A DNA stretch of 64,000 bases from Tubiluchus corallicola (lineage: Eukaryota > Priapulida > Priapulimorpha > Priapulimorphida > Tubiluchidae): contig JAQGDQ010000769.1 in NCBI GenBank assembly GCA_030141605.1, positions 34,823-98,822 on the forward strand. Direction: 5' to 3'. The notes below the pieces were generated by a model that searched no databases, had not been told where the DNA came from, and saw nothing but the letters and a program-made list of their open reading frames with translations. The translations under genes and the position numbers were made by a program. How positions within the stretch are numbered: the first letter of the stretch is position 1; each line of letters starts with the position of its first letter. Of the stretch, positions 1-64,000 are shown piece by piece.

Positions 1-235
1 AAACTGACGTGTAGAAGTTAGATTCTATACTTGTAGACCAGTTACATGATTTAAAAGCTATTTACGCTTGCTTAATTTCAGTTAATAAAGTTAACAGCGT
101 GTTAAAACCTTCTGTTATGTAAACGCTTTCATCTTATCAATATCTTTGCTGCTAAACACTAAGTCTGTAACAAACCTAATTCTGCTGTATTCTTCCTAAG
201 ATTATGTGCTCGTCCTTTCAGAAAACCGTAAGTCT
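1..235. other. left-edge sequence, no feature seen
   Basis: This is the 3' flank of the first gene on the minus strand. I see no coding potential, repeat copy or clear poly(A) signal in it. Confidence 0.5.
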
Positions 236-1279
236 CTAACCGTGGTCTTTTACTGTATCCCATCCAAGCTTAATTGGATTTTCTGGTAAATTCGCTAAAG
301 AGACATTCCACACTAACAGAGGTTCAAAATCACATTCACCAACAGCTTCTTTAGCACCTCTTTGGTAATTCATTCCCACTTCTCTTTTGTTACAAGCTAA
401 TGTTTTGTTATCAGGTAAATTAGCGTACAGTGTATACAAGTTGTTTACTGCAAAATAATACATTATATAGGATGAAGGCATCGAACCCATCTTTAAATGA
501 CGTTTTCGTATCCAGGCATTCGTGATTAATCTTTGTCCTGGAATTATCGGAATAAAATTTTCATCTTTCATCACATCAAACACCCAATTGCGAAACTGAT
601 GCCATATTTCTGGAATTGGTGCAAATCCCCAAGTGCCTATCTGATGATATAGAAACACGCCTGCACTATAGCATTCTTCACACAGAGGATTTCTGTGTTT
701 TCCTGTTGTTGAAATCAAAGTTCCTCTCTGCAGTGTTATGCCTCCAATCTCAGATTTTTGATAATATTTTAACAATGCAGCTTTAAGCCATGTATAATAG
801 TGAGGAGAAACTTCCAGATCATCTTCCAAAATCAGCCCGAAGTCTCCCTTTCTTGCAGATGGTTTCCAACAATCATACCATTGCAAGTATGGTCCATAAT
901 GTACAGGGTGGACAATAACTTCCTTTCTACCGAAAACCCATATAAATGAGTTTATGACGTCAAGTGTAGTCGCTGATATTGAACTGTCATTAGCACTTCT
1001 GTCTACACAAATCTTTAGCCCAACTTCATCCTCATTATAGTGACTTGAATTAAGTGACTTTAGAAGCCTCAATAATGACTTTGGCCTTTTGTAAGTCAAT
1101 ACAACGATTTCCAACTTAAATGGATCATTTTCTTTCTTCCCCTTATTAAGCTTAGATGATCTCAAATTCAAAATTCCGCAATGAAACAATGCAAACATAC
1201 AAAAGCACACAAATGTGGCTAATCTTTGCTTCTTATTGCAAACTGATGCTTTTCTGCGCATTATTATTTTGTAAGTCAT
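236..1279 (-). CDS. GT2-like type II membrane glycosyltransferase
   Basis: Predicted 347-residue Golgi-type glycosyltransferase. The first ATG of the open frame is at 1279; the frame stays open a little further upstream, to a TAG, but contains no other ATG. Residues about 20-37 form one hydrophobic segment (LATFVCFCMFALFHCGIL) after a basic N-terminus, as in type II Golgi enzymes. The lumenal part starts with VVLTYKRPKSL (about 60-70), typical of the first strand of a GT-A/GT2 fold, and has LILEDDLEVSP near 149-159, whose EDD is a good DxD-like metal and nucleotide-sugar site. Later features are paired cysteines in CEECY and a WGFAP motif. The donor and acceptor sugars cannot be told. A T-rich tract ending in TAG lies just before the ATG, so a 5'-UTR intron is possible. 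The protein could equally be classed as an unassigned GT-A family. Confidence 0.8.
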   Translation of the reverse strand: MTYKIIMRRKASVCNKKQRLATFVCFCMFALFHCGILNLRSSKLNKGKKENDPFKLEIVVLTYKRPKSLLRLLKSLNSSHYNEDEVGLKICVDRSANDSSISATTLDVINSFIWVFGRKEVIVHPVHYGPYLQWYDCWKPSARKGDFGLILEDDLEVSPHYYTWLKAALLKYYQKSEIGGITLQRGTLISTTGKHRNPLCEECYSAGVFLYHQIGTWGFAPIPEIWHQFRNWVFDVMKDENFIPIIPGQRLITNAWIRKRHLKMGSMPSSYIMYYFAVNNLYTLYANLPDNKTLACNKREVGMNYQRGAKEAVGECDFEPLLVWNVSLANLPENPIKLGWDTVKDHG

Positions 1280-1725
1280 TCTAGATGTTAAAAAAAAACT
1301 TGCTCTTCGCAAGTTCTAAAATTGGGTGTGCTTTTCGGAATATGCTTACTAAATAAATCCTTCGCTTTAAGGTTTCCGCAACTAATGTGCTACTAGACGT
1401 ATCGCACTGGAGTAGAGAAAGAGTATTCTGCATCGAGTAGAGAAATATCGTACTGTGTTAAGTAGTTTTTGTCTTTGTTATTAGTTAAAATCCCTGAAAT
1501 AATCATAATTTTGTAGATAACAAAGTTGCATTGTGAGATCATTGAGTTGATGATTATGATGATGGTACTGATGATGAAGTGACACAGAAGCTCACATTTA
1601 ATATGATTTTTTACGAAGTAAAACTTTAGCAGATATGTGTGCACATTTGACTGTTTTCATGTTGGCCATAATACCTTACGTCACATTTTAAGCTTGAAAG
1701 TTACGTCAGATATTTGACATTGTGA
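1280..1725. other. intergenic, nothing recognised
   Basis: This is AT-rich sequence between the GT2-like gene and the left inverted-repeat arm. Open frames here are short and lack recognisable motifs. It may include the promoter of the GT2-like gene, but I see no defined element. Confidence 0.4.
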
Positions 1726-3750
1726 AATGTAAAGTGGTGTCTTTTTCCTTTTTTTCTTGCTTACTCAGTTTGTTTGTCAGTAGAATAAAAGCATTAAAAT
1801 GTTAATTGATCTTTCAGTAAGCTTTGTATTCAGAAACAGGTACACATAAACCACAAGGAAAACTCCGCATTTCAAAAGCATTAGTATCAGTCTCGCAACG
1901 TTACCAAAGTTAAGTGCGCTTCATACTCATATTGCATAAGTTACTAATTACTATCACCCACAAGGAACGCCGTCATTACAAAGATGACGTCACAGCTGCT
2001 CCTGGCCTTCAACCTAAACCCGAAATTCTTGTACAAATGGCCAGTTTCTTATTAGTACATAATACATTTTATGGCTTGCAAGATATATATAATTATTTGA
2101 TTTTGTGAAATGGATTGAGGCGTACATATGTCACAACTTAATTGGTCACTTACAACACACTTCTAATCGCAACACCAAATGAAAGCCCACATATAAGTTC
2201 CTATTCGTCCGTAGCAGTAGCCTTAAATTATTTATCTGTGAACGTTTTCGAGTCATAAGCCTCTAGAGTGCAGGATCACCTCTTGAGCTTTTTGTGATCC
2301 GGGACAGAGAAATTTACAAGATTTTGTAAAAATGTCCAAAACGCAGCCAAGATGGCCTAAAGAATCATGCCTGAAAGTTTGCCAGCTGTATCAAAATTAA
2401 GCCTTAGATTCAGATTTAATAATTATAGTTAACACTTCAACTATACTGTGAAGGCATTTCACAATATAGTTGAAGTGTTAGTAATTAAACATTCCTGCCC
2501 GTCAATCTCCAATATCCAAATTCCAACTTTACAAAGTCCAAAGTCTACTTTAGCCAAAATTTTTTGCTCATTTTTGAATACGTGTTGGAATACCTGATGT
2601 GGATTATGTAAAGACGATAAGTATTACTCATTAAATAAACTGGGGAATATTTAAGCTAACAAAACAAAAAAGATATATTAAAATGTCGGATGCTGGCATA
2701 TTTTTGGCCAAGATCAAATGGGATGAGTCACATTCTACCAACAGTGGGCTACAGTTGTCCAACTAGAATGATGCAATAGATACTATTTTGATAATCACTA
2801 TGGTTATTTAAGCTGTACTACAGTAAGCTGTGTGATGCGGTAATGTGGTGGAACTTGTTTAATCAGGTTTTTGGGTGTGGTTTGACAAGAGTAGTAGGCC
2901 TACACTGTAATAGACAAAAACTTACAGCAAGAAAAGAAACTAGCCTGGCAGAAATAAACTTGGTCAAAGTAATCATGTTTAGGGACTATCCATTGGATAC
3001 TTTTCAGAGTACTACGCCATGATGTGCCATTTTGAATTTTTGTACTACTATGCAGCGGACAACAATTGTCTGAAATGGAATTCTGGATATTATTAATCAT
3101 TTAACTATTACTGTTTGTTAAAATGTATTGCCAATGTGATATACTTGAATAAAATAAAGTCGTGTAAAATAACTGGTTTTCGTGGTAGACTTAACGATAC
3201 AAGCCTTTAACTTTTCAATTAGTCTTGAGGTAGTTGTTAAATTATTGTTACACCGTTTTACCAAGAATGGGTATATATACGCTTGCTCAAGGAATTTCAT
3301 GTGATACAGTATTTATACCTGTTCTCCGACTAAATGAATGAATAACAGTAACATATAAAAATTCACATATTCGTGTATGAAAAAATGAAATACTTGTTTT
3401 ACTATTGTAATAAAGATTGTTTTAACACTGTTTAACGGTGCTGCTGTAACGACCCAGTACAAAAAATTAGTTGACATTCCTGGGTCTGCTGGTTAGTTTG
3501 TTTATATTTCTTTCAATATTGCCTTGGTGAGACTTAACTTACTTTATTATTATTCCTATTTGTAATGCTTTGAATTATGATGTAACATTTAGCTGTTTCT
3601 CTTCTGCTAGTTTAAGCACATTTAAATTAGGTACCTGGGATGGGCCTGACCTTCACATCATTGTTTGAACTTCAGTCACAGCCTAGTTTTACCTATGCGT
3701 GTTTTACCTGTGTGACTATATAGTTGTCGACCTAGTTTTACTGCTGGATG
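1726..3750 (+). repeat. left arm of 2-kb inverted repeat
   Basis: This block is the reverse complement of 7856-9900, aligning almost base for base from the outer AATGTAAAG end to the inner CTGCTGGATG end. I see only scattered substitutions. One length difference stands out: the right arm has two copies of a 15-bp unit (AGGTAAAACACGCAT) where this arm has one. Short open frames in one arm recur in the other because of the repeat and show no codon-level constraint. The arms enclose a GT11 gene. Candidate explanations are long terminal inverted repeats of a DNA transposon, two copies of one repeat family in opposite orientation, or a segmental inverted duplication. I see no clear target-site duplication at the outer ends. 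Confidence 0.9.
2430..2480. repeat. 51-bp palindrome in the left arm
   Basis: A 23-bp stem with one mismatch surrounds a GGCAT loop; the stem begins TAACACTTCAACTATACTG. The same hairpin is kept at 9141-9191 in the other arm. It would form a hairpin in DNA or RNA. No function is known to me. Confidence 0.85.
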
Positions 3751-3755
3751 AATGA

Positions 3756-4683
3756 TTAGCCATTTGCTGCTAAAATACTTGAAAAAATCGCATTTAATCA
3801 ACTGTCCTCTTTTCATATACAAAACAAAGTTTTATAAGACTATCAATTCGGTTTTCGAAAGTCGCATTCAACAGCATTAGCATTAATTGAAATAACTAAT
3901 AAAGTGAAAGGTATATATGACATGTATCGTCTTCATTTCATGTATCAATATCATAATTCACTATTTCCACCAGCTTTTCAGTCATACTTTAGCCCAGGTT
4001 CAAATCAACATGATCATTACACAAGGTATCCAGTCTGAAACTATGTACTGCCTCTTCCAAAACAAATTTAAAGAAACGTCATCAAAACAAAATGCTATTA
4101 AAATATGGTCATCAATTCCGCGTGAAATGGAATCTCTTAATCTTTATCAATTTCAAAAAGCATCAAAGAATTACTTACTACAAAGGTATAATTAGCTAAA
4201 AATTTTACTAATCCTGATCTTTAATTACTGACAAAAATTATTTTTTTCTAATGTACGCTATAACTGATGAAAATACTACGTGTAACAGATTTTTGCTTAC
4301 AAATTCGTGCACGTGTCGCCATCTGTGGCGGGAATGTAAAGCTTATAGTTTTGGCCAGTTTTTCTGTTTTTTACCTGTTAGTCACCTGTGCTCTGAACAG
4401 TCGGGTTAATCCACTTTAGAGTATATTTGGGACATTTATGTGCTTATTTTGTTACAATGAAGCTTTCAGTGGTATTAACCTCTGTTGAAAAGTTTCTGTA
4501 ATTACACGAGGGATATGTTAATTGATAATTGCTTCACTTATCTGGTGGAGGACTCCAAAGGTTAATGCTACTTCCTCCTCCTCACAGTGACTCGTTTATT
4601 TATATTTTATAATGTAACAATTATTTGTATGTATGTTATATGTACGATTTGCTGTGAAATAAATTCATAATTCATAAAATCCA
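3756..4683 (+). mobile_element. truncated non-LTR retrotransposon (LINE) relic
   Basis: About 3776-3910 encodes a reverse transcriptase fragment containing ILEKIAFNQL, a stop, then QFGFRKSHSTALALIEI, which matches the central RT region of CR1/Jockey-type LINEs. It then jumps directly to C-terminal-like sequence (about 3930-4195), so a large internal part is missing. The tail has a polyadenylation-like AAATAAA and ends in ATTCATAATTCATAAAA, typical of short 3' repeats in this class. It abuts the inner end of the left inverted-repeat arm. Confidence 0.7.
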
Positions 4684-4889
4684 ATATTTTAATCAAAATC
4701 ATACAAACTTTGTCCAGCTTGCTGATTACACTCAAGCAATATTGCTGCACTCCGTTTTACTCGGTTTCCTAAGAATAGTTGCCAAGATGTATTTAAAACT
4801 ATGTAAAATAGTTATAGTCCGGTTTGTTAGCCAAAAAAGAAGACTGGGTACAGCTTCCAAGCTCTCGTGAATTATTCTTCACGCCTTTC
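4684..4889. other. spacer inside the inverted-repeat loop
   Basis: This AT-rich stretch between the LINE tail and the diverged arm-family copy shows no gene or repeat that I recognise. Confidence 0.4.
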
Positions 4890-5210
4890 ACACAGCGTTT
4901 TGGATATTTTTATAAAAATCTGCGTTTTAGGCCGCTGTCCCTGGACACAAAAAGGCCAAGAAGTGGCTCTGCTTTTTGGAAGCTTATAATTCCAAAACGT
5001 ACACACAATTGACACACATGTGTACTATTAGGGACCAATAGGAAGTTATGTGTATGCTTTAATTTGACGGTGTGATTAGTGACTTTGGAACAAACGAAGT
5101 GACCAAATTACGTCATCAGTACCACTAAATCCATTTCACAACCTCTAAGATCCAAAATCTATTATTAGTCCATAACTTGCAAACAAAGTCATAAAATGTG
5201 ACGAAATGTA
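4890..5210 (+). repeat. diverged third copy of the inverted-repeat family
   Basis: This stretch aligns in the direct sense with about 9282-9560 of the right arm. Shared landmarks, in order, are TTTTGGA(T/C)ATTTTTA, a CTGTCCC(T/G)GGA(T/C)CACAAAAAG block, GCTTAT(A/G)A(T/C)T, GACCAATAGGAA-like sequence, and TCCATTTCACAA. It is much more diverged than the two arms are from each other. The arms therefore belong to an older dispersed family, which argues against their being unique flanks of the GT11 gene. Confidence 0.65.
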
Positions 5211-5787
5211 TTATGTATTTCAATACTCAATAATGTGTACACCCATTTTTGACCACTAGCGAAAACTTCTCATAATTCTGTCATATTGTTATGAATATTT
5301 ATTTTATATTTCGTGTAGTAGCCAAACAAGTCTTTCAAATCTGGTCTCGTCTCTTCTTTTTTACCAGGACACCCAGACCGTTTCAAAAAACGTTTTTATT
5401 ACATTTTTTCCAAAATTTGTGGGAAGTAGTTGCGGAAAGTAGTATTCTTCGTGGAAACAAGGTATGCCTTTATATGCCACTGCCGAATACTCTTTCCACT
5501 GATATAACAGATCTACGTTCACACTGTCTCGTTCTTATAACACCTCAGCTTAAATTTTGCAAAAAAGTGCGACAAAATCCAGCCCATGTCTATTGATACA
5601 ATTAAAACTGTAACTATTACACAACATGGCAGTTCAGTGCTCACACATTGAAAACTGTAACTTGTGATAACAAGGCTTAATATGCAATTTGATTGGATAA
5701 CAAGGAAGTGGTACTAATGGCTGGAATAATAAAGTGGCAGAAATAGTGTTTTTTAGCTCGCAAAGGCAAGGAGTGGGCTAAAATAAA
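5211..5787. other. upstream region of first GT11 gene
   Basis: No coding or repeat match is seen beyond a possible faint continuation of the preceding repeat. A pyrimidine-rich TGTTTTTTAG about 30 bp before the GT11 start could be a splice acceptor for a 5'-UTR exon. Confidence 0.35.
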
Positions 5788-6915
5788 ATGTCAAGAAAAT
5801 ATGGATTTGTTTGTACATACAGGAAACTGTTTTTTATTTGTTTCATATATCCTTGCTTAAAAAACATTTACATGGCGACTCAGCAAAAAACGATTTCAGT
5901 CAGCTCAGAAAGATTTCCGGTTGTTCCAGAATGTACAGAAAACGACACCAAACTGCGAAGAAAAGTAGATGTAGATAGCGTACTCGTCAATGTGACCAAA
6001 AATGAAAAAGTTGTCAGTATTTTTCCAAAATACTTGAATAAACTTCTCCATTCGCTGAATGACACCACGTTTTACATAACCATGGGCATGTTTCCAGGTC
6101 GGCTGGGCAATCACATGTTTCAATATGCCTCACTGTATGGAATAGCAAAAGCAAATCAGCTAACGCCAATACTGCCTGATCGGTTTCCTTTATACAGGAT
6201 ATATCCCAAACTATCTATTCCAGTAATGTCATCGTGGAATTATATCACCTACAGAAAAGTATTTCGTCGAGTTCGATTTAAGTGTAACTATAAATTTTGC
6301 CCACAATCTAGCAACCTGAGAAAGTACGTTGGAAGCAGCAAAAATATTAGTTTAAAGGGGTATTTCCATTCCTACAAATATTTTAATAAATGGAAAGATG
6401 ATATTAAAGAGCAGTTTAGATTTCGTCAAGAAACAGTTGCAAAAGCCAGAAATATTCTGTATTCTCAATTAGACATGAAGTTTAATTTTCGTAAAGGCAC
6501 TCAGTTTAATATCACGTTGATTGGAGTTCACGTTCGAAGGGGTGACATTAAGAAAACGAATTTGCACGTTCCCACAAAAGAATATTTGACAAGATCTATA
6601 TTATACATGAGAGAAAGGTATGTGAACTCCGTGTTTGTAATTATCGGTGACAATACAGCTTGGAATAAGAGAAACATGGAAGACTTTGACGTTGTTGTCA
6701 TGCCAAACACTTGTGATCCTGTAGTTGACATGTGCATTGTATCTCACTTGTGTGATCACGTGATTACAACGGTGGGAACTTACAGTTTTTGGTGTGGATA
6801 TTTATCAAAGGGAAGTGTACTATATTTTCGAGATACGTTTTTTGATAGTCATAAAGATAAAACTAGCCAAACCACTGCAGACGATTATTTCCCACCAGAA
6901 TGGATTGGCTTATAA
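5788..6915 (+). CDS. GT11 alpha-1,2-fucosyltransferase-like (copy 1)
   Basis: Single-exon, 375-residue GT11 enzyme, expected to transfer fucose from GDP-fucose in alpha-1,2 linkage in the Golgi. The start is the first in-frame ATG. A short hydrophobic stretch at about 14-28 (LFFICFIYPCL) is a weak signal anchor. The catalytic domain begins at about 96 with ITMGMFPGRLGNHMFQYASL, the usual GT11 N-terminal motif. The GDP-fucose-binding motif GVHVRRGD lies at 246-253, and the C-terminal motif TVGTYSFWCGYLSKG at 328-342. These are the family's hallmark motifs and all are intact. It is a close paralogue of the minus-strand gene at 60090-61190, sharing ISLKGY(F/L)HSYKYF and the VDMCIVSxLCxHVI region. 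It lies between two 2-kb inverted repeats. Acceptor specificity is unknown; some invertebrate GT11 proteins are uncharacterised. Confidence 0.93.
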   Translation: MSRKYGFVCTYRKLFFICFIYPCLKNIYMATQQKTISVSSERFPVVPECTENDTKLRRKVDVDSVLVNVTKNEKVVSIFPKYLNKLLHSLNDTTFYITMGMFPGRLGNHMFQYASLYGIAKANQLTPILPDRFPLYRIYPKLSIPVMSSWNYITYRKVFRRVRFKCNYKFCPQSSNLRKYVGSSKNISLKGYFHSYKYFNKWKDDIKEQFRFRQETVAKARNILYSQLDMKFNFRKGTQFNITLIGVHVRRGDIKKTNLHVPTKEYLTRSILYMRERYVNSVFVIIGDNTAWNKRNMEDFDVVVMPNTCDPVVDMCIVSHLCDHVITTVGTYSFWCGYLSKGSVLYFRDTFFDSHKDKTSQTTADDYFPPEWIGL

Positions 6916-7855
6916 TGACAAAAGTAGCAGCCGTAAGGGACGCAGACTGAACTAGTCGTTGGTAGGCGCTGAGTGCACTGGTTACAGTTGGTTATATTCC
7001 AGAGCCGAGCTGAATCAGTATTTAAATGTAACCAGCTGTCCTGCCTCAGACAACAGAGGCGAGGGTCTAAGTAGTCGACTCAACAGTATGATATTGTTCG
7101 TGGTGTGATCAAGAATTTAGAACAGCTCAACACAACATAAATGTTTTAACAGTAATTATTAAACAAAATGAAACAGTAAATCTTATTAATAATTGGCTCA
7201 ATAATTAAATAGTTCAGCTTGTTTTTACTATAGTAATACTCAAAGCAAAGTGACACACAAAAACAACATATTGTACTACTACGTTCTGCTATATAAAAAA
7301 GGTAGCACGCAAATACTCAAAGTCTAAGTTTGGTATATAACCTAAACATCTGAACTGGGGGCATGTTTTTAGCACTGGCAATAATATTACCAACTGATTA
7401 TGAGAGGTATCTAAAAGCCTAACTTTCGGGCCATCCCGTACATGCTAGCATTCAAAACCGAATCCTCTACTTGTGCCGTAAGTAGTCACGTGACTAGCGG
7501 AACGAATATTGCAATTTGCGTGTTGCAGTGTAGAAGTCCAGTGCTGTAAGGAGACTAATGCTTCTATCTCCAATCAGTTTATTGTCAGGCCCGTTATAAG
7601 TAGCTACAAACGAAATGAACAAGTTCAGAGTCTTACCGGTGCTGCATTGCTGGATACTTTCCCAGACACAACCACGTCTCTCCCAGAAAGCACTGTCAGC
7701 TTGCAAATGTCACGTCGTATCTAATCCGTGAATCTGCGCATGATTTTAACTCTTTTGATCACTGCCGACGAAGAGAATATTGTGAACGTTTCACCAGAAA
7801 ACTTCACTCTAGTTAAACATTGCAGGTTACCTTGGCGCTGGCCTTCCTTCTCGAC
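6916..7855. other. 3' flank of first GT11 gene
   Basis: This contains a likely poly(A) signal (ATTAAA at 7158). No gene is recognised. Open frames on both strands around 7500-7720 overlap each other and carry no motif. Confidence 0.4.
7158..7163 (+). promoter_or_regulatory. possible poly(A) signal of GT11 copy 1
   Basis: ATTAAA, the common variant signal, lies about 240 bp after the GT11 stop codon. This rests on position and motif only. Confidence 0.35.
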
Positions 7856-9900
7856 CATCCAGCAGTAAAACTAGGTCGACAACTATCTAGTCACACAGGT
7901 AAAGCACGCATAGGTAAAACACGCATAGGTAAAACTAGGCTGTGACTGAAGTTCAAACAATGATGTGAAGGTCAGGCCCATCCCAGGTACCTAATTTAAA
8001 TGTGCTTAAACTAGCAGAAGAGAAACAGCTAAATGTTACATCATAATTCAAAGCATTGCAAATAGGAATAATAATAAAGTAAGTTAAGTCTCACCAAGGC
8101 AATATTGAAAGAAATATAAACAAACTAACCAGCAGACCCAGGAATGTCAACTAATTTTTTGTACTGGGTCGTTACAGCAGCACCGTTAAACAGTGTTAAA
8201 ACAATCTTTATTACAATAGTAAAACAAGTATTTCATTTTTTCATACACGAATATGTGAATTTTTATATGTTACTGTTATTCATTCATTTAGTCGGAGAAC
8301 AGGTATAAATACTGTATCACATGAAATTCCTTGAGCAAGCGTATATAAACCCATTCTTGGTAAAACGGTGTAACAATAATTTAACAACTACCTCAAGACT
8401 AATTGAAAAGTTAAAGGCTTGTATCGTTAAGTCTACCACGAAAACCAGTTATTTTACACGACTTTATTTTATTCAAGTATATCACATTGGCAATACATTT
8501 TAACAAACAGTAATAGTTAAATGATTAATAATATCCAGAATTCCATTTCAGACAATTGTTGTCCGCTGCATAGTAGTAAAAAAATTCAAAATGGCACATC
8601 ATGGCGTAGTACTCTGAAAAGTATCCAATGGATAGTCCCTAAACATGATTACTTTGACCAAGTTTATTTCTGCCAGGCTAGTTTCTTTTCTTGCTGTAAG
8701 TTTTTGTTTATTACAGTGTAGGCCTACTACTCTTGTCAAACCACACCCAAAAACCTGATTAAACAAGTTCCACCACATTTCCGCATCACACAGCTTACTG
8801 TAGTACAGCTTAAATAACCATAGTGATTATCAAAATAGTATCTATTGCATCATTCTAGTTGGACAACTGTAGCCCACTGTTGGTAGAATGTGATTCATCC
8901 CATTTGATCTTGGCCAAAAATATGCCAGCATCCGACATTTTAATATATCTTTTTTGTTTTGTTAGCTTAAATATTCCCCAGTTTATTTAATGAGTAATAC
9001 TTATCGTCTTTACATAATCCACATCAGGTATTCCAACACGTATTCAAAAATGAGCAAAAAATTTTGGCTAAAGTAGACTTTGGACTTTGTAAAGTTGGAC
9101 TTTGGATATTGGAGATTGACGGGCAGGAATGTTTAATTACTAACACTTCAACTATATTGTGAAATGCCTTCACAGTATAGTTGAAGTGTTAACTATAATT
9201 ATTAAATCTGAATCTAAGGCTTAATTTTGATGATTGGATACAGCTGGCGAACTTTCAGGCATGATTCTTTAGGCCATCTTGGCTGCGTTTTGGACATTTT
9301 TACAAAATCTTGTAAATTTCTCTGTCCCGGATCACAAAAAGCTCAAGAGGTGATCCTGCACTCTAGAGGCTTATGACTCGAAAACGTTCACAGATAAATA
9401 ATTTAAGGCTACTGCTACGGACGAATAGGAACTTATATGTGGGCTTTCATTTGGTGTTGCGATTAGAAGTGTGTTGTAAGTGACCAATTAAGTTGTGACA
9501 TATGTACTCCTCAATCCATTTCACAAAATCAAATAATTATATATATCTTGCAAGCCATAAAATGTATTATGTACTAATAAGAAACTGGCCATTTGTACAA
9601 GAATTTCGGATTTAGGTTGAAGGCCAGGAGCAGCTGTGACGTCATCTTTGTAATGACGGCGTTCCTTGTGGGTGATAGTAATTAGTAACTTATGCAATAC
9701 GAGTATGAAGCGCACTTAACCTTGGTAACGTTGCGAGACTGATACTAATGCTTTTGAAATGCGGAGTTTTCCTTGTGGTTTATGTGTACCTGTTTCTGAA
9801 TACAAAGCTTACAGAAAGATCAATTAACATTTTAATGCTTTTATTCTACTAACAGACAATCTGAGTAAGCAAGAAAAAAAGAAAAAAGATACTTTACAAT
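7856..9900 (-). repeat. right arm of 2-kb inverted repeat
   Basis: Reverse complement of 1726-3750. The inner end begins at CATCCAGCAG and the outer end finishes around ACTTTACAAT. Two tandem 15-bp units (about 7898-7930) distinguish it from the left arm. The arms are separated by about 4.1 kb holding a LINE relic, a diverged copy of the same family and the GT11 gene. Confidence 0.9.
9141..9191. repeat. 51-bp palindrome in the right arm
   Basis: This is the counterpart of the hairpin at 2430-2480, with the same stem and five-base loop in reverse complement. Confidence 0.85.
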
Positions 9901-10859
9901 AATTAAAGATGGCCATTCAAATAATTACAGCATGAGTTCTTGGTACCAAACAGTAACCTAATCGTAACTGCAGCTTTCACTGTCCATAAGAGTTTGTGCA
10001 CAAGATATCACCAAGTTGAGTATTCACAATTGAGCTCAAAAGTAAACTGTTACTTATCTGTGGAGTGAGCGCTCATTCCATTGGCAATCACTGCGGTACA
10101 CTCCATGGAAGGGATACCATCTCCAAAACATCGCATACCACGCTCGACAGTACTAGGCGCCTGTCCGTCCACACCATGACAACAAGTGCAGGATTGCTTA
10201 TACTGTGTAGAAGGCTTTCTCCACTCAATTGCATCACAACACATTGTCCATTAGGATAGTATTACCCAACTGTCCAGGACTTTTTCAAAATAAAACATCA
10301 GTTCAGCCAATTTCAACAGATAATTCTTAGGTTTGTCCTCAAAATTATAAACCCAACACTTTCCAGCTTATCCCCCCCACACTTCTCAATATCACAAATA
10401 ATGTTCCTGTTACTGGAACAGTTCACTACATTTCAAGCTAGTTTGATACTTTAGACATGTAACTATAGCACTATATAGGCTGAATGAGAAAGTGACACAC
10501 TCCTGCAATAAAGTAATAGTGCCCAAGTGAGGAACACACTTTCAAAATGGCCTTCATAACATGGCCATTTAGGTTACTTGTGTGGCAGGTGTAGTTCATG
10601 GGTGCCGAGACTACATTATTAAAACAACGGCAGCAAAAATTAAAGTAAAATATGCAGGTAGTTTCCATATACAAAACCATACACAACAGAGTTAGGCCCC
10701 TTCAATTGAACAAAACATTTATCATTGAACCAAGTTGCATACTATAACGTACAGATGTGGTTGCTTTAACTAAGGGGCGGACCTAGTCTGGTCCATCACA
10801 ATCTGCACTTCAGTTTCAAGAACCAAATTGAGATAATCAATCATTCGACTGGCATTTTC
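9901..10859. other. intergenic, nothing recognised
   Basis: Overlapping short frames on both strands near 10050-10260 look like a possible old repeat (cysteine-rich on the minus strand), but I cannot match them to a family. No gene is supported. Confidence 0.35.
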
Positions 10860-11100
10860 CTGGACTCAACTCCGGATTTTTTCGAAATTTTCGAAACTGC
10901 CTGTGGAAAAAACGTGTTATGGGACTCTTGGAAGGAGGGTATAGAAGAACTGGGCCACACGATGGAAACATCCACCATGAGGGGCTGTGATTTGTTGATT
11001 GGAGGTTCCATTTCGGGAGATTTTCGCTTGGAAAACAGCTGATGCGAAGCCAGTGATCTGACGTCTCTGCTTATAACCTAGTGTTGACGAAGCCTTTGTA
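10860..11100 (+). repeat. partial copy of dispersed repeat B
   Basis: Matches 51110-51370 (direct) and 24480-24770 (reverse). Shared landmarks include TTTTTCGAAATTTT, a TGTGGAAAAAACGT-type block, GGGACTCTTGGAAGGAG, and ATTTTCGCTTGGAAAACAGCTGA followed by GACGTC. It is shorter and more diverged than the other two copies. Confidence 0.65.
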
Positions 11101-12459
11101 GCTTTTACTAAAGAACTGACTCACATTTCTGAGCTAATGATTAATACGTGATTTCATTCCATGCCTGCTGACGTTTAATTGTATGGCGGTCTTAGCAGCC
11201 TAGAAATGTATAGGGAAAAACGGGCTAATGTCTGACAAAATTTCTGTTTATGTTTTACAGTTTCGTGTTATGTTAATGGCTGATAAACTAAATAAATGAA
11301 TCAGGAAGTACAGGAAAGAGAGTTAGCTGCACAAGATGTAAAATGCTGTAATAATTAAAGCTTTGCTACCTCATTTCAAAGGCAGTGTATGGCAGTGTTG
11401 GACAGTTATCGAGGTAATGTCACACCTAATTCAGAACTTTGTGGTTATGTCGTTTAAATTCTTGAAAATAATTTGCAATGCCGAGACTGATCAGTGACGA
11501 CATGAGAGAAATGTTATTGAACAGAGTAGGCAAGCACCAATACTCCTACAGTCATTTTCTCCCTATTGTTCATCTGAGAATATTATGCACAGATTGCATT
11601 TACTCATAGCTCCACAGCTAAAGTTTCTCTTTCTCACTCTTTACATTTTTACATTTGCAGCATTTTCGCGAGCCGTTTCGATAATGGTTTCTCCCCATAT
11701 TTCTAAACGATTAAGGTCATAATATTATTATATTTCGGCAAAAACGGCCAGAACAGTCAACGTTATTTACAACACAAACGTTAATTCTGGTGAAAAGTCG
11801 GACACTGCTTCAGGGAGTTGTATAATAAACAGACAAATATTTTGACTTACAAAGTGTGGTATAAAAGTATTAGAGAAGAAGTAACTCACAAGACAGTCAT
11901 TCCTGTAGAGGCTGCAGCAAATAATTATCGCGTTAGGTCTGTTTATCAACGAATTAAAAAAAGTTAATACAGTTAAGAAAAACTTGTATTTTGGGACCAT
12001 ACAAGAAGACGAACTGTTAGGCCATGGTGAAAATGCTATTATAAAGACGTGATGTGGGTAAAAAACGTAATTTAATGATTATTAGGAAAACATAAAATCA
12101 TTGTCCGACATTAGCCCATTTTACCCAGTTAAACAAAATGTAATCTAAAATACTTATCAATTTTATAATGTAATCCAGTACTGTAAAAAACAATTCCACA
12201 CAACTGGACTAGCACAAGAAGTTGACTTGTTAACAATCTGCTTGTGCAAACAGTAATGAAACTTCCTTGACCCAAGCATGTGGAAAATGGAAAATAATTT
12301 CTGCGCAGGATTCCGGAAAAACAGAAATATGAGCCACGTCTTCCTTATACACAATTTCGAGTAATTATCAGCATGCTACTTGACTCAGATAGCGTAAAAA
12401 TGTGATAAATAGTTTAGTGTTATTTCGAAAATTGATCATTGTCTTTTTCTTCGTAGAAA
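11101..12459. other. upstream region of CHST-like gene
   Basis: No repeat or coding match is recognised. The stretch should include the promoter of the downstream sulfotransferase gene, but no element is distinct. Confidence 0.35.
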
Positions 12460-12598
12460 ATGCGATTAAGGTTATATAATACGAAGTTTGTGTCAAATAA
12501 AATCTTACTTGCTCCGGTTTGTGGTGTAGTTTGCAGTGTTATTGTTTTAGTTGCTAATTATGCGAATTTGCCAAGTGACAACCCATGCTACATGCAAG
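12460..12598 (+). CDS. CHST-like sulfotransferase, exon 1 (membrane anchor)
   Basis: This 46-codon exon plus one base encodes a short cytoplasmic tail with basic residues and one hydrophobic segment at about residues 15-35 (ILLAPVCGVVCSVIVLVANYA), as expected for a type II Golgi sulfotransferase. An in-frame TAG sits one codon before the ATG. The exon ends CAAG followed by the donor GTAATT, leaving phase 1. This matches the phase of the acceptor at 14488, and the split codon becomes GAA (Glu 47). The exon was found by looking for a start, since the downstream exon has no credible ATG. Phase agreement plus the anchor make the join likely, but it is not proven by transcript data. Confidence 0.75.
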
Positions 12599-13745
12599 GT
12601 AATTATAATAACTTGTTCATTTTCAGTGATTAGTAACATCGAGATGAAATTGATGAAAAGTAGTGAACAGTCGCAGTTCTGTGAAATGGATATTTTAAAT
12701 ATCATTAATTAAGATTCTGCATTTAGTACAATGAATTTAGCAGAATCTCATTGGAAATCAACCGTTTACAATTATTTCTCCACCACCATGGTGAATGAAT
12801 CTAGAGTCATGGAACTTTGTGGCTGAACACCTGAAGGTGAAAAGGCAGTGAAATGGTGACGAGTGACTTTGGGACAAAACACAGTGCAATGTTGGTGTTG
12901 CACGAGCTCAAGGGCATTTCAGCAGTATAGAGTGCGCATACTCGTCTTTGCAGATAAAACCTAGGCTCAATACTTTTAATGTTTAACGCTTCCAGCATCT
13001 GTATATGAAAATACAGAAGAGTATTTAGAAAGGTTAGTCTCACAGCTACCCGAAACTCAAACGCAAACACATCCTCAGTCGAACCAACCAAAGCTACTTG
13101 AACGTCTGGGCAATGATACACCCATTTCCTGGTATCCCTAGTCACAAATGTACAAGTGACAGGACAAAATTACCGTGATATGTCAATACAAAAAGCCTTA
13201 CACATTAAACGTATTTGGCCTAAGTCAAACAGCAAAGATAAGTTTGTGCACTCTTTACCACTGAAGTGCAGTTGACCTTGTACAACACCCACAGTTCACT
13301 GTGTTTTGTGGAATTCAGTAACAAAATGGCAGTTCCCTAATATTGACAGTTCTGTTACTACTTACATATTTGTTTGTCTCTTTGTGGAGAGTAGCATAGT
13401 TTCGTGCCTATCAAGATATGTAATCTGTATCGTAAATTGCTAAATTATCTATATAATGCTGTCTTTTGGCTATCTAACTTCTGAATTGTATCTCGCTGTT
13501 GTTTCTAAATTCTGGTAAATTTCTTTGTTTTAGGTGCCTTGATAATGAACAGTTTGTTTCAAACAGGTCGGCAATGAATTTCATTTTGATATAGTTACAT
13601 CTACTTGCCAAATATGCATAATTCAGCTAACACATTGTTTTACATTTCTTTCTGTCAGATGCCAAATTATGTCACCACAGCTCATTGCTCACACTTAGTG
13701 ATGCCTAGGTGACCGAAATGAATTTTTATCAGAAGTTCCTGCCTC

Positions 13746-14110
13746 ATTAATTAATTATGACTGTGATCGCCAGAACTTCGTAAACCGTTAATTAATTTTA
13801 CCAGTTATTACCCATTACCGGTGGAGAAAATAGATACTGAAAAATTTTGGACTAGTTGGGATTTGAACCCAAGTCTGGAATTAGTATTCCATGCAGTACT
13901 ATATAAGCTACCTACAGTGTACACTTTAGAGCTCACAAGTAGCTAAAAAACCAACGACACCCCCTGTACTATTATGGCATTATAGGGATACTTTAGGTAT
14001 CAATATTTTCCCCGTTAAGCTAGCAACTAATGATAACATTAGTTAATTATGACTGTGACTTCCAGAATTATTTAATTACCGATTAATTACTATCGACAAG
14101 AGGTGTACAG
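13746..14110 (-). repeat. tRNA-like SINE in the CHST intron
   Basis: On the minus strand, about 13930 down to 13850, is a tRNA-like stretch. A T-arm with a perfect 5-bp stem (TTGGG-TTCAAAT-CCCAA, 13856-13872) contains a B-box-like GGTTCAAATCC. Upstream lie a hairpin in the anticodon-arm position and an A-box-like TAGCTTATATAGT. Near-matching sequence beginning TTAATTATGACTGTGA occurs on both sides, at about 13751 and 14044, as if flanking an insertion. It is too degenerate for a working tRNA. The exact SINE ends are unclear. Confidence 0.45.
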
Positions 14111-14488
14111 ACAAGAACAGCAGATACAGATCTGAGGATTATCACAGTACTTCACAAAACATCTTCAAAATTGAAAAAATCTCAGTGACATTTCGAAATG
14201 GGTCAATTTTCCGTTTCATAGTTGTTCACGAAATTTCTCAAGCATTTCCGTGTTGTGCTAACCTTGTTTCAAGCATTCGTAGGTTGTGATACAATATCTG
14301 CATTTTGTGGAATTGGGAAAAAGTAGGCATGTGACACCTATTGCGCCTATCCCAAGGTTACTGGATCTTTGAGTAGTCTTTGACTGAGAGATTTTTCATT
14401 CTCGTATATGGGAAGGTCAAGAATAAACAGATATGTCAGTTTTTTAGACCTAATTATTCCAAATTATACTTAATAATTTTCTTTTCAG

Positions 14489-15444
14489 AAGATGTGCAAA
14501 AGAAAGCTTGTAACGATGATTTGAACTCACGCAACTTTATTCGTGGGCCATTTCTAGGCCAAAATTGTTCATTCCGGGCTGAGAAAGTTGCTTATCGAAG
14601 AAAAGTGGTAGCAAAAACAGCATGTGAGAGACAATATTCAACTACAGTTTTTGGTGGAAAATTTAACATGTGGACACAAACATACATTGATGACATTCAT
14701 CGTCTGGCTTATTGTTCAATACCAAAAGCAGCAACCACAAATTGGAAAAGAATTTTAATTAGTTTAATGGCTGCTGATGCAAGTCTTGCTAATGATTCGT
14801 TAGTTCAGCCACGTGATTTAGATGAATTACCAGGATACACACCTCATCAACGTGCCCTGAAAGGTGATCTAATAAAACAAATATCAAGATATTCTGTCTA
14901 CTTGCAGTCATTTGTACTAAAAAAATATAAAAAGTTTATGTTTGTTCGACACCCATTTGAACGTCTTCTAAGTGCTTTCAAAAATAAAATTGAAAGTAAG
15001 AGCTTCTCTTATGAAATTTCACGCATGACTCAAGTTCTCCGAAAACAAAACATAACAATTTCAGATCATATTGTAAGTTTTACAGATTTTGTCAGGTACT
15101 TGGTCGTTACAAATCCAAAACTGTATAACGAACACTGGGCTAGAATGACTGACCTATGTGATCCTTGTACTGTTAAGTATGACTTTATTGGAAAGTACGA
15201 GCATATTGAACAAGAAAGCAAAGATTTTTTGAAAATGTTGAATGTTTATCACAGACTACAGTTAACCAAAAAATATGAATTTCACAACACTAACCACACA
15301 ATCAGGTTAATGAAACATTATTACAGCATGTTGCCTAAAAAACTCTTGAGAAAACTGTATAAGATTTACAAAGCTGATTTTGTCATTTTTGGATATCAGT
15401 TTCCTGCATTTATGCATCGATTTGTAAAACCGGGAATCATTTGA
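14489..15444 (+). CDS. CHST/HNK-1ST-type carbohydrate sulfotransferase, exon 2
   Basis: This exon holds the catalytic domain of a PAPS-dependent Golgi sulfotransferase of the HNK-1ST/CHST8-14 family. The acceptor CTTTTCAG ends at 14488; the frame upstream of it has no ATG and reads through the pyrimidine tract. Joined to 12460-12598 the protein has 364 residues, normal for the family. The 5'-phosphosulfate motif is YCSIPKAATTNWKRIL (about 121-136), the 3'-phosphate motif FMFVRHPFERLLSAFKN (196-212), and the family C-terminal CDPCTVKYDFIGKYE follows at 270-284. All are intact. Family members sulfate GalNAc in chondroitin or dermatan, or GlcA/GalNAc on glycoproteins; specificity cannot be read here. 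The intron spans 12599-14488. Confidence 0.92.
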
Positions 15445-15582
15445 TAACATTTTTTATTGCAATGAATTCACTCACATTTAGTTAATATTTTTGATTCATG
15501 TTTATAGTTAGTTTGAAAGCTCTGTGGGTTCAGTCATGCTTATTGATTACATTTATGAAAAAAATTATTACGCATTGTTAAA

Positions 15583-15588
15583 AATAAA
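15583..15588 (+). promoter_or_regulatory. poly(A) signal of CHST-like gene
   Basis: AATAAA lies 139 bp after the stop codon, followed by a T/A-rich stretch. The position is good for a 3' end. Confidence 0.55.
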
Positions 15589-16849
15589 TTTTAAAAAAGA
15601 CTCTTACAACTCTTTGGTATGCAACTCTTTGGTAAACAACTAATTACACTAAAATATTAGCTGATTGATTTATATTGAAACTTGAGTACGATAGATTATA
15701 GATGGCAAGAACTGAAAAGGCTAGCTAGATAAATAGGAATTTATCATTATTATATAAAGCACAATTTAATATGAAAATACTATTTTTGACTCGCTTCAAA
15801 ATTCTTTGTAAGTGTGTCTCGGATGCCATATAGAAAGATATAGAGATTATCGAGTCAACTGCTACTGTTGGGCATACTCATAATATAATGATAACACAAG
15901 TAGATGGAGAATGTAGTTTGCCTTAAAGTGATAAATTTTAGCATTAGTGCACACAAACCCATTTTTGAGTTCAGAAGTGAGTAACACTTAAATACAGGTT
16001 AAAAATATTCAAAAATATAGAAAAATAATTGCATGTACGTGCGAGCATTAAGCTTTATTTCACATCACATTGGCACTCACCGAAAACTTTTATCTAATAA
16101 ACGGAAAAAATTACAAATTTCTATCCAGTTAATCATTTATTCAAATCAAATTTTCAAGACCCAAATTCCTGTCTACATGCACTGCCTATTGTCATTCTTG
16201 AGAAACACGATTCTGACTAAATGTTCTCAGATTGAACTTTTGCAATTTTTTTACAGTATGGTAAGGTTTTGTTGTTTTCTCATAATACAGGCTTTCTTGA
16301 CTTATGAATAATGTCATTTTGAACATTTGTTATATTTTTAAAAATAGTTTTGACAAAAATCAGAATTAATCTACACAAAAGGTTTCTACATAAATGTGTA
16401 CTTTTGCAGCCACTGCTACTAACATCCATATGTTCCGACTCGAGCTTTTCAAGAATGACATTAGACAGCAGCTGTAGGTGGGAACAGTCAGCTGACAAAA
16501 ATGTTGTAAAACTTTCCTGCTTTAGAAGAAATTGTATATAGCACCATACATAATAACAGGCTACAAATGAAAATTCTGTTGGACGTCACAAACCACCTCT
16601 ATCTACTGAGGAAAAAAGGGGATCCATAACAGGAACTGTAGTTAAGTCAAATAGATCCTCATCATATTAGAGGTTGTTGAGATTAAATAAAACTAATGCA
16701 GTCATTACGTTTCGAGGCACTTGCTGCAACTTTAGCTGCATAACCACTTTCAAAATAAATCAACTTTAAAAACTTTTATGATATCTGAAACTATGAGAAT
16801 TCCACAGTTATCATTGATACTTGTGTTACAAGCACTGAATCGTTTTGAT
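15589..16849. other. intergenic, nothing recognised
   Basis: This is AT-rich. A 92-codon open frame at 16033 has no start context or motif and overlaps frames on the other strand, so I do not call it. Confidence 0.4.
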
Positions 16850-17475
16850 ATCTCAGATATTTTTAAATCATTAAATTTTACAAGTGAAGATATCTTAATG
16901 CTCTTTTCAGATGGCAAAAGCTGCCGAACAGATATAAAATGATTTCCGCCATCTACCTATACCAGCCAAAGCATCTCTCTATAGGATCACTCTGCAAGTT
17001 ACCAGTTAACAAATACTCAAAGTCTGGAATATTGCAGAAGATATAGTTTGACAAAGCATGTTTGAGTCACAGCAGTTAATGTTTCACGTGATAAAACTGG
17101 GTCCCACAATTTGCAAGATTCTGCAAAATCTTCAATGTATTTTAGCTTTGCATTTTGAGCAGTTGTAACATGTTCGATGTAACCGTTTGATTTTTTAATC
17201 CATCTGTACGTTTCTTTAACATTTAAGTTGTACTAATAATTTCTTGCACGTTGAAAAAACTCTGCAGTCTGTCTCCAATCTGGTTTATCTAGTGAATCAA
17301 CAGACTTTGTTACAAAGTCGTCCTCAACAAAGTAGAGTAAACAAATTCTGGGTGAGTGTTCGGTGGTCGAGCAGTATGCGCGTGCTTGGCTTAGCTCTGT
17401 AAACATGTTATTTTGCAGACTGTACCTTTCTACTGGCTTCGCTAAATTATGAGCTAACCGCCGAATCAACGAGTG
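16850..17475 (-). mobile_element. P-element/THAP9-like transposase relic
   Basis: Reading the minus strand from 17469, a frame contains SLDKPDWRQTAEFFQRARNY, a stop, then KLKYIEDFAESCKLWDPVLS. After further stops and a frame change come landmarks equivalent to LTGNL-SDPIERxxGWY and ISVRQLLPSEKSIKISSLVKF. The last block resembles the conserved C-terminus of P-element and THAP9 transposases. At least three stops and probable small indels break the frame. No N-terminal THAP domain or terminal inverted repeat was seen. The family call rests on my recognition of the C-terminal motif. Confidence 0.55.
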
Positions 17476-17584
17476 GCAATGTAAAGTTATCGGAATTGTT
17501 TTAGCATAAAATTATTAATTATTTCATTACTATAACGTTGGCAGTATTGGAAATTATACACAGTATACCACAGAATACGATTGA

Positions 17585-20500
17585 ATGATGTCTACCACAG
17601 GATACGATACACATCTCCCTGATGAACTAATTATTAGTGAGATTTGTAACTTGGACGTCAGCAAAGAAATTAAGCAGATGCTTCAGACTCCTGAAATTTT
17701 ACAAGCATTTTCAACGGTTGTGAGTTCATTGGTTCCTAAAATTACTATGAAGCAGATCGAGGAGGAGTTGGTATAAATGCGTAAAGAGATTAAATACCTT
17801 CGTCAAAAGACCAATAACTTGGAGCACTACAGGAGAAGATGCAGTGTTAGATTTTTTGAGATGCCTGAAAGAGAAGATGAAAACGTTACTGAAATGGTGA
17901 TGAACTTTTGAAACGAAGTTCTTCAATTAGATCATATAAAGACGGAATCTATTGAGAGGAGCCATCGCACTGGGAAAGCAAGAGATGGTAAGCACAGAGC
18001 GATATTAAGCAATTTCATTCGTTATGATTATAAGCGGGGCGTGATTCTTGCAGTTAGAAATCTTATAAAGGAATGCCTTATCTAAAAGTGTACGAGGACT
18101 TAACCAGATCAAACATGGAAGTGGTTCGAAAAGCCCTAAAGTTACGCGACAAAAAGAAAGTCCATAGTGATTGGACGGCCTGACGGAAAAGTAATGATTA
18201 AGAACAATAGCAATAGAATCGTCTCTATAAATAATTTGTCCGAGCTGCGTGAAGCATTTAGAGACGATGCGTTTGAATCATGTATTGTAGAACAAAGCGC
18301 CCTCAACTGCTTCAAATAAGCTGCCACGAAGTGACATGAGGTGTATTGGGATGTCCGCCAGTGAGTCATTAAGTCTACCACACCATGGATAGCTGCTGGG
18401 GTTCGTCAACGTCAATCTTGCGGAAACCACCGACTTCTTAGAAGCCTCTACAATCTACTCGTCACTGTTCAGTTGGAGTACCAGTAAAGTACTTTTTCGG
18501 ACTTTGCCTACTTTTAGTGAATTGTCTCTCTTGGGTAAGCCATATAAAAGCAGCATATTATTATTTTTCCTTTCTTACTTAAGTAATAACCTTATGTTGC
18601 GCTTGACATTATTTTGAATTTGATACCGTATAGATACGTGTAATTTGTTGGTGTATGGTTAGTAGTCATAATATTCAGTGTTTAGAATGATTATATTCAG
18701 AATTTGATGACTGCAAAATTTGCTGTAGAAATCGACGCATTAATTTAAAAACATAGACAGTACTTTTGTAGTTTACTGTAATTTACTAATATTACTGGAG
18801 ATTGGCCCGCTTAAAAATTATATCCCTATAGGCATCACTATCAGCTGGTATGTATTAATATAAGCATGCAAGATTATAGTGATATAAAACTACCTGCAAA
18901 CCTCTGTATATAGATTTAAAGTTAACCTTGGAAGTATTGTACTAGTTGTCTGGTATACAATAATTCTGACCTTGCACGCGTTAAACGATGTGTGAAATCT
19001 TTAACTTCGGTAATTTGTTGTGTCTGTGTAACACACACACATATATATATATACATTTGTAGAAATGTAATCTGTTTACACGATGTATATATAAATATAT
19101 AGATATTTAGTTATATATATTGTAACTCAATTAACCCAATTAGGCATTCAAGCATGTAAAGCAATCCCTGTATCACCATATGGACATGGCTAGGAACAGG
19201 AACCTCAGTCACAACCAGTAGAAAAATCTGATGTTCGTAATAATTTTGATACTGTTTCATTTTATTATTGTAATTCTCATAGTCTTGTTAATAAGAAATC
19301 TCAGTTTTACTAATTGTTAACTGGTGAGGTGGATATTGCATTAATAACTAAAACTTGGTTTACAGATACTGTTACTAATGGAATGTTTAATGACTATGGG
19401 AATTATAATGTTTTCTAAAAAGACAGGGGCTCAAGGTGTGCTGGCACTGCAGCTTTTATGAAAAAAGGTTTACATGCAAACTTAGTTTCTTGTTAAGACT
19501 GCTATAAGCACCTTGAAACTCTAACTATTGACATTACTGGTGAATTTCGTATGATTATTAATTTATCGTCCACCCAGTATGAGCATAGAAACGTCAAAAC
19601 TGCCGTGGAATTATTTATCAGAAATGTGTGACATTGTTAAACCTGTCATTATTACAGGGGAATTTAACTTCCCTTTCATAACTTGGTTAGAAAATCTTTC
19701 ATCACCAGACACTGCGCAATGCAATTTATTTATTCACACTGTAACTAATTTACGGCTTTAACAATTTGTTACTGAACCAACTCGTGCTGATTCAACGACT
19801 GGAACTTGTTCTTTCTTAGATTTATTGTTCTGCACAGATGAGGCATTTGTTTTTGATGTTAATGTTGCAGAACCTGTGATTACGGCTGACTATTCAGCAG
19901 TTGTTTTTTGAATACCAAAGCTTATTGTACACTAATGTGATTACATTGTTACGATACTTTCGATTCCTGTGTTTCTACACAAAGTTTGTGGGACAGGTTC
20001 TACAACATAATCCATGAAGCCATTGACAACAACGTCCTCTGCATGGCCTAGCATGCATAAAGGTAAAAAGAAACATAATACTAATTACCCTCCTAATCTG
20101 AAACTCATAATCGGTAAGAAGCGCTAGCTTTATTCAAAACGTAATAATTCTGCTGAAAATAAGAGAGCGACTCTGTATAGAAAATTTAAAAAAGGAAACT
20201 TAAAAAAATTTAAAATAGGCGAGTTACTATTCGTGAACACAGAGTTTTAGCTAGTATTAATCGTAATAAATTATTTAAGTGCGTTCATAAAACAAGATGT
20301 AATGATAAAGGTGTAGCGCCTTTAAAAGATAAGCAAGGTAACATTGTTGTCGCTGATCTAGAAAGAGCTAAAATGACTATTTTAGTAAATTTTTCACTAT
20401 TGATGATGGCAAGAAACCGTCGATTTCACAAAAAAACACCTTCTGCAATTTAATTACATTAATTGAATTTTTGTTGTACGATATGTTGTACAATTTAATT

Positions 20501-22010
20501 AGTATCCTTGAGCGGTTGTGTCCGTAAAGCCATTCAAAAAAGTAAATCTAAAAAAAGTCGTACGCCTGGCTGTTTAAGCAGGCCATTGTTTTCAAGCAGT
20601 TGATTGATGTAATCTGTTTATCTTTATCCATGCTTTTTAATGTCTCTTTTAGTCAAGACAGCCTCCCATATGAATGGAAAATAGCAGAGGTATTACTCAT
20701 GTACAAAAGAGGGGAAAGTTCAGACCCGAGCAACTGTAGACCTATTTCTGTTACTTCGATATAAAATCATTGAAATTTGTATTTGTGCTGAGATGCTAGC
20801 ACTTCTTATTAGGCATAATGTAGTAAGTAAGCACCAGCCTGGGTTTTTATCAAAACATTCATCATGCATACATTTATTAGGATCAATTTATAATTGGACT
20901 GTTGCTTTAGATAAAAAAATCTGTTTATATTGTATATATTGATTTCAAAAAAGGTTTTAATTCAGTCAGCCAACATAAATTACTAATTAAGTTGGAACTT
21001 GTGGCATATGTGGCCTACTGTTTGATTGGATTACACGTTTCTTAACAGGGCGTTTACAAAAAGTTGTTAGGGCAAAAGTTCTTCTATTTATGTACAAGTA
21101 ACTTTAGGATTAGCTCAGAACAGCGTTCTGGGCCCCCTACTGTTTATATTGTTTGTAAATGATCTGCCTGATGTCATTGGTAGTTCTTATTGTAAACAAT
21201 ATGCAGCTGATGTGAAATTATATCACCGTGCTGACACTGGAAGTAATAATATTCGGAATGTAAAAATGTATTTCCTAGTAGTCTAAATAACTGCCAAATT
21301 CAGTAAATAAATGCTCTGTTCTACATATAGGATGCAAAAACACTATCCATAACTATAAAATGGAAAGTACTAATCTTACACTAAAGGACAAAGTGTTAGA
21401 TCTCGAACTCACAGTTAGCAAAAATCGAAAATTTTCAACTCATTGTCTTGATATCTGTGCTATGGCAGATCGTGTAAGCTTTTCAATGCTTTGTTGCGCT
21501 GATAAGCTGCATGCTTACAGTCTACAAAACAATAATCCTGGAGTCCCTACCTTCTGAAGGATATAGATCTTGTGGAAAATGTATAATATTCACGTGCAGA
21601 CTTTTTGCTAGATGTAAGTTAAACTCCACGTCATGCCCAAGTAAATTATAAATACTCAAAATGGAACGCCTAGAATTAAAACGCATTTATAATGATCTAA
21701 ATATGTGCAATAGCATAATTCATGATGATATATCAATCTCGAGTAAATATTTTTTAACTTTGCACCACTTGCAAATACTACAAGAATTGCTTTTAACATT
21801 TCTTCGGCAACAGAGTTGTAAGTTTATGAAATAAACTACCACCTTATGTGAACGGTGCTCCAACTGTAAATGTTGGCAACGGAAAAGTATTTAGAAAACG
21901 GCTATGTCACTTTGATTTTAGCAAAATTTTACTTTTTTATATCTTTAGACGCATTAACCAACATTAAAATGAAAATGAACAACCAACATAAATTTTATAC
22001 TTTTTATTGC
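17585..22010 (+). mobile_element. near full-length but heavily mutated LINE
   Basis: Degraded non-LTR element of about 4.4 kb in the usual order. ORF1 remnants (17585-18320) run in the order LEHYRRRCSVRFF, IERSHRTGKARDGKHRAIL and MIKNNSNRIVSINNLSELRE, an L1-type ORF1 RNA-binding domain. Endonuclease remnants (about 19260-19900) include VDIALITKTWF and LETLTIDITGEFRMIINL. RT remnants (about 20660-21240) include NCRPISV, GPLLFILFVNDLPDVIG and YCKQYAADVKLYH, where the catalytic F/YADD box is lost. The C-terminal LNMCNSIIHDDISISSKYF is near 21700, and the last part is FRKRLCHFDFSK. Numerous stops and frameshifts mean it is dead. It begins about 110 bp after the P-like relic, on the other strand. 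Confidence 0.8.
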
Positions 22011-22647
22011 ATGTAAGTTACTTGTGTGTCAAAGTACGTCTAATCTTAGTTAAGTGAAATATTGGTCTCATATGGCTCAAGGCTGAGCTTCAATTAGATG
22101 TAGTTGCGTTATTTCCGCCTGAATATCTTATTAATGAAACGAAAATAAGGTTTATCCATATTTACTATAACATTGTTACTTTTAAATGTAGCATAAGCTG
22201 AGAACAGGCTAAAACATTAAATTGGGACCAAGCATAAGTAGACCTTGTACAAATTTACATTCAATTTCACTTTTAATCTAAAATTTGAGTTTTGTTTTCA
22301 CGGAATGCAACACTAGATAAAGTCTAAATGCGTGTTTATGTTTATTCATCCGAAACTTTTCATTATTATTTGGCGTTACTAGTATAACTGAAAACCCTCC
22401 TACAACAATATTCTTCAGACAACAGCACACAATATATATATATAGGTGTTCTACGCACGACCATAATCATTCCTTTCACAAAATAGCTGCAAAGACTGTG
22501 TAAAGAATGCGCATTTCAAAAATAGACTAATACATAGCAATATATTTGTTGAATTTTGTGAATAGATGCGTATACGATCAGAACTATTCAGAACACAATA
22601 GCTGCTAACTGAGTTTTTTAAGAGCTACTGAACTATCTAAAAGACTG
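22011..22647. other. upstream region of second GT11 gene
   Basis: No gene is seen. The first part may be the LINE 3' untranslated region. A T-run ending in AAG about 30 bp before the GT11 ATG could be a 5'-UTR splice acceptor. Confidence 0.35.
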
Positions 22648-23682
22648 ATGAAGCTATCTAAACATTACATGAATGTGTTGACACGGCGTGCTTTACAATT
22701 CTTAGGACACGGTTGCTGGTTCTCTTGTTGCTGGTTTCTTATCTGGATGTCTTGGCATGAAAACAACAAATTTAGAGATCAAGTGAACATTAGCAATAAC
22801 AGATTACACTACACTAACCAAACTGAACGAAAGAGTTTGAAAGCAATACATGTGTTTGTATTAGGAAAGATTTCTCAACGAGTTGGATTAGGAAATAAAA
22901 TGTTTAACTATGCTTCAATGTATGGTATTGCCCGTACAAATAACATGAAACAAAGTGTTATGCAAGATGATGAAATAGTGTCTGTGTTTCCCAAACTCAA
23001 CGCTACGCACCTCAGTGATACAGACTTTAAAGAGGGTAATTTTCTTAAGGTGACAGCTAGAAGCTGCTGCTCGTATGATCCCATCATGAAACAATTACCG
23101 CAGCATCGTAATACATCCATTGGAGAGCGAATGCTCATCTCTTATCGTTATTTCCATCATGTTAAAGAAGAAATTCGCGCTCAATTTCAATTCCCAGTCC
23201 AAACAATTTTGCGTGCTCGAACTTTGGTAGCAAATCTGTGCACAGTCAAAGAAATTCCTAATTGTCACGAAATGACAACAGTGGGAGTGCACGTTCGAAG
23301 GGGAGACTTCAATTCTCCCAGGTCAAGTAAATATGGACGGCGTACATCAAGTGTTGATTATATTAAGCGCGCAATGAGCTTTTTCAAAAGCAGGTATCAT
23401 GATGTTGTATTCATAGTGGCTGGTGACGACCCAAGGTGGTGTGTGGAGAACCTTAATTTCCCAGATACAGTCGTTGTTGAAAGCAATGAACCAAAGATTG
23501 ACTTGTGCATTTTATCTCATTGTGATCACGTGATAATGACTGTTGGAACATTTGGTTGGTGGGCTGGTTATCTTTGCAAAGGAACCGTTGTTTATGACAG
23601 GGATTCAGCAGAACCCGGATCTCGTTTTGACTCTTTACTGCGCGTTGACGATCGCTACCCTGAAGAATGGATTACTATGTAG
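22648..23682 (+). CDS. GT11 alpha-1,2-fucosyltransferase-like (copy 2, divergent)
   Basis: Single-exon, 344-residue GT11 protein. A hydrophobic anchor lies at about 18-35 (FLGHGCWFSCCWFLIWMSW). The N-terminal family motif is present as RVGLGNKMFNYASMYGIA (78-95), where most copies have GR(L/F)GN, so the motif is slightly altered. The GDP-fucose motif GVHVRRGD is intact at 213-220 and the C-terminal TVGTFGWWAGYLCKG at 298-312. It aligns with the other two window copies over the body (SYRYFHHVKEEIRAQF corresponds to SYKYFNKWKDDIKEQF) but is about 30 residues shorter and clearly the outlier. It probably has the same general reaction with a different acceptor. No frame damage is seen. Confidence 0.9.
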   Translation: MKLSKHYMNVLTRRALQFLGHGCWFSCCWFLIWMSWHENNKFRDQVNISNNRLHYTNQTERKSLKAIHVFVLGKISQRVGLGNKMFNYASMYGIARTNNMKQSVMQDDEIVSVFPKLNATHLSDTDFKEGNFLKVTARSCCSYDPIMKQLPQHRNTSIGERMLISYRYFHHVKEEIRAQFQFPVQTILRARTLVANLCTVKEIPNCHEMTTVGVHVRRGDFNSPRSSKYGRRTSSVDYIKRAMSFFKSRYHDVVFIVAGDDPRWCVENLNFPDTVVVESNEPKIDLCILSHCDHVIMTVGTFGWWAGYLCKGTVVYDRDSAEPGSRFDSLLRVDDRYPEEWITM

Positions 23683-24359
23683 AATTGTAGTTGCCTTGGA
23701 AAATGAACTAGAGTAGCAAAGGCTGGATATAAGCAGCCTTTACCTCAACTCGGAAACTTTATTAAAATTCAAGGCTTCTTCCTAATTGAATTGCTCCTCC
23801 AGGTTGCATATTCCCAAAAATGATTTGTTCCGTTTCGCTCGTGAAACTTTGCAGGCTAAACAACTGTTATACCAACGACATTCTTGTATATGTAAACTTG
23901 TGCTACAGCGAATTGTGACACGTGATAACCAAACTTAAAGGCAACGGACTGAATTTCGCTGGCGCCATCTAACGAGCAAAACAAGAGAGATCAACTTTCT
24001 TCCAAAACGCCAACACCTTCGCACCAGATTTCTTGTTGTGTAAACTGCTAAGAAAGAGTTAAAAACATCAGAGAGCATTTTATTTCTATTTTATGTGAAA
24101 CTGTAGCTTCGCCGAGCATGCTGTATTTAATCTTTAAATCCTTTAGCACCGTATGTTTGCTTTTCATATGGATTCATTTAAAAAAATGCTCTCAGGAAAA
24201 TAAATAGTGCCTCATGTGTTTTTTGGTAGTTTTTTGTTTTTGATCTTCATACAATGAACTTTGTTCCAAAATTCAACCCGGAACGCATTTCGTTACTTTA
24301 GAATAATTAAACATCAAATTTTGACGAAAGATTGAAAAACTTGTGCCAATTTTATTTAA
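23683..24359. other. 3' flank of second GT11 gene
   Basis: An ATTAAA at 23761 is a plausible poly(A) signal. A GGCGCCATCTAACG sequence near 23960 resembles short motifs elsewhere in the window (4318, 52550) but is too short to call. Confidence 0.35.
23761..23766 (+). promoter_or_regulatory. possible poly(A) signal of GT11 copy 2
   Basis: ATTAAA lies 79 bp after the stop codon. The call rests on motif and position only. Confidence 0.4.
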
Positions 24360-25020
24360 AACAATAGTAAGGAACTAGCAAAGACCTCGCAAAAAAATTT
24401 GCGTATAAATACAATTATAATCAATAATGCTCGAACATCCTACCTAGTGCTCGTTTATTTTCTTAACGCAAAGCCAGCAGCTTTTACTGAACTAAAGTTA
24501 TAAGGTTATACACAGAGTATAATGGATGACGTCAGAACAATTTGCGTCAGCAGTTTTCCAAGCAAAAATTGCCAAAAATAGAACACCTAATTAATTCGTC
24601 GGCACTCCTCTTGGTAGATGTGTCCTACAATACAGCCCACATCATCGTATAGCCCTGTTCTTCGTCTTTCTAAAGAGTCATATATCTCCTTCCTAGAGTT
24701 ACACCAAGCGCCGCTTGACGTTTTTTCTACAGGCTGTTTGGCCAAAATTTGGAAAAAAATCGGGATTTGCATCCAGTTAAATGTCCATTACTTAAGCTCT
24801 GGTGAATTTTAGATATGCCTACTACACCCACCGTTGAATGGGCTATCTAACCGTTACTGACACTGCCCCTGGCACGTTCCCGTTCTCTAGAAATAACAGA
24901 TACAAGTTTTGCAATTTTTTGCACAAAATGGCCAAAAAATCTGCATTTTGGAGGTTTTTCGCCCTCCATTCATCCCGGTGGGCCCGATTCAAAAAATAAA
25001 CATTGTTGATTTTAAGTTAC
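24360..25020 (-). repeat. copy of dispersed repeat B
   Basis: Reverse complement matches 50790-51545 over nearly its whole length. Shared blocks, in order on the minus strand, are TCGGGCCCACCG, CAAAAAACCTCCAAAA-like sequence, AGATAGCCC(A/G)TTCA, TTAATTAGGTGTTCTATTTT, GATGACGTCA-like sequence, GGCTTTGCGTTA, AGGATGTTCG and TATTTATACGCAAA. Weak protein-like similarity between copies (for example YQEECRRIN versus HQEEYRRVN) suggests that part was once coding. No known family is recognised. Confidence 0.8.
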
Positions 25021-25094
25021 ATACCTAAACCCCAGAGAATTTTTATATTTGACTTCTCTTATGCGATGACCACACCTCAAACTAACTGCTTTTG

Positions 25095-27395
25095 TCCTGT
25101 GTGTAATAAATCACCGTGGTTTGTGTTGTGACTGCAGAAATAGATGGCTTCATCTGAAATGTACTTACTTAACTGTAAATGATTGGCCGCAAAAACCGAT
25201 GAATGGTTTGGCCACCTTTGTCTTCAGAAAATTTTCCTATTCAATCATTTACCTGAAGATGACGATTTTAATCATGTTATAAGAAATTCGCTACTTGATT
25301 CTATAATTTGTAAGGATCCTTATTATTTAGATCTTTTCCAAACAACACTATTGTGTTGTATATATATGTTATATATTGATTCTATACATTTTTCAATCAA
25401 AAAGATTCTTTTCCAAAAAGTAAATACTACGACAATGAGCAATTTTTGTCTATGCTTTCAAACATAAATTTCAACAACATATTATCAATGATCCATCTGA
25501 ATATAAGAAGTATATCTGCTAATTATGACCACTTAACTGTACTGCTGCAAATGTTACAAACTCAATTCTCACTGATTGCGTTAACCGAAACGTGGTTAAA
25601 TATACAGAAAAAAATGTTTAAGTTACCCGGATATATTCTGTTGAATAGAAATAGGAAGAATAAAAGGGGGGTGTAGGGTTGTTCATTAAATCAGACATAC
25701 CACTTGTAATGAGAAACGACTTAACATCAAGCAACTCTGCCCTTGAAATATTTTTTTTCGAAATTCACAAAGTAAGAGGCAAAAACATAGTAGTCGGCTT
25801 GATCTACAGACATTTATTGAACAGTTGACTGCTAAACTATCAATAATAAATAATAAAATAAGCAGTTGTTTTTGTTGTTGAAACTACAATTTGAACTTAT
25901 TAAATCACTCTTCAAATCAAGACACGGCAGAGTTTCTTGAAACTATTATTACTATGTCTTTCCAGTTGTTACTTGTCCTACTCGAATTACAGCATACAGC
26001 TCTACATTAATTGTTAATATTCTGACAAATGTTATACAGCATCAGTATAGAGCTGGCATTCTTTTAGTAGATGTCACCGATCACATACCAATCTTCTTAA
26101 TCATTGACTTAAACATAGCAAAATCTCAAACTAATAATATCGACAAAGTAATATACAATAACCATGTAAAAAATAAATTAATAAGTTGTATAGAATCAGT
26201 CAACTGGGAGGAATTATATAGTATTTCAGATCCTGAAGCAGCTTACAATCTATCTCTGGATAAATTTAACGAAGCCTACTTTAAAAATATAAAAAACTAC
26301 TGATGCTTCCAAGAAAACTAATGTCATTAAAAATGCATGGATAACTACAGCCATATTAACCAGTATCAGTCACAAAAATAAAATGTATAATTCATTAAAC
26401 AAACAAATCTCAGAGGCAGCTGGGACCGATACAAACAATATTGCAATAAATTAGATAATGTTGTTAAAAATGCTAAATCGACTAATTATCAAAATCAGTT
26501 GTTAAACCAATTTAAAAAAAACATGGGGAATTATGAAAGAAATAATGCATTCCAGGTGCGAACAGCCCTTAATTCGTTTAAAAATTAATAATAAATTAAT
26601 CGCAGTTCCTAAATCTACAGTAAATCATTTTAATGACCATTTTTCGCAGAATTAAAACGATTAATTGTTATCCCTATCTTCAAATACAAGGATTCTCTAG
26701 ACATAAATAATTATAGACCTATCTCGCTGTTACTGTTTTTCTCAAAAATATTGGAAAAAGTTGTTAACAATAAAATATTATCATACTTCTACCATCAAAA
26801 CATAATAAACAATAAGCAGTTTGGTTTTCAGAAAAACAATTCAACTGAATTGGCTTTGATAAACATAGTAGAGAGTATAACTAAATACATTGAACAAATT
26901 GAATTTATGAATTAGAAACTGTTCAGCCAATTCAAAAATTTAAGAAGAAATACAGAGCAATGATTCTCAACAAGTACAACACTTCCTAATTTTGTACACC
27001 TACTGCAGCAGTCTTACCACAATCCTGTGGTACATGATACAAAACAAGACATCATTGATAAATCTTTAGAGTTGATGTCAACATAGCACAATCTTGTTAT
27101 CTTTCTTCCTACCATTTCCACTAACACATCGTTCTGCCCTTCCTGTGTGACCTAACCTTTCCCCCAGATCTTTTTTTGTTCACTCATCCATTCTTTTTTT
27201 TTATCGTGTTCACATGACAGAGGGCTTATACAAGCCTTTGCTTCTCTAGCCCACTGCAGTACAATTATTCTTTTAAGATAACGATAGTGTATGAAACATA
27301 ACAATTTAATACAGTATGATGTTCTAATTTTGATGTCACTGTGTACTTTATATTGTACTGAATGTGATAATAATAAAATAAACTAAACTAAACCT
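25095..27395 (+). mobile_element. LINE with PHD-like finger, endonuclease and RT, internally deleted
   Basis: At the 5' side (25095-25330) a cysteine/histidine-rich remnant (CPVCNKSPWFV, then LCLQKIFLFNHLPEDDDFN) looks like the PHD-type finger that starts ORF2 in some CR1-group LINEs. The endonuclease follows (25446-25680: MIHLNIRSISANYDHL, FSLIALTETWLN, then a stop). After more broken frame, RT remnants at 26660-26920 read VIPIFKYKDSLDINNYRPIS and QFGFQKNNSTELALINIVES, reached by an abrupt join that omits the usual upstream RT part. The catalytic portion is missing too. The 3' UTR ends in AATAATAAAATAAACTAAACTAAAC. Stops and deletions make it non-functional. Confidence 0.75.
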
Positions 27396-27453
27396 TTCAT
27401 TTCATGTATAGATTGTCGCAGATGGTGCCGTCGTCAGAGTAGTAGCCTCGAAT

Positions 27454-27455
<2 letters not shown>

Positions 27456-27517
<62 letters not shown>
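27456..27517. repeat. (TA)n microsatellite
   Basis: An uninterrupted alternating TA run of about 62 bp lies just after the LINE 3' end. Confidence 0.97.
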
Positions 27518-27520
<3 letters not shown>

Positions 27521-28879
27521 AAACGATTGCAATACTTAATAATGCTTGAAGCATAATAGTTCTGTAGCTTAGTTTGAGAGATTATATTATTTAGTATAGA
27601 GTTTATAGTGTATTATTTAGAGATATTTGGTATGTACTGTGTACACCTGAGTAAGCTAGTCTATAGGCTAATTTGGGTGGGTGAAGTGGTGTGGATCTCG
27701 GTTTTATCCAAATGAAATGCTTATAAGTATTTTAGCAAATAGCATGATTGGATAGTCAGTTTCTCCCGAATCGAATAATACATAATTTATGATCATTTAG
27801 TTATGTCTGTACTCTTTCAGTAGCATGAAAGTCACTGGTCTTATAAGGCCTATTTTGAGTGGCGATCTCTGATAGGAGTCAAAGCTTCTCTGCTTTTTAA
27901 TTAAAACCTCGGATTCCCATCTCCCCAGTAGAGACAAAATATTTGTGCAAAAAAATGAAAAACTGTAAACCCTTGGAGGAATAATAATCGTAAAATTGAC
28001 CAACTACCACTGTCATTCACCATTCGTAAGAGTCAGAGGTAAGAGTCAACAAACTGCTGTCTACCGCCAGCTCAGGGCTAACCACCCTGTGAGTTTTGTG
28101 ACTGTAGCTTGCAAGCCTATCTGGTTATAAACTAACAGAGAATAAATAATAATTATGACTAATTCATATTACGATTCTGCAGTACGACCGGAACTGAAAG
28201 TGATGACTATGGAAAATCTGTGCTGATTTGATCATTGTTTCAAGATCATAATTTTTAATATTGCAGATTGGCCGTGCTTATCACCTAGGAAATTCATTTC
28301 TTTTCAAGTTGGAACTTGTCACTTTAGGACATGCAGCTATATTGACCCAGTATCTGAAGTTGTCAATATTGCCTTCAGTAATTTTGCCATGCTTAATCAC
28401 ATAAGAATGAAACAGCAACTTGTGAAATTTGGATCCCTTAGGCCAGAGGTCAACCAATCTTGAGTCAACCTATACCGTTCAATTTGTCACGTCGGGTCCT
28501 TTGATTTGATGTACTACAAGCCACTATTCACCAACACAGGAAAAACATTTATGACTTTTGAGTAAATTATATAAATGTCAAGTCTTGCAAACTTATTACT
28601 GAGATTAACTACATATAAGCGTACAGTATTTTGCAACAACTTTTATTCCTTTTGCACACTATAATAAATTGTCTAACTGCGTGCAAGAGCAACTACTGTT
28701 ATACCAGGTTCAATTAACTTCAATATTCAATTGTTCATTGTCTAACTTCTGTAGATCCTTTTCAAAGTCTGGACTCTAATTGTCAATCTCCTCATGCAGT
28801 CATACAGATAATTTTTGTGCTTTAACAATCTGCCTATTTATTTTACCTCAGATCATCAAAAATCGCTGTGTAATTTTTT
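27518..28879. other. intergenic, nothing recognised
   Basis: This is AT-rich and shows no convincing coding frame or match to other repeats in the window. Confidence 0.4.
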
Positions 28880-29340
28880 ACATTATTATGATATACTATG
28901 ACTCCATTATACATTCACTTGCTTATGTCTAAGAATTATACTTGTGTTATAAAGTATATTTCAGTTGCCATTGTTATTATGTTTCTGTTGTCAGATTTTT
29001 ATTTCAGTTCTTGTTTCAGTTCTTATTTCAGTTCAGTTTTATTTCAGTTATTTTCAGTTCGATATTTTTTATTATGCACTTATTGTTACTGTGTATGAAT
29101 TATACTGACACGCTATAAGCATATCAATTTAATGTCATTCGTAACAATTAAATTTTTATTATAAGCAGTACTAACATTAATACACTTTAGCATAGCGCTT
29201 ATAAAAATGTTTATCACTAACCAAAAGGAAGCTGACTAGATGACCAATTGGTCTTTTGCTGACCGCTGACCTTTCTTGACATTTTTGTTTCCAAATTAAT
29301 TGTATTATAACTGTGCATGTGCTACAAGGCAAATAAAAAG

Positions 29341-29372
<32 letters not shown>
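28880..29372 (+). mobile_element. probable LINE 3' end with (ATT)n tail
   Basis: The sequence ends CAAGGCAAATAAAAAG followed by a 32-bp (ATT)n run at 29341-29372, the layout of many non-LTR elements whose 3' tail is a short tandem repeat. No RT domain remains, so the start is approximate. Confidence 0.45.
29004..29062 (+). repeat. TTTCAGTT-rich imperfect tandem repeat
   Basis: About five imperfect units around (T)TATTTCAGTTC occur in 60 bp. Each unit resembles a splice acceptor (pyrimidine run plus CAG), but no exon is recognised after it. Confidence 0.6.
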
Positions 29373-29380
29373 GACAACCG

Positions 29381-29392
29381 CCCCCCCCCCCC
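29381..29392. repeat. poly-C run
   Basis: Twelve C residues follow the (ATT)n tail. Confidence 0.95.
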
Positions 29393-32283
29393 GATTTTTA
29401 GTTTTTGGTCCCTAGCGGGAAAACATTTCACTATCCAAATGACCCATATGTAGTCACACAAAAAAACTATGATACATACCAAAAATTGTGCCCTTACTCC
29501 AAAATTGTAGGAGTAGAAACTGAAAAACTGATATATGTCTACTGTCCTTGACCGTTTGGTCATAATACAGTGTTCAGTTTATGAGGCATTACCCCAGTTC
29601 TGTACTCCAGGTGCCATTCATGAAGATTCGTAACTTAAACTTCTTTATTTTTCCAGTTATTCAAAAAAATTAACACCTTTGAGCATATCAAGTGTTCTGA
29701 AATTTATGTGGTTTTAAATACAAATAAATTGACACAAGATAATGACACAAATAATTTAATCAGTTGTACAGTGACATACAGAATTAATATTGCAGATTTA
29801 CTGAAATTTACTGTTAATGGTGCAAATTGCAACGGGATAGAAAGAATTTAAAGTTCTTTTGTTTTAACGTTAATTACCTACGACCAGAGGAGAGAATTTC
29901 ATAGTATTAAATTTTATTACGTGGATGAAATTCATCTTTCATGATAACTTTGCGACTCTAGTCTCATAAAAATATGCCTTAGATTTCTGTTGAATTCCCA
30001 CAATTTTTGAGGCGGATTTAGCAATTCGGAGAAGAGCATTGGGATCTCCCTGCGTGACAGGGCTATACGAAACAGTAAGGGATGCCATTAAGACACTCTC
30101 AATTATTGCACAACAAAAACTTTCCATCACGGGGCAACATTATGTGATTTCAGTTGATTGAATGATTAAATGATTGAAATGAAAAGTCGTGGTGACACAA
30201 ATTGAATGGTATAATTATCATGACCCCAGATGGTGTGACCCCTGACAAAAGGTCAAGGGTCCAAATGACACCTGCTATGATTTTATTAAAATGAAATACA
30301 ATTCCTAGGTAATCAAGCATGAAGGTTGAAGACAATATTGAGACAATCAGACCAAACACCCATGGGGACAATCAGACCAAACAGCAATGTTACTTTTAAG
30401 TATAACACTGTATTACGTAACATATTGCAGAATCTTCGGTTTCTGACTTTATCACAAACAGTTTTCTAATTTGTCACAAAGATTCTGCAACGGTTGCAGA
30501 ATGCTTTTGTTCATGGAAGTCAACCATTGATTATTTATTAAGGTTCCATACTTAAAAGAACTCAAATGTCTTTTGATACGACAATGAATAATTTCATAAC
30601 ATAGTAACTGAAGCTAGTGTCATCAAACTTGCTGGGCAGACATCTGGGGCAGGGGGTAATTTGAATCTCAGTTAAAACTTTATGACTCGCATTTTTTATG
30701 TCTTTTTCAAGTTCACACTGTTTGGACATTATGCAAAATGCTTCTGTCGGGTTCCACTAGTTGCTACAAAATAATATTAATTCGTATTTTGTACTAGCAT
30801 AATGTAGTACAAAACTATGTTAATAATTCATTGTTAGCAATAGAGTTGTTAAAATTTCTGCCAGAAAAACTCTTGCACCGTTTTTGAATCTGCAGATACA
30901 CTAACTGAGCATAAAATTAATTACCAAAGAGATATAAATGTTGTTCAGTCGAATTTGTCGAAAGATTCTGGGGTTTCGTCACTGTCAATAATTTACTTCA
31001 ATAATATGCCAGCAAAGCACAGAAATTATTAGCAACAGCTTATCAAGAATTTATTAAATTTGAAGACACATCCCAATATAAATGACATAAGAATGTGGCT
31101 GTCAATACCAATAACGAAAAACAGGTCTGACATGTAGTACTCTTTAAACCAAGCTGATATCACCGAGTACCTATGTCATCCTCGTGTATTTATAACTTTC
31201 AGCATGAATTGACAATTAAATTCTAGAAACAAGGTGTGGAATAACTGTTGAAAATAGAATACATACGTAAATATATTTATTTTCTTATTGCATATTAAAC
31301 ATTGAACAAGAAAATTCTGCAAGCAGAATCTTAATGTAAACAAACATTTCAGTTCTCAGAGCTGTCGATTTGCTGTTGGTTATAAAATGGTTTGTGGGCT
31401 ATATGAGCGGCCCTGTAAGCAAACATAGATAGAAACAACAAGCACAAAAATCAACAAAATCAGCAGTGTTACAACTTTACATATATATGTATGCTTGCAT
31501 ATGTTATATATAAAATATAAATAATATATATATATATATGTATGTCCTGGTATATATATGGTTGGGCATACCTAGTTTTGCTGTAACGTTTTGCTATTTG
31601 ACCTGTATATATAGATCAGAACACTTTTTATAATCAACGACGTATGTATAAATATATTTAAAAACAACAGTGTTAATTACAGAATTATTTATTTCTCAGC
31701 TGATACCAACAACTAAAACTAAAATAATGGCAGAGAAATTTTTCACACTAATATTGGCTTGCCTAAAAGCGAAATACAATACAAACATTTACGACACGAA
31801 GTTTTCTACTTTATATTGTGTTTCGTAGACTTAGGTATAGATAACCACCTCAAACTTTAACTATTCACGCTAACAAACTACACACAAACATTCGGCATGT
31901 TTGCCCGGCATTTGGCGAGGTAGAATTGAGCTTAAGTCTGCAGTACGCTACTGGCATAGATGATGAAGGTTTAAGTAAGACGACGTCCTAACAGCGTTTG
32001 AAGAAGATAATGTAGAAAGATTTGAAGAAAGGTATTATAACAGCGCAAACAACGTAAAAATCAACAATAGTAACGCGGAAGAGAGACGAGCACCAGGGTT
32101 CCTGGGCTTTTCATATTATACCATATTTTGTTGAAAAAGATAAAGTGACGATTAAAGACATAGAAAGACAACAGCTTGATAGCGTGGGAGTGAGTTAAAT
32201 GAGATGATCATTTTAACTATTTTGCTGTTATTGATATTCTATCCTAAATATCTAAAGCGTTGATCCCGTTCATTCTTGAAGAG
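29393..32283. other. long intergenic stretch upstream of GT92
   Basis: No gene is supported. It holds a short tandem pair of GACAATCAGACCAAACA (30340-30385) and a TA/TG-rich low-complexity part (31480-31560). Several short open frames have no motif. Confidence 0.4.
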
Positions 32284-33705
32284 ATGGTAAGTTTCCTAAA
32301 AAAGCTGAAAAGCTGTGGTGCTTTTATTTTATGCATACCATATTTACTGGCATATTACAGGATATTTAATACAGATGTCTCGATAAAAGAAAATGTTCAC
32401 AGCATGGACTGCAATGAAGGATTAATGCATGACGCTAAATGGCTGCTGGTTACTGGAACTGACAGCGCAACGTATTCAGCTTTTTATGATGACCGTTTGG
32501 AGGTGCCTGTCATTCGTATTACAGGTTTGACTCTAAAAGAACGTAAAAAACACATAAAATTCTTCTGTCATTTCTTCTACGAGAATAGCTCTTACATCAG
32601 TGAAGCTTTTGTCTACGTAATACCAGATGACAAACGAGGAAGACTTTACAGTGCTGCACTGTTTAATTGTCCCCTGAAAACTGATTCAGTGCCTTTAGCT
32701 GTAAGTTTGAGTATCTCAAAAGAGTTTCCTTCAGATAATTGGATGAAAGTCAATGTTGGCAACTCTGTAGGCAAAACACAGAGAAATATTGGGATTTGCT
32801 TGCCAATAATCCACGACCATGGAACAATTGACTCTCCCAATGCATTGCAGTTGATTGAATTCTTTGAAATGAACAGGATCTTGGGTGTTGATCGGATCGT
32901 TCTTTATATCGGTGTAATTATTGATGTTAATGTTAAACGAGTTATCGATTGGTATGTTAAAAGTGGTTTTGTTATTGCTTTTGATTTTGCTTTATATTCT
33001 GATATCATTGATAAAGGTCTCAAGACGCCTGATGGCGGCATGTGGGATGTTCACTATGGTGCACAATTTACAAGTATCAATGACTGTTTATATAGATACA
33101 TGTATAAATTTAAGTACACTGCGTTTCAAGACATTGATGAATTTATTATACCTAAATTACATTCGACTTTATTAGAAATGGTGCATTATATCTTACAAGA
33201 GTCAATCAATGAAGGTGATGTTTTGCTCGACAATGTGGCAGCGTTGGTATTTAGAAATAACTATGCTTTCTACGTCATTCAGGATATGTTTAATAGAAGT
33301 GAGAATACATACGAACAGTGCCAAAATATTTGTCATCGATTATTGCTGGGCAATACTAATTTTACCATTAAAGGTCATTACTGGAAATGGCAAAAAAGGT
33401 CTAAACTGATTGTCATACCAGAAAAGATTGCGTCGTTGAGTATTCATGTTGTTGACTGTACGATTAAAGAAGAGTTTATAGAGTATGATGTGCCAATTGG
33501 TATTGGATTATTGTATCATCTGAAAAATTCTGCAAAGTTTCTTAGGTATAGAAACTTTATCTCAAAGCCCTACTCAGCAAAGTATCAAGAAACAATTGAG
33601 ACATACGTACTTAAACCAACTCATCCAAAATACAGTGCGAAATGGATGTCAGAACTGAAAAGGGCAACGCAGATGACTTTTAATAATATTTACTGTGAGG
33701 CATAA
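32284..33705 (+). CDS. GT92 (DUF23) glycosyltransferase
   Basis: Predicted 473-residue single-exon GT92 enzyme. The first ATG in the open frame is at 32284; an in-frame TAA lies upstream. Residues about 13-27 (CGAFILCIPYLLAYY) form the signal anchor. The GT92 core starts near 172 (ICLPIIHD), with LLGVD-like RILGVDRIVLYIG (198-210), the GT92 signature YGAQFTSINDCLYR (258-271) and the catalytic QDIDEF (282-287), whose DxD is intact. C-terminal cysteines and HLK follow as in the family. Characterised GT92 enzymes are beta-1,4-galactosyltransferases, including worm GALT-1, which adds galactose to core fucose. That fits the neighbouring fucosyltransferases, but the specificity is inferred. The ATG is directly followed by GTAAGT, a perfect donor sequence, so alternative splicing at the start is conceivable. 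Confidence 0.92.
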   Translation: MVSFLKKLKSCGAFILCIPYLLAYYRIFNTDVSIKENVHSMDCNEGLMHDAKWLLVTGTDSATYSAFYDDRLEVPVIRITGLTLKERKKHIKFFCHFFYENSSYISEAFVYVIPDDKRGRLYSAALFNCPLKTDSVPLAVSLSISKEFPSDNWMKVNVGNSVGKTQRNIGICLPIIHDHGTIDSPNALQLIEFFEMNRILGVDRIVLYIGVIIDVNVKRVIDWYVKSGFVIAFDFALYSDIIDKGLKTPDGGMWDVHYGAQFTSINDCLYRYMYKFKYTAFQDIDEFIIPKLHSTLLEMVHYILQESINEGDVLLDNVAALVFRNNYAFYVIQDMFNRSENTYEQCQNICHRLLLGNTNFTIKGHYWKWQKRSKLIVIPEKIASLSIHVVDCTIKEEFIEYDVPIGIGLLYHLKNSAKFLRYRNFISKPYSAKYQETIETYVLKPTHPKYSAKWMSELKRATQMTFNNIYCEA

Positions 33706-36700
33706 CACATGACCTTATACATTAGTATCATATGAATAGGTCTAGCTTGCGAAAATTTTGTTTCCTCAAAAACTGCATAGACTTGATAGAGATAGACATC
33801 AGAGATAACATATTATTCTGAGAGACATGGAGAGAAAGGAAATACGCATTCTCTTTGACAAAGAGATTTATTATAAGTGTTTAAGCCTCGTGTTCAAAGA
33901 ACCTGGCAGCGAATGCACATGTGTCAATTCAAATGAATACTAAACAGTATTTATAGTCACCTGTTGGAAATGCTTGGCTTGCCTCTAAGAATTACTGACA
34001 GGCCTACAAATTTCTAGTAAATGTTTCGTAACTTAATGATTTTTGTTGCTACAAAACACAAGCAATTCCTCGTTTTGAGTAGTGGCCTAAAATGTAGATT
34101 TTGTTAGCTAGTACAATTAGCAAAGATTTGTTGTTTTGTCATATAGGTAAATGAAATGACTAACTTGATTTTTTAAAAAATATAATACAGCTACACATAA
34201 AAAGCATAAAACATTTCATATTAGAATGTGTTCCAGCATGCACACTTCTGGTAATTTCTTTTCAAAATTCACAAGTCTGTTGAAATTGAAACTTCTACGT
34301 GGTTATTTTCAGATTAATTGGCACATATAAAAGGATTTACCTCGTCTTATTTGTCTTATTTTAAAAATAACTTTGTAAAGCAATAATATATCTACAATAA
34401 TGAACGAGACAGGATAAAATGGATATGAGACACACACAAAGACCAAAATTACTACCCACATTTAAACTGGAAAAATACTAGTGCATCGAAAAGTCAATTT
34501 TCGTTAATCTTTAGCTAAATAATTTACTGTAGGCACAATTTAACTGCAGTATATTTATCTTTCTTTGTATTTCTGTTGGTATAAAATGCCCAGTCTGTTG
34601 CGAAAGTATGTAAAACATACGGTCATAGGGATATTTGAGGAAAAAAAACGTAACCCCCAATGGTCAAATTTCATTGGTGTGCCAGGTTTTCAGTTTGTAC
34701 ATATATGACTACCTCCAAGCGTGGTGTACATATGTATATGTGTATGTATATGTCCAAATTGGGAGAGTTACCTGTTCTATAGGACAAAAATAAAATCATA
34801 GCAATAATCCTTTTTGAAACAAATACCGCAAATAATAAAATTTAAATGACCAGCTTGAAAGACAGAAAACGTGAAAAAGTTTGGATACAACCTGGATTTG
34901 ATCCAAGGGACTTTTGCTTAGCCTCAAATAACAAGTTCACAGTAATCAGGTGAAGAGAGATCCTACAAAATCAGCAGGTAAAAATTGGTTTGAGACTCAT
35001 GGCTTTACTTGAGTCCTGCAAGAAAGCATTACATCCCCTAATGAAAGCTACTATGGGGACTGATCGCGGTTATGCTACATTATACAACGAGCTCTGCCGC
35101 AACAGAAAACGTCAGATGAGATTATTGGCAATAATCAAGTGTAAAATGAATGCACATAGTTTGTTAAGCTAATAAATGGGTTGACTGCTGTTATACTACA
35201 TTCAATTGAAAACCCCAGATGAAATGTTTTAGTTACTTTTCAGTTATCGAGTGTAAAATGCAGCATACTGCAAAAAACAGTAACTGTGTACCTACTAGAA
35301 AAGACAGAATGTCAGTCATCTACAGTCATCTACAATGTAAATTTTAAAGATTTATTTGTTTAAGCTGACGTTTGCTTGCTAAGCACTAAACAACCAACTC
35401 ACATCAATAATTAGCTCAATTTCAATTGTAATGTAATTCCACTGACGGCTAGACGATCAACTTCACTTTTCATTCCTAAAACAAAATCTCATTCTGGTAT
35501 AAGACAATTTACAGTCAGGACAAGCAAGCAAATCACTATGCAATCAAAACCGCATTAAGTAAATCACAAATTTTAAAACGTTTAAACTATTCGGGGAAGT
35601 ATTTATATATAGTCTCTTTATAAAGTATTTTTTGTTTATTTCTAATCAACCCTTTAAAATGTATTTATCTAACATTAATTACGTTATTGCTTTATTTCCA
35701 TATTGATTATTTAATAACTTTTACTTTTTAATATTAAAGTAAAATGTGCAAGCAACTCATGTATTGGAACAGTCCATTTGTTGGACCACCTCTAAAAGCT
35801 AGGACAAATTTGTGCATGGAAAGCAAGAGGCAGTTGAAATCTGCTCGGGCCAGTTTTACGCTAATTAGACAGATTTGTTAAGGGATCCTCGCCTGTAATA
35901 AATTAATGAGTGTCTAGCAAGCACGACGTCTTTGGAAGGGCTATGCACACACATAAGGGCTATGAAGCTATTCAGGGATTACACACAGCCACTTACAACA
36001 CAAACAGTGTATCAGTAATTTTCATGACTTGTGTCTTGTTTTGTGACTGAAACTTTAAAATTTTCATGTGGGCTTTTAATATTGGAGCATACGGCCCTCA
36101 GCGGTATTTTGGGTGAGACTGGCATGCCACACCAGGCATAAACACTAAGTGTTATACAATGGGCCCTTGTGGTCCACTGCCTCTTAATTAAAACAGCTTT
36201 AAACTGTTACCCGAAACTGTATGTGTTCGTTGAGACCCTGTTTATTTTACATAGCTAATAAAAAAATTTTATTGTATTTTTATATATACAGTATACTACT
36301 GACGACATTATTATAAAATTCCCATATCAATGTTAATTCACAGTGGTGCATTATTGGGGCAGAGGCACATTGTGAATCGACGCCCAAAGATTAATTGTTA
36401 AGACGCTACACCTGGAACACAAGGAAAGATTTATTTTGTGTATTTCCTAATTTACTTTAAGACGAAATAAATCTATTTTTAATACTCTGCCTGTTTTTGA
36501 TGATAAAAATGGGAAAGATTAATAAACGTTGAAACCACAAAAAGTGTTTACTCAATAATTGAAGACTGTCATTTAAAAATTTGCCACAATATTGTTAGTA
36601 AATACAAATTGCCACACCAGAGCTTCCTTAACAAATATTCGTTAACTTTCTGCAACAAAAAATCCTTTCTAAGACGTTTTCAAATTCTCTTATTGATTTT

Positions 36701-37013
36701 AAGCTTGCATGAAAATTTTCATGGGCAACTAGCAGTGAAGAAACATATTTTCACCCATTCTCCACACCTGGGAACACCTTGGAATAGACGTCAGGATATT
36801 CGAATAAAGCAAGGCAAATGTAGGCAAGATATATACATTGAATGCAAAGTGAATGAATTGCTCTATCTATGTTGATTTATCAAGTTACGTTGATTTATGT
36901 GGCCAAGAGAAAACGCGGATATGCAATTAAAAGAAAAAGCGGCCTTTGTCCACATATCACTGAAATTAATATCTATTATATATTACTAGCCAAACCCAAC
37001 GTAAATAATTTTA
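33706..37013. other. long intergenic stretch, mostly featureless
   Basis: No convincing gene. A possible second tRNA-derived SINE lies around 34860-34970 on the minus strand: a T-arm-like CTTGG-ATCAAAT-CCAGG with paired ends, and weaker upstream arms. Frames at 34990 and 36609 carry no motif and are left out. Confidence 0.35.
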
Positions 37014-37135
37014 CACATAAACGAACACACATCTCACACCATCAATACCACACAACGCCACGCCACCACTCCTCTCACATCACACCACCCACACCACTCA
37101 CAGCACTGTACTAATATCACCCACAACACACCCAG
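37014..37135 (+). repeat. CA/CC-rich low-complexity stretch
   Basis: About 120 bp composed almost entirely of A and C with some T (CACACATCTCACACCATC and similar). It is a strand-asymmetric simple sequence in an AT-rich setting. Confidence 0.7.
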
Positions 37136-37141
37136 AGGTAG

Positions 37142-37255
37142 CGGAGATGATTATAATTGAACAGCCATACACAAGTACTGATGGATGCATTCGTGCAGCT
37201 AAGATTAAATGCCCCGCAGGAAAAATTCTAACTAGGGCTTTAAAAAGCGATGGTC
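37142..37255 (+). mobile_element. possible BEL/Pao terminal-domain fragment
   Basis: A short open stretch reads EMIIIEQPY, then GCIRAAKIKCPAGKILTRAL. The order (strand, then R-A-x-I/V, then G-x-x-x-x-R) resembles the DUF5641 domain at the end of BEL/Pao polyproteins, also seen at 57904-58164. It is short and could be coincidence. Confidence 0.25.
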
Positions 37256-38049
37256 ATTATTTTTCCATTATTACTGAATTGTAGACGAGATTGCTGAAGA
37301 CTATAATCTTTCATTGTGCGCAGGCCGTAAACTGCGCACTCATCTCAAACACTTCAGAGGAGACCCAAAATCATTTCAAATTGTTCTTTTAAGAGCAGAG
37401 AGTTGCTCAGGTGGTCAGTAATTTGTCCTAACTTATTTTTGTAAACATGGCAACTTTGAGAGGCAAAGACGAAGTAAACTAATCATATGCCGCACCCTCT
37501 GTCATGATTTTGAAAACATTAATAAAAAAGTCGTTTTTTGCAGAGTGAATGAAAAGATGGCAATATTCTACCAAAAAATGATCACTGCTAATGTACGTGA
37601 GTATACAAAGCGAAAATTCAAAGTCCAACTTTGACTTCATATTTGACTAATAAGTGACTCCGTAAATAGGCTAAATAGCAGATTTTACGTCCTTTATTAA
37701 AAGTCGTCGCAATAACAGAATTTAAGTAATGCAGGTGTAATTATTTTTAAGGTATAGGTGGACCTAGATTTTCAAAAAATAAATACGTCAAACAAGTGGA
37801 ATTACACAGGAAAATTATGGAATATACTTGGAGTGAGTAATTTCCCCAAATCTTTATGCGACTTCATTATTAGAAAAACTTTTATTTTCTGATCAAAATT
37901 TGACAACTGCATATACTAAAGTTATCCATCCTATCTCTAGTAATTTCCTGGTCATGCGTTGTTTGCCTGTAGTAAGATTGCTAACTAAGATGTAAAACTG
38001 AACGCAAATGTCTATGGTACTGAGTAACGTTAGAAACAAAATTACACGA
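37256..38049. other. intergenic, nothing recognised
   Basis: One frame near 37280-37430 reads like a protein fragment (for example GRKLRTHLKHFRGDPKSFQI), but I cannot place it. Otherwise it is featureless. Confidence 0.3.
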
Positions 38050-38420
38050 AAATCACCTGAAGACACACGTAACATCTGCACTACTTGCAAGCAAACAACT
38101 TTAGCTGATTTCTAAAGCAAACCCGAACCTAATCTTAAACTATAAATCAAAACAACCTATTCTTAAAATATTGAAAGGAAACATGCTATTTTTTAAAGAA
38201 TGAATTACGTGAAAGAATTATTAGCACACAAACACAATTTCGCATTCGCGCCACTGGTTCTAATTACACGGCTACCAGCACATGCATTTTGGAAAGAGTA
38301 GCAAAAAACAGGTGCTGTATCTCTTGGTTTAGATGTTTTAACTTGTGACGAACTACACACGTTCTATAGCACAGCCGTAAATGTGAAACATGGATTTTTA
38401 CCTTAGAAAGTTGTGTTCCT
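38050..38420 (+). repeat. dispersed repeat C, copy 1
   Basis: Reverse complement of 41945-42340, with high identity over GATTTCTAAAGCAAACCCGA, TTGAAAGGA(A/G)ACATGCTATT and GAATTACGTGAAAGAATTAT. A more diverged copy in this orientation lies at 53050-53390. Short frames inside differ between copies by indels, so it is not a conserved gene. Confidence 0.85.
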
Positions 38421-40134
38421 TTAACAATTGTGTTACATGCTTTCATGGATTTTATTTATTTAACACATTTAAAAAATTTTAGTTCAGCAACTGAAAATTG
38501 CGTGCTAGCGCAGGGCGTCAGAGATTTTAATAATTGAAGTAGTAGTCGTTTTCTTGTGCGCTCCTTTTTTGGTAGATTATTCCACCCCAAATTTTCACTC
38601 TATAAAAGCTACTTGTCATTAAAGTCCAGTTTGTACCTGAGATGTTATTAGAGTTTTTTAAATCCTGACGGGAAATGATGCGTATGTCTAGTTTACTTCG
38701 TCTTTGCTATCAAAGCTGCCACGATTAGAATAAAACAAATTACAGACCACCTGAGATGCTTTCTCCACTCAAAAAGCAGCTTATAATGTAAATCCCGTAA
38801 AGTATTTGAGTTCACGCCCTGCACACAAAGAAAGATTGTAATCTGCAACAATTTCCTCTATAATGGTCGAAAAAATGCCGAAAAAATAATGAGCCCCGCT
38901 TTTGACCACTTAAGACCTGCTCTCTCTCAACACAAAAGAGGGGCTAAATTATAATCCTTGTGAAATATTTACCTGAGCTACGGGTAGCACCTGTTAGCAA
39001 ATAATGATTATAATACTCTTCCTTTCTGAAGAGGTTAAGCAGACACAGCTGCAATTTTAGCAGCGTGAGAACTTCTGGGTAATGACCAACCTTGAATATG
39101 TTTGCTCTGCTAAATAAACACTAGCGTCCCTTTTTAACAACTTTTCTTGCACCAGTATTGACCCTTGTTGCTTGGTGCTGCTTTGTTTTTTGTAAATCTT
39201 TTCACGATAACTGCTTGTCGTGAACTCATGCAGTGTTTAACATGGTCTAAAGAAAACACTTAGAATTTAACTAAAGTATTTTTAAACGCTTCTGTAAACC
39301 CAAAATAGTCAAGGTAGAAAGTACTTTACTGCTTAGAACTTAGCGCAATGTATTTATCAGAAATGGAATTTTAGCCTTTTGGCTAGAAGCACTATATACT
39401 TTAACGTCTTGTTGTAGACAATTATTTTTCATACTGAACTCGAGTCTTCCGTTGCTACAATCTCTACCTTAAAAAACGTTTTACTTTAAGTCATAAATGT
39501 CAGCTAGCTTTCAAAATGCAACAGATTTTTAAGGGGCGGATCCAGCATTTTTAATAAGATTTAATTCTGCGATTCAATCTCTCTTTTAAGATTGACGATT
39601 TCGTGTTTCATTAATGCAAAATAGAGGCTATAACCGTGAATAAGACAAAATAACGTACACATAAGTTATATATATGTATATTTTCAGATTTTTATGTGGT
39701 TAGTAGAACTTCACAAAGAAATACAAGCAGATCCAGCTTCACATTACTAACATTGTTAATTGCATTTTGTATATGAGAAGTACAGTAAGTATAACTTACT
39801 TTAGACATGATTATACAGTATAAAAGTCTATACTATACTACAAAAAATGTAGCTGCAGCTAATTGGACGCGCGAAAAAATACCGAGTGGTTTCACTGTGA
39901 AATTAACTTTCTTGCTGTAATGGAATTTCGGGAAAATCGGAAATTCTCAGAAAATTTTCTGATTTTTGACACATATCTTTGTGTATTCACTGTGAAATGG
40001 GCCCAATGTAACAGGACAATGCCAGTGGCTCAATCAAATACGCAGGATTCCTGATTTCTCCTCCGGGTCCGTTTCTGTTTTAATTAAGCTGATTATCTGA
40101 TTTGCAACTAAAGATGTAACCGGGTTAACCTTTT
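38421..40134. other. intergenic, nothing recognised
   Basis: No gene or repeat match was found by eye. Confidence 0.4.
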
Positions 40135-40395
40135 CAAGACCAATAAAAAGTTTACGTCTTAACACCAATAATACTGTAAAAGCATTTCAGGTAATTAAGT
40201 AATAGATGAAAATCTTAAATAAGGACTTAATTAATCTTAATTGCGAACGCGAAAAATGAAGTACAGTGCTACTTTAAGATAGTCAGTGTGTCGTATTAGA
40301 ACTAGGCAAGTTTTAGGGTAAAAATGTTTCAAAATTTCAAATACACCGCTGTGTCCACGCCTGAGTTGTTGATAGAACGCAATGAAAAAAACAGA
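40135..40395 (+). repeat. dispersed repeat C, partial copy
   Basis: Direct match to 41733-42020: the ACATCAATAATACTG-like block, TAGATGAAAATCTTAA, GAAGTACAGTGCTACT and CAGTGTGTCGTA(T/C)TA are shared in order, at moderate divergence. Confidence 0.65.
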
Positions 40396-40499
40396 CTTTT
40401 TACAAAAAATTTCAAAGTTTTGAGGGCCCCACTAGCTTGGGAGGCCCTATGTTGCAGCCTACACTAGCCATATTGAATAATTTGGATCTGCCGAAAATT

Positions 40500-40620
40500 C
40501 GCAGCAAAAATTCCCTGTAAAATGGTACCGGAAAATGGCACAAACGGAAAAGCAACTAAAAATAGCACAAATCGAAAAGCAGGAAAAATGCCACCTATGT
40601 TAATTGGATGTAATTGATTT
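40500..40620 (-). repeat. minisatellite-like block, inverted relative to 56500-56765
   Basis: Minus-strand reading gives repeated (T/C)TGTGCCATTTT and TTTTCC(G/T)TTTGTGC units like those at 41335-41485 and 56500-56765. Confidence 0.55.
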
Positions 40621-41485
40621 CTATAATAAAACTATAATAATAAAACTATAATAAAACAGTAGAAGGCAGATCTCTGCCAAAACCGAACAATCCTAATTTT
40701 ATTCGTATGATTCTTTTGATTCAAAAAATTAACACAAAGAAAGATAAACAAGCAAACATACAAAATTATACATGTACTGGTATCACATTGACTAGCAAAA
40801 GACTCGCAAAATATTTGTTCATTAAATGGATATATAATCAATAATCCACGATTGTTCCACGTAGCGTTTATATAACTTTTTCACAATTATTTTTGGCGGT
40901 GTTCACAGACAGCGTTACACCGTTTTACAAGTTTTCTCGAAATAGAACCTGGAAATAACTCGTACTTGTGTGTTCTTGTGGAGATAATAAAAGAAGAAGT
41001 ACTAAACACCCCCCCAGGCCTTCTTGAAGTGCTTCCTGGATGTTTTGTTTTTTGTGAACGTAATGTTCAGTTAAGTTTCAAGGGAAAACATTCCCATTTT
41101 GTGTAGCTACACCCGCCTTTCTTCACACAGTTTCTTGGAAATTTGTATAGATACTTTTTGCGCAATAGGCTTACTGCCATAACAGGCAAAAAACAACCAA
41201 ACAAACAAACAACAGTCAAACAAACAAACAGGCTGTGTTGAAGCATAACATCTTTGGCACAGGTAAAAATAATTAAAATATTTATACCCCACTGCAATCC
41301 TAACCACATGTATTACTAAGTGCGCCATATTTTCCTATGACATTTTTACCTAGTTTTCCATCTGTGCCATTTTTTCCTGTGCTATTTTCCCTGTGTCATT
41401 CTTACCATGCTATATTTCCCGGAAACATTTTACCTGTGCCACTTTTTCCTGTGGCATTTTATCTGTACTATTTTTACCTACATTC
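40620..41485 (+). repeat. dispersed repeat D, copy 1
   Basis: Direct repeat of 55870-56530, ending in an imperfect pyrimidine-rich array. Shared landmarks are GAAGCAGAT(T/C)TCT(A/G)CCAA-like sequence, GATAAACAAGCA(A/G)ACATA, TGGAGATAAT and GTGTTGAAGCATAAC, all in the same order. It contains short frames on the minus strand that are not conserved. Confidence 0.75.
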
Positions 41486-41732
41486 GAAAATTCATGTTAT
41501 GACAAATGTGCAAAGATTGTTGACTTTGTATGAAAAATGAAGGTTATTGACGTTTGCTAGTTTTCCCTGCGTCTAAAATAATTCAAAAGACCCACAAGTG
41601 AGGTTTATGCATAAACATTTAATGTTATAATGAAAAAACCTATAGCAAGTTAGAATATGTTTAGAATATGTAGAATAAATTTATTTTAAGGAAGACAGGA
41701 TGATTTTTCATACGTTACCCCATTTTCATTTC

Positions 41733-42340
41733 CAGTGAAAAGTAACATTTTAACATCAATAATACTGAAAAATCATTTTTGATAATTAAATGATAGATGA
41801 AAATCTTAATTTATGGCAGGTGAGCCAAACTATTAATGACGTCATAAACTAACACAGTTTTCAACATTAAACGCGTTCCATGAGTGTGTTGCTCGTGTTT
41901 GTGAAAGTGAAGATTGAAGTACAGTGCTACTGTAAGATATTCAGTGTTTTGTACTAAAACTCGACAAGTTCCAAGGTAAAAATGCATGTTTCAAATTTAC
42001 CGCTGTGCTCACGCATGAGCTATAGAAAGTGTGTAGTTTGTCACAAACTAAAACATCTAAACCAAGAAATATAGCACCTGTTTTTTGTGCTACGCTTTCC
42101 AAAATGCACGTGGCTGGTAGCCGTGTAATTAGAACTAGTGGCGCGAAATTCTGTTTGTGTGCTAATAATTCTTTCACGTAATTCATTCTTTAAAAAATAG
42201 CATGTCTCCTTTCAATATTTTAAGAATAGGTTGTTTTGATTTATAGTTTAAGATTGGGTTCGGGTTTGCTTTAGAAATCAGCTAAAAGTTGTTTGCTTGC
42301 AAGTAGTGCAGATGTTACGTGTGTCTTCAGGTGATTTAAT
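41733..42340 (-). repeat. dispersed repeat C, copy 2
   Basis: The right part (41945-42340) is the reverse complement of 38050-38420; the left part matches 40135-40395 directly. An 81-codon minus-strand frame here (MNYVKELLAHKQNFAPLVL...) is broken in the partner copy, so it is read as repeat sequence, not a gene. Confidence 0.8.
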
Positions 42341-42600
42341 TACCATTAATTGTGCAATTAAGACCCCTGCACCGTGAAATGCAGTGGTCCGAAGGAGAGG
42401 TATTTCCTTTGTTCTTTGGTAATTGAGGGTAATTTGGGGATTATAGTGAACCTATCAATCGTGTTGTAGGGTTGGCACGAATTAGGGACCCTGGCCGGGT
42501 GTTCTGGGGGATTAGGGACCCCGAATTGGGTAGTAATCACCCCTCGCAGCTAGAATGTAATGCTCCATTGATAGCTAATTGTGGGGATTAGTAGTCACTC
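42341..42600 (+). other. G-rich island with repeated ATTAGGGACC
   Basis: Against AT-rich surroundings this stretch has many GGG runs and a tandem-like ATTAGGGACCC twice (about 42480-42525). No gene is recognised. Confidence 0.5.
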
Positions 42601-43228
42601 AGGTGACTGCCAGAACGAACTGGTTACTGTTTGCACACACACAATGAGTCTATTGAAATGATAATACCATAATTACCCCCACGCTATTGTCATCCAGAGA
42701 GGATTAGCTAAATAAATGATTACTTACCTGGCACAGGTTTCTCTAGAAAGTCTTTATACTGTGCGTAACTAGTGTACTGGGATGGGCTAGCCAAGGGCAC
42801 CTGTTTGTGATTTTTAAGAGTGGAAGTTAAATGCTGTAGGCGCGAGTGTAACCAGTTTGAATGAATAGTAGATACCACGAATTGTATTTACGCAAATTTT
42901 ATTGAATGATCTACAATTTTTTAATTTTTTTTCTTTTATCCAGACTAGATTAGAAAAAAGAAAGGTTGCAATTACACAAATACTTTTTTCAGAATTAATT
43001 AGATTAAATCTACATTTATCTATATTTTTTTTAATTTTATCAGTTCAAAAAATTGCATTTGCATTTGTTTTTTCAAATTATGCACATTTAAACTATTAGA
43101 AACGCATTACTATCAGACTAGAATAATGAGACAGGAATGACGTTACTTTTGGAAATTTCGGAAATTTTATTTTTTATCTTTCCATCATGGGAGCTTCCGG
43201 CGTGGTGGATGGTGGAAGGATGGTCGTT
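42601..43228. other. intergenic, nothing recognised
   Basis: AT-rich, with long T runs near 42910-43050. No feature is supported. Confidence 0.35.
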
Positions 43229-43390
43229 GCTGCTGCTGCTACTGTAGAAGGTATGATCTATATATCATCATCATAATCATCATAATCCTCCTGAATTAGC
43301 ACGTCAAAATAAAAATCATCAAGATCATCTTCATCGCCAACGCCATCAGTGCGATTATCATCATCATCATCACTGCTGCGGCTGTCATCA
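43229..43390. repeat. trinucleotide-rich stretch (CTG, ATC)
   Basis: GCTGCTGCTGCTACTG is followed by imperfect (ATC)n. Minus-strand translation gives an aspartate-rich run that is a product of the repeat. Confidence 0.75.
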
Positions 43391-43429
43391 TTTACAAAAT
43401 TTACAAGATTGCAAAAGTATTCATTAGCA

Positions 43430-43590
43430 AAAGTATTCAACGAGTGTGTTGCTGTAAGATACTCAGTGTGTCGTACTAAAACTAGGCAAGTTTTAAAACA
43501 AAAATTCAAATTTAAAATTTACCGCTGCACTGACGTATGCGCTGCCGAACGTGTGCAGTTCGTCACAAACTAATACATCTCAACATGCCA
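43430..43590 (+). repeat. dispersed repeat C, partial copy
   Basis: Matches 41930-42060: TACTCAGTGTGTCGTACTAA, TAGGCAAGTTTTA, AATTTACCGCTG and TTCGTCACAAACTAA. Confidence 0.65.
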
Positions 43591-43822
43591 GGTACAGAAT
43601 GTGTTTTATGCAAAGCATGCTCATGTCTAAGTGTGCTTGCATTGAAAAACTATCCATAAGTCGGCAGTTAGGTTTTTAGTGATCCATTTGCCTTGAATCT
43701 CCGTTTCGTGAGTGTCATTTTGGTACCAATTTCATTGCTCTACGATATTTCTAAGCTGAGATAATCTACGTTGAAGTTGAGGTGCAGGCTAGGCATTGAA
43801 GAACATAATCTTGAGATGATCA

Positions 43823-45545
<1,723 letters not shown>

Positions 45546-45581
45546 GCGTGAATCCTGAGCTTACAGTATGGAAAAGTGAAA

Positions 45582-46215
45582 ATGTTTTCTAAAAGCAAGT
45601 TTATGTACATCAAGTTAGTTAAACACAGTAATCCGGATAAAATGGATGCCGATGAGAGGAAAATACCAAAAAACAACTATTTACTATTAAGTTTTGCCAC
45701 TGTTTTATTTATATGCATTTTATATTCTATAAGCAGTACAGAAAACCTTGTAAACTCAAGAGCACCTCGCGTTTATAGGAAAAAATATTTTTCACATTTC
45801 ATCGAAAGAAAAGACATTATATTATTCGTAGGTATTATGAGTGCCCCTGTTCGAAGAGACAGGCGTGATGTAATTCGCGCATCGTGGAAAAAGTGGTGTG
45901 ACGTTTTTGATGATGTCATCTGCTTATTTTTTACAGATGGACAGGACAGGTTTGGTAACAAACTAAATAAATCAGTGTTAGAGCCTTTGATGCTTGAAAA
46001 GAAATTAAACAATGACACAATTTTGACAGAGTCACCTAGTGGAATGAATTTTGGGAGGCGTTTGCTTTGGATGATGAGTTGGGCTTTACAAAGATATAAT
46101 TTCAAGTACTTTCTACGATTAGATGATGATACATTTTTGTGTCTGAAGAAATTAAGAGCTGAATTAGCTATTTATCCCTACACCAGGATCAATTGGGGAG
46201 CTTTGCATTGCAAGG
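45582..46215 (+). CDS. GT31 beta-1,3-glycosyltransferase, exon 1 (B3GALT6-like)
   Basis: N-terminal two-thirds of a GT31 enzyme. The first usable ATG is 45582; an earlier ATG at 45568 stops after three codons. A hydrophobic anchor lies at about 33-49 (LLLSFATVLFICILYSI). GT31 motifs follow in order: GIMSAPVRRDRRDVIRASW (84-102), then RLDDDTFLCL (179-188) with the DxD intact, and INWGALHCKG (203-212), equivalent to the WG region of B3GALT6. The frame continues for 22 unrelated codons to a stop, so I place a donor at G|GTTTGT (46215/46216, phase 1). This is compatible with the acceptor at 54011. If the splice is wrong, the gene is a C-terminally truncated pseudogene lacking the EDV region. GT31 enzymes add Gal, GlcNAc or GalNAc in beta-1,3 linkage; specificity is unknown. 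Confidence 0.8.
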
Positions 46216-46502
46216 GTTTGTATAAATTACTCTTCTTCAGTTGCCCAGTATCCATGGAAACGATAATCACAAAAAAGATTTGATTTTTTAAAAATTAAGC
46301 ACTTGATAAATGAAAACGAGCAAGTGATGGCATTTTTAAATTAAGATCAATAGCTTGTGGTATGCCTTACATCTAGTGCAAGATTTTTTCAAAGTTAACA
46401 AAACTCAGCAAACAAAACATTACTTACTTAGCAATAGGATATCACATTCGTGCATTGTAATGAGATGCACTATAGGCGATTTGAAAAGATATCAAGCGGC
46501 GT

Positions 46503-46590
46503 TAGTAAGATATCTTCTATATATTAATATTCTTGGTATGTTATATATATATTCGAGGCTACAGCTCCGACGAGGGCGCCATTTACAAGA
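46503..46590 (+). repeat. duplicated block, copy A, downstream piece
   Basis: Matches 50658-50735 (GATATCTTCTATATATTAAT, then TATTCGAGGCTACAGCTCC). In copy B this sequence directly follows the upstream block, so the ~960 bp between 45546 and 46502 is the presence/absence segment. Confidence 0.9.
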
Positions 46591-46600
46591 TATAAGATTT

Positions 46601-46621
46601 TTTATTTAACAACAATTTATT
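46601..46621 (-). promoter_or_regulatory. two poly(A) signals of Gal3ST-like gene
   Basis: TTTATT at 46601-46606 and 46616-46621 reads AATAAA on the minus strand, about 55-75 bp after the stop codon. The position is good. Confidence 0.6.
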
Positions 46622-46674
46622 TATGCGCGAATTTTGATGTGCGTCAGATTTTTCTCTTTTGATAATCAATATTG

Positions 46675-47710
46675 CTATCTTGTAAATAAACGTTGTTGCC
46701 TGTCTTGCAACTCTTGAGTAAACGAAATGGCAGTTCTTATCAAATCACTGCAAAATTCTGGTGTTTTTGACTTTAAAGTGTATGTGAAGATTTTGTCTGA
46801 ATAGGGTTTAATTTTTTTATCAGGTATATCTTTGCCTGAGATCTGGCCACTGGTGCACCTTTCTTTAGTGGAATTAATCAAACGTTTCAACTGCTTGACA
46901 TCTTTTGCCATTCTCTGTTCACCATACGATTTCACTTTTTCATTAAAAACGTCAAGAAACGATCTATAGAGTTTGTAGTCGCCACGATTCCATTCTTCTA
47001 CCTTGTTCATAAGCGACTTACTGAGGATCATTTTATGGAGAGAACTGCGTGCATTAGTTGGTAAGACGACAACATCAGACAGATTCCAGTGGAGAAGATC
47101 TTTTAACAGAATAAGCGATTCTTCATGTTTTTCAGCGATCATCACAAGGTCAAATTCTCTGCGTATCATTTCCATTATGTCATCAACAGCCTGTCTGTTG
47201 CCCATTTTACTTACATCTAAACCGAAGAAATACAACATGACATTTCGCAAGCTATTTGCAGGGTATTTCCTAACCTTGGCAAATTTTTCTGGATATTGCA
47301 TAAACGAGGAAAAGTTTGCACCTAGTCGTTTTTCAAGTTCTTTGTAAGAATAATACGATTCCAACATGGCTGCAGGATGGCGAATAATAGTAACAAACTT
47401 TGCATTTGGCATCATTCTTTTCACCGTGTTTATACGTAATATGGTGTGTTGGCAAAATATATTGTAAATTCCTCTGGGATGTTGTATGAGCATGTCAGGG
47501 GTGAACGGTTTTTGAATACCAAGATGCTGGTGCCCTCTATGAGGAAGAGCAAATGACAGGTTGTGCTTCTTACCGTATCTCATAAATATATTCATTAGCG
47601 AGGTACTGGCACATTTGGGAATCTTGAGAAAGAAGATATTGTTTACGGGCGTATGAGGAACATATGAGAAGTTAGTATGCAAGAGGCCTATTGATCTTGG
47701 AAAAGAATAC
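46675..47710 (-). CDS. Gal3ST-type galactose-3-O-sulfotransferase, exon 2
   Basis: Catalytic exon of a PAPS-dependent Golgi sulfotransferase of the galactosylceramide/Gal-3-O family (GAL3ST1-4). On the minus strand an acceptor TATTTTTCAG precedes 47710; the upstream frame has no ATG. Joined to the exon at 48200-48291 the protein is 375 residues. The 5'-PAPS motif FFLKIPKCASTSLMNIFMRYG spans about 57-77, the 3'-phosphate motif TIIRHPAAMLESYYSY about 138-153, and the family's MIAEKHEESLILLKDLLHW lies at 221-239, followed by LPTNAR. All agree with Gal3ST order and spacing. It would sulfate the 3-position of terminal galactose on glycolipid or glycoprotein glycans. It lies antisense inside the predicted GT31 intron and ends about 460 bp from GT31 exon 1, in convergent orientation. 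Confidence 0.92.
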
Positions 47711-47889
47711 CTGAAAAATAGAGTAGCCTAGGTTAAATATCATTACACAGAAGAAAATTTAAGCAAATGTGTACCTAGCAGTTATAGTTGATATACATAG
47801 TTTTCAATGTGGCTTTATTTGACTATCATTGCTACCACCATTATTGCCAATATCATTTTGATCAATGTGATTCTATTTGACTATTGTTG

Positions 47890-48034
47890 CTGTTGTCATC
47901 ACCATAATCATCATCTTCATCATCACCATCATTACCATCATCATCATCATCATCATTGTCGTCGTCGTCTTAGTCGTACTCTTTGGCATTCGCATCATCA
48001 TTATTATCATTATATATATATATATATATATATA
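47890..48034. repeat. (ATC)n and (TA)n in the Gal3ST intron
   Basis: Imperfect CAT/ATC triplets (47894-48008) are followed by a 25-bp TA run. Histidine- or methionine-rich frames over it are artefacts. Confidence 0.92.
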
Positions 48035-48199
48035 ATGGCAATGCTTGATTGTACCACAATGTTTTAATCTCAACATCAATGACACTCTGTCGTACAAACC
48101 GTTTTTGTTAGTTCAACGTAAATATTGTTACAACTGCCACATCAATAAGTTGACATCTTGATCATTAGTTTAAGGATTTATATTGCAAGGAACGCTTAC

Positions 48200-48291
48200 C
48201 TGTAATAGGTGAAGTATGATATCAAGCAGAGAAAATAAGAACTCAGCTGGAATAATAATAATACACCTAATTGTCGTTTCATAACAGTCAT
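48200..48291 (-). CDS. Gal3ST-type sulfotransferase, exon 1 (membrane anchor)
   Basis: Thirty codons plus two bases encode MTVMKRQ and then a hydrophobic segment (LGVLLLFQLSSYFLCLISYF), a typical type II anchor. An in-frame TAA lies upstream of the ATG. The exon ends TATTACAG followed by GTAAGC, a strong donor, in phase 2. The exon 2 acceptor supplies the missing single base, giving AGG (Arg 31). The intron is 47711-48199 (489 bp). Anchor, stop before the start, both splice sites and phase all agree. Confidence 0.82.
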
Positions 48292-48867
48292 ATTTAAGTT
48301 GTGCAGTTAATATGCAATATGCCTTCGGGTATCGGAAGCGAAAACGAGAAATATAAATTTAATAACCATCTAATTATGAACTCAATATTCTATGTTTTGA
48401 ACACATTGTTGGTCATTGTTGGTGACGGCGATTATTGAACATAAATACTAGCAGTCTATCGTCATTAACTTAACTTCAGCGAAATATGTCAACAAAATGT
48501 TAGAATACAATATTATCATGGTTAATGCTTTCAAAGCCTTGCTCAAACTCACGCATTTTTGCGAAAAGTATGAAACCAACGTTATAAGCCACTGGAACTT
48601 AAAGTTTAATATGTTCTGATTTTTTGCTGGCAGCCCGGCGTCTGAATCAGTGCAACGCAATTTTACACAGCCGAGTTATTTGATAAATTTCGCGTTATTG
48701 TAACACGTCTGTTTCGACTCAAGGAAATCGATTTTAATGTCACTTCATCGCGGTCGACATCAGTCACAGCGACAGATAACAAACCACTAAAAACAAATGT
48801 CTGAATTAGCAGCTCGATGGAATCCTATAAACCATCATTGCATGAAAAGGTCAAGCGTTAAACGTTC
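48292..48867. other. upstream region of Gal3ST-like gene
   Basis: Probable promoter side of the minus-strand gene. I see no recognisable element or other gene. Confidence 0.35.
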
Positions 48868-50657
<1,790 letters not shown>

Positions 50658-50735
50658 ATGATATCTTCTATATATTAATATTCTTGGTATGTTATATATA
50701 TATTCGAGGCTACAGCTCCAACGAGGGCACCATTT
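50658..50735 (+). repeat. duplicated block, copy B, downstream piece
   Basis: Matches 46503-46590 as far as the AGCTCC(A/G)ACGAGGGC(A/G)CC block; the two then diverge, and copy B runs into repeat B. Confidence 0.9.
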
Positions 50736-50789
50736 GCGGCGATCTATATATCAAACGAAAGGTCTCGATATCGAACGATATCGATCTAG

Positions 50790-51545
50790 TGTCGTGCCAT
50801 TGGGGAGTTTATTTTTCGAATCGGGCCCACCGCGAGGAACGGGGGGGGGGCAAAAAACCTCCAAAAATGGCCGTTTTTTGCAAAAGTTATGCGCCTGAGA
50901 TCTGAAGAACGGGAATGGGCAGAGGGTGGTGCTGGCCATGGATAGATAGCCCGTTCAGCCGTGTGTGTAGCAGGCATATGTAGAATTCGCGAAGGGCCAC
51001 AAAGTCATGTTATCCCGGAACCAATTTCCGCTTTATCGCGTAAGTTAGGTCGAGTTGCAGCAAAAAGCACGAGAAATACCAGCCAGCAAAGTTTGTCGTA
51101 TTTGTACGACCCGCAATTTTTTCGAAATTTTGACCAAACAGCATGCGGAAAAGACGTTCTAGCGGCGCCTGGTGGGACTCTCGGAAGGAGATATATAGCG
51201 CTTTAGAAAGAGGAAGAACAGGGCTATTCGACGATGTTAGGACAAGTCCACCAAGAGGAGTACCGACGAGTTAATTAGGTGTTCTATTTTCGGCAATTTT
51301 CGCTTAGAAAACTGCTGACGCATGCCATTGTTGTGACGTCATCCATTGTACTTTGTCTATAATCTTATAGCTTTAATTCAGCAAAAAGCTGCTACAGGCT
51401 TTGCGTTAGGTAAGTAAACAAACAGTAGGCATAATGTTCGCGTATCTTTGAGGACTATGTAGGATGTTCGCGTATTATTGATTACACGTGTATTTATACG
51501 CAAAATCTTTTGCGGGGCCTTTGCTAGTCAATTAGTAATAGTAGT
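50790..51545 (+). repeat. dispersed repeat B, longest copy
   Basis: Aligns with the reverse complement of 24360-25020 and, in its middle, with 10860-11100. It is less AT-rich than its surroundings and contains a G-run near 50840. Residual coding similarity between copies is weak. Confidence 0.8.
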
Positions 51546-52289
51546 GGTTATAGTAGGCTAGTAGAAGTAGCCAATTTGTGGGACTTAATTACAAGACAAT
51601 TGTTTTCTTTGTTTTAATGAGTAGGTTATGTAGCATACTGGTTGAATTTTTAGGTCTTTCAGCACTTGAAAAGGTGCAGGTGTGTGCATGGCAAGGGTGG
51701 TTCTACACAATGCTGTATGTACGATTTGATAACTGACTTTGTTAGCATTATGTTGTGCAAAATTGTGATAATCTTACAACCATCAGGGTCCATTACACTG
51801 AAAACGGTCTGTCTCTAAATTGCCCAAAAATGTATTTATTGATTTTCACAAGCTGTTTTTTCTTCGTGCTATAAGTTTTCTCAAGCCATTTTTCAATCTA
51901 AGCTTGTTATTAATGTTATTGCTAGGAAAAACAGTAACCATGGCAACAAATTTGTGGGACTAACAGTATATATTATCAACGATACATACATAGTAAGGAA
52001 GACAGGTGGCAATAAGTGCTTTTGAAAAGGTCAGTAAAGACATTGGTGCAAACGCTAGTGCTGTGTGGGGGCGGTCGTAAGATTTAACTGGCCCTAAAAG
52101 ACTTTCTAGTGATTGTGGGAATCTTTCTGTTACATAACATCCTAATACAGAATTTTAGTAGCGAGTATTTGCTGACTTAGTTCAAAGCATTAGAAGAAAA
52201 TGGTTTTATATTTTCTGTTAGTAACTGGTTCAGATAAAAACTTTATCTAAATTCGACGGAAATTTGATTACTGCAAAGAGATTACTTCA
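51546..52289. other. intergenic or intronic, nothing recognised
   Basis: Lies within the predicted GT31 intron. No gene or repeat match was found. Confidence 0.35.
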
Positions 52290-52475
52290 ATAACATTAAA
52301 AATACGTTTTGATTAGTGAGTGGTGCACCCTGAAGGGTGGGTCAGCGACAAATTTTTCCACTAGGTGAAAGCATTTTAAATAATTAATAATGTTTGTTTC
52401 TAAGTCCTACAAGCAGGTAAACGAAAAGCCAAGTAATATAATTTTGCATGGAAAGTTTTTATGGGAAATAGTTTA
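52290..52475 (+). repeat. third, partial copy of the duplicated block
   Basis: Matches 45225-45400 and 50310-50490: TTAGTGAGTGGTGCACCCTG, AGGGTG(G/A)GTCAGC, TTTAAATAATTAATAAT and AGCAGGTAA(A/G)CGAAA are shared in order. Confidence 0.75.
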
Positions 52476-53049
52476 ATATGTACTTTTCTTCCCCTGATTT
52501 TCGCAACTTTTCTTCTACTGATTAACGTTTTCGTAAGTGACGTCATGTAATGGCGCCATCTGAACAGTGTCGCGGGAAGTTTAAAATGGAAAAAATGAAA
52601 AATCCTTTTAAAGCGAGTTTGATATAAAATTGCTATAAAGTGATATAATTTCTGAAGGCGATTTTTCCGAAACCCTCTTTAGGTTTCCCTCTTTTTGTCC
52701 TTTAAAGAATGTTGCAATAAGTTAACTTCAAGCTATATAAATGTAGTGACAAGCCAGTCAAAGGGTGGCTACATCACATGGGGGCATATAATTTCATTAG
52801 CCTAGGTAACCCGTCCCTGACAGAAACCTATAAGGCTCTGCAGCAAACCTATCGAAACAGGACCACTTTTCTGCATTTCGAAAAAAGCTTAGTTGCATGT
52901 AAACGGAGAACAGCATATTCAAAAAGTCTGATTTTTCCACCTGCAAGTAGAATACAAACACTATGGGCCTGTGTTAGAAGACTGAGTCACGAATCTATTT
53001 CTTCCTGCTTCTAGCTAGTCTACCTGACTATGTCACTAGTTAAATTGCT
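52476..53049. other. no feature recognised
   Basis: A 78-codon frame at 52778 has no motif or splice support. It contains GTAATGGCGCCATCTGAACA, a short motif also hinted at 4318 and 23960. Confidence 0.3.
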
Positions 53050-53390
53050 ATGTTGCACCAGAAGAGTTTAAAGCAAAACCGGGCTCAATCTTAACCTGTG
53101 ACCAAACAATCTACTTTTTAAAATATGGAAAGGAAACATTATTTCCGGAATGCCTTAGTGAAATAATTATTACGGCACAAACGGAATTTTGAGTTCAAGC
53201 CAATAGTTCTTCGCTGCTACTTACATTTCATCATTTGTTAGTTAGACGGGCACCGGCGCCATATCGGAAATACCTTGCAAAAACAGGTGCTGTGCCTCTC
53301 AGTTCAAATGTGTTAGTTTCTGATGTACTGCACACGTTCGACAGCTCATGCGTGACCACAGCAGTAAATTTGAAATTTGAATTATCTTAA
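53050..53390 (+). repeat. dispersed repeat C, copy 3
   Basis: Diverged direct match to 38050-38420: AAAGCAAAACC(G)GG, TTTTTAAAATATGGAAAGGA, AAAACAGGTGCTGT, and CTGCACACGTTCGACAGCTC. Confidence 0.7.
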
Positions 53391-54011
53391 AACTACATGG
53401 GGAGTTTTATTACAACATACTGAATCTCTTACAGTAGTACCATACTTCTACATTCGCTTTTGCAAACATATGCAACACGGTCATGGAATATTTTTGCTGT
53501 TGAAAATTATGTTATTTGACGATGTCATCAATATTATTGCTCCCCTGCTTTTAATTAAGATTTTAGTCTAATATTTAATTATCAGCAACGCTTGTCCAGT
53601 ATTACTGGTATTAAAATATAACGTTTTAGAGTTCTTGAACATGGGCCAGTGTATGGAAAGCCACCCTGACTTCTTTTAAATTAAAGCTAACAAATGACTA
53701 TCCCACATAGGATTAATAGAACAAGGTGATTTGACCGTAGCACATGCCATTATGGACGAGTAGGTTAAAGTTTCGCAGGCCAAACTTAGCTGTTGGCAAC
53801 TTGTAGGTTACTGGTCATCCTTAATGCGTGAGAAATAGATCTACTATGTCACCTAACTTAAACTCCTCTCTGAACAGCAATATTAAATATATATTATTGA
53901 AGTAATAAGATTAACAATAAAGCAAATACACTTACAGGTCTTTATAAAGGTAACTCTATTTATTGCAATTCTTTTGAAAATTTACACAATCCTAATTACA
54001 CTTCTTTGCAG

Positions 54012-54475
54012 GTGTCAGAAGGATCGATGAGTTCTTTTTCTTGGTGTCTGGAGACATTGTGCAAGAAATTATCTACACATTAAAACCTGAAAATCTACAA
54101 TGTTCTACACATGGTGGCATATCAGCTGCACTGTGGCTGCACAAATTGGATAATGTTACTTATTTAGCAGACAGGAGAGTGCACTTGGGATTCAGCAAAC
54201 ATTTGAAAAATCCCAGCGCTACAACTTGTGACGAAGTTATAGTTATGCATCACTCCTATCCAAAACTAGCAAAGAAATTGTGGGGCGTGGTAAATGCATC
54301 TCGTCAACTTCCAGAGAAAAATGTTGACTTTTCTCACAAGTGTTCAGGTAGAGAAAATAATTTTAAAGGACACAAGTTTAAGAACTGTCTTGGTGACTCC
54401 TTTACAAAAACAGAATTTTATGAAGGCAACGAAAAACGAGTTCTTTCGATTCATCAAGATAAATTGTTCACCTAA
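54012..54475 (+). CDS. probable GT31 3' exon (B3GALT6-like C-terminus)
   Basis: An open frame preceded by a good acceptor (CTTCTTTGCAG, ending 54011); upstream of it there is no in-frame ATG. It encodes 153 residues after the split codon. FFFLVSGDIVQEI corresponds to the GGGYVLSxDLV block of B3GALT6-type enzymes. ISAALWLHKL and an H-D/D-R-R-V-H-L region follow, then VIVMHHSYPKLAKKLW, equivalent to the conserved THKQ region. Joining to 46215 gives GGT (Gly 212) and a 365-residue protein, normal for the family. Two oddities: the usual acidic EDV before the W-L block is HGGI here, and the join is about 17 residues shorter than B3GALT6, so a small middle exon may be missed. It could instead belong to a separate, partly lost GT31 gene. 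Confidence 0.5.
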
Positions 54476-55869
54476 TCTTGTATTTATGAAGGAAAAACAA
54501 TTTTGATAAAATGTGAGATCTCATAGTGAAAGTTGAACGTCATTGTTGCAACTTTGTGAATGATAATAATGTTATTCTTTGGCATTACATTGTTGGTGTT
54601 TAAATTAACCCATTTATTTACAACAACCAGACAATCCACATGTTGACATCTACCATTTCCTAATTCTAACTGTGGTGTGGTACTTGTTGTATCCCTTTTG
54701 ATCCATCCTATCTCTGCCATGCTCCCATTCCATGATCCCATTCACGAATAGCTGATTGCTAATAATTCCATAAGCAGCTGACCATCTGTCTCCTTATTTT
54801 AGTCGTTTAAATCCAATTCTGTTAGATGCTAAAATGACATGCTATTATCGCGTGTTTTCCTGTTTGTAGTTAAAAATGACTTAGACTTGCAAATGGAAGT
54901 TCCTATTGTTTTTGCTCTTATTTGCTCATTTGTTCATATCTTCAAGACTCTTCAAAAGAGTCAGTGAAATGAACAGGTTATCAAAATATAATTTGTAATA
55001 AAGTTGCGGAGTTCAAGAAATAAATCCACAACTGTTAAACCGCCCATACCAAGATGAGCATCATATTATGTCTGAGCAGCTGACTGATAAGATTCGCAGG
55101 TATCAAATATTCTAAAGTCTTGGAACCGAATCTTGTTGGTTTGCCATGCAGTAAACTGTTTAGCAGAATTTCACCATAACTAGATTGATGCTTTCGTTGA
55201 CCTTAATTGCTTGCTCCACTGGCCAGTGCATTAAGAATTGTCTATTCAACATAGCGAAGTGCATTATAGCTACAGACATTCTGCTTACAGCATCTAATGT
55301 CAAATTATGTGAACGTACCATTGAATATGTTCAATCAATATGCATTGTTGTAAGTAGATTGTAACCAGAAATTAATAAAATAACCAGTTCAAGTTTTACT
55401 TTGTCTCGCTTTGGGTTATAGTTACTGTTAATTTGACAGACCTGGTATTTAGTGAAGCACAGAAGGATATTCTGGCATTGGGGCTCAAATTTGTGTTTGG
55501 ACTTTTGTGCTTCCCTGTTTTGGAGTTTTTTCGAATATTAGACATGGCATTTTTATTTTTTATTTCTATTTATTCATTAACATTTATACATATATTAAAA
55601 GTAAGAAACAGCAGGTGTAAGAGGACTTGCGCTGATTGTTTCTTGTATAAACTGCCGTAAATAAAAACTTCAGACAAATTCAATATGTAGTTTACATTGA
55701 CTTTTAACGTTTAAAATGCGGTTTCTCTCTGACAAATATTTTACACATCCATCTTTGCCAAACATCAGTTATTAAATGCTCACATGGCACTGGAGAAAAA
55801 GACATTAGAAAAAAGACACAAATAGGAAAGTAGTGGCATTTGATGGCATATGTTATTTTCATGCAGTTT
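54476..55869. other. 3' flank of GT31 exon, nothing else recognised
   Basis: AATAAA occurs near 54997 and 55019, about 520-545 bp after the stop, as possible poly(A) sites. No further gene is supported. Confidence 0.35.
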
Positions 55870-56530
55870 ATTTCTATAATAAAAATAGAATGCACTCAGT
55901 AGGAAGCAGATTTCTACCAATGCCGAGCAATCCTGGACTTATTCGTCTGATTGTTTTGACTAAAAAAGACAAAATTAAGATAAACAAGCAGACATAAAAA
56001 TGTACCTGTATTGGTATTATGTAGGCTATTTTGTTCATTAAGTAGAATTATAATCAATCGTTCACGTGTGTTTATCTATTTTTGTTTAACAATTAAGTTT
56101 AGGGATGGTAACTGACTGACATTTTCCAAGCGAGAATTTTTAGATGTGAAAGCTGGAACTAACTCATAGTGGTTTATCCTGGTGGAGATAATGAACAACA
56201 AGTACTAACACTCCATATGGAGACTTCCACGAAGCGCTTGACGAATATTTTACGTATGTCATGGCAGATTACACTAAGAACAATCTATATATGTATGCTG
56301 TGTTTGGTTAAGTTTTGCAAGTAAGAACGGGTGAAAAAATGCCTATTTTGGCAGCCTATACCTCCTTTTTCCACAAATTTTCGTGGGAATCTGTAAGGTG
56401 TTTTTGGGTAATAAAAAAAGAACCAAACAAACTGTGTTGAAGCATAACTTCCTTGGCAGAGGTAAAAATATAAAATAATTATCCCCTACAGTAACCTTGA
56501 CCCTAACTGTGCTGTTTTTCCTGTACCATA
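55870..56530 (+). repeat. dispersed repeat D, copy 2
   Basis: Direct match to 40620-41330, moderately diverged, leading into the same type of pyrimidine-rich array. Confidence 0.75.
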
Positions 56531-56765
56531 TTTACCGTGCTATTTTCCCCATGCCACTTTTTCCTCTGCCATTTTTTCCTACTTTTTCGTTTGTGCCATT
56601 TTATCCACAATTCCATTTGTGCGATTTTTCCTGTGCCATTTTGTCTCCTTTCCATTTGTGCAATTTCTTCCTGTACCATTTTATCTCCTTTCCATTTGTG
56701 CCATTTTTTTCCTGTGCCACTTTACTTCCTTTCCATTTGCGCTATTTCTTCCTGTGCTCTACCGA
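56500..56765 (+). repeat. 40-bp minisatellite (CCATTTGTGC / TGTGCCATTTT)
   Basis: In the better part (56580-56765) a unit of about 40 bp, starting TTTCCATTTGTGC and including CTGT(A/G)CCA(T/C)TTTA, recurs about four times. Three reading frames stay open over it because of the repeat. The same units occur at 41335-41485 and, inverted, at 40500-40620. Confidence 0.8.
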
Positions 56766-57900
56766 AATGGTGAAATGACAATAATAATCCATTGTTCTGC
56801 TGTACAAGTACTTCAACGCAGCGGACTTATTACACAGCTAGCTGAAGGTTGGACGAGGAAGACGAATGTCAAATCTACTAGCCGCTGCAGTGGCGCCTAC
56901 TACTGCATCCGTGGATGAAGCAGAAATATTATATCAACGATGTAAATTAGTAGAGCAAATAAACAGAAAAATTGTGCATTTTTGAGAAAATTATGTAATT
57001 TCTAGCACAGGTACATAGCGTTTCGTCTTAGGTGTGGAGGGAAAACAGATTTGTCCTTTGAGAGCTGCTAGAGATCAAATTCAAAATGGCTGCCATCGAC
57101 AAAGGCAAACTTTCTCAATTGTCATATTTTGCCAACTTCTGATGCAGCACTACGAGTAAAGTATCTATATTTGCCAAAATTTAATATGGAATAATTTAAA
57201 GTAAATATAGGAGCAAAATTTCAAATCACATTTGAATATTTGAGTTTGCATTTGACAGAAATCCAAGATGGCGTCTATAAGTAGGATTATCAAGCACCCA
57301 GCGTTTCGAGTGTATCGTTTTGTGAGACACTGTAATTGATATAATTTTCAGCTAAAATAAGTTTTCCATCCTTTTCAAAATAGTTTTGAAATTTACAATA
57401 ACATGTTATTATAAGGATTTAGATAAATTAACATTAGAGTTTATCTTTCACAGTAACATGACTGTTTGGGCTTTACGGTGACAAACAAAGTCATCATTTT
57501 GCTCAGAATAACTGTTTATTGTTTGTGTACCATTTTCACGTCACATGCACCTTTACTTCATCATATCTGACACTGTGACGCCATTACCCAAAATATTACA
57601 TTTTATCTGAAACAAGATATATAAATTCCTTTAATAAACTAATTCGTTTCTATCAAAAGATCGATTACGATTACGTGAAATTAATGAGAGACTTACAGTA
57701 AATAAAATAAATAACTAAATAAAATTTACATACATCGTTGGCATTAAATCGTGAGTTCACAGAAACACGTCATCACTTGAACACATTGAAACTTAAATAA
57801 ACGGAAATTGACTAGGATGCAAAAATTGAGGCCAGATGTTGCCACTTGTAACTGTAAAACGCTATATTAAATTTAACAAACAAAAATCCTTGACACCGTC
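56766..57900. other. intergenic, nothing recognised
   Basis: Contains AAAATGGCTGCCATC and CCAAGATGGCGTC (57085 and 57267), which resemble YY1-type sites by chance or design. No gene is seen. Confidence 0.35.
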
Positions 57901-57903
57901 TAC

Positions 57904-58736
57904 TTAAAGGTATGTTAGACATTTACTATTTACTACAAAGAGTTTAACAGAGCAAACATCTTTATGAACTGTCAATCTAATTTTTACAGTGCTTCTCAAC
58001 CAAGTACTTTCAAGTGTGCTTTCAACCAAGCATAATCTGTGAATGGGGCGCTGCAGCTGCCCATCCTTTGTTTTTAGTGTTACGCTTCTCACTAGGCCGT
58101 CTCTTCCAACATGTTTTTCCGTTATTCGAGCAAGAAGCCAACAACTTCTGGGGGTTTCATCCATTATCAGTACAACGTCGCCTATTTCGACATCCTTCTT
58201 CTAGCGATTCGATTTTGAGCGGATCTGGAGAAGCGGCAAGTACTCTGTCTGCCAACGTCGCCAAAAGACATCAGCAGAGACAGGCACAGATGCCAAGACC
58301 TCACGTCTGTTGCTCATCCACTTAGTTATGTGGAATCCACCAAGAGACAATAAGGCAGTCAGTTGAGAAACTAGCTGTATGGCTTCATTCACGGTGTTTA
58401 GCGATTTTAAAAGGTCGTCCACATAGAAGTTTCGTAAAACGGTAACGACGGGTAATTTGCGGGAAACAGATCTGCATTGTCTTTTGCAGTCCTTTGCAAA
58501 GCAAATGATGCAACCCTCGGGGACCACACCCCGCCAAACAAGTGTACACACATTCTAAAAGTACGTGGTTGACTGTTAAGATTACCATCTTTCCACCAAA
58601 GGAAACGCAACATATCTCTGTGTTTTGGAGACACGATCACCTGGTGGAGCATCTCCCGGATATCCACCATTACTGCAATAGGATTCTCTCTAAACCGAAG
58701 CAAAACTCCAATGCACGTGTTTGTAAGATCTGGCAT
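57904..58736 (-). mobile_element. BEL/Pao LTR-retrotransposon relic, RT joined to terminal domain
   Basis: The minus strand encodes Pao-type reverse transcriptase: VLLRFRENPIAVMVDIREM (near 58700), MLRFLWWKDG, VHLFGGVWSP (frame change near 58560), RNFYVDDLLKSL with the YVDD active-site box, then GGFHITKWMSNRREVL. Directly after this comes FWRRWQTEYLPLLQ, and then MDETPRSCWLLARITEKHVG and GLVRSVTLKTKDGQLQRPIH, which belong to the DUF5641 domain at the far end of the polyprotein. RNase H and integrase are missing between them. No LTRs, gag or protease were seen. Frameshifts are present, so it is a dead fragment. Confidence 0.85.
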
Positions 58737-59190
58737 GTTGTTTTAACGAAGTATTTTACGATGTAAAACTTTTTCACAAATTATCTTGTAAATGTGGACA
58801 GATTACGCTAAACGTTTTCCACACTGGAAGCGTAATAATGATGGGGGATTTCTCCCACGCATTTGATAAATATAATGATTTCGCATACGAGAAGATGATG
58901 TTCGCTTGCCTGCTTAATGATTGCCATATGTAGCTGAAGAATAAACTGTTTTGTATCGCATAAACGAATATATAATTGTATAATGAAATTTGTAGAATTT
59001 TTAATAATTATTTTGTATTACATAAGTGAATGGAGAAATGTATAATCAAACGTGTAGAATTTTAATAATCAAAGAAACATGTAATCAGTTGTAGAAACAA
59101 TCACTTGTAGAAATCATTTGTACATAAACGATAAATATTTATGAAAATTTGATTTTTGATGCTTGGAGAAGTATTTCAATCACTTTCACC
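58737..59190. other. intergenic, nothing recognised
   Basis: AT-rich flank of the retrotransposon relic. No LTR could be recognised. Confidence 0.35.
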
Positions 59191-59612
59191 TTAAATGCGA
59201 AATTTTCTCTGCAAATCTTAATTAAATAACACATGTTGATGAATAAACAACACACTCTAACGTGCACGTATTACACAATAATAAAAGCAAGTACATAAGA
59301 TCATGACTCATCCTTAGAGCAACTGTACATGTGCAAACCTACAACAAGTTAGTCCAACCGCGCATGTGCAAACGTACACGTCATTTCAGACACTCTCTCT
59401 CTAAAGCAAAATTTTCACTGCAAAGCTTAATTAAATAGCACATGTTGATGATAAATTGATGTGCTCTAACGTGTATGACTTCACATATTACGCAATTGTA
59501 AAAACAATTGCTTAAGATCATTATACATTCTTAGAGCAACCATGCATGCACAAACCACAATCTCATTTCACAACAAGATAGACCAACCGCGCATGCGCAC
59601 ACCTACATTTAA
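59191..59612 (+). repeat. tandem duplication, two ~211-bp units
   Basis: Unit 1 starts at 59191 and unit 2 at 59402. Shared are AAATTTTC(T/A)CTGCAAA, CTTAATTAAATA(A/G)CACATG, CTCTAACGTG, TTAGAGCAAC and CCAACCGCGCATG(T/C)GCA. Moderate divergence means it is not recent. Confidence 0.8.
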
Positions 59613-60089
59613 TACATGTAAAGTAATACGTGTCGCTGTGGCCTGAGTGGTGCCTGATTGGTTGATGTCTATATTATCACTTAGCTAGATCATTACAGAG
59701 AAATAGACCAAGTGTTTATTACATTTTACAAAGGATGTAGCTTTGTCACATAAATGCACAGAGCTTGAGTCATTTTACAGGTGATTATAGAAATCATAAC
59801 TGTTTGTTAAATACAATATTTATGATTACTGACAGCAAAATGTTAGTAGGGTAGCTCTGCTACAAATACCTTAAACATTCTCTAGAACAAACAGTGCAGA
59901 TACTTGTCCCCTACGAGATCTGACTTTTCAACTGCTATATAAATATCAATGACTATAAAATTACTCTAATGAAATAACACACCTTGAAGTAAATCCTTAA
60001 CAGTTGGCAAATAAAAAAATCAAAGGACTTGATAGCATGAATGATGGAAAAATTTAAATTTTTTTAGCAACACAAAGTTTTTACTTTGT
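59613..60089. other. 3' flank of third GT11 gene
   Basis: TTTATT near 59714 (AATAAA on the minus strand) is a distant candidate poly(A) signal. Nothing else is seen. Confidence 0.35.
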
Positions 60090-61190
60090 TTAATTTAGTC
60101 CTATCCATTTAGGTGGCCAATAATCACTAGCAATGAACAAGTGTGTTTTGTCTCTGTACCTATCAGGAAGCATATCACGAAAATATACTACAGTTCCATT
60201 TGATAAATATCCACACCAGAAACTGAATGTTCCTACTGTTATGATCACGTGATTGCATAGTTGACTTACTATGCACATGTCAACAGCAGGCTCACTGTTG
60301 TTAGGCATGAAAACGACAACTGATCCATTAATGTTTTCTTTGTTCCAGGTTGTATCCTTGCCAAGAACAACAAACACTACGTTTGTAAATTTGCTTTTCA
60401 TAAATTCCATGGACCTTTTGATATATTCAGCTGAAGGGACTTTAAAAATTGTTGACAAGATATCGCCTCTTCGCACGTGAATTCCCACTAATGTTACTGT
60501 AGCAGCAAAAATACCTCTCTGCTGTAATTCATAATTTAACAACATTCTCGCTTTTGTGATGGTTTTACTGTTAAAACTAAATTGACTTTTAATTTCGTCT
60601 TTCAAGTCTTTAAAATATTTATATGAGTGGAGATACCCTTTCAAACTTATGTTTGTTGGGTGTCCAATGTAATCTATTAAATGTTGCGAATGAGGATAAA
60701 ACTTTGTGCCATATCTTAATCTAACACGCCGAAACTGTTTTCTAAAGTACAAATATTTAACTGAAGACATTGTTGGTATCTTTAGATGTGAAAAGACATT
60801 GTACAAGGAAAAATCTTCTGGCAATACTGGTGTAAAGCGATTTGCACGTGCTATTCCGTACAAGGAAGCATAGCTAAACATGTTATTTCCAAGTCTTCCT
60901 GGCAGCATTCCCATAGTTATGTAAGACACTCTGTTTTTCAGTGAGTGTAGAGTAACTCTTGCATTCTGACGTCTTGAGTACAAACGGTTTTCTTGCTCTT
61001 CAGTTTTCATAATGAAATGATATTTAGTACCGAGGCTTCTAGGCCTAGGTCTTTCTATGTCTACCATGCGTAACTTTTGTTTCACGACAACCCAAACGTA
61101 AACAAAACCACAAAAAGTCATCAGTAAGAAAAATGTGAACACAGCCTGTTGTCTATTGGTATGTTTTCTTATGGTGTCATGATGTTCCAT
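60090..61190 (-). CDS. GT11 alpha-1,2-fucosyltransferase-like (copy 3)
   Basis: Single-exon, 366-residue GT11 enzyme with the ATG at 61190. The signal anchor is strong, at about 17-36 (VFTFFLLMTFCGFVYVWVVV), after a short basic tail. The catalytic domain begins ITMGMLPGRLGNNMFSYASL (91-110). The GDP-fucose motif GIHVRRGD is at 236-243, and TVGTFSFWCGYLSNG at 318-332. All hallmark motifs are intact. It is most like the gene at 5788-6915, sharing long blocks, and less like that at 22648-23682. The pair lies 53 kb apart on opposite strands. A T-rich TTTTTAG just upstream of the ATG on the minus strand could mark a 5'-UTR acceptor. Acceptor sugar is unknown. Confidence 0.93.
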   Translation of the reverse strand: MEHHDTIRKHTNRQQAVFTFFLLMTFCGFVYVWVVVKQKLRMVDIERPRPRSLGTKYHFIMKTEEQENRLYSRRQNARVTLHSLKNRVSYITMGMLPGRLGNNMFSYASLYGIARANRFTPVLPEDFSLYNVFSHLKIPTMSSVKYLYFRKQFRRVRLRYGTKFYPHSQHLIDYIGHPTNISLKGYLHSYKYFKDLKDEIKSQFSFNSKTITKARMLLNYELQQRGIFAATVTLVGIHVRRGDILSTIFKVPSAEYIKRSMEFMKSKFTNVVFVVLGKDTTWNKENINGSVVVFMPNNSEPAVDMCIVSQLCNHVIITVGTFSFWCGYLSNGTVVYFRDMLPDRYRDKTHLFIASDYWPPKWIGLN

Positions 61191-61899
61191 GATTAAACTT
61201 ACAACTAAAAATACACCTAGGCTCTGGCTGTTTTATGTGAGACAGATGATACAGTTTTATCAGCGTTTTTCCGCTAAGTGAAACTGAAGGCTACAGCACA
61301 AAGGTCTATAGAAATCAGTTTATTCCAATTTTAACCAAGACTACAATACCAACTACAATCTCTGAATCACAATAGGCATCAACATCCACACACACGTGTG
61401 CTCACGCACACACGCATGCACGTAGGCACAAAACTTTTGAGTGCTTCAAACAACCAATTGTTTGGATATAATAAGAGATCATCTACTAACTTTTGCAACA
61501 ATCAAATCCTCCTATAAATAATTCTGCAGCAAAAATTAATGTTAAGTACCCTAAGATGTTCGATGCTTTCTTCGATGGACACTTTTTTTACGTGAGCAGC
61601 ATACCTGTTACTCGAAAAATTAAACATGACAGAAGACTTATTTTGCGTGTCAGTAGGAAATCAGTATCGGTGCATGTGTGTGGATTTTTCTAAAAACTCG
61701 GAGCCAGTAGTTGGAGACTTGGCAGAAATTAATCGTTTTTATGAAAGGTAAAATCATTTACACCAGCCGAATGTCATTAACGAACTTGATATAATTGACA
61801 ACTGAATCACTCTAATAAATATAAAACATAATATAAAATCTCATTACCATTATAAGTGCACACAAGCATGAAGATGATCAAAGCAGCAACTGACCATGC
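61191..61899. other. upstream region of third GT11 gene
   Basis: Probable promoter side, containing a CACACACGTG-rich patch near 61385-61430. A 66-codon frame at 61493 has no motif. Confidence 0.35.
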
Positions 61900-63050
61900 C
61901 GTGAAACAAATTAAGATTGGTCTGATTTTAAGACATAATTTTAAACTCTTGCTGAGACTTGGTTAATTAAACACTTGATTCTAAATCATTTGAATTACCA
62001 AACTAGGCCCAAGTGTAGTTAAGAAAAGTAGAAGTAGAAAAAGAAAAGGTGGCATTGCGTTTGTATGTGCCAAATAATTTCCAAATTCACTTAATCAACG
62101 TCCATACCCATCATATTGCGTGGCGGATTTCAAAATTCAGTGGCTGAACTAATAAAACATTGAGTTTATGAGTTAATTGTTCTTCGTGGCTCATTTCAAG
62201 AATCCGGTGGCTATATGTAAAGCTGAAATAAAAGCAAAGACAGCATTACACTTAACATAACCATTATGACAAATGAGCCCAAGATACATAATGAAATTTA
62301 TTAAGCTCTGTAAACACTACTTTGGTTATTTTACCTCTGTCCCAGAAATAATTAGTTCATAACAAGGACTTTTCACAATCAAAACCTAATTAATAATCAA
62401 ATCTGACTAACAAACTTAATTTTTTTTTCAACAAAACTACATTACGACATTTCACGAATGGTTTCGCAGTAGCTTATAAAGATCGTCATGTATATTAATC
62501 ATGTGCAATTGCCGTCACATGGTTTGAAATAAATTGCTCTGTTATTGGCGTAACATACAAAAGATCTAACAAATGATAATCCTTTTTTAAATGTACTTCC
62601 TCGTTCAGTTAGAACACATATCGAACGAAAGCAACAAAATAACTATGATGGCGGACTTCAACATTGACCTGAGTAAGCCAAACAATCCAGCTTACAAAGT
62701 GTATTCTAAATTCCTAAATAGATATAATTTTGAAATTGTTAATGACAAAAATCAATCAAAAAGAATTTTAAAAACCACAACAACCACAACTGGCCTTATT
62801 ATAACACAGGAGAACTCACATATGTCATTTGATAAAGTTCAATGTAATCAGTGCAGTATCAAGAATCTGCCAACAGTAAATTTTTTAATAATTGCACTTG
62901 CAAAACGGTTAGGCCATTAGGGATTACAGTTGTCTCAATGAAAGTGATTTTCTTCAAACTTTTAGAAATAGTACTCGGAACAAAATATATAGACACCACA
63001 TCAGTTGACAAACAAACGCATGTCCTAACTAATACAGTATAGTTTCATTT
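61900..63050 (+). mobile_element. LINE endonuclease relic
   Basis: Broken frames give LAETWLIKHLIL, then KSRSRKRKGGIAFVCAK, then ITMMADFNIDLSKP (62636-62680). These are the ETWL, GG and GDFN landmarks of an APE-type LINE endonuclease (GDFN appears as ADFN here). Stops and frame changes throughout; no RT part remains. Confidence 0.65.
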
Positions 63051-63468
63051 GCTTAAAAAACAATAAAAATCGATAACCAAAACCAAACGTGGAACATAAA
63101 TGGAGAAATAAAGAACTCGGGACGAAAAGTGAGACAAAAAACAGACTGTATAATAAATATACGTAACATAAAATTATTGAAAATTTCAACGAAAACAAAG
63201 GATCATGTATAACTGTTATACTGCTAAGCTATAACCATAAGAATAAAGACTGTGTTTAATTTGACTGTGGTTGATAATGCAACCGCACATTCTATATTAT
63301 AGTAGACTTTGAATCATTAGAAAGAAAATAGTTGGCTCAAAACACCAAGAGATTGTAAGCTGGTCAAACGAGTATGGGTAAATGTATTACCAATAACTGG
63401 AACAAAAAAATCAACTTTACCTAACATAATAAAATTAAAACGATCTTACAGTTACATCAGGTTACATC

Positions 63469-63996
63469 TCAGTTAGTCGCATTAGAGCAGTCTGTTTCCA
63501 AATGTGTAGTGTAACGCTTCAGATCTTCCAAACTAGAAATCTCAGTTATGTCAGTCCCTCCGGTCAGTTTTATGAAAACTCGGCCATCACGGGTCCAGGT
63601 GGCGCACTTTTTCATTTTTGCCATCTCCCTTGTATGTTTATAGATGCGAGCACTCAAACTCGACAAGTGTTCGTTAATGTAAATTCTGTTGTTGTTCTTG
63701 CTCGCATCAAAGTCACCGAAATTGTGCGCTCTGCACGTCTTTAATTTAGTTTTATTACGAAGCAGCTCACGTTTCTTCCTTTTACTATTAAATCTAACGA
63801 TGATAGGAAAACACAGTTCCGGTCTGCTACTAGGTACTCGGTGAGCAGTATTAATTTCGTACAGCTCCACTTTAACACCAATATGGTTAGCTACATCTAA
63901 AACTATCTTGACTGCATCCTCGGCGTTTGTTTCTGGTATACCAATAATTTCAAGGCAGTCATTTCTCTGGTACCTCTCTAACTTGTTGATTTTTTT
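63469..63996 (-). mobile_element. LINE ORF1 fragment running to the right edge
   Basis: Minus-strand frame of 175 codons, open to within four bases of the window end, where TAG occurs next to an A-run. It reads LERYQRNDCLEIIGIPE, then INTAHRVPSSRPELCFPIIV, NRIYINEHLS and RDGRVFIKLTG, the order seen in the RNA-binding domain of LINE ORF1 proteins. It ends at a proper stop. The opposite strand from the endonuclease relic to its left shows it is a different insertion. Its intact frame suggests a younger element than the others in the window. Confidence 0.75.
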
Positions 63997-64000
63997 CTAT

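Follow-up and report, generated by a model that had tools for sequence, protein, structure and literature searches.

The window analysed here comprises 64,000 nucleotides of Tubiluchus corallicola DNA, forms the right-hand end of the 98.8-kb contig C1794 and carries eight glycan genes: three GT11 genes, one GT92, one GT31-like and one GT2-like gene, and two kinds of sulfotransferase gene (Table 1). The left third of the contig, outside the window, adds a DUF268 gene, two FkbM methyltransferase genes and a second CHST sulfotransferase gene, which brings C1794 to 12 glycan-type genes from eight families. Putative Golgi-type enzymes of several unrelated families thus adjoin one another, as in a glycogene cluster. 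The genes consist of one or two exons each, occupy both strands and are mostly kilobases apart, which is not the arrangement of an operon. The reading that we favour, with modest confidence, is that the window belongs to a genuine non-operon glycogene cluster, that about a dozen such mixed clusters exist in this genome, and that their linkage is kept by shared expression and inheritance.

Table 1. Features of the window, with positions counted from its first nucleotide
Feature	Position	Strand	Remarks
GT2-like glycosyltransferase, single exon	239..1315	-	stop 236-238; earliest Met at residues 13 and 19
Left arm of 2-kb inverted repeat around FUTa	1728..3750		97.8% identical to right arm
FUTa, GT11 fucosyltransferase-type, single exon	5782..6912	+	Pfam E 9.4e-22; 91% identity to C1260 copy
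Right arm of 2-kb inverted repeat around FUTa	7856..9898		pairs with 1728..3750
CHST proposed exon 1, hydrophobic anchor	12460..12598	+	C1260 reading 86% identical; donor GTAATT; putative splicing
CHST (Sulfotransfer_2) main exon	14489..15441	+	Pfam E 6.9e-47; acceptor read; open frame 14377-15441
FUTb, GT11-type, single exon	22609..23679	+	Pfam E 1.8e-32; 92% copy on C1260
GT92 gene, single exon	32248..33702	+	Pfam E 4.6e-29; 87% copy on C1260
Segment directly before GT31 exon 1	43875..45545		duplicated at 48966-50658, 90.5% identity
GT31-like exon 1	45642..46215	+	start Met picked as the one conserved in C1260; open frame 45552-46280
Gal3ST main exon	46678..47727	-	Pfam E 6.2e-59; 96% copy on C1260
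Second copy of pre-GT31 segment, without exon 1	48966..50658		90.5% identical to 43875..45545
GT31-like exon 2	54012..54472	+	96% copy on C1260; putative join
FUTc, GT11-type, single exon	60093..61232	-	Pfam E 8.7e-26; 55% identical to FUTa

Pfam and phmmer matches bear out the eight-gene grouping described in the first-pass annotation, with the GT31 and GT2 calls lying below the Pfam cut-off. The Gal3ST protein matched PF06990 with 200.4 bits (cut-off 27; profile positions 64-399 of 402) and the CHST protein matched PF03567 over nearly its full length (2-252 of 252) with 161.1 bits (cut-off 22). FUTa, FUTb and FUTc reached 78, 113.2 and 91.3 bits with PF01531 (cut-off 23.9), and the GT92 protein 102.2 bits with PF01697 (cut-off 23). 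To the left of the window, the DUF268 gene matched PF03269 (96.6 bits, cut-off 25), the FkbM gene at C1794:17237-18277 matched PF05050 (46.6 bits, cut-off 22.7) and the second CHST gene PF03567 (159.4 bits); the two FkbM genes are adjacent and 96% alike. All three GT11 translations contain HVRRGD, which fits HxRRxD, presumably the GDP-fucose motif of GT11, and alpha-1,2-fucosyltransferase activity is predicted for them. A type II anchor was absent from the Gal3ST open frame, and no upstream exon was recognised by eye among the listed frames. The candidate anchor exon of CHST, overlooked in the first-pass annotation, is kept in the copy on contig C1260. An NCBIfam search with five proteins gave no match near any cut-off, and the CHST, Gal3ST and GT2-like proteins had no significant match among PDB sequences.

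The GT2-like call is the weakest of the eight, as the protein matched PF00535 with an E value of 0.018 and 15.4 bits, under the cut-off of 23.3. It belongs to a family with some 50 other members in this genome (58 matches at 52 loci), in which an E164-D165-D166 motif is invariant across 16 aligned rows. Seven of these 16 members matched the Pfam GT2 family weakly (best E 7.8e-4) and one matched GNT-I (GT13; E 0.032). Searching PDB with the family profile returned only POMGNT1, at a non-significant E of 0.71, and a single-sequence fold model with a mean pLDDT of 30.6 was set aside. A viral source was considered for this gene, and one viral_contigs scan gave four pattern matches, none of them a relative.

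We named the gene downstream of GT92 GT31-like, since its exon 1 alone stays under the Pfam cut-off (PF01762, E 2.5e-4, 21.3 bits against 23); phmmer matched this exon to the solved B3GALT6 with an E of 7.5e-6. Its putative exon 2, which the first-pass annotation had overlooked, continues the reading frame from a donor at 46215/46216, gave no Pfam match and has a codon-usage score of 8.8, compared with 21.5 to 35.5 for the main frames of the window genes. If exon 2 joins exon 1, Gal3ST would lie antisense within the proposed GT31 intron, about 0.4 kb from exon 1, the exception to the kilobase spacing of the cluster. The gap between the two copies of the segment preceding exon 1 gave rise to the idea that the exon is transposon cargo; inspection by eye showed neither inverted ends nor a clear target-site duplication. 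The organisation of C1260 fits a duplication of segment and exon together, followed by loss of exon 1 from one copy.

Within the parts scanned, both a six-frame Pfam search and a codon-usage scan support the earlier claim that nearly every recognisable host gene of the window is a glycan enzyme. The Pfam scans covered the stretches between the genes at 1316-5774, 6913-14371, 15400-22611, 23680-32249, 33700-45561, 47700-60101 and 61200-64000, and, within 45562-47699, only the listed frames. They returned retroelement domains (RVT_1, E 6.8e-6; Exo_endo_phos_2, 1.6e-6; DUF5641, 3.3e-23) and otherwise only weak, noise-like matches with E values of 0.013 or worse. In the codon-usage scan, the frames of the eight genes ranked on top, followed by low-complexity stretches and a LINE-like frame. 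Short divergent exons would slip past both scans, as GT31 exon 2 shows. A separate scan pooling C1794:4823-14822 with C1260:50000-59999 gave a DUF1896 match (E 4.1e-8) and an MgtE_N match, the latter a minisatellite reading on C1260.

Microbial contamination or recent transfer was judged unlikely, as GC content is even across the window (0.32-0.365) and a transposon family of the window, with 2632 candidate places in the genome (40 scored), occurs on contigs of more than 1 Mb. GC3 of five window genes (0.31-0.36) is level with, or slightly under, the bottom of the range for eight GT11 loci elsewhere (0.35-0.46).

Contig C1260 holds a rearranged copy of the C1794 cluster with most of the same genes in a scrambled order. 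In seven exon pairs, identity is 87-97% and the dN/dS ratio 0.33-0.41, revealing purifying selection; the cluster genes are therefore not debris. Six of the seven frames on C1260 are free of stops, and in GT31 exon 1 stops occur only outside the proposed coding part. Only 28,664 of 94,000 C1794 bases align at 80% identity or more to the 40-100 kb region of C1260. The locus has clearly been shaped by block duplication and rearrangement, and the two contigs may be haplotypes or two loci.

To place the cluster in its genomic context, we scanned 343.5 Mb for eight families, which gave 324 loci, and modelled chance by 1000 uniform random placements. The mixture of families exceeds chance: 13 groups contained at least three families (random mean 0.40, maximum 3 in 1000 runs) and seven at least four (mean 0.01, maximum 1 in 1000 runs). 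The cluster in the window is the richest in this series. Groups of two families say little (28 mixed groups, random mean 12.25, maximum 23), and 111 of the 324 loci lie inside mixed groups, the majority being outside. Cross-family pairs within 50 kb numbered 185 against 12.75 expected, and 115 against 11.15 when C1794 and C1260 were removed. With identical-score copies dropped (10 further copies), six families still gave 87 pairs against 8.51, or 53 against 7.62 without these two contigs. FkbM and DUF268 were added to the counts after turning up beside the window, outside the original finding; without C1794 and C1260, each formed 24 pairs, against 1.72 expected for FkbM (12 of 22 loci) and 1.09 for DUF268 (6 of 14 loci). 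The enrichment does not extend to every family pair at 50 kb, as GT92-GT31 gave 0 pairs (expected 0.42), GT11-GT31 2 (0.54) and CHST-GT31 6 (1.48); the GT31-like genes of C1794 and C1260 fell under the search threshold and are outside the counts. Rows of the same family within 1.5 kb (3 kb for P450) were merged, reducing GT11 from 34 to 33, CHST from 94 to 91, Gal3ST from 25 to 24, GT92 from 27 to 26, GT31 from 58 to 56, GT2-like from 58 to 52 and P450 from 96 to 91, and one of 95 Sulfotransfer_2 rows was dropped (C1260:82624-83307, a Gal3ST gene).

The data support a grouping of non-homologous glycan enzymes in this genome, and these families occur together again on other contigs. The mixed groups are not independent events, because clusters share gene subfamilies, with GT2-like genes 83-86% identical on C813, C1706, C2033, C1456 and C1651. 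The mixture also recurs with divergent members, such as GT2-like genes with 38% identity on C527 and 51% on C1992 and a Gal3ST with 44% identity on C2300, which argues against recent random insertion as the sole reason for the grouping.

It is quite possible, if not our first choice, that the linkage has no function and that repeat-rich, duplication-prone regions passively gather large, fast-turning, mostly single-exon families, which would then share a neighbourhood and not a pathway. The scrambled gene order and limited alignment between C1794 and C1260, the inverted repeat and segment duplication in the window, the adjacent FkbM pair and the close GT2-like copies on several contigs all agree with such passive gathering, and the three GT11 genes in one cluster are as easily explained by a region prone to duplication as by a pathway. 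It leaves unexplained, however, why glycan families seek out one another's company and not that of other families. P450 loci formed only one pair with glycan loci, against 8.58 expected for 91 loci and 5.19 for the 55 loci left after removal of a repeated block, a thin control in that it is one family, differs from most of the glycan genes in being mainly multi-exon, and had 92 of 472 candidates scored.

The assembly is redundant in places, with one P450 block repeated on 13 contigs, mirror-image match patterns on C2300, C884, C1667, C1005 and C2249, and C461 and C485 repeating each other's matches. Together with the duplicated segment and lost exon in C1794, this raises the question of whether chimeric or collapsed contigs unite the glycan genes. 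We consider this improbable, since random joins would import other genes too, the signal survives removal of identical-score copies and C1260 independently carries most of the same genes. Slighter still is the chance that easily seen single-exon glycan genes conceal missed multi-exon genes between them, making the cluster less pure. GT31 exon 2, with its lack of a Pfam match and its low codon-usage score, illustrates how this could happen, but such a bias touches purity; the excess of cross-family pairs is unaffected, having been counted by one method across the genome.

On the favoured reading, each gene would encode its own secretory-pathway enzyme. Sugars would be added by the GT2-like, GT31-like, GT92 and three GT11 proteins, sulfate by two CHST and one Gal3ST, and methyl groups probably by the two FkbM and the DUF268 proteins. 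Jointly, these enzymes may elongate a glycan that is secreted or displayed on the surface and furnish it with fucose, sulfate and, less surely, O-methyl groups. The genes would stay linked, though copies duplicate, invert and vanish, because one chromatin neighbourhood would provide joint expression and inheritance.

Mixed-family clusters of putative Golgi enzymes are already described in C. elegans, where members of different GT families adjoin in 'glycogene clusters' in the C13A2, K06H6 and T15D6 regions, together with potential methyltransferases and DUF268 proteins and in some cases several members of one family (PMC7614267). The first-pass annotation was right that the grouping is real, and it is recurrent with genes under selection, but its description as unusual needs this qualifier. 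The authors of PMC7614267 see an indication of coordinated expression and offer polycistronic mRNAs (operons) as a possible explanation, whereas here the genes occupy both strands with kilobase gaps and transposons between them. The consulted passages name NDP-sugar transporters, DUF273 and DUF1647 and no sulfotransferases; here, two sulfotransferase families form part of the core. Octocoral terpene clusters likewise link non-homologous enzyme genes in an animal genome, but, as far as the consulted part of PMC11784711 goes, they concern a small-molecule pathway with characterised enzymes, while our clusters concern macromolecular glycans and are known from genes alone. Sulfotransferases are expanded in Alvinella (PMC12403961), a sea cucumber (PMC10213396) and pearl oyster (PMC5597905), with beta-1,3-galactosyltransferase, Methyltransf_21 and GT92 also expanded in Alvinella; the consulted passages of these papers treat expression or the number of genes and describe no mixed physical clusters.

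More tentatively, we propose that mixed non-operon cassettes of glycosyltransferases, sulfotransferases and sugar methyltransferases organise much of the outer-glycan enzymology, and that DUF268 is a glycan-modifying enzyme, probably a methyltransferase. If true, each cassette would be a unit of inheritance and regulation, and cassettes would diversify through shuffling and the duplication of blocks, in which they would resemble bacterial capsule loci.

To our knowledge, the genome of an animal does not yet reveal the glycan structures that it encodes, since the partners of most Golgi enzymes are unknown. Should clustered genes share a substrate, their linkage could serve to predict pathways, and functions could be assigned to DUF268, GT2-like and animal FkbM proteins. 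The C. elegans glycogene clusters would gain a counterpart in a genome whose clusters are not explained by operons, which would open to testing what keeps such genes linked.

Pfam searches and protein comparison bear out the eight clustered glycan-building genes that the first-pass annotation described in the window, and the grouping proves larger and more general than noted there. Among the three GT11 fucosyltransferase-type genes, FUTa and FUTc are 55% identical, and FUTb is 29-37% identical to both. The GT2-like family keeps an invariant EDD motif in 16 aligned rows, 7 of which match GT2 weakly in Pfam and one GNT-I. We infer all exon joins, in both the GT31-like and the CHST (Sulfotransfer_2 type) gene, from the sequence. 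The GT2-like, GT31-like, and FUTc proteins have a clearly hydrophobic segment at the N-terminus (mean hydropathy 1.9 to 2.3). That of FUTa, FUTb, and GT92 is weaker (1.2 to 1.5), that of CHST is carried by the separate exon 1, and in the Gal-3-O-sulfotransferase Gal3ST none was found.

Contig C1794, which ends with the window (C1794:34823-98822), comprises 98,822 bases of a 343.5-Mb assembly of 2344 contigs. With the genes left of the window, it holds 12 glycan-type genes from eight families. Six-frame Pfam scans of the window (X at stops, gaps at the listed genes) returned only retroelement domains and weak matches between genes. A scan for codon usage, with these glycan genes themselves as its training set, placed them on top, followed by low-complexity stretches and a LINE-like frame. 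GT31 exon 2 was overlooked or weak in both scans, so short divergent exons could escape them. A Pfam scan of C1794:4823-34822 outside genes gave fragments of retroelements, readings of minisatellites, and a single match to DUF1896 (E 4.1e-8; in C1794:4823-14822 or C1260:50000-59999, scanned together); C1794:1-4822 was examined via open frames and known-protein comparison instead. The arms of the inverted repeat flanking FUTa showed no recognisable known domain. DUF5641 in the window is of Pao type.

Features of contig C1794 and related loci (window positions unless a contig is named)
Feature	Position	Strand	Remark
GT2-like gene	239-1315		weakest assignment among the window's eight
FUTa, GT11	5782-6912	+	
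CHST short exon 1	12460-12598		hydrophobic anchor; in-phase join to main exon; kept in second locus copy
CHST main exon	14489-15441		
FUTb, GT11	22609-23679	+	
GT92	32248-33702		
GT31-like exon 1	45642-46215		resembles B3GALT6
Gal3ST	46678-47727		strand opposite GT31-like gene, within proposed GT31 intron
GT31-like exon 2	54012-54472		in-phase join to exon 1
FUTc, GT11	60093-61232	-	
DUF268 gene	C1794:937-2019		Pfam 96.6 bits, cut-off 25
FkbM-type methyltransferase gene, first	C1794:17237-18277		46.6 bits, cut-off 22.7
FkbM-type methyltransferase gene, second	C1794:22907-23947		96% alike to first
Second CHST	C1794:26963-27937		159.4 bits, cut-off 22
DUF268 genes elsewhere	C1260:49273-50358; C1634:32036-32554		
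Inverted repeat flanking FUTa	1728-3750; 7856-9898		~2 kb, arms 97.8% identical
Palindrome in inverted repeat	2430-2480		51 bp
Pre-GT31-exon-1 segment	43875-45545; 48966-50658		
Retroelement remnants	26637-26912; 58204-58554; 63472-63996		reverse transcriptase, DUF5641, LINE ORF1-like open frame
Minisatellite array	C1794:20132-20813; C1260:55242-56249		C1260 reading is the source of an MgtE_N Pfam match

A second copy of the locus, either an allele or a separate locus, lies on contig C1260. At 87-97% amino-acid identity it has FUTa, FUTb, GT92, CHST, Gal3ST, and the two GT31 exons; it also has the second CHST and, at about 92-93%, one FkbM and the DUF268 gene. In the search of this contig, neither the GT2-like gene nor FUTc's own location had a match. 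Gene order and orientation differ between the contigs, and only 28,664 of 94,000 C1794 bases align at ≥80% to C1260 40-100 kb. Seven exon pairs have dS of 0.04-0.19 and dN/dS of 0.33-0.41, values indicating purifying selection on the rearranged copy. On C1260, Gal3ST stands before GT31 and not within it, and GT31 exon 1 directly follows the segment that C1794 carries twice, the intron copy lacking exon 1. An assembly fold might account for this duplicated stretch of C1794. A region prone to duplication, in which fast-turning families accumulate, accounts for the rearrangements as well as a shared-pathway cluster does.

To survey the whole assembly, the eight families were searched singly, GT2-like with the window protein and the other seven with Pfam profiles, giving 324 merged loci; FkbM and DUF268 joined the count only after being sighted beside the window. 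Cross-family pairs within 50 kb numbered 185 against 12.75 expected under uniform placement, and 115 against 11.15 without C1794 and C1260. Cytochrome P450 loci, the sole control family, formed one pair with glycan loci (8.58 expected); the uniform null takes no account of contig ends or of gene density that varies along the genome. Grouping by single linkage at 50 kb, compared with 1000 random runs, yielded 28 mixed groups (random mean 12.25, maximum 23), 13 containing three families or more (0.40, maximum 3), and 7 containing four or more (0.01, maximum 1), the last on C1794, C1260, C2300, C974, C1634, C2337, and C527. Mixed groups contain 111 of the 324 loci, and the majority therefore lies outside them. 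Enrichment is uneven: CHST/GT2-like pairs number 28 (1.38 expected) and GT11/CHST pairs 14 (0.87), while GT92/GT31 pairs within 50 kb are absent genome-wide (0.42 expected). Without C1794 and C1260, FkbM takes part in 24 pairs (1.72 expected) and DUF268 in 24 (1.09).

The clusters are partly not independent of each other. GT2-like genes on C813, C1706, C2033, C1456, and C1651 are 83-86% identical to that of the window and probably spread together with their neighbours. Distant members also occur in clusters (GT2-like, 38% identical on C527 and 51% on C1992; Gal3ST, 44% on C2300; GT11, 34-35% on C551); the family mixture therefore arose more than once, or linkage was held over long divergence. 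Assembly redundancy swells counts of identical genes but is alone unable to unite unrelated glycan families, and with identical-score copies removed the first six families (FkbM and DUF268 left aside) still form 87 pairs against 8.51 expected. C1794, C1260, C2300, and C527 are each below 110 kb; C1992, likewise with a mixed group, has 403 kb. A P450 block of constant spacing recurs on 13 contigs (C2, C14, C457, C628, C1781, C1850, C2066, C2159, C2185, C2200, C2228, C2254, C2271), either as redundant assembly or as a very recent large repeat. C2300, C884, C1667, C1005, and C2249 show mirror-image match patterns with equal or near-equal scores, i.e., they are palindromic, whether really or by an assembly effect. 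C461 and C485 duplicate each other's matches.

Mixed glycan clusters in animals are known but barely described. A Caenorhabditis elegans N-glycome study (PMC7614267) describes clusters in which putative glycosyltransferases belonging to different families lie together with DUF268 proteins and potential methyltransferases; it reports an indication that their expression is coordinated and names polycistronic mRNAs as something that might account for the grouping. The present locus is of the same kind; what is new is its non-operon layout, its core of two sulfotransferase families, the count across one whole assembly, and the rearranged copy under purifying selection. Our literature search, with most subscription journals outside it, recognised no other mixed glycan cluster in an animal; expansions of overlapping glycan families are described in PMC12403961, PMC10213396, and PMC5597905.

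The shared pathway proposed by the first-pass annotation stays a hypothesis, under which the clustered genes would be co-regulated and may act on a common substrate. DUF268 genes sit amid glycan genes on C1794, C1260, C1634, and other contigs, 9 of 17 loci lying within 50 kb of the first six families, and this position suggests a role in glycan modification; by eye, the DUF268 translation has a SAM-binding look. Together, the enzymes of the window and of the left contig end would add sugars, fucose, and sulfate, and also methyl groups, should sugars be the substrates of FkbM and DUF268.
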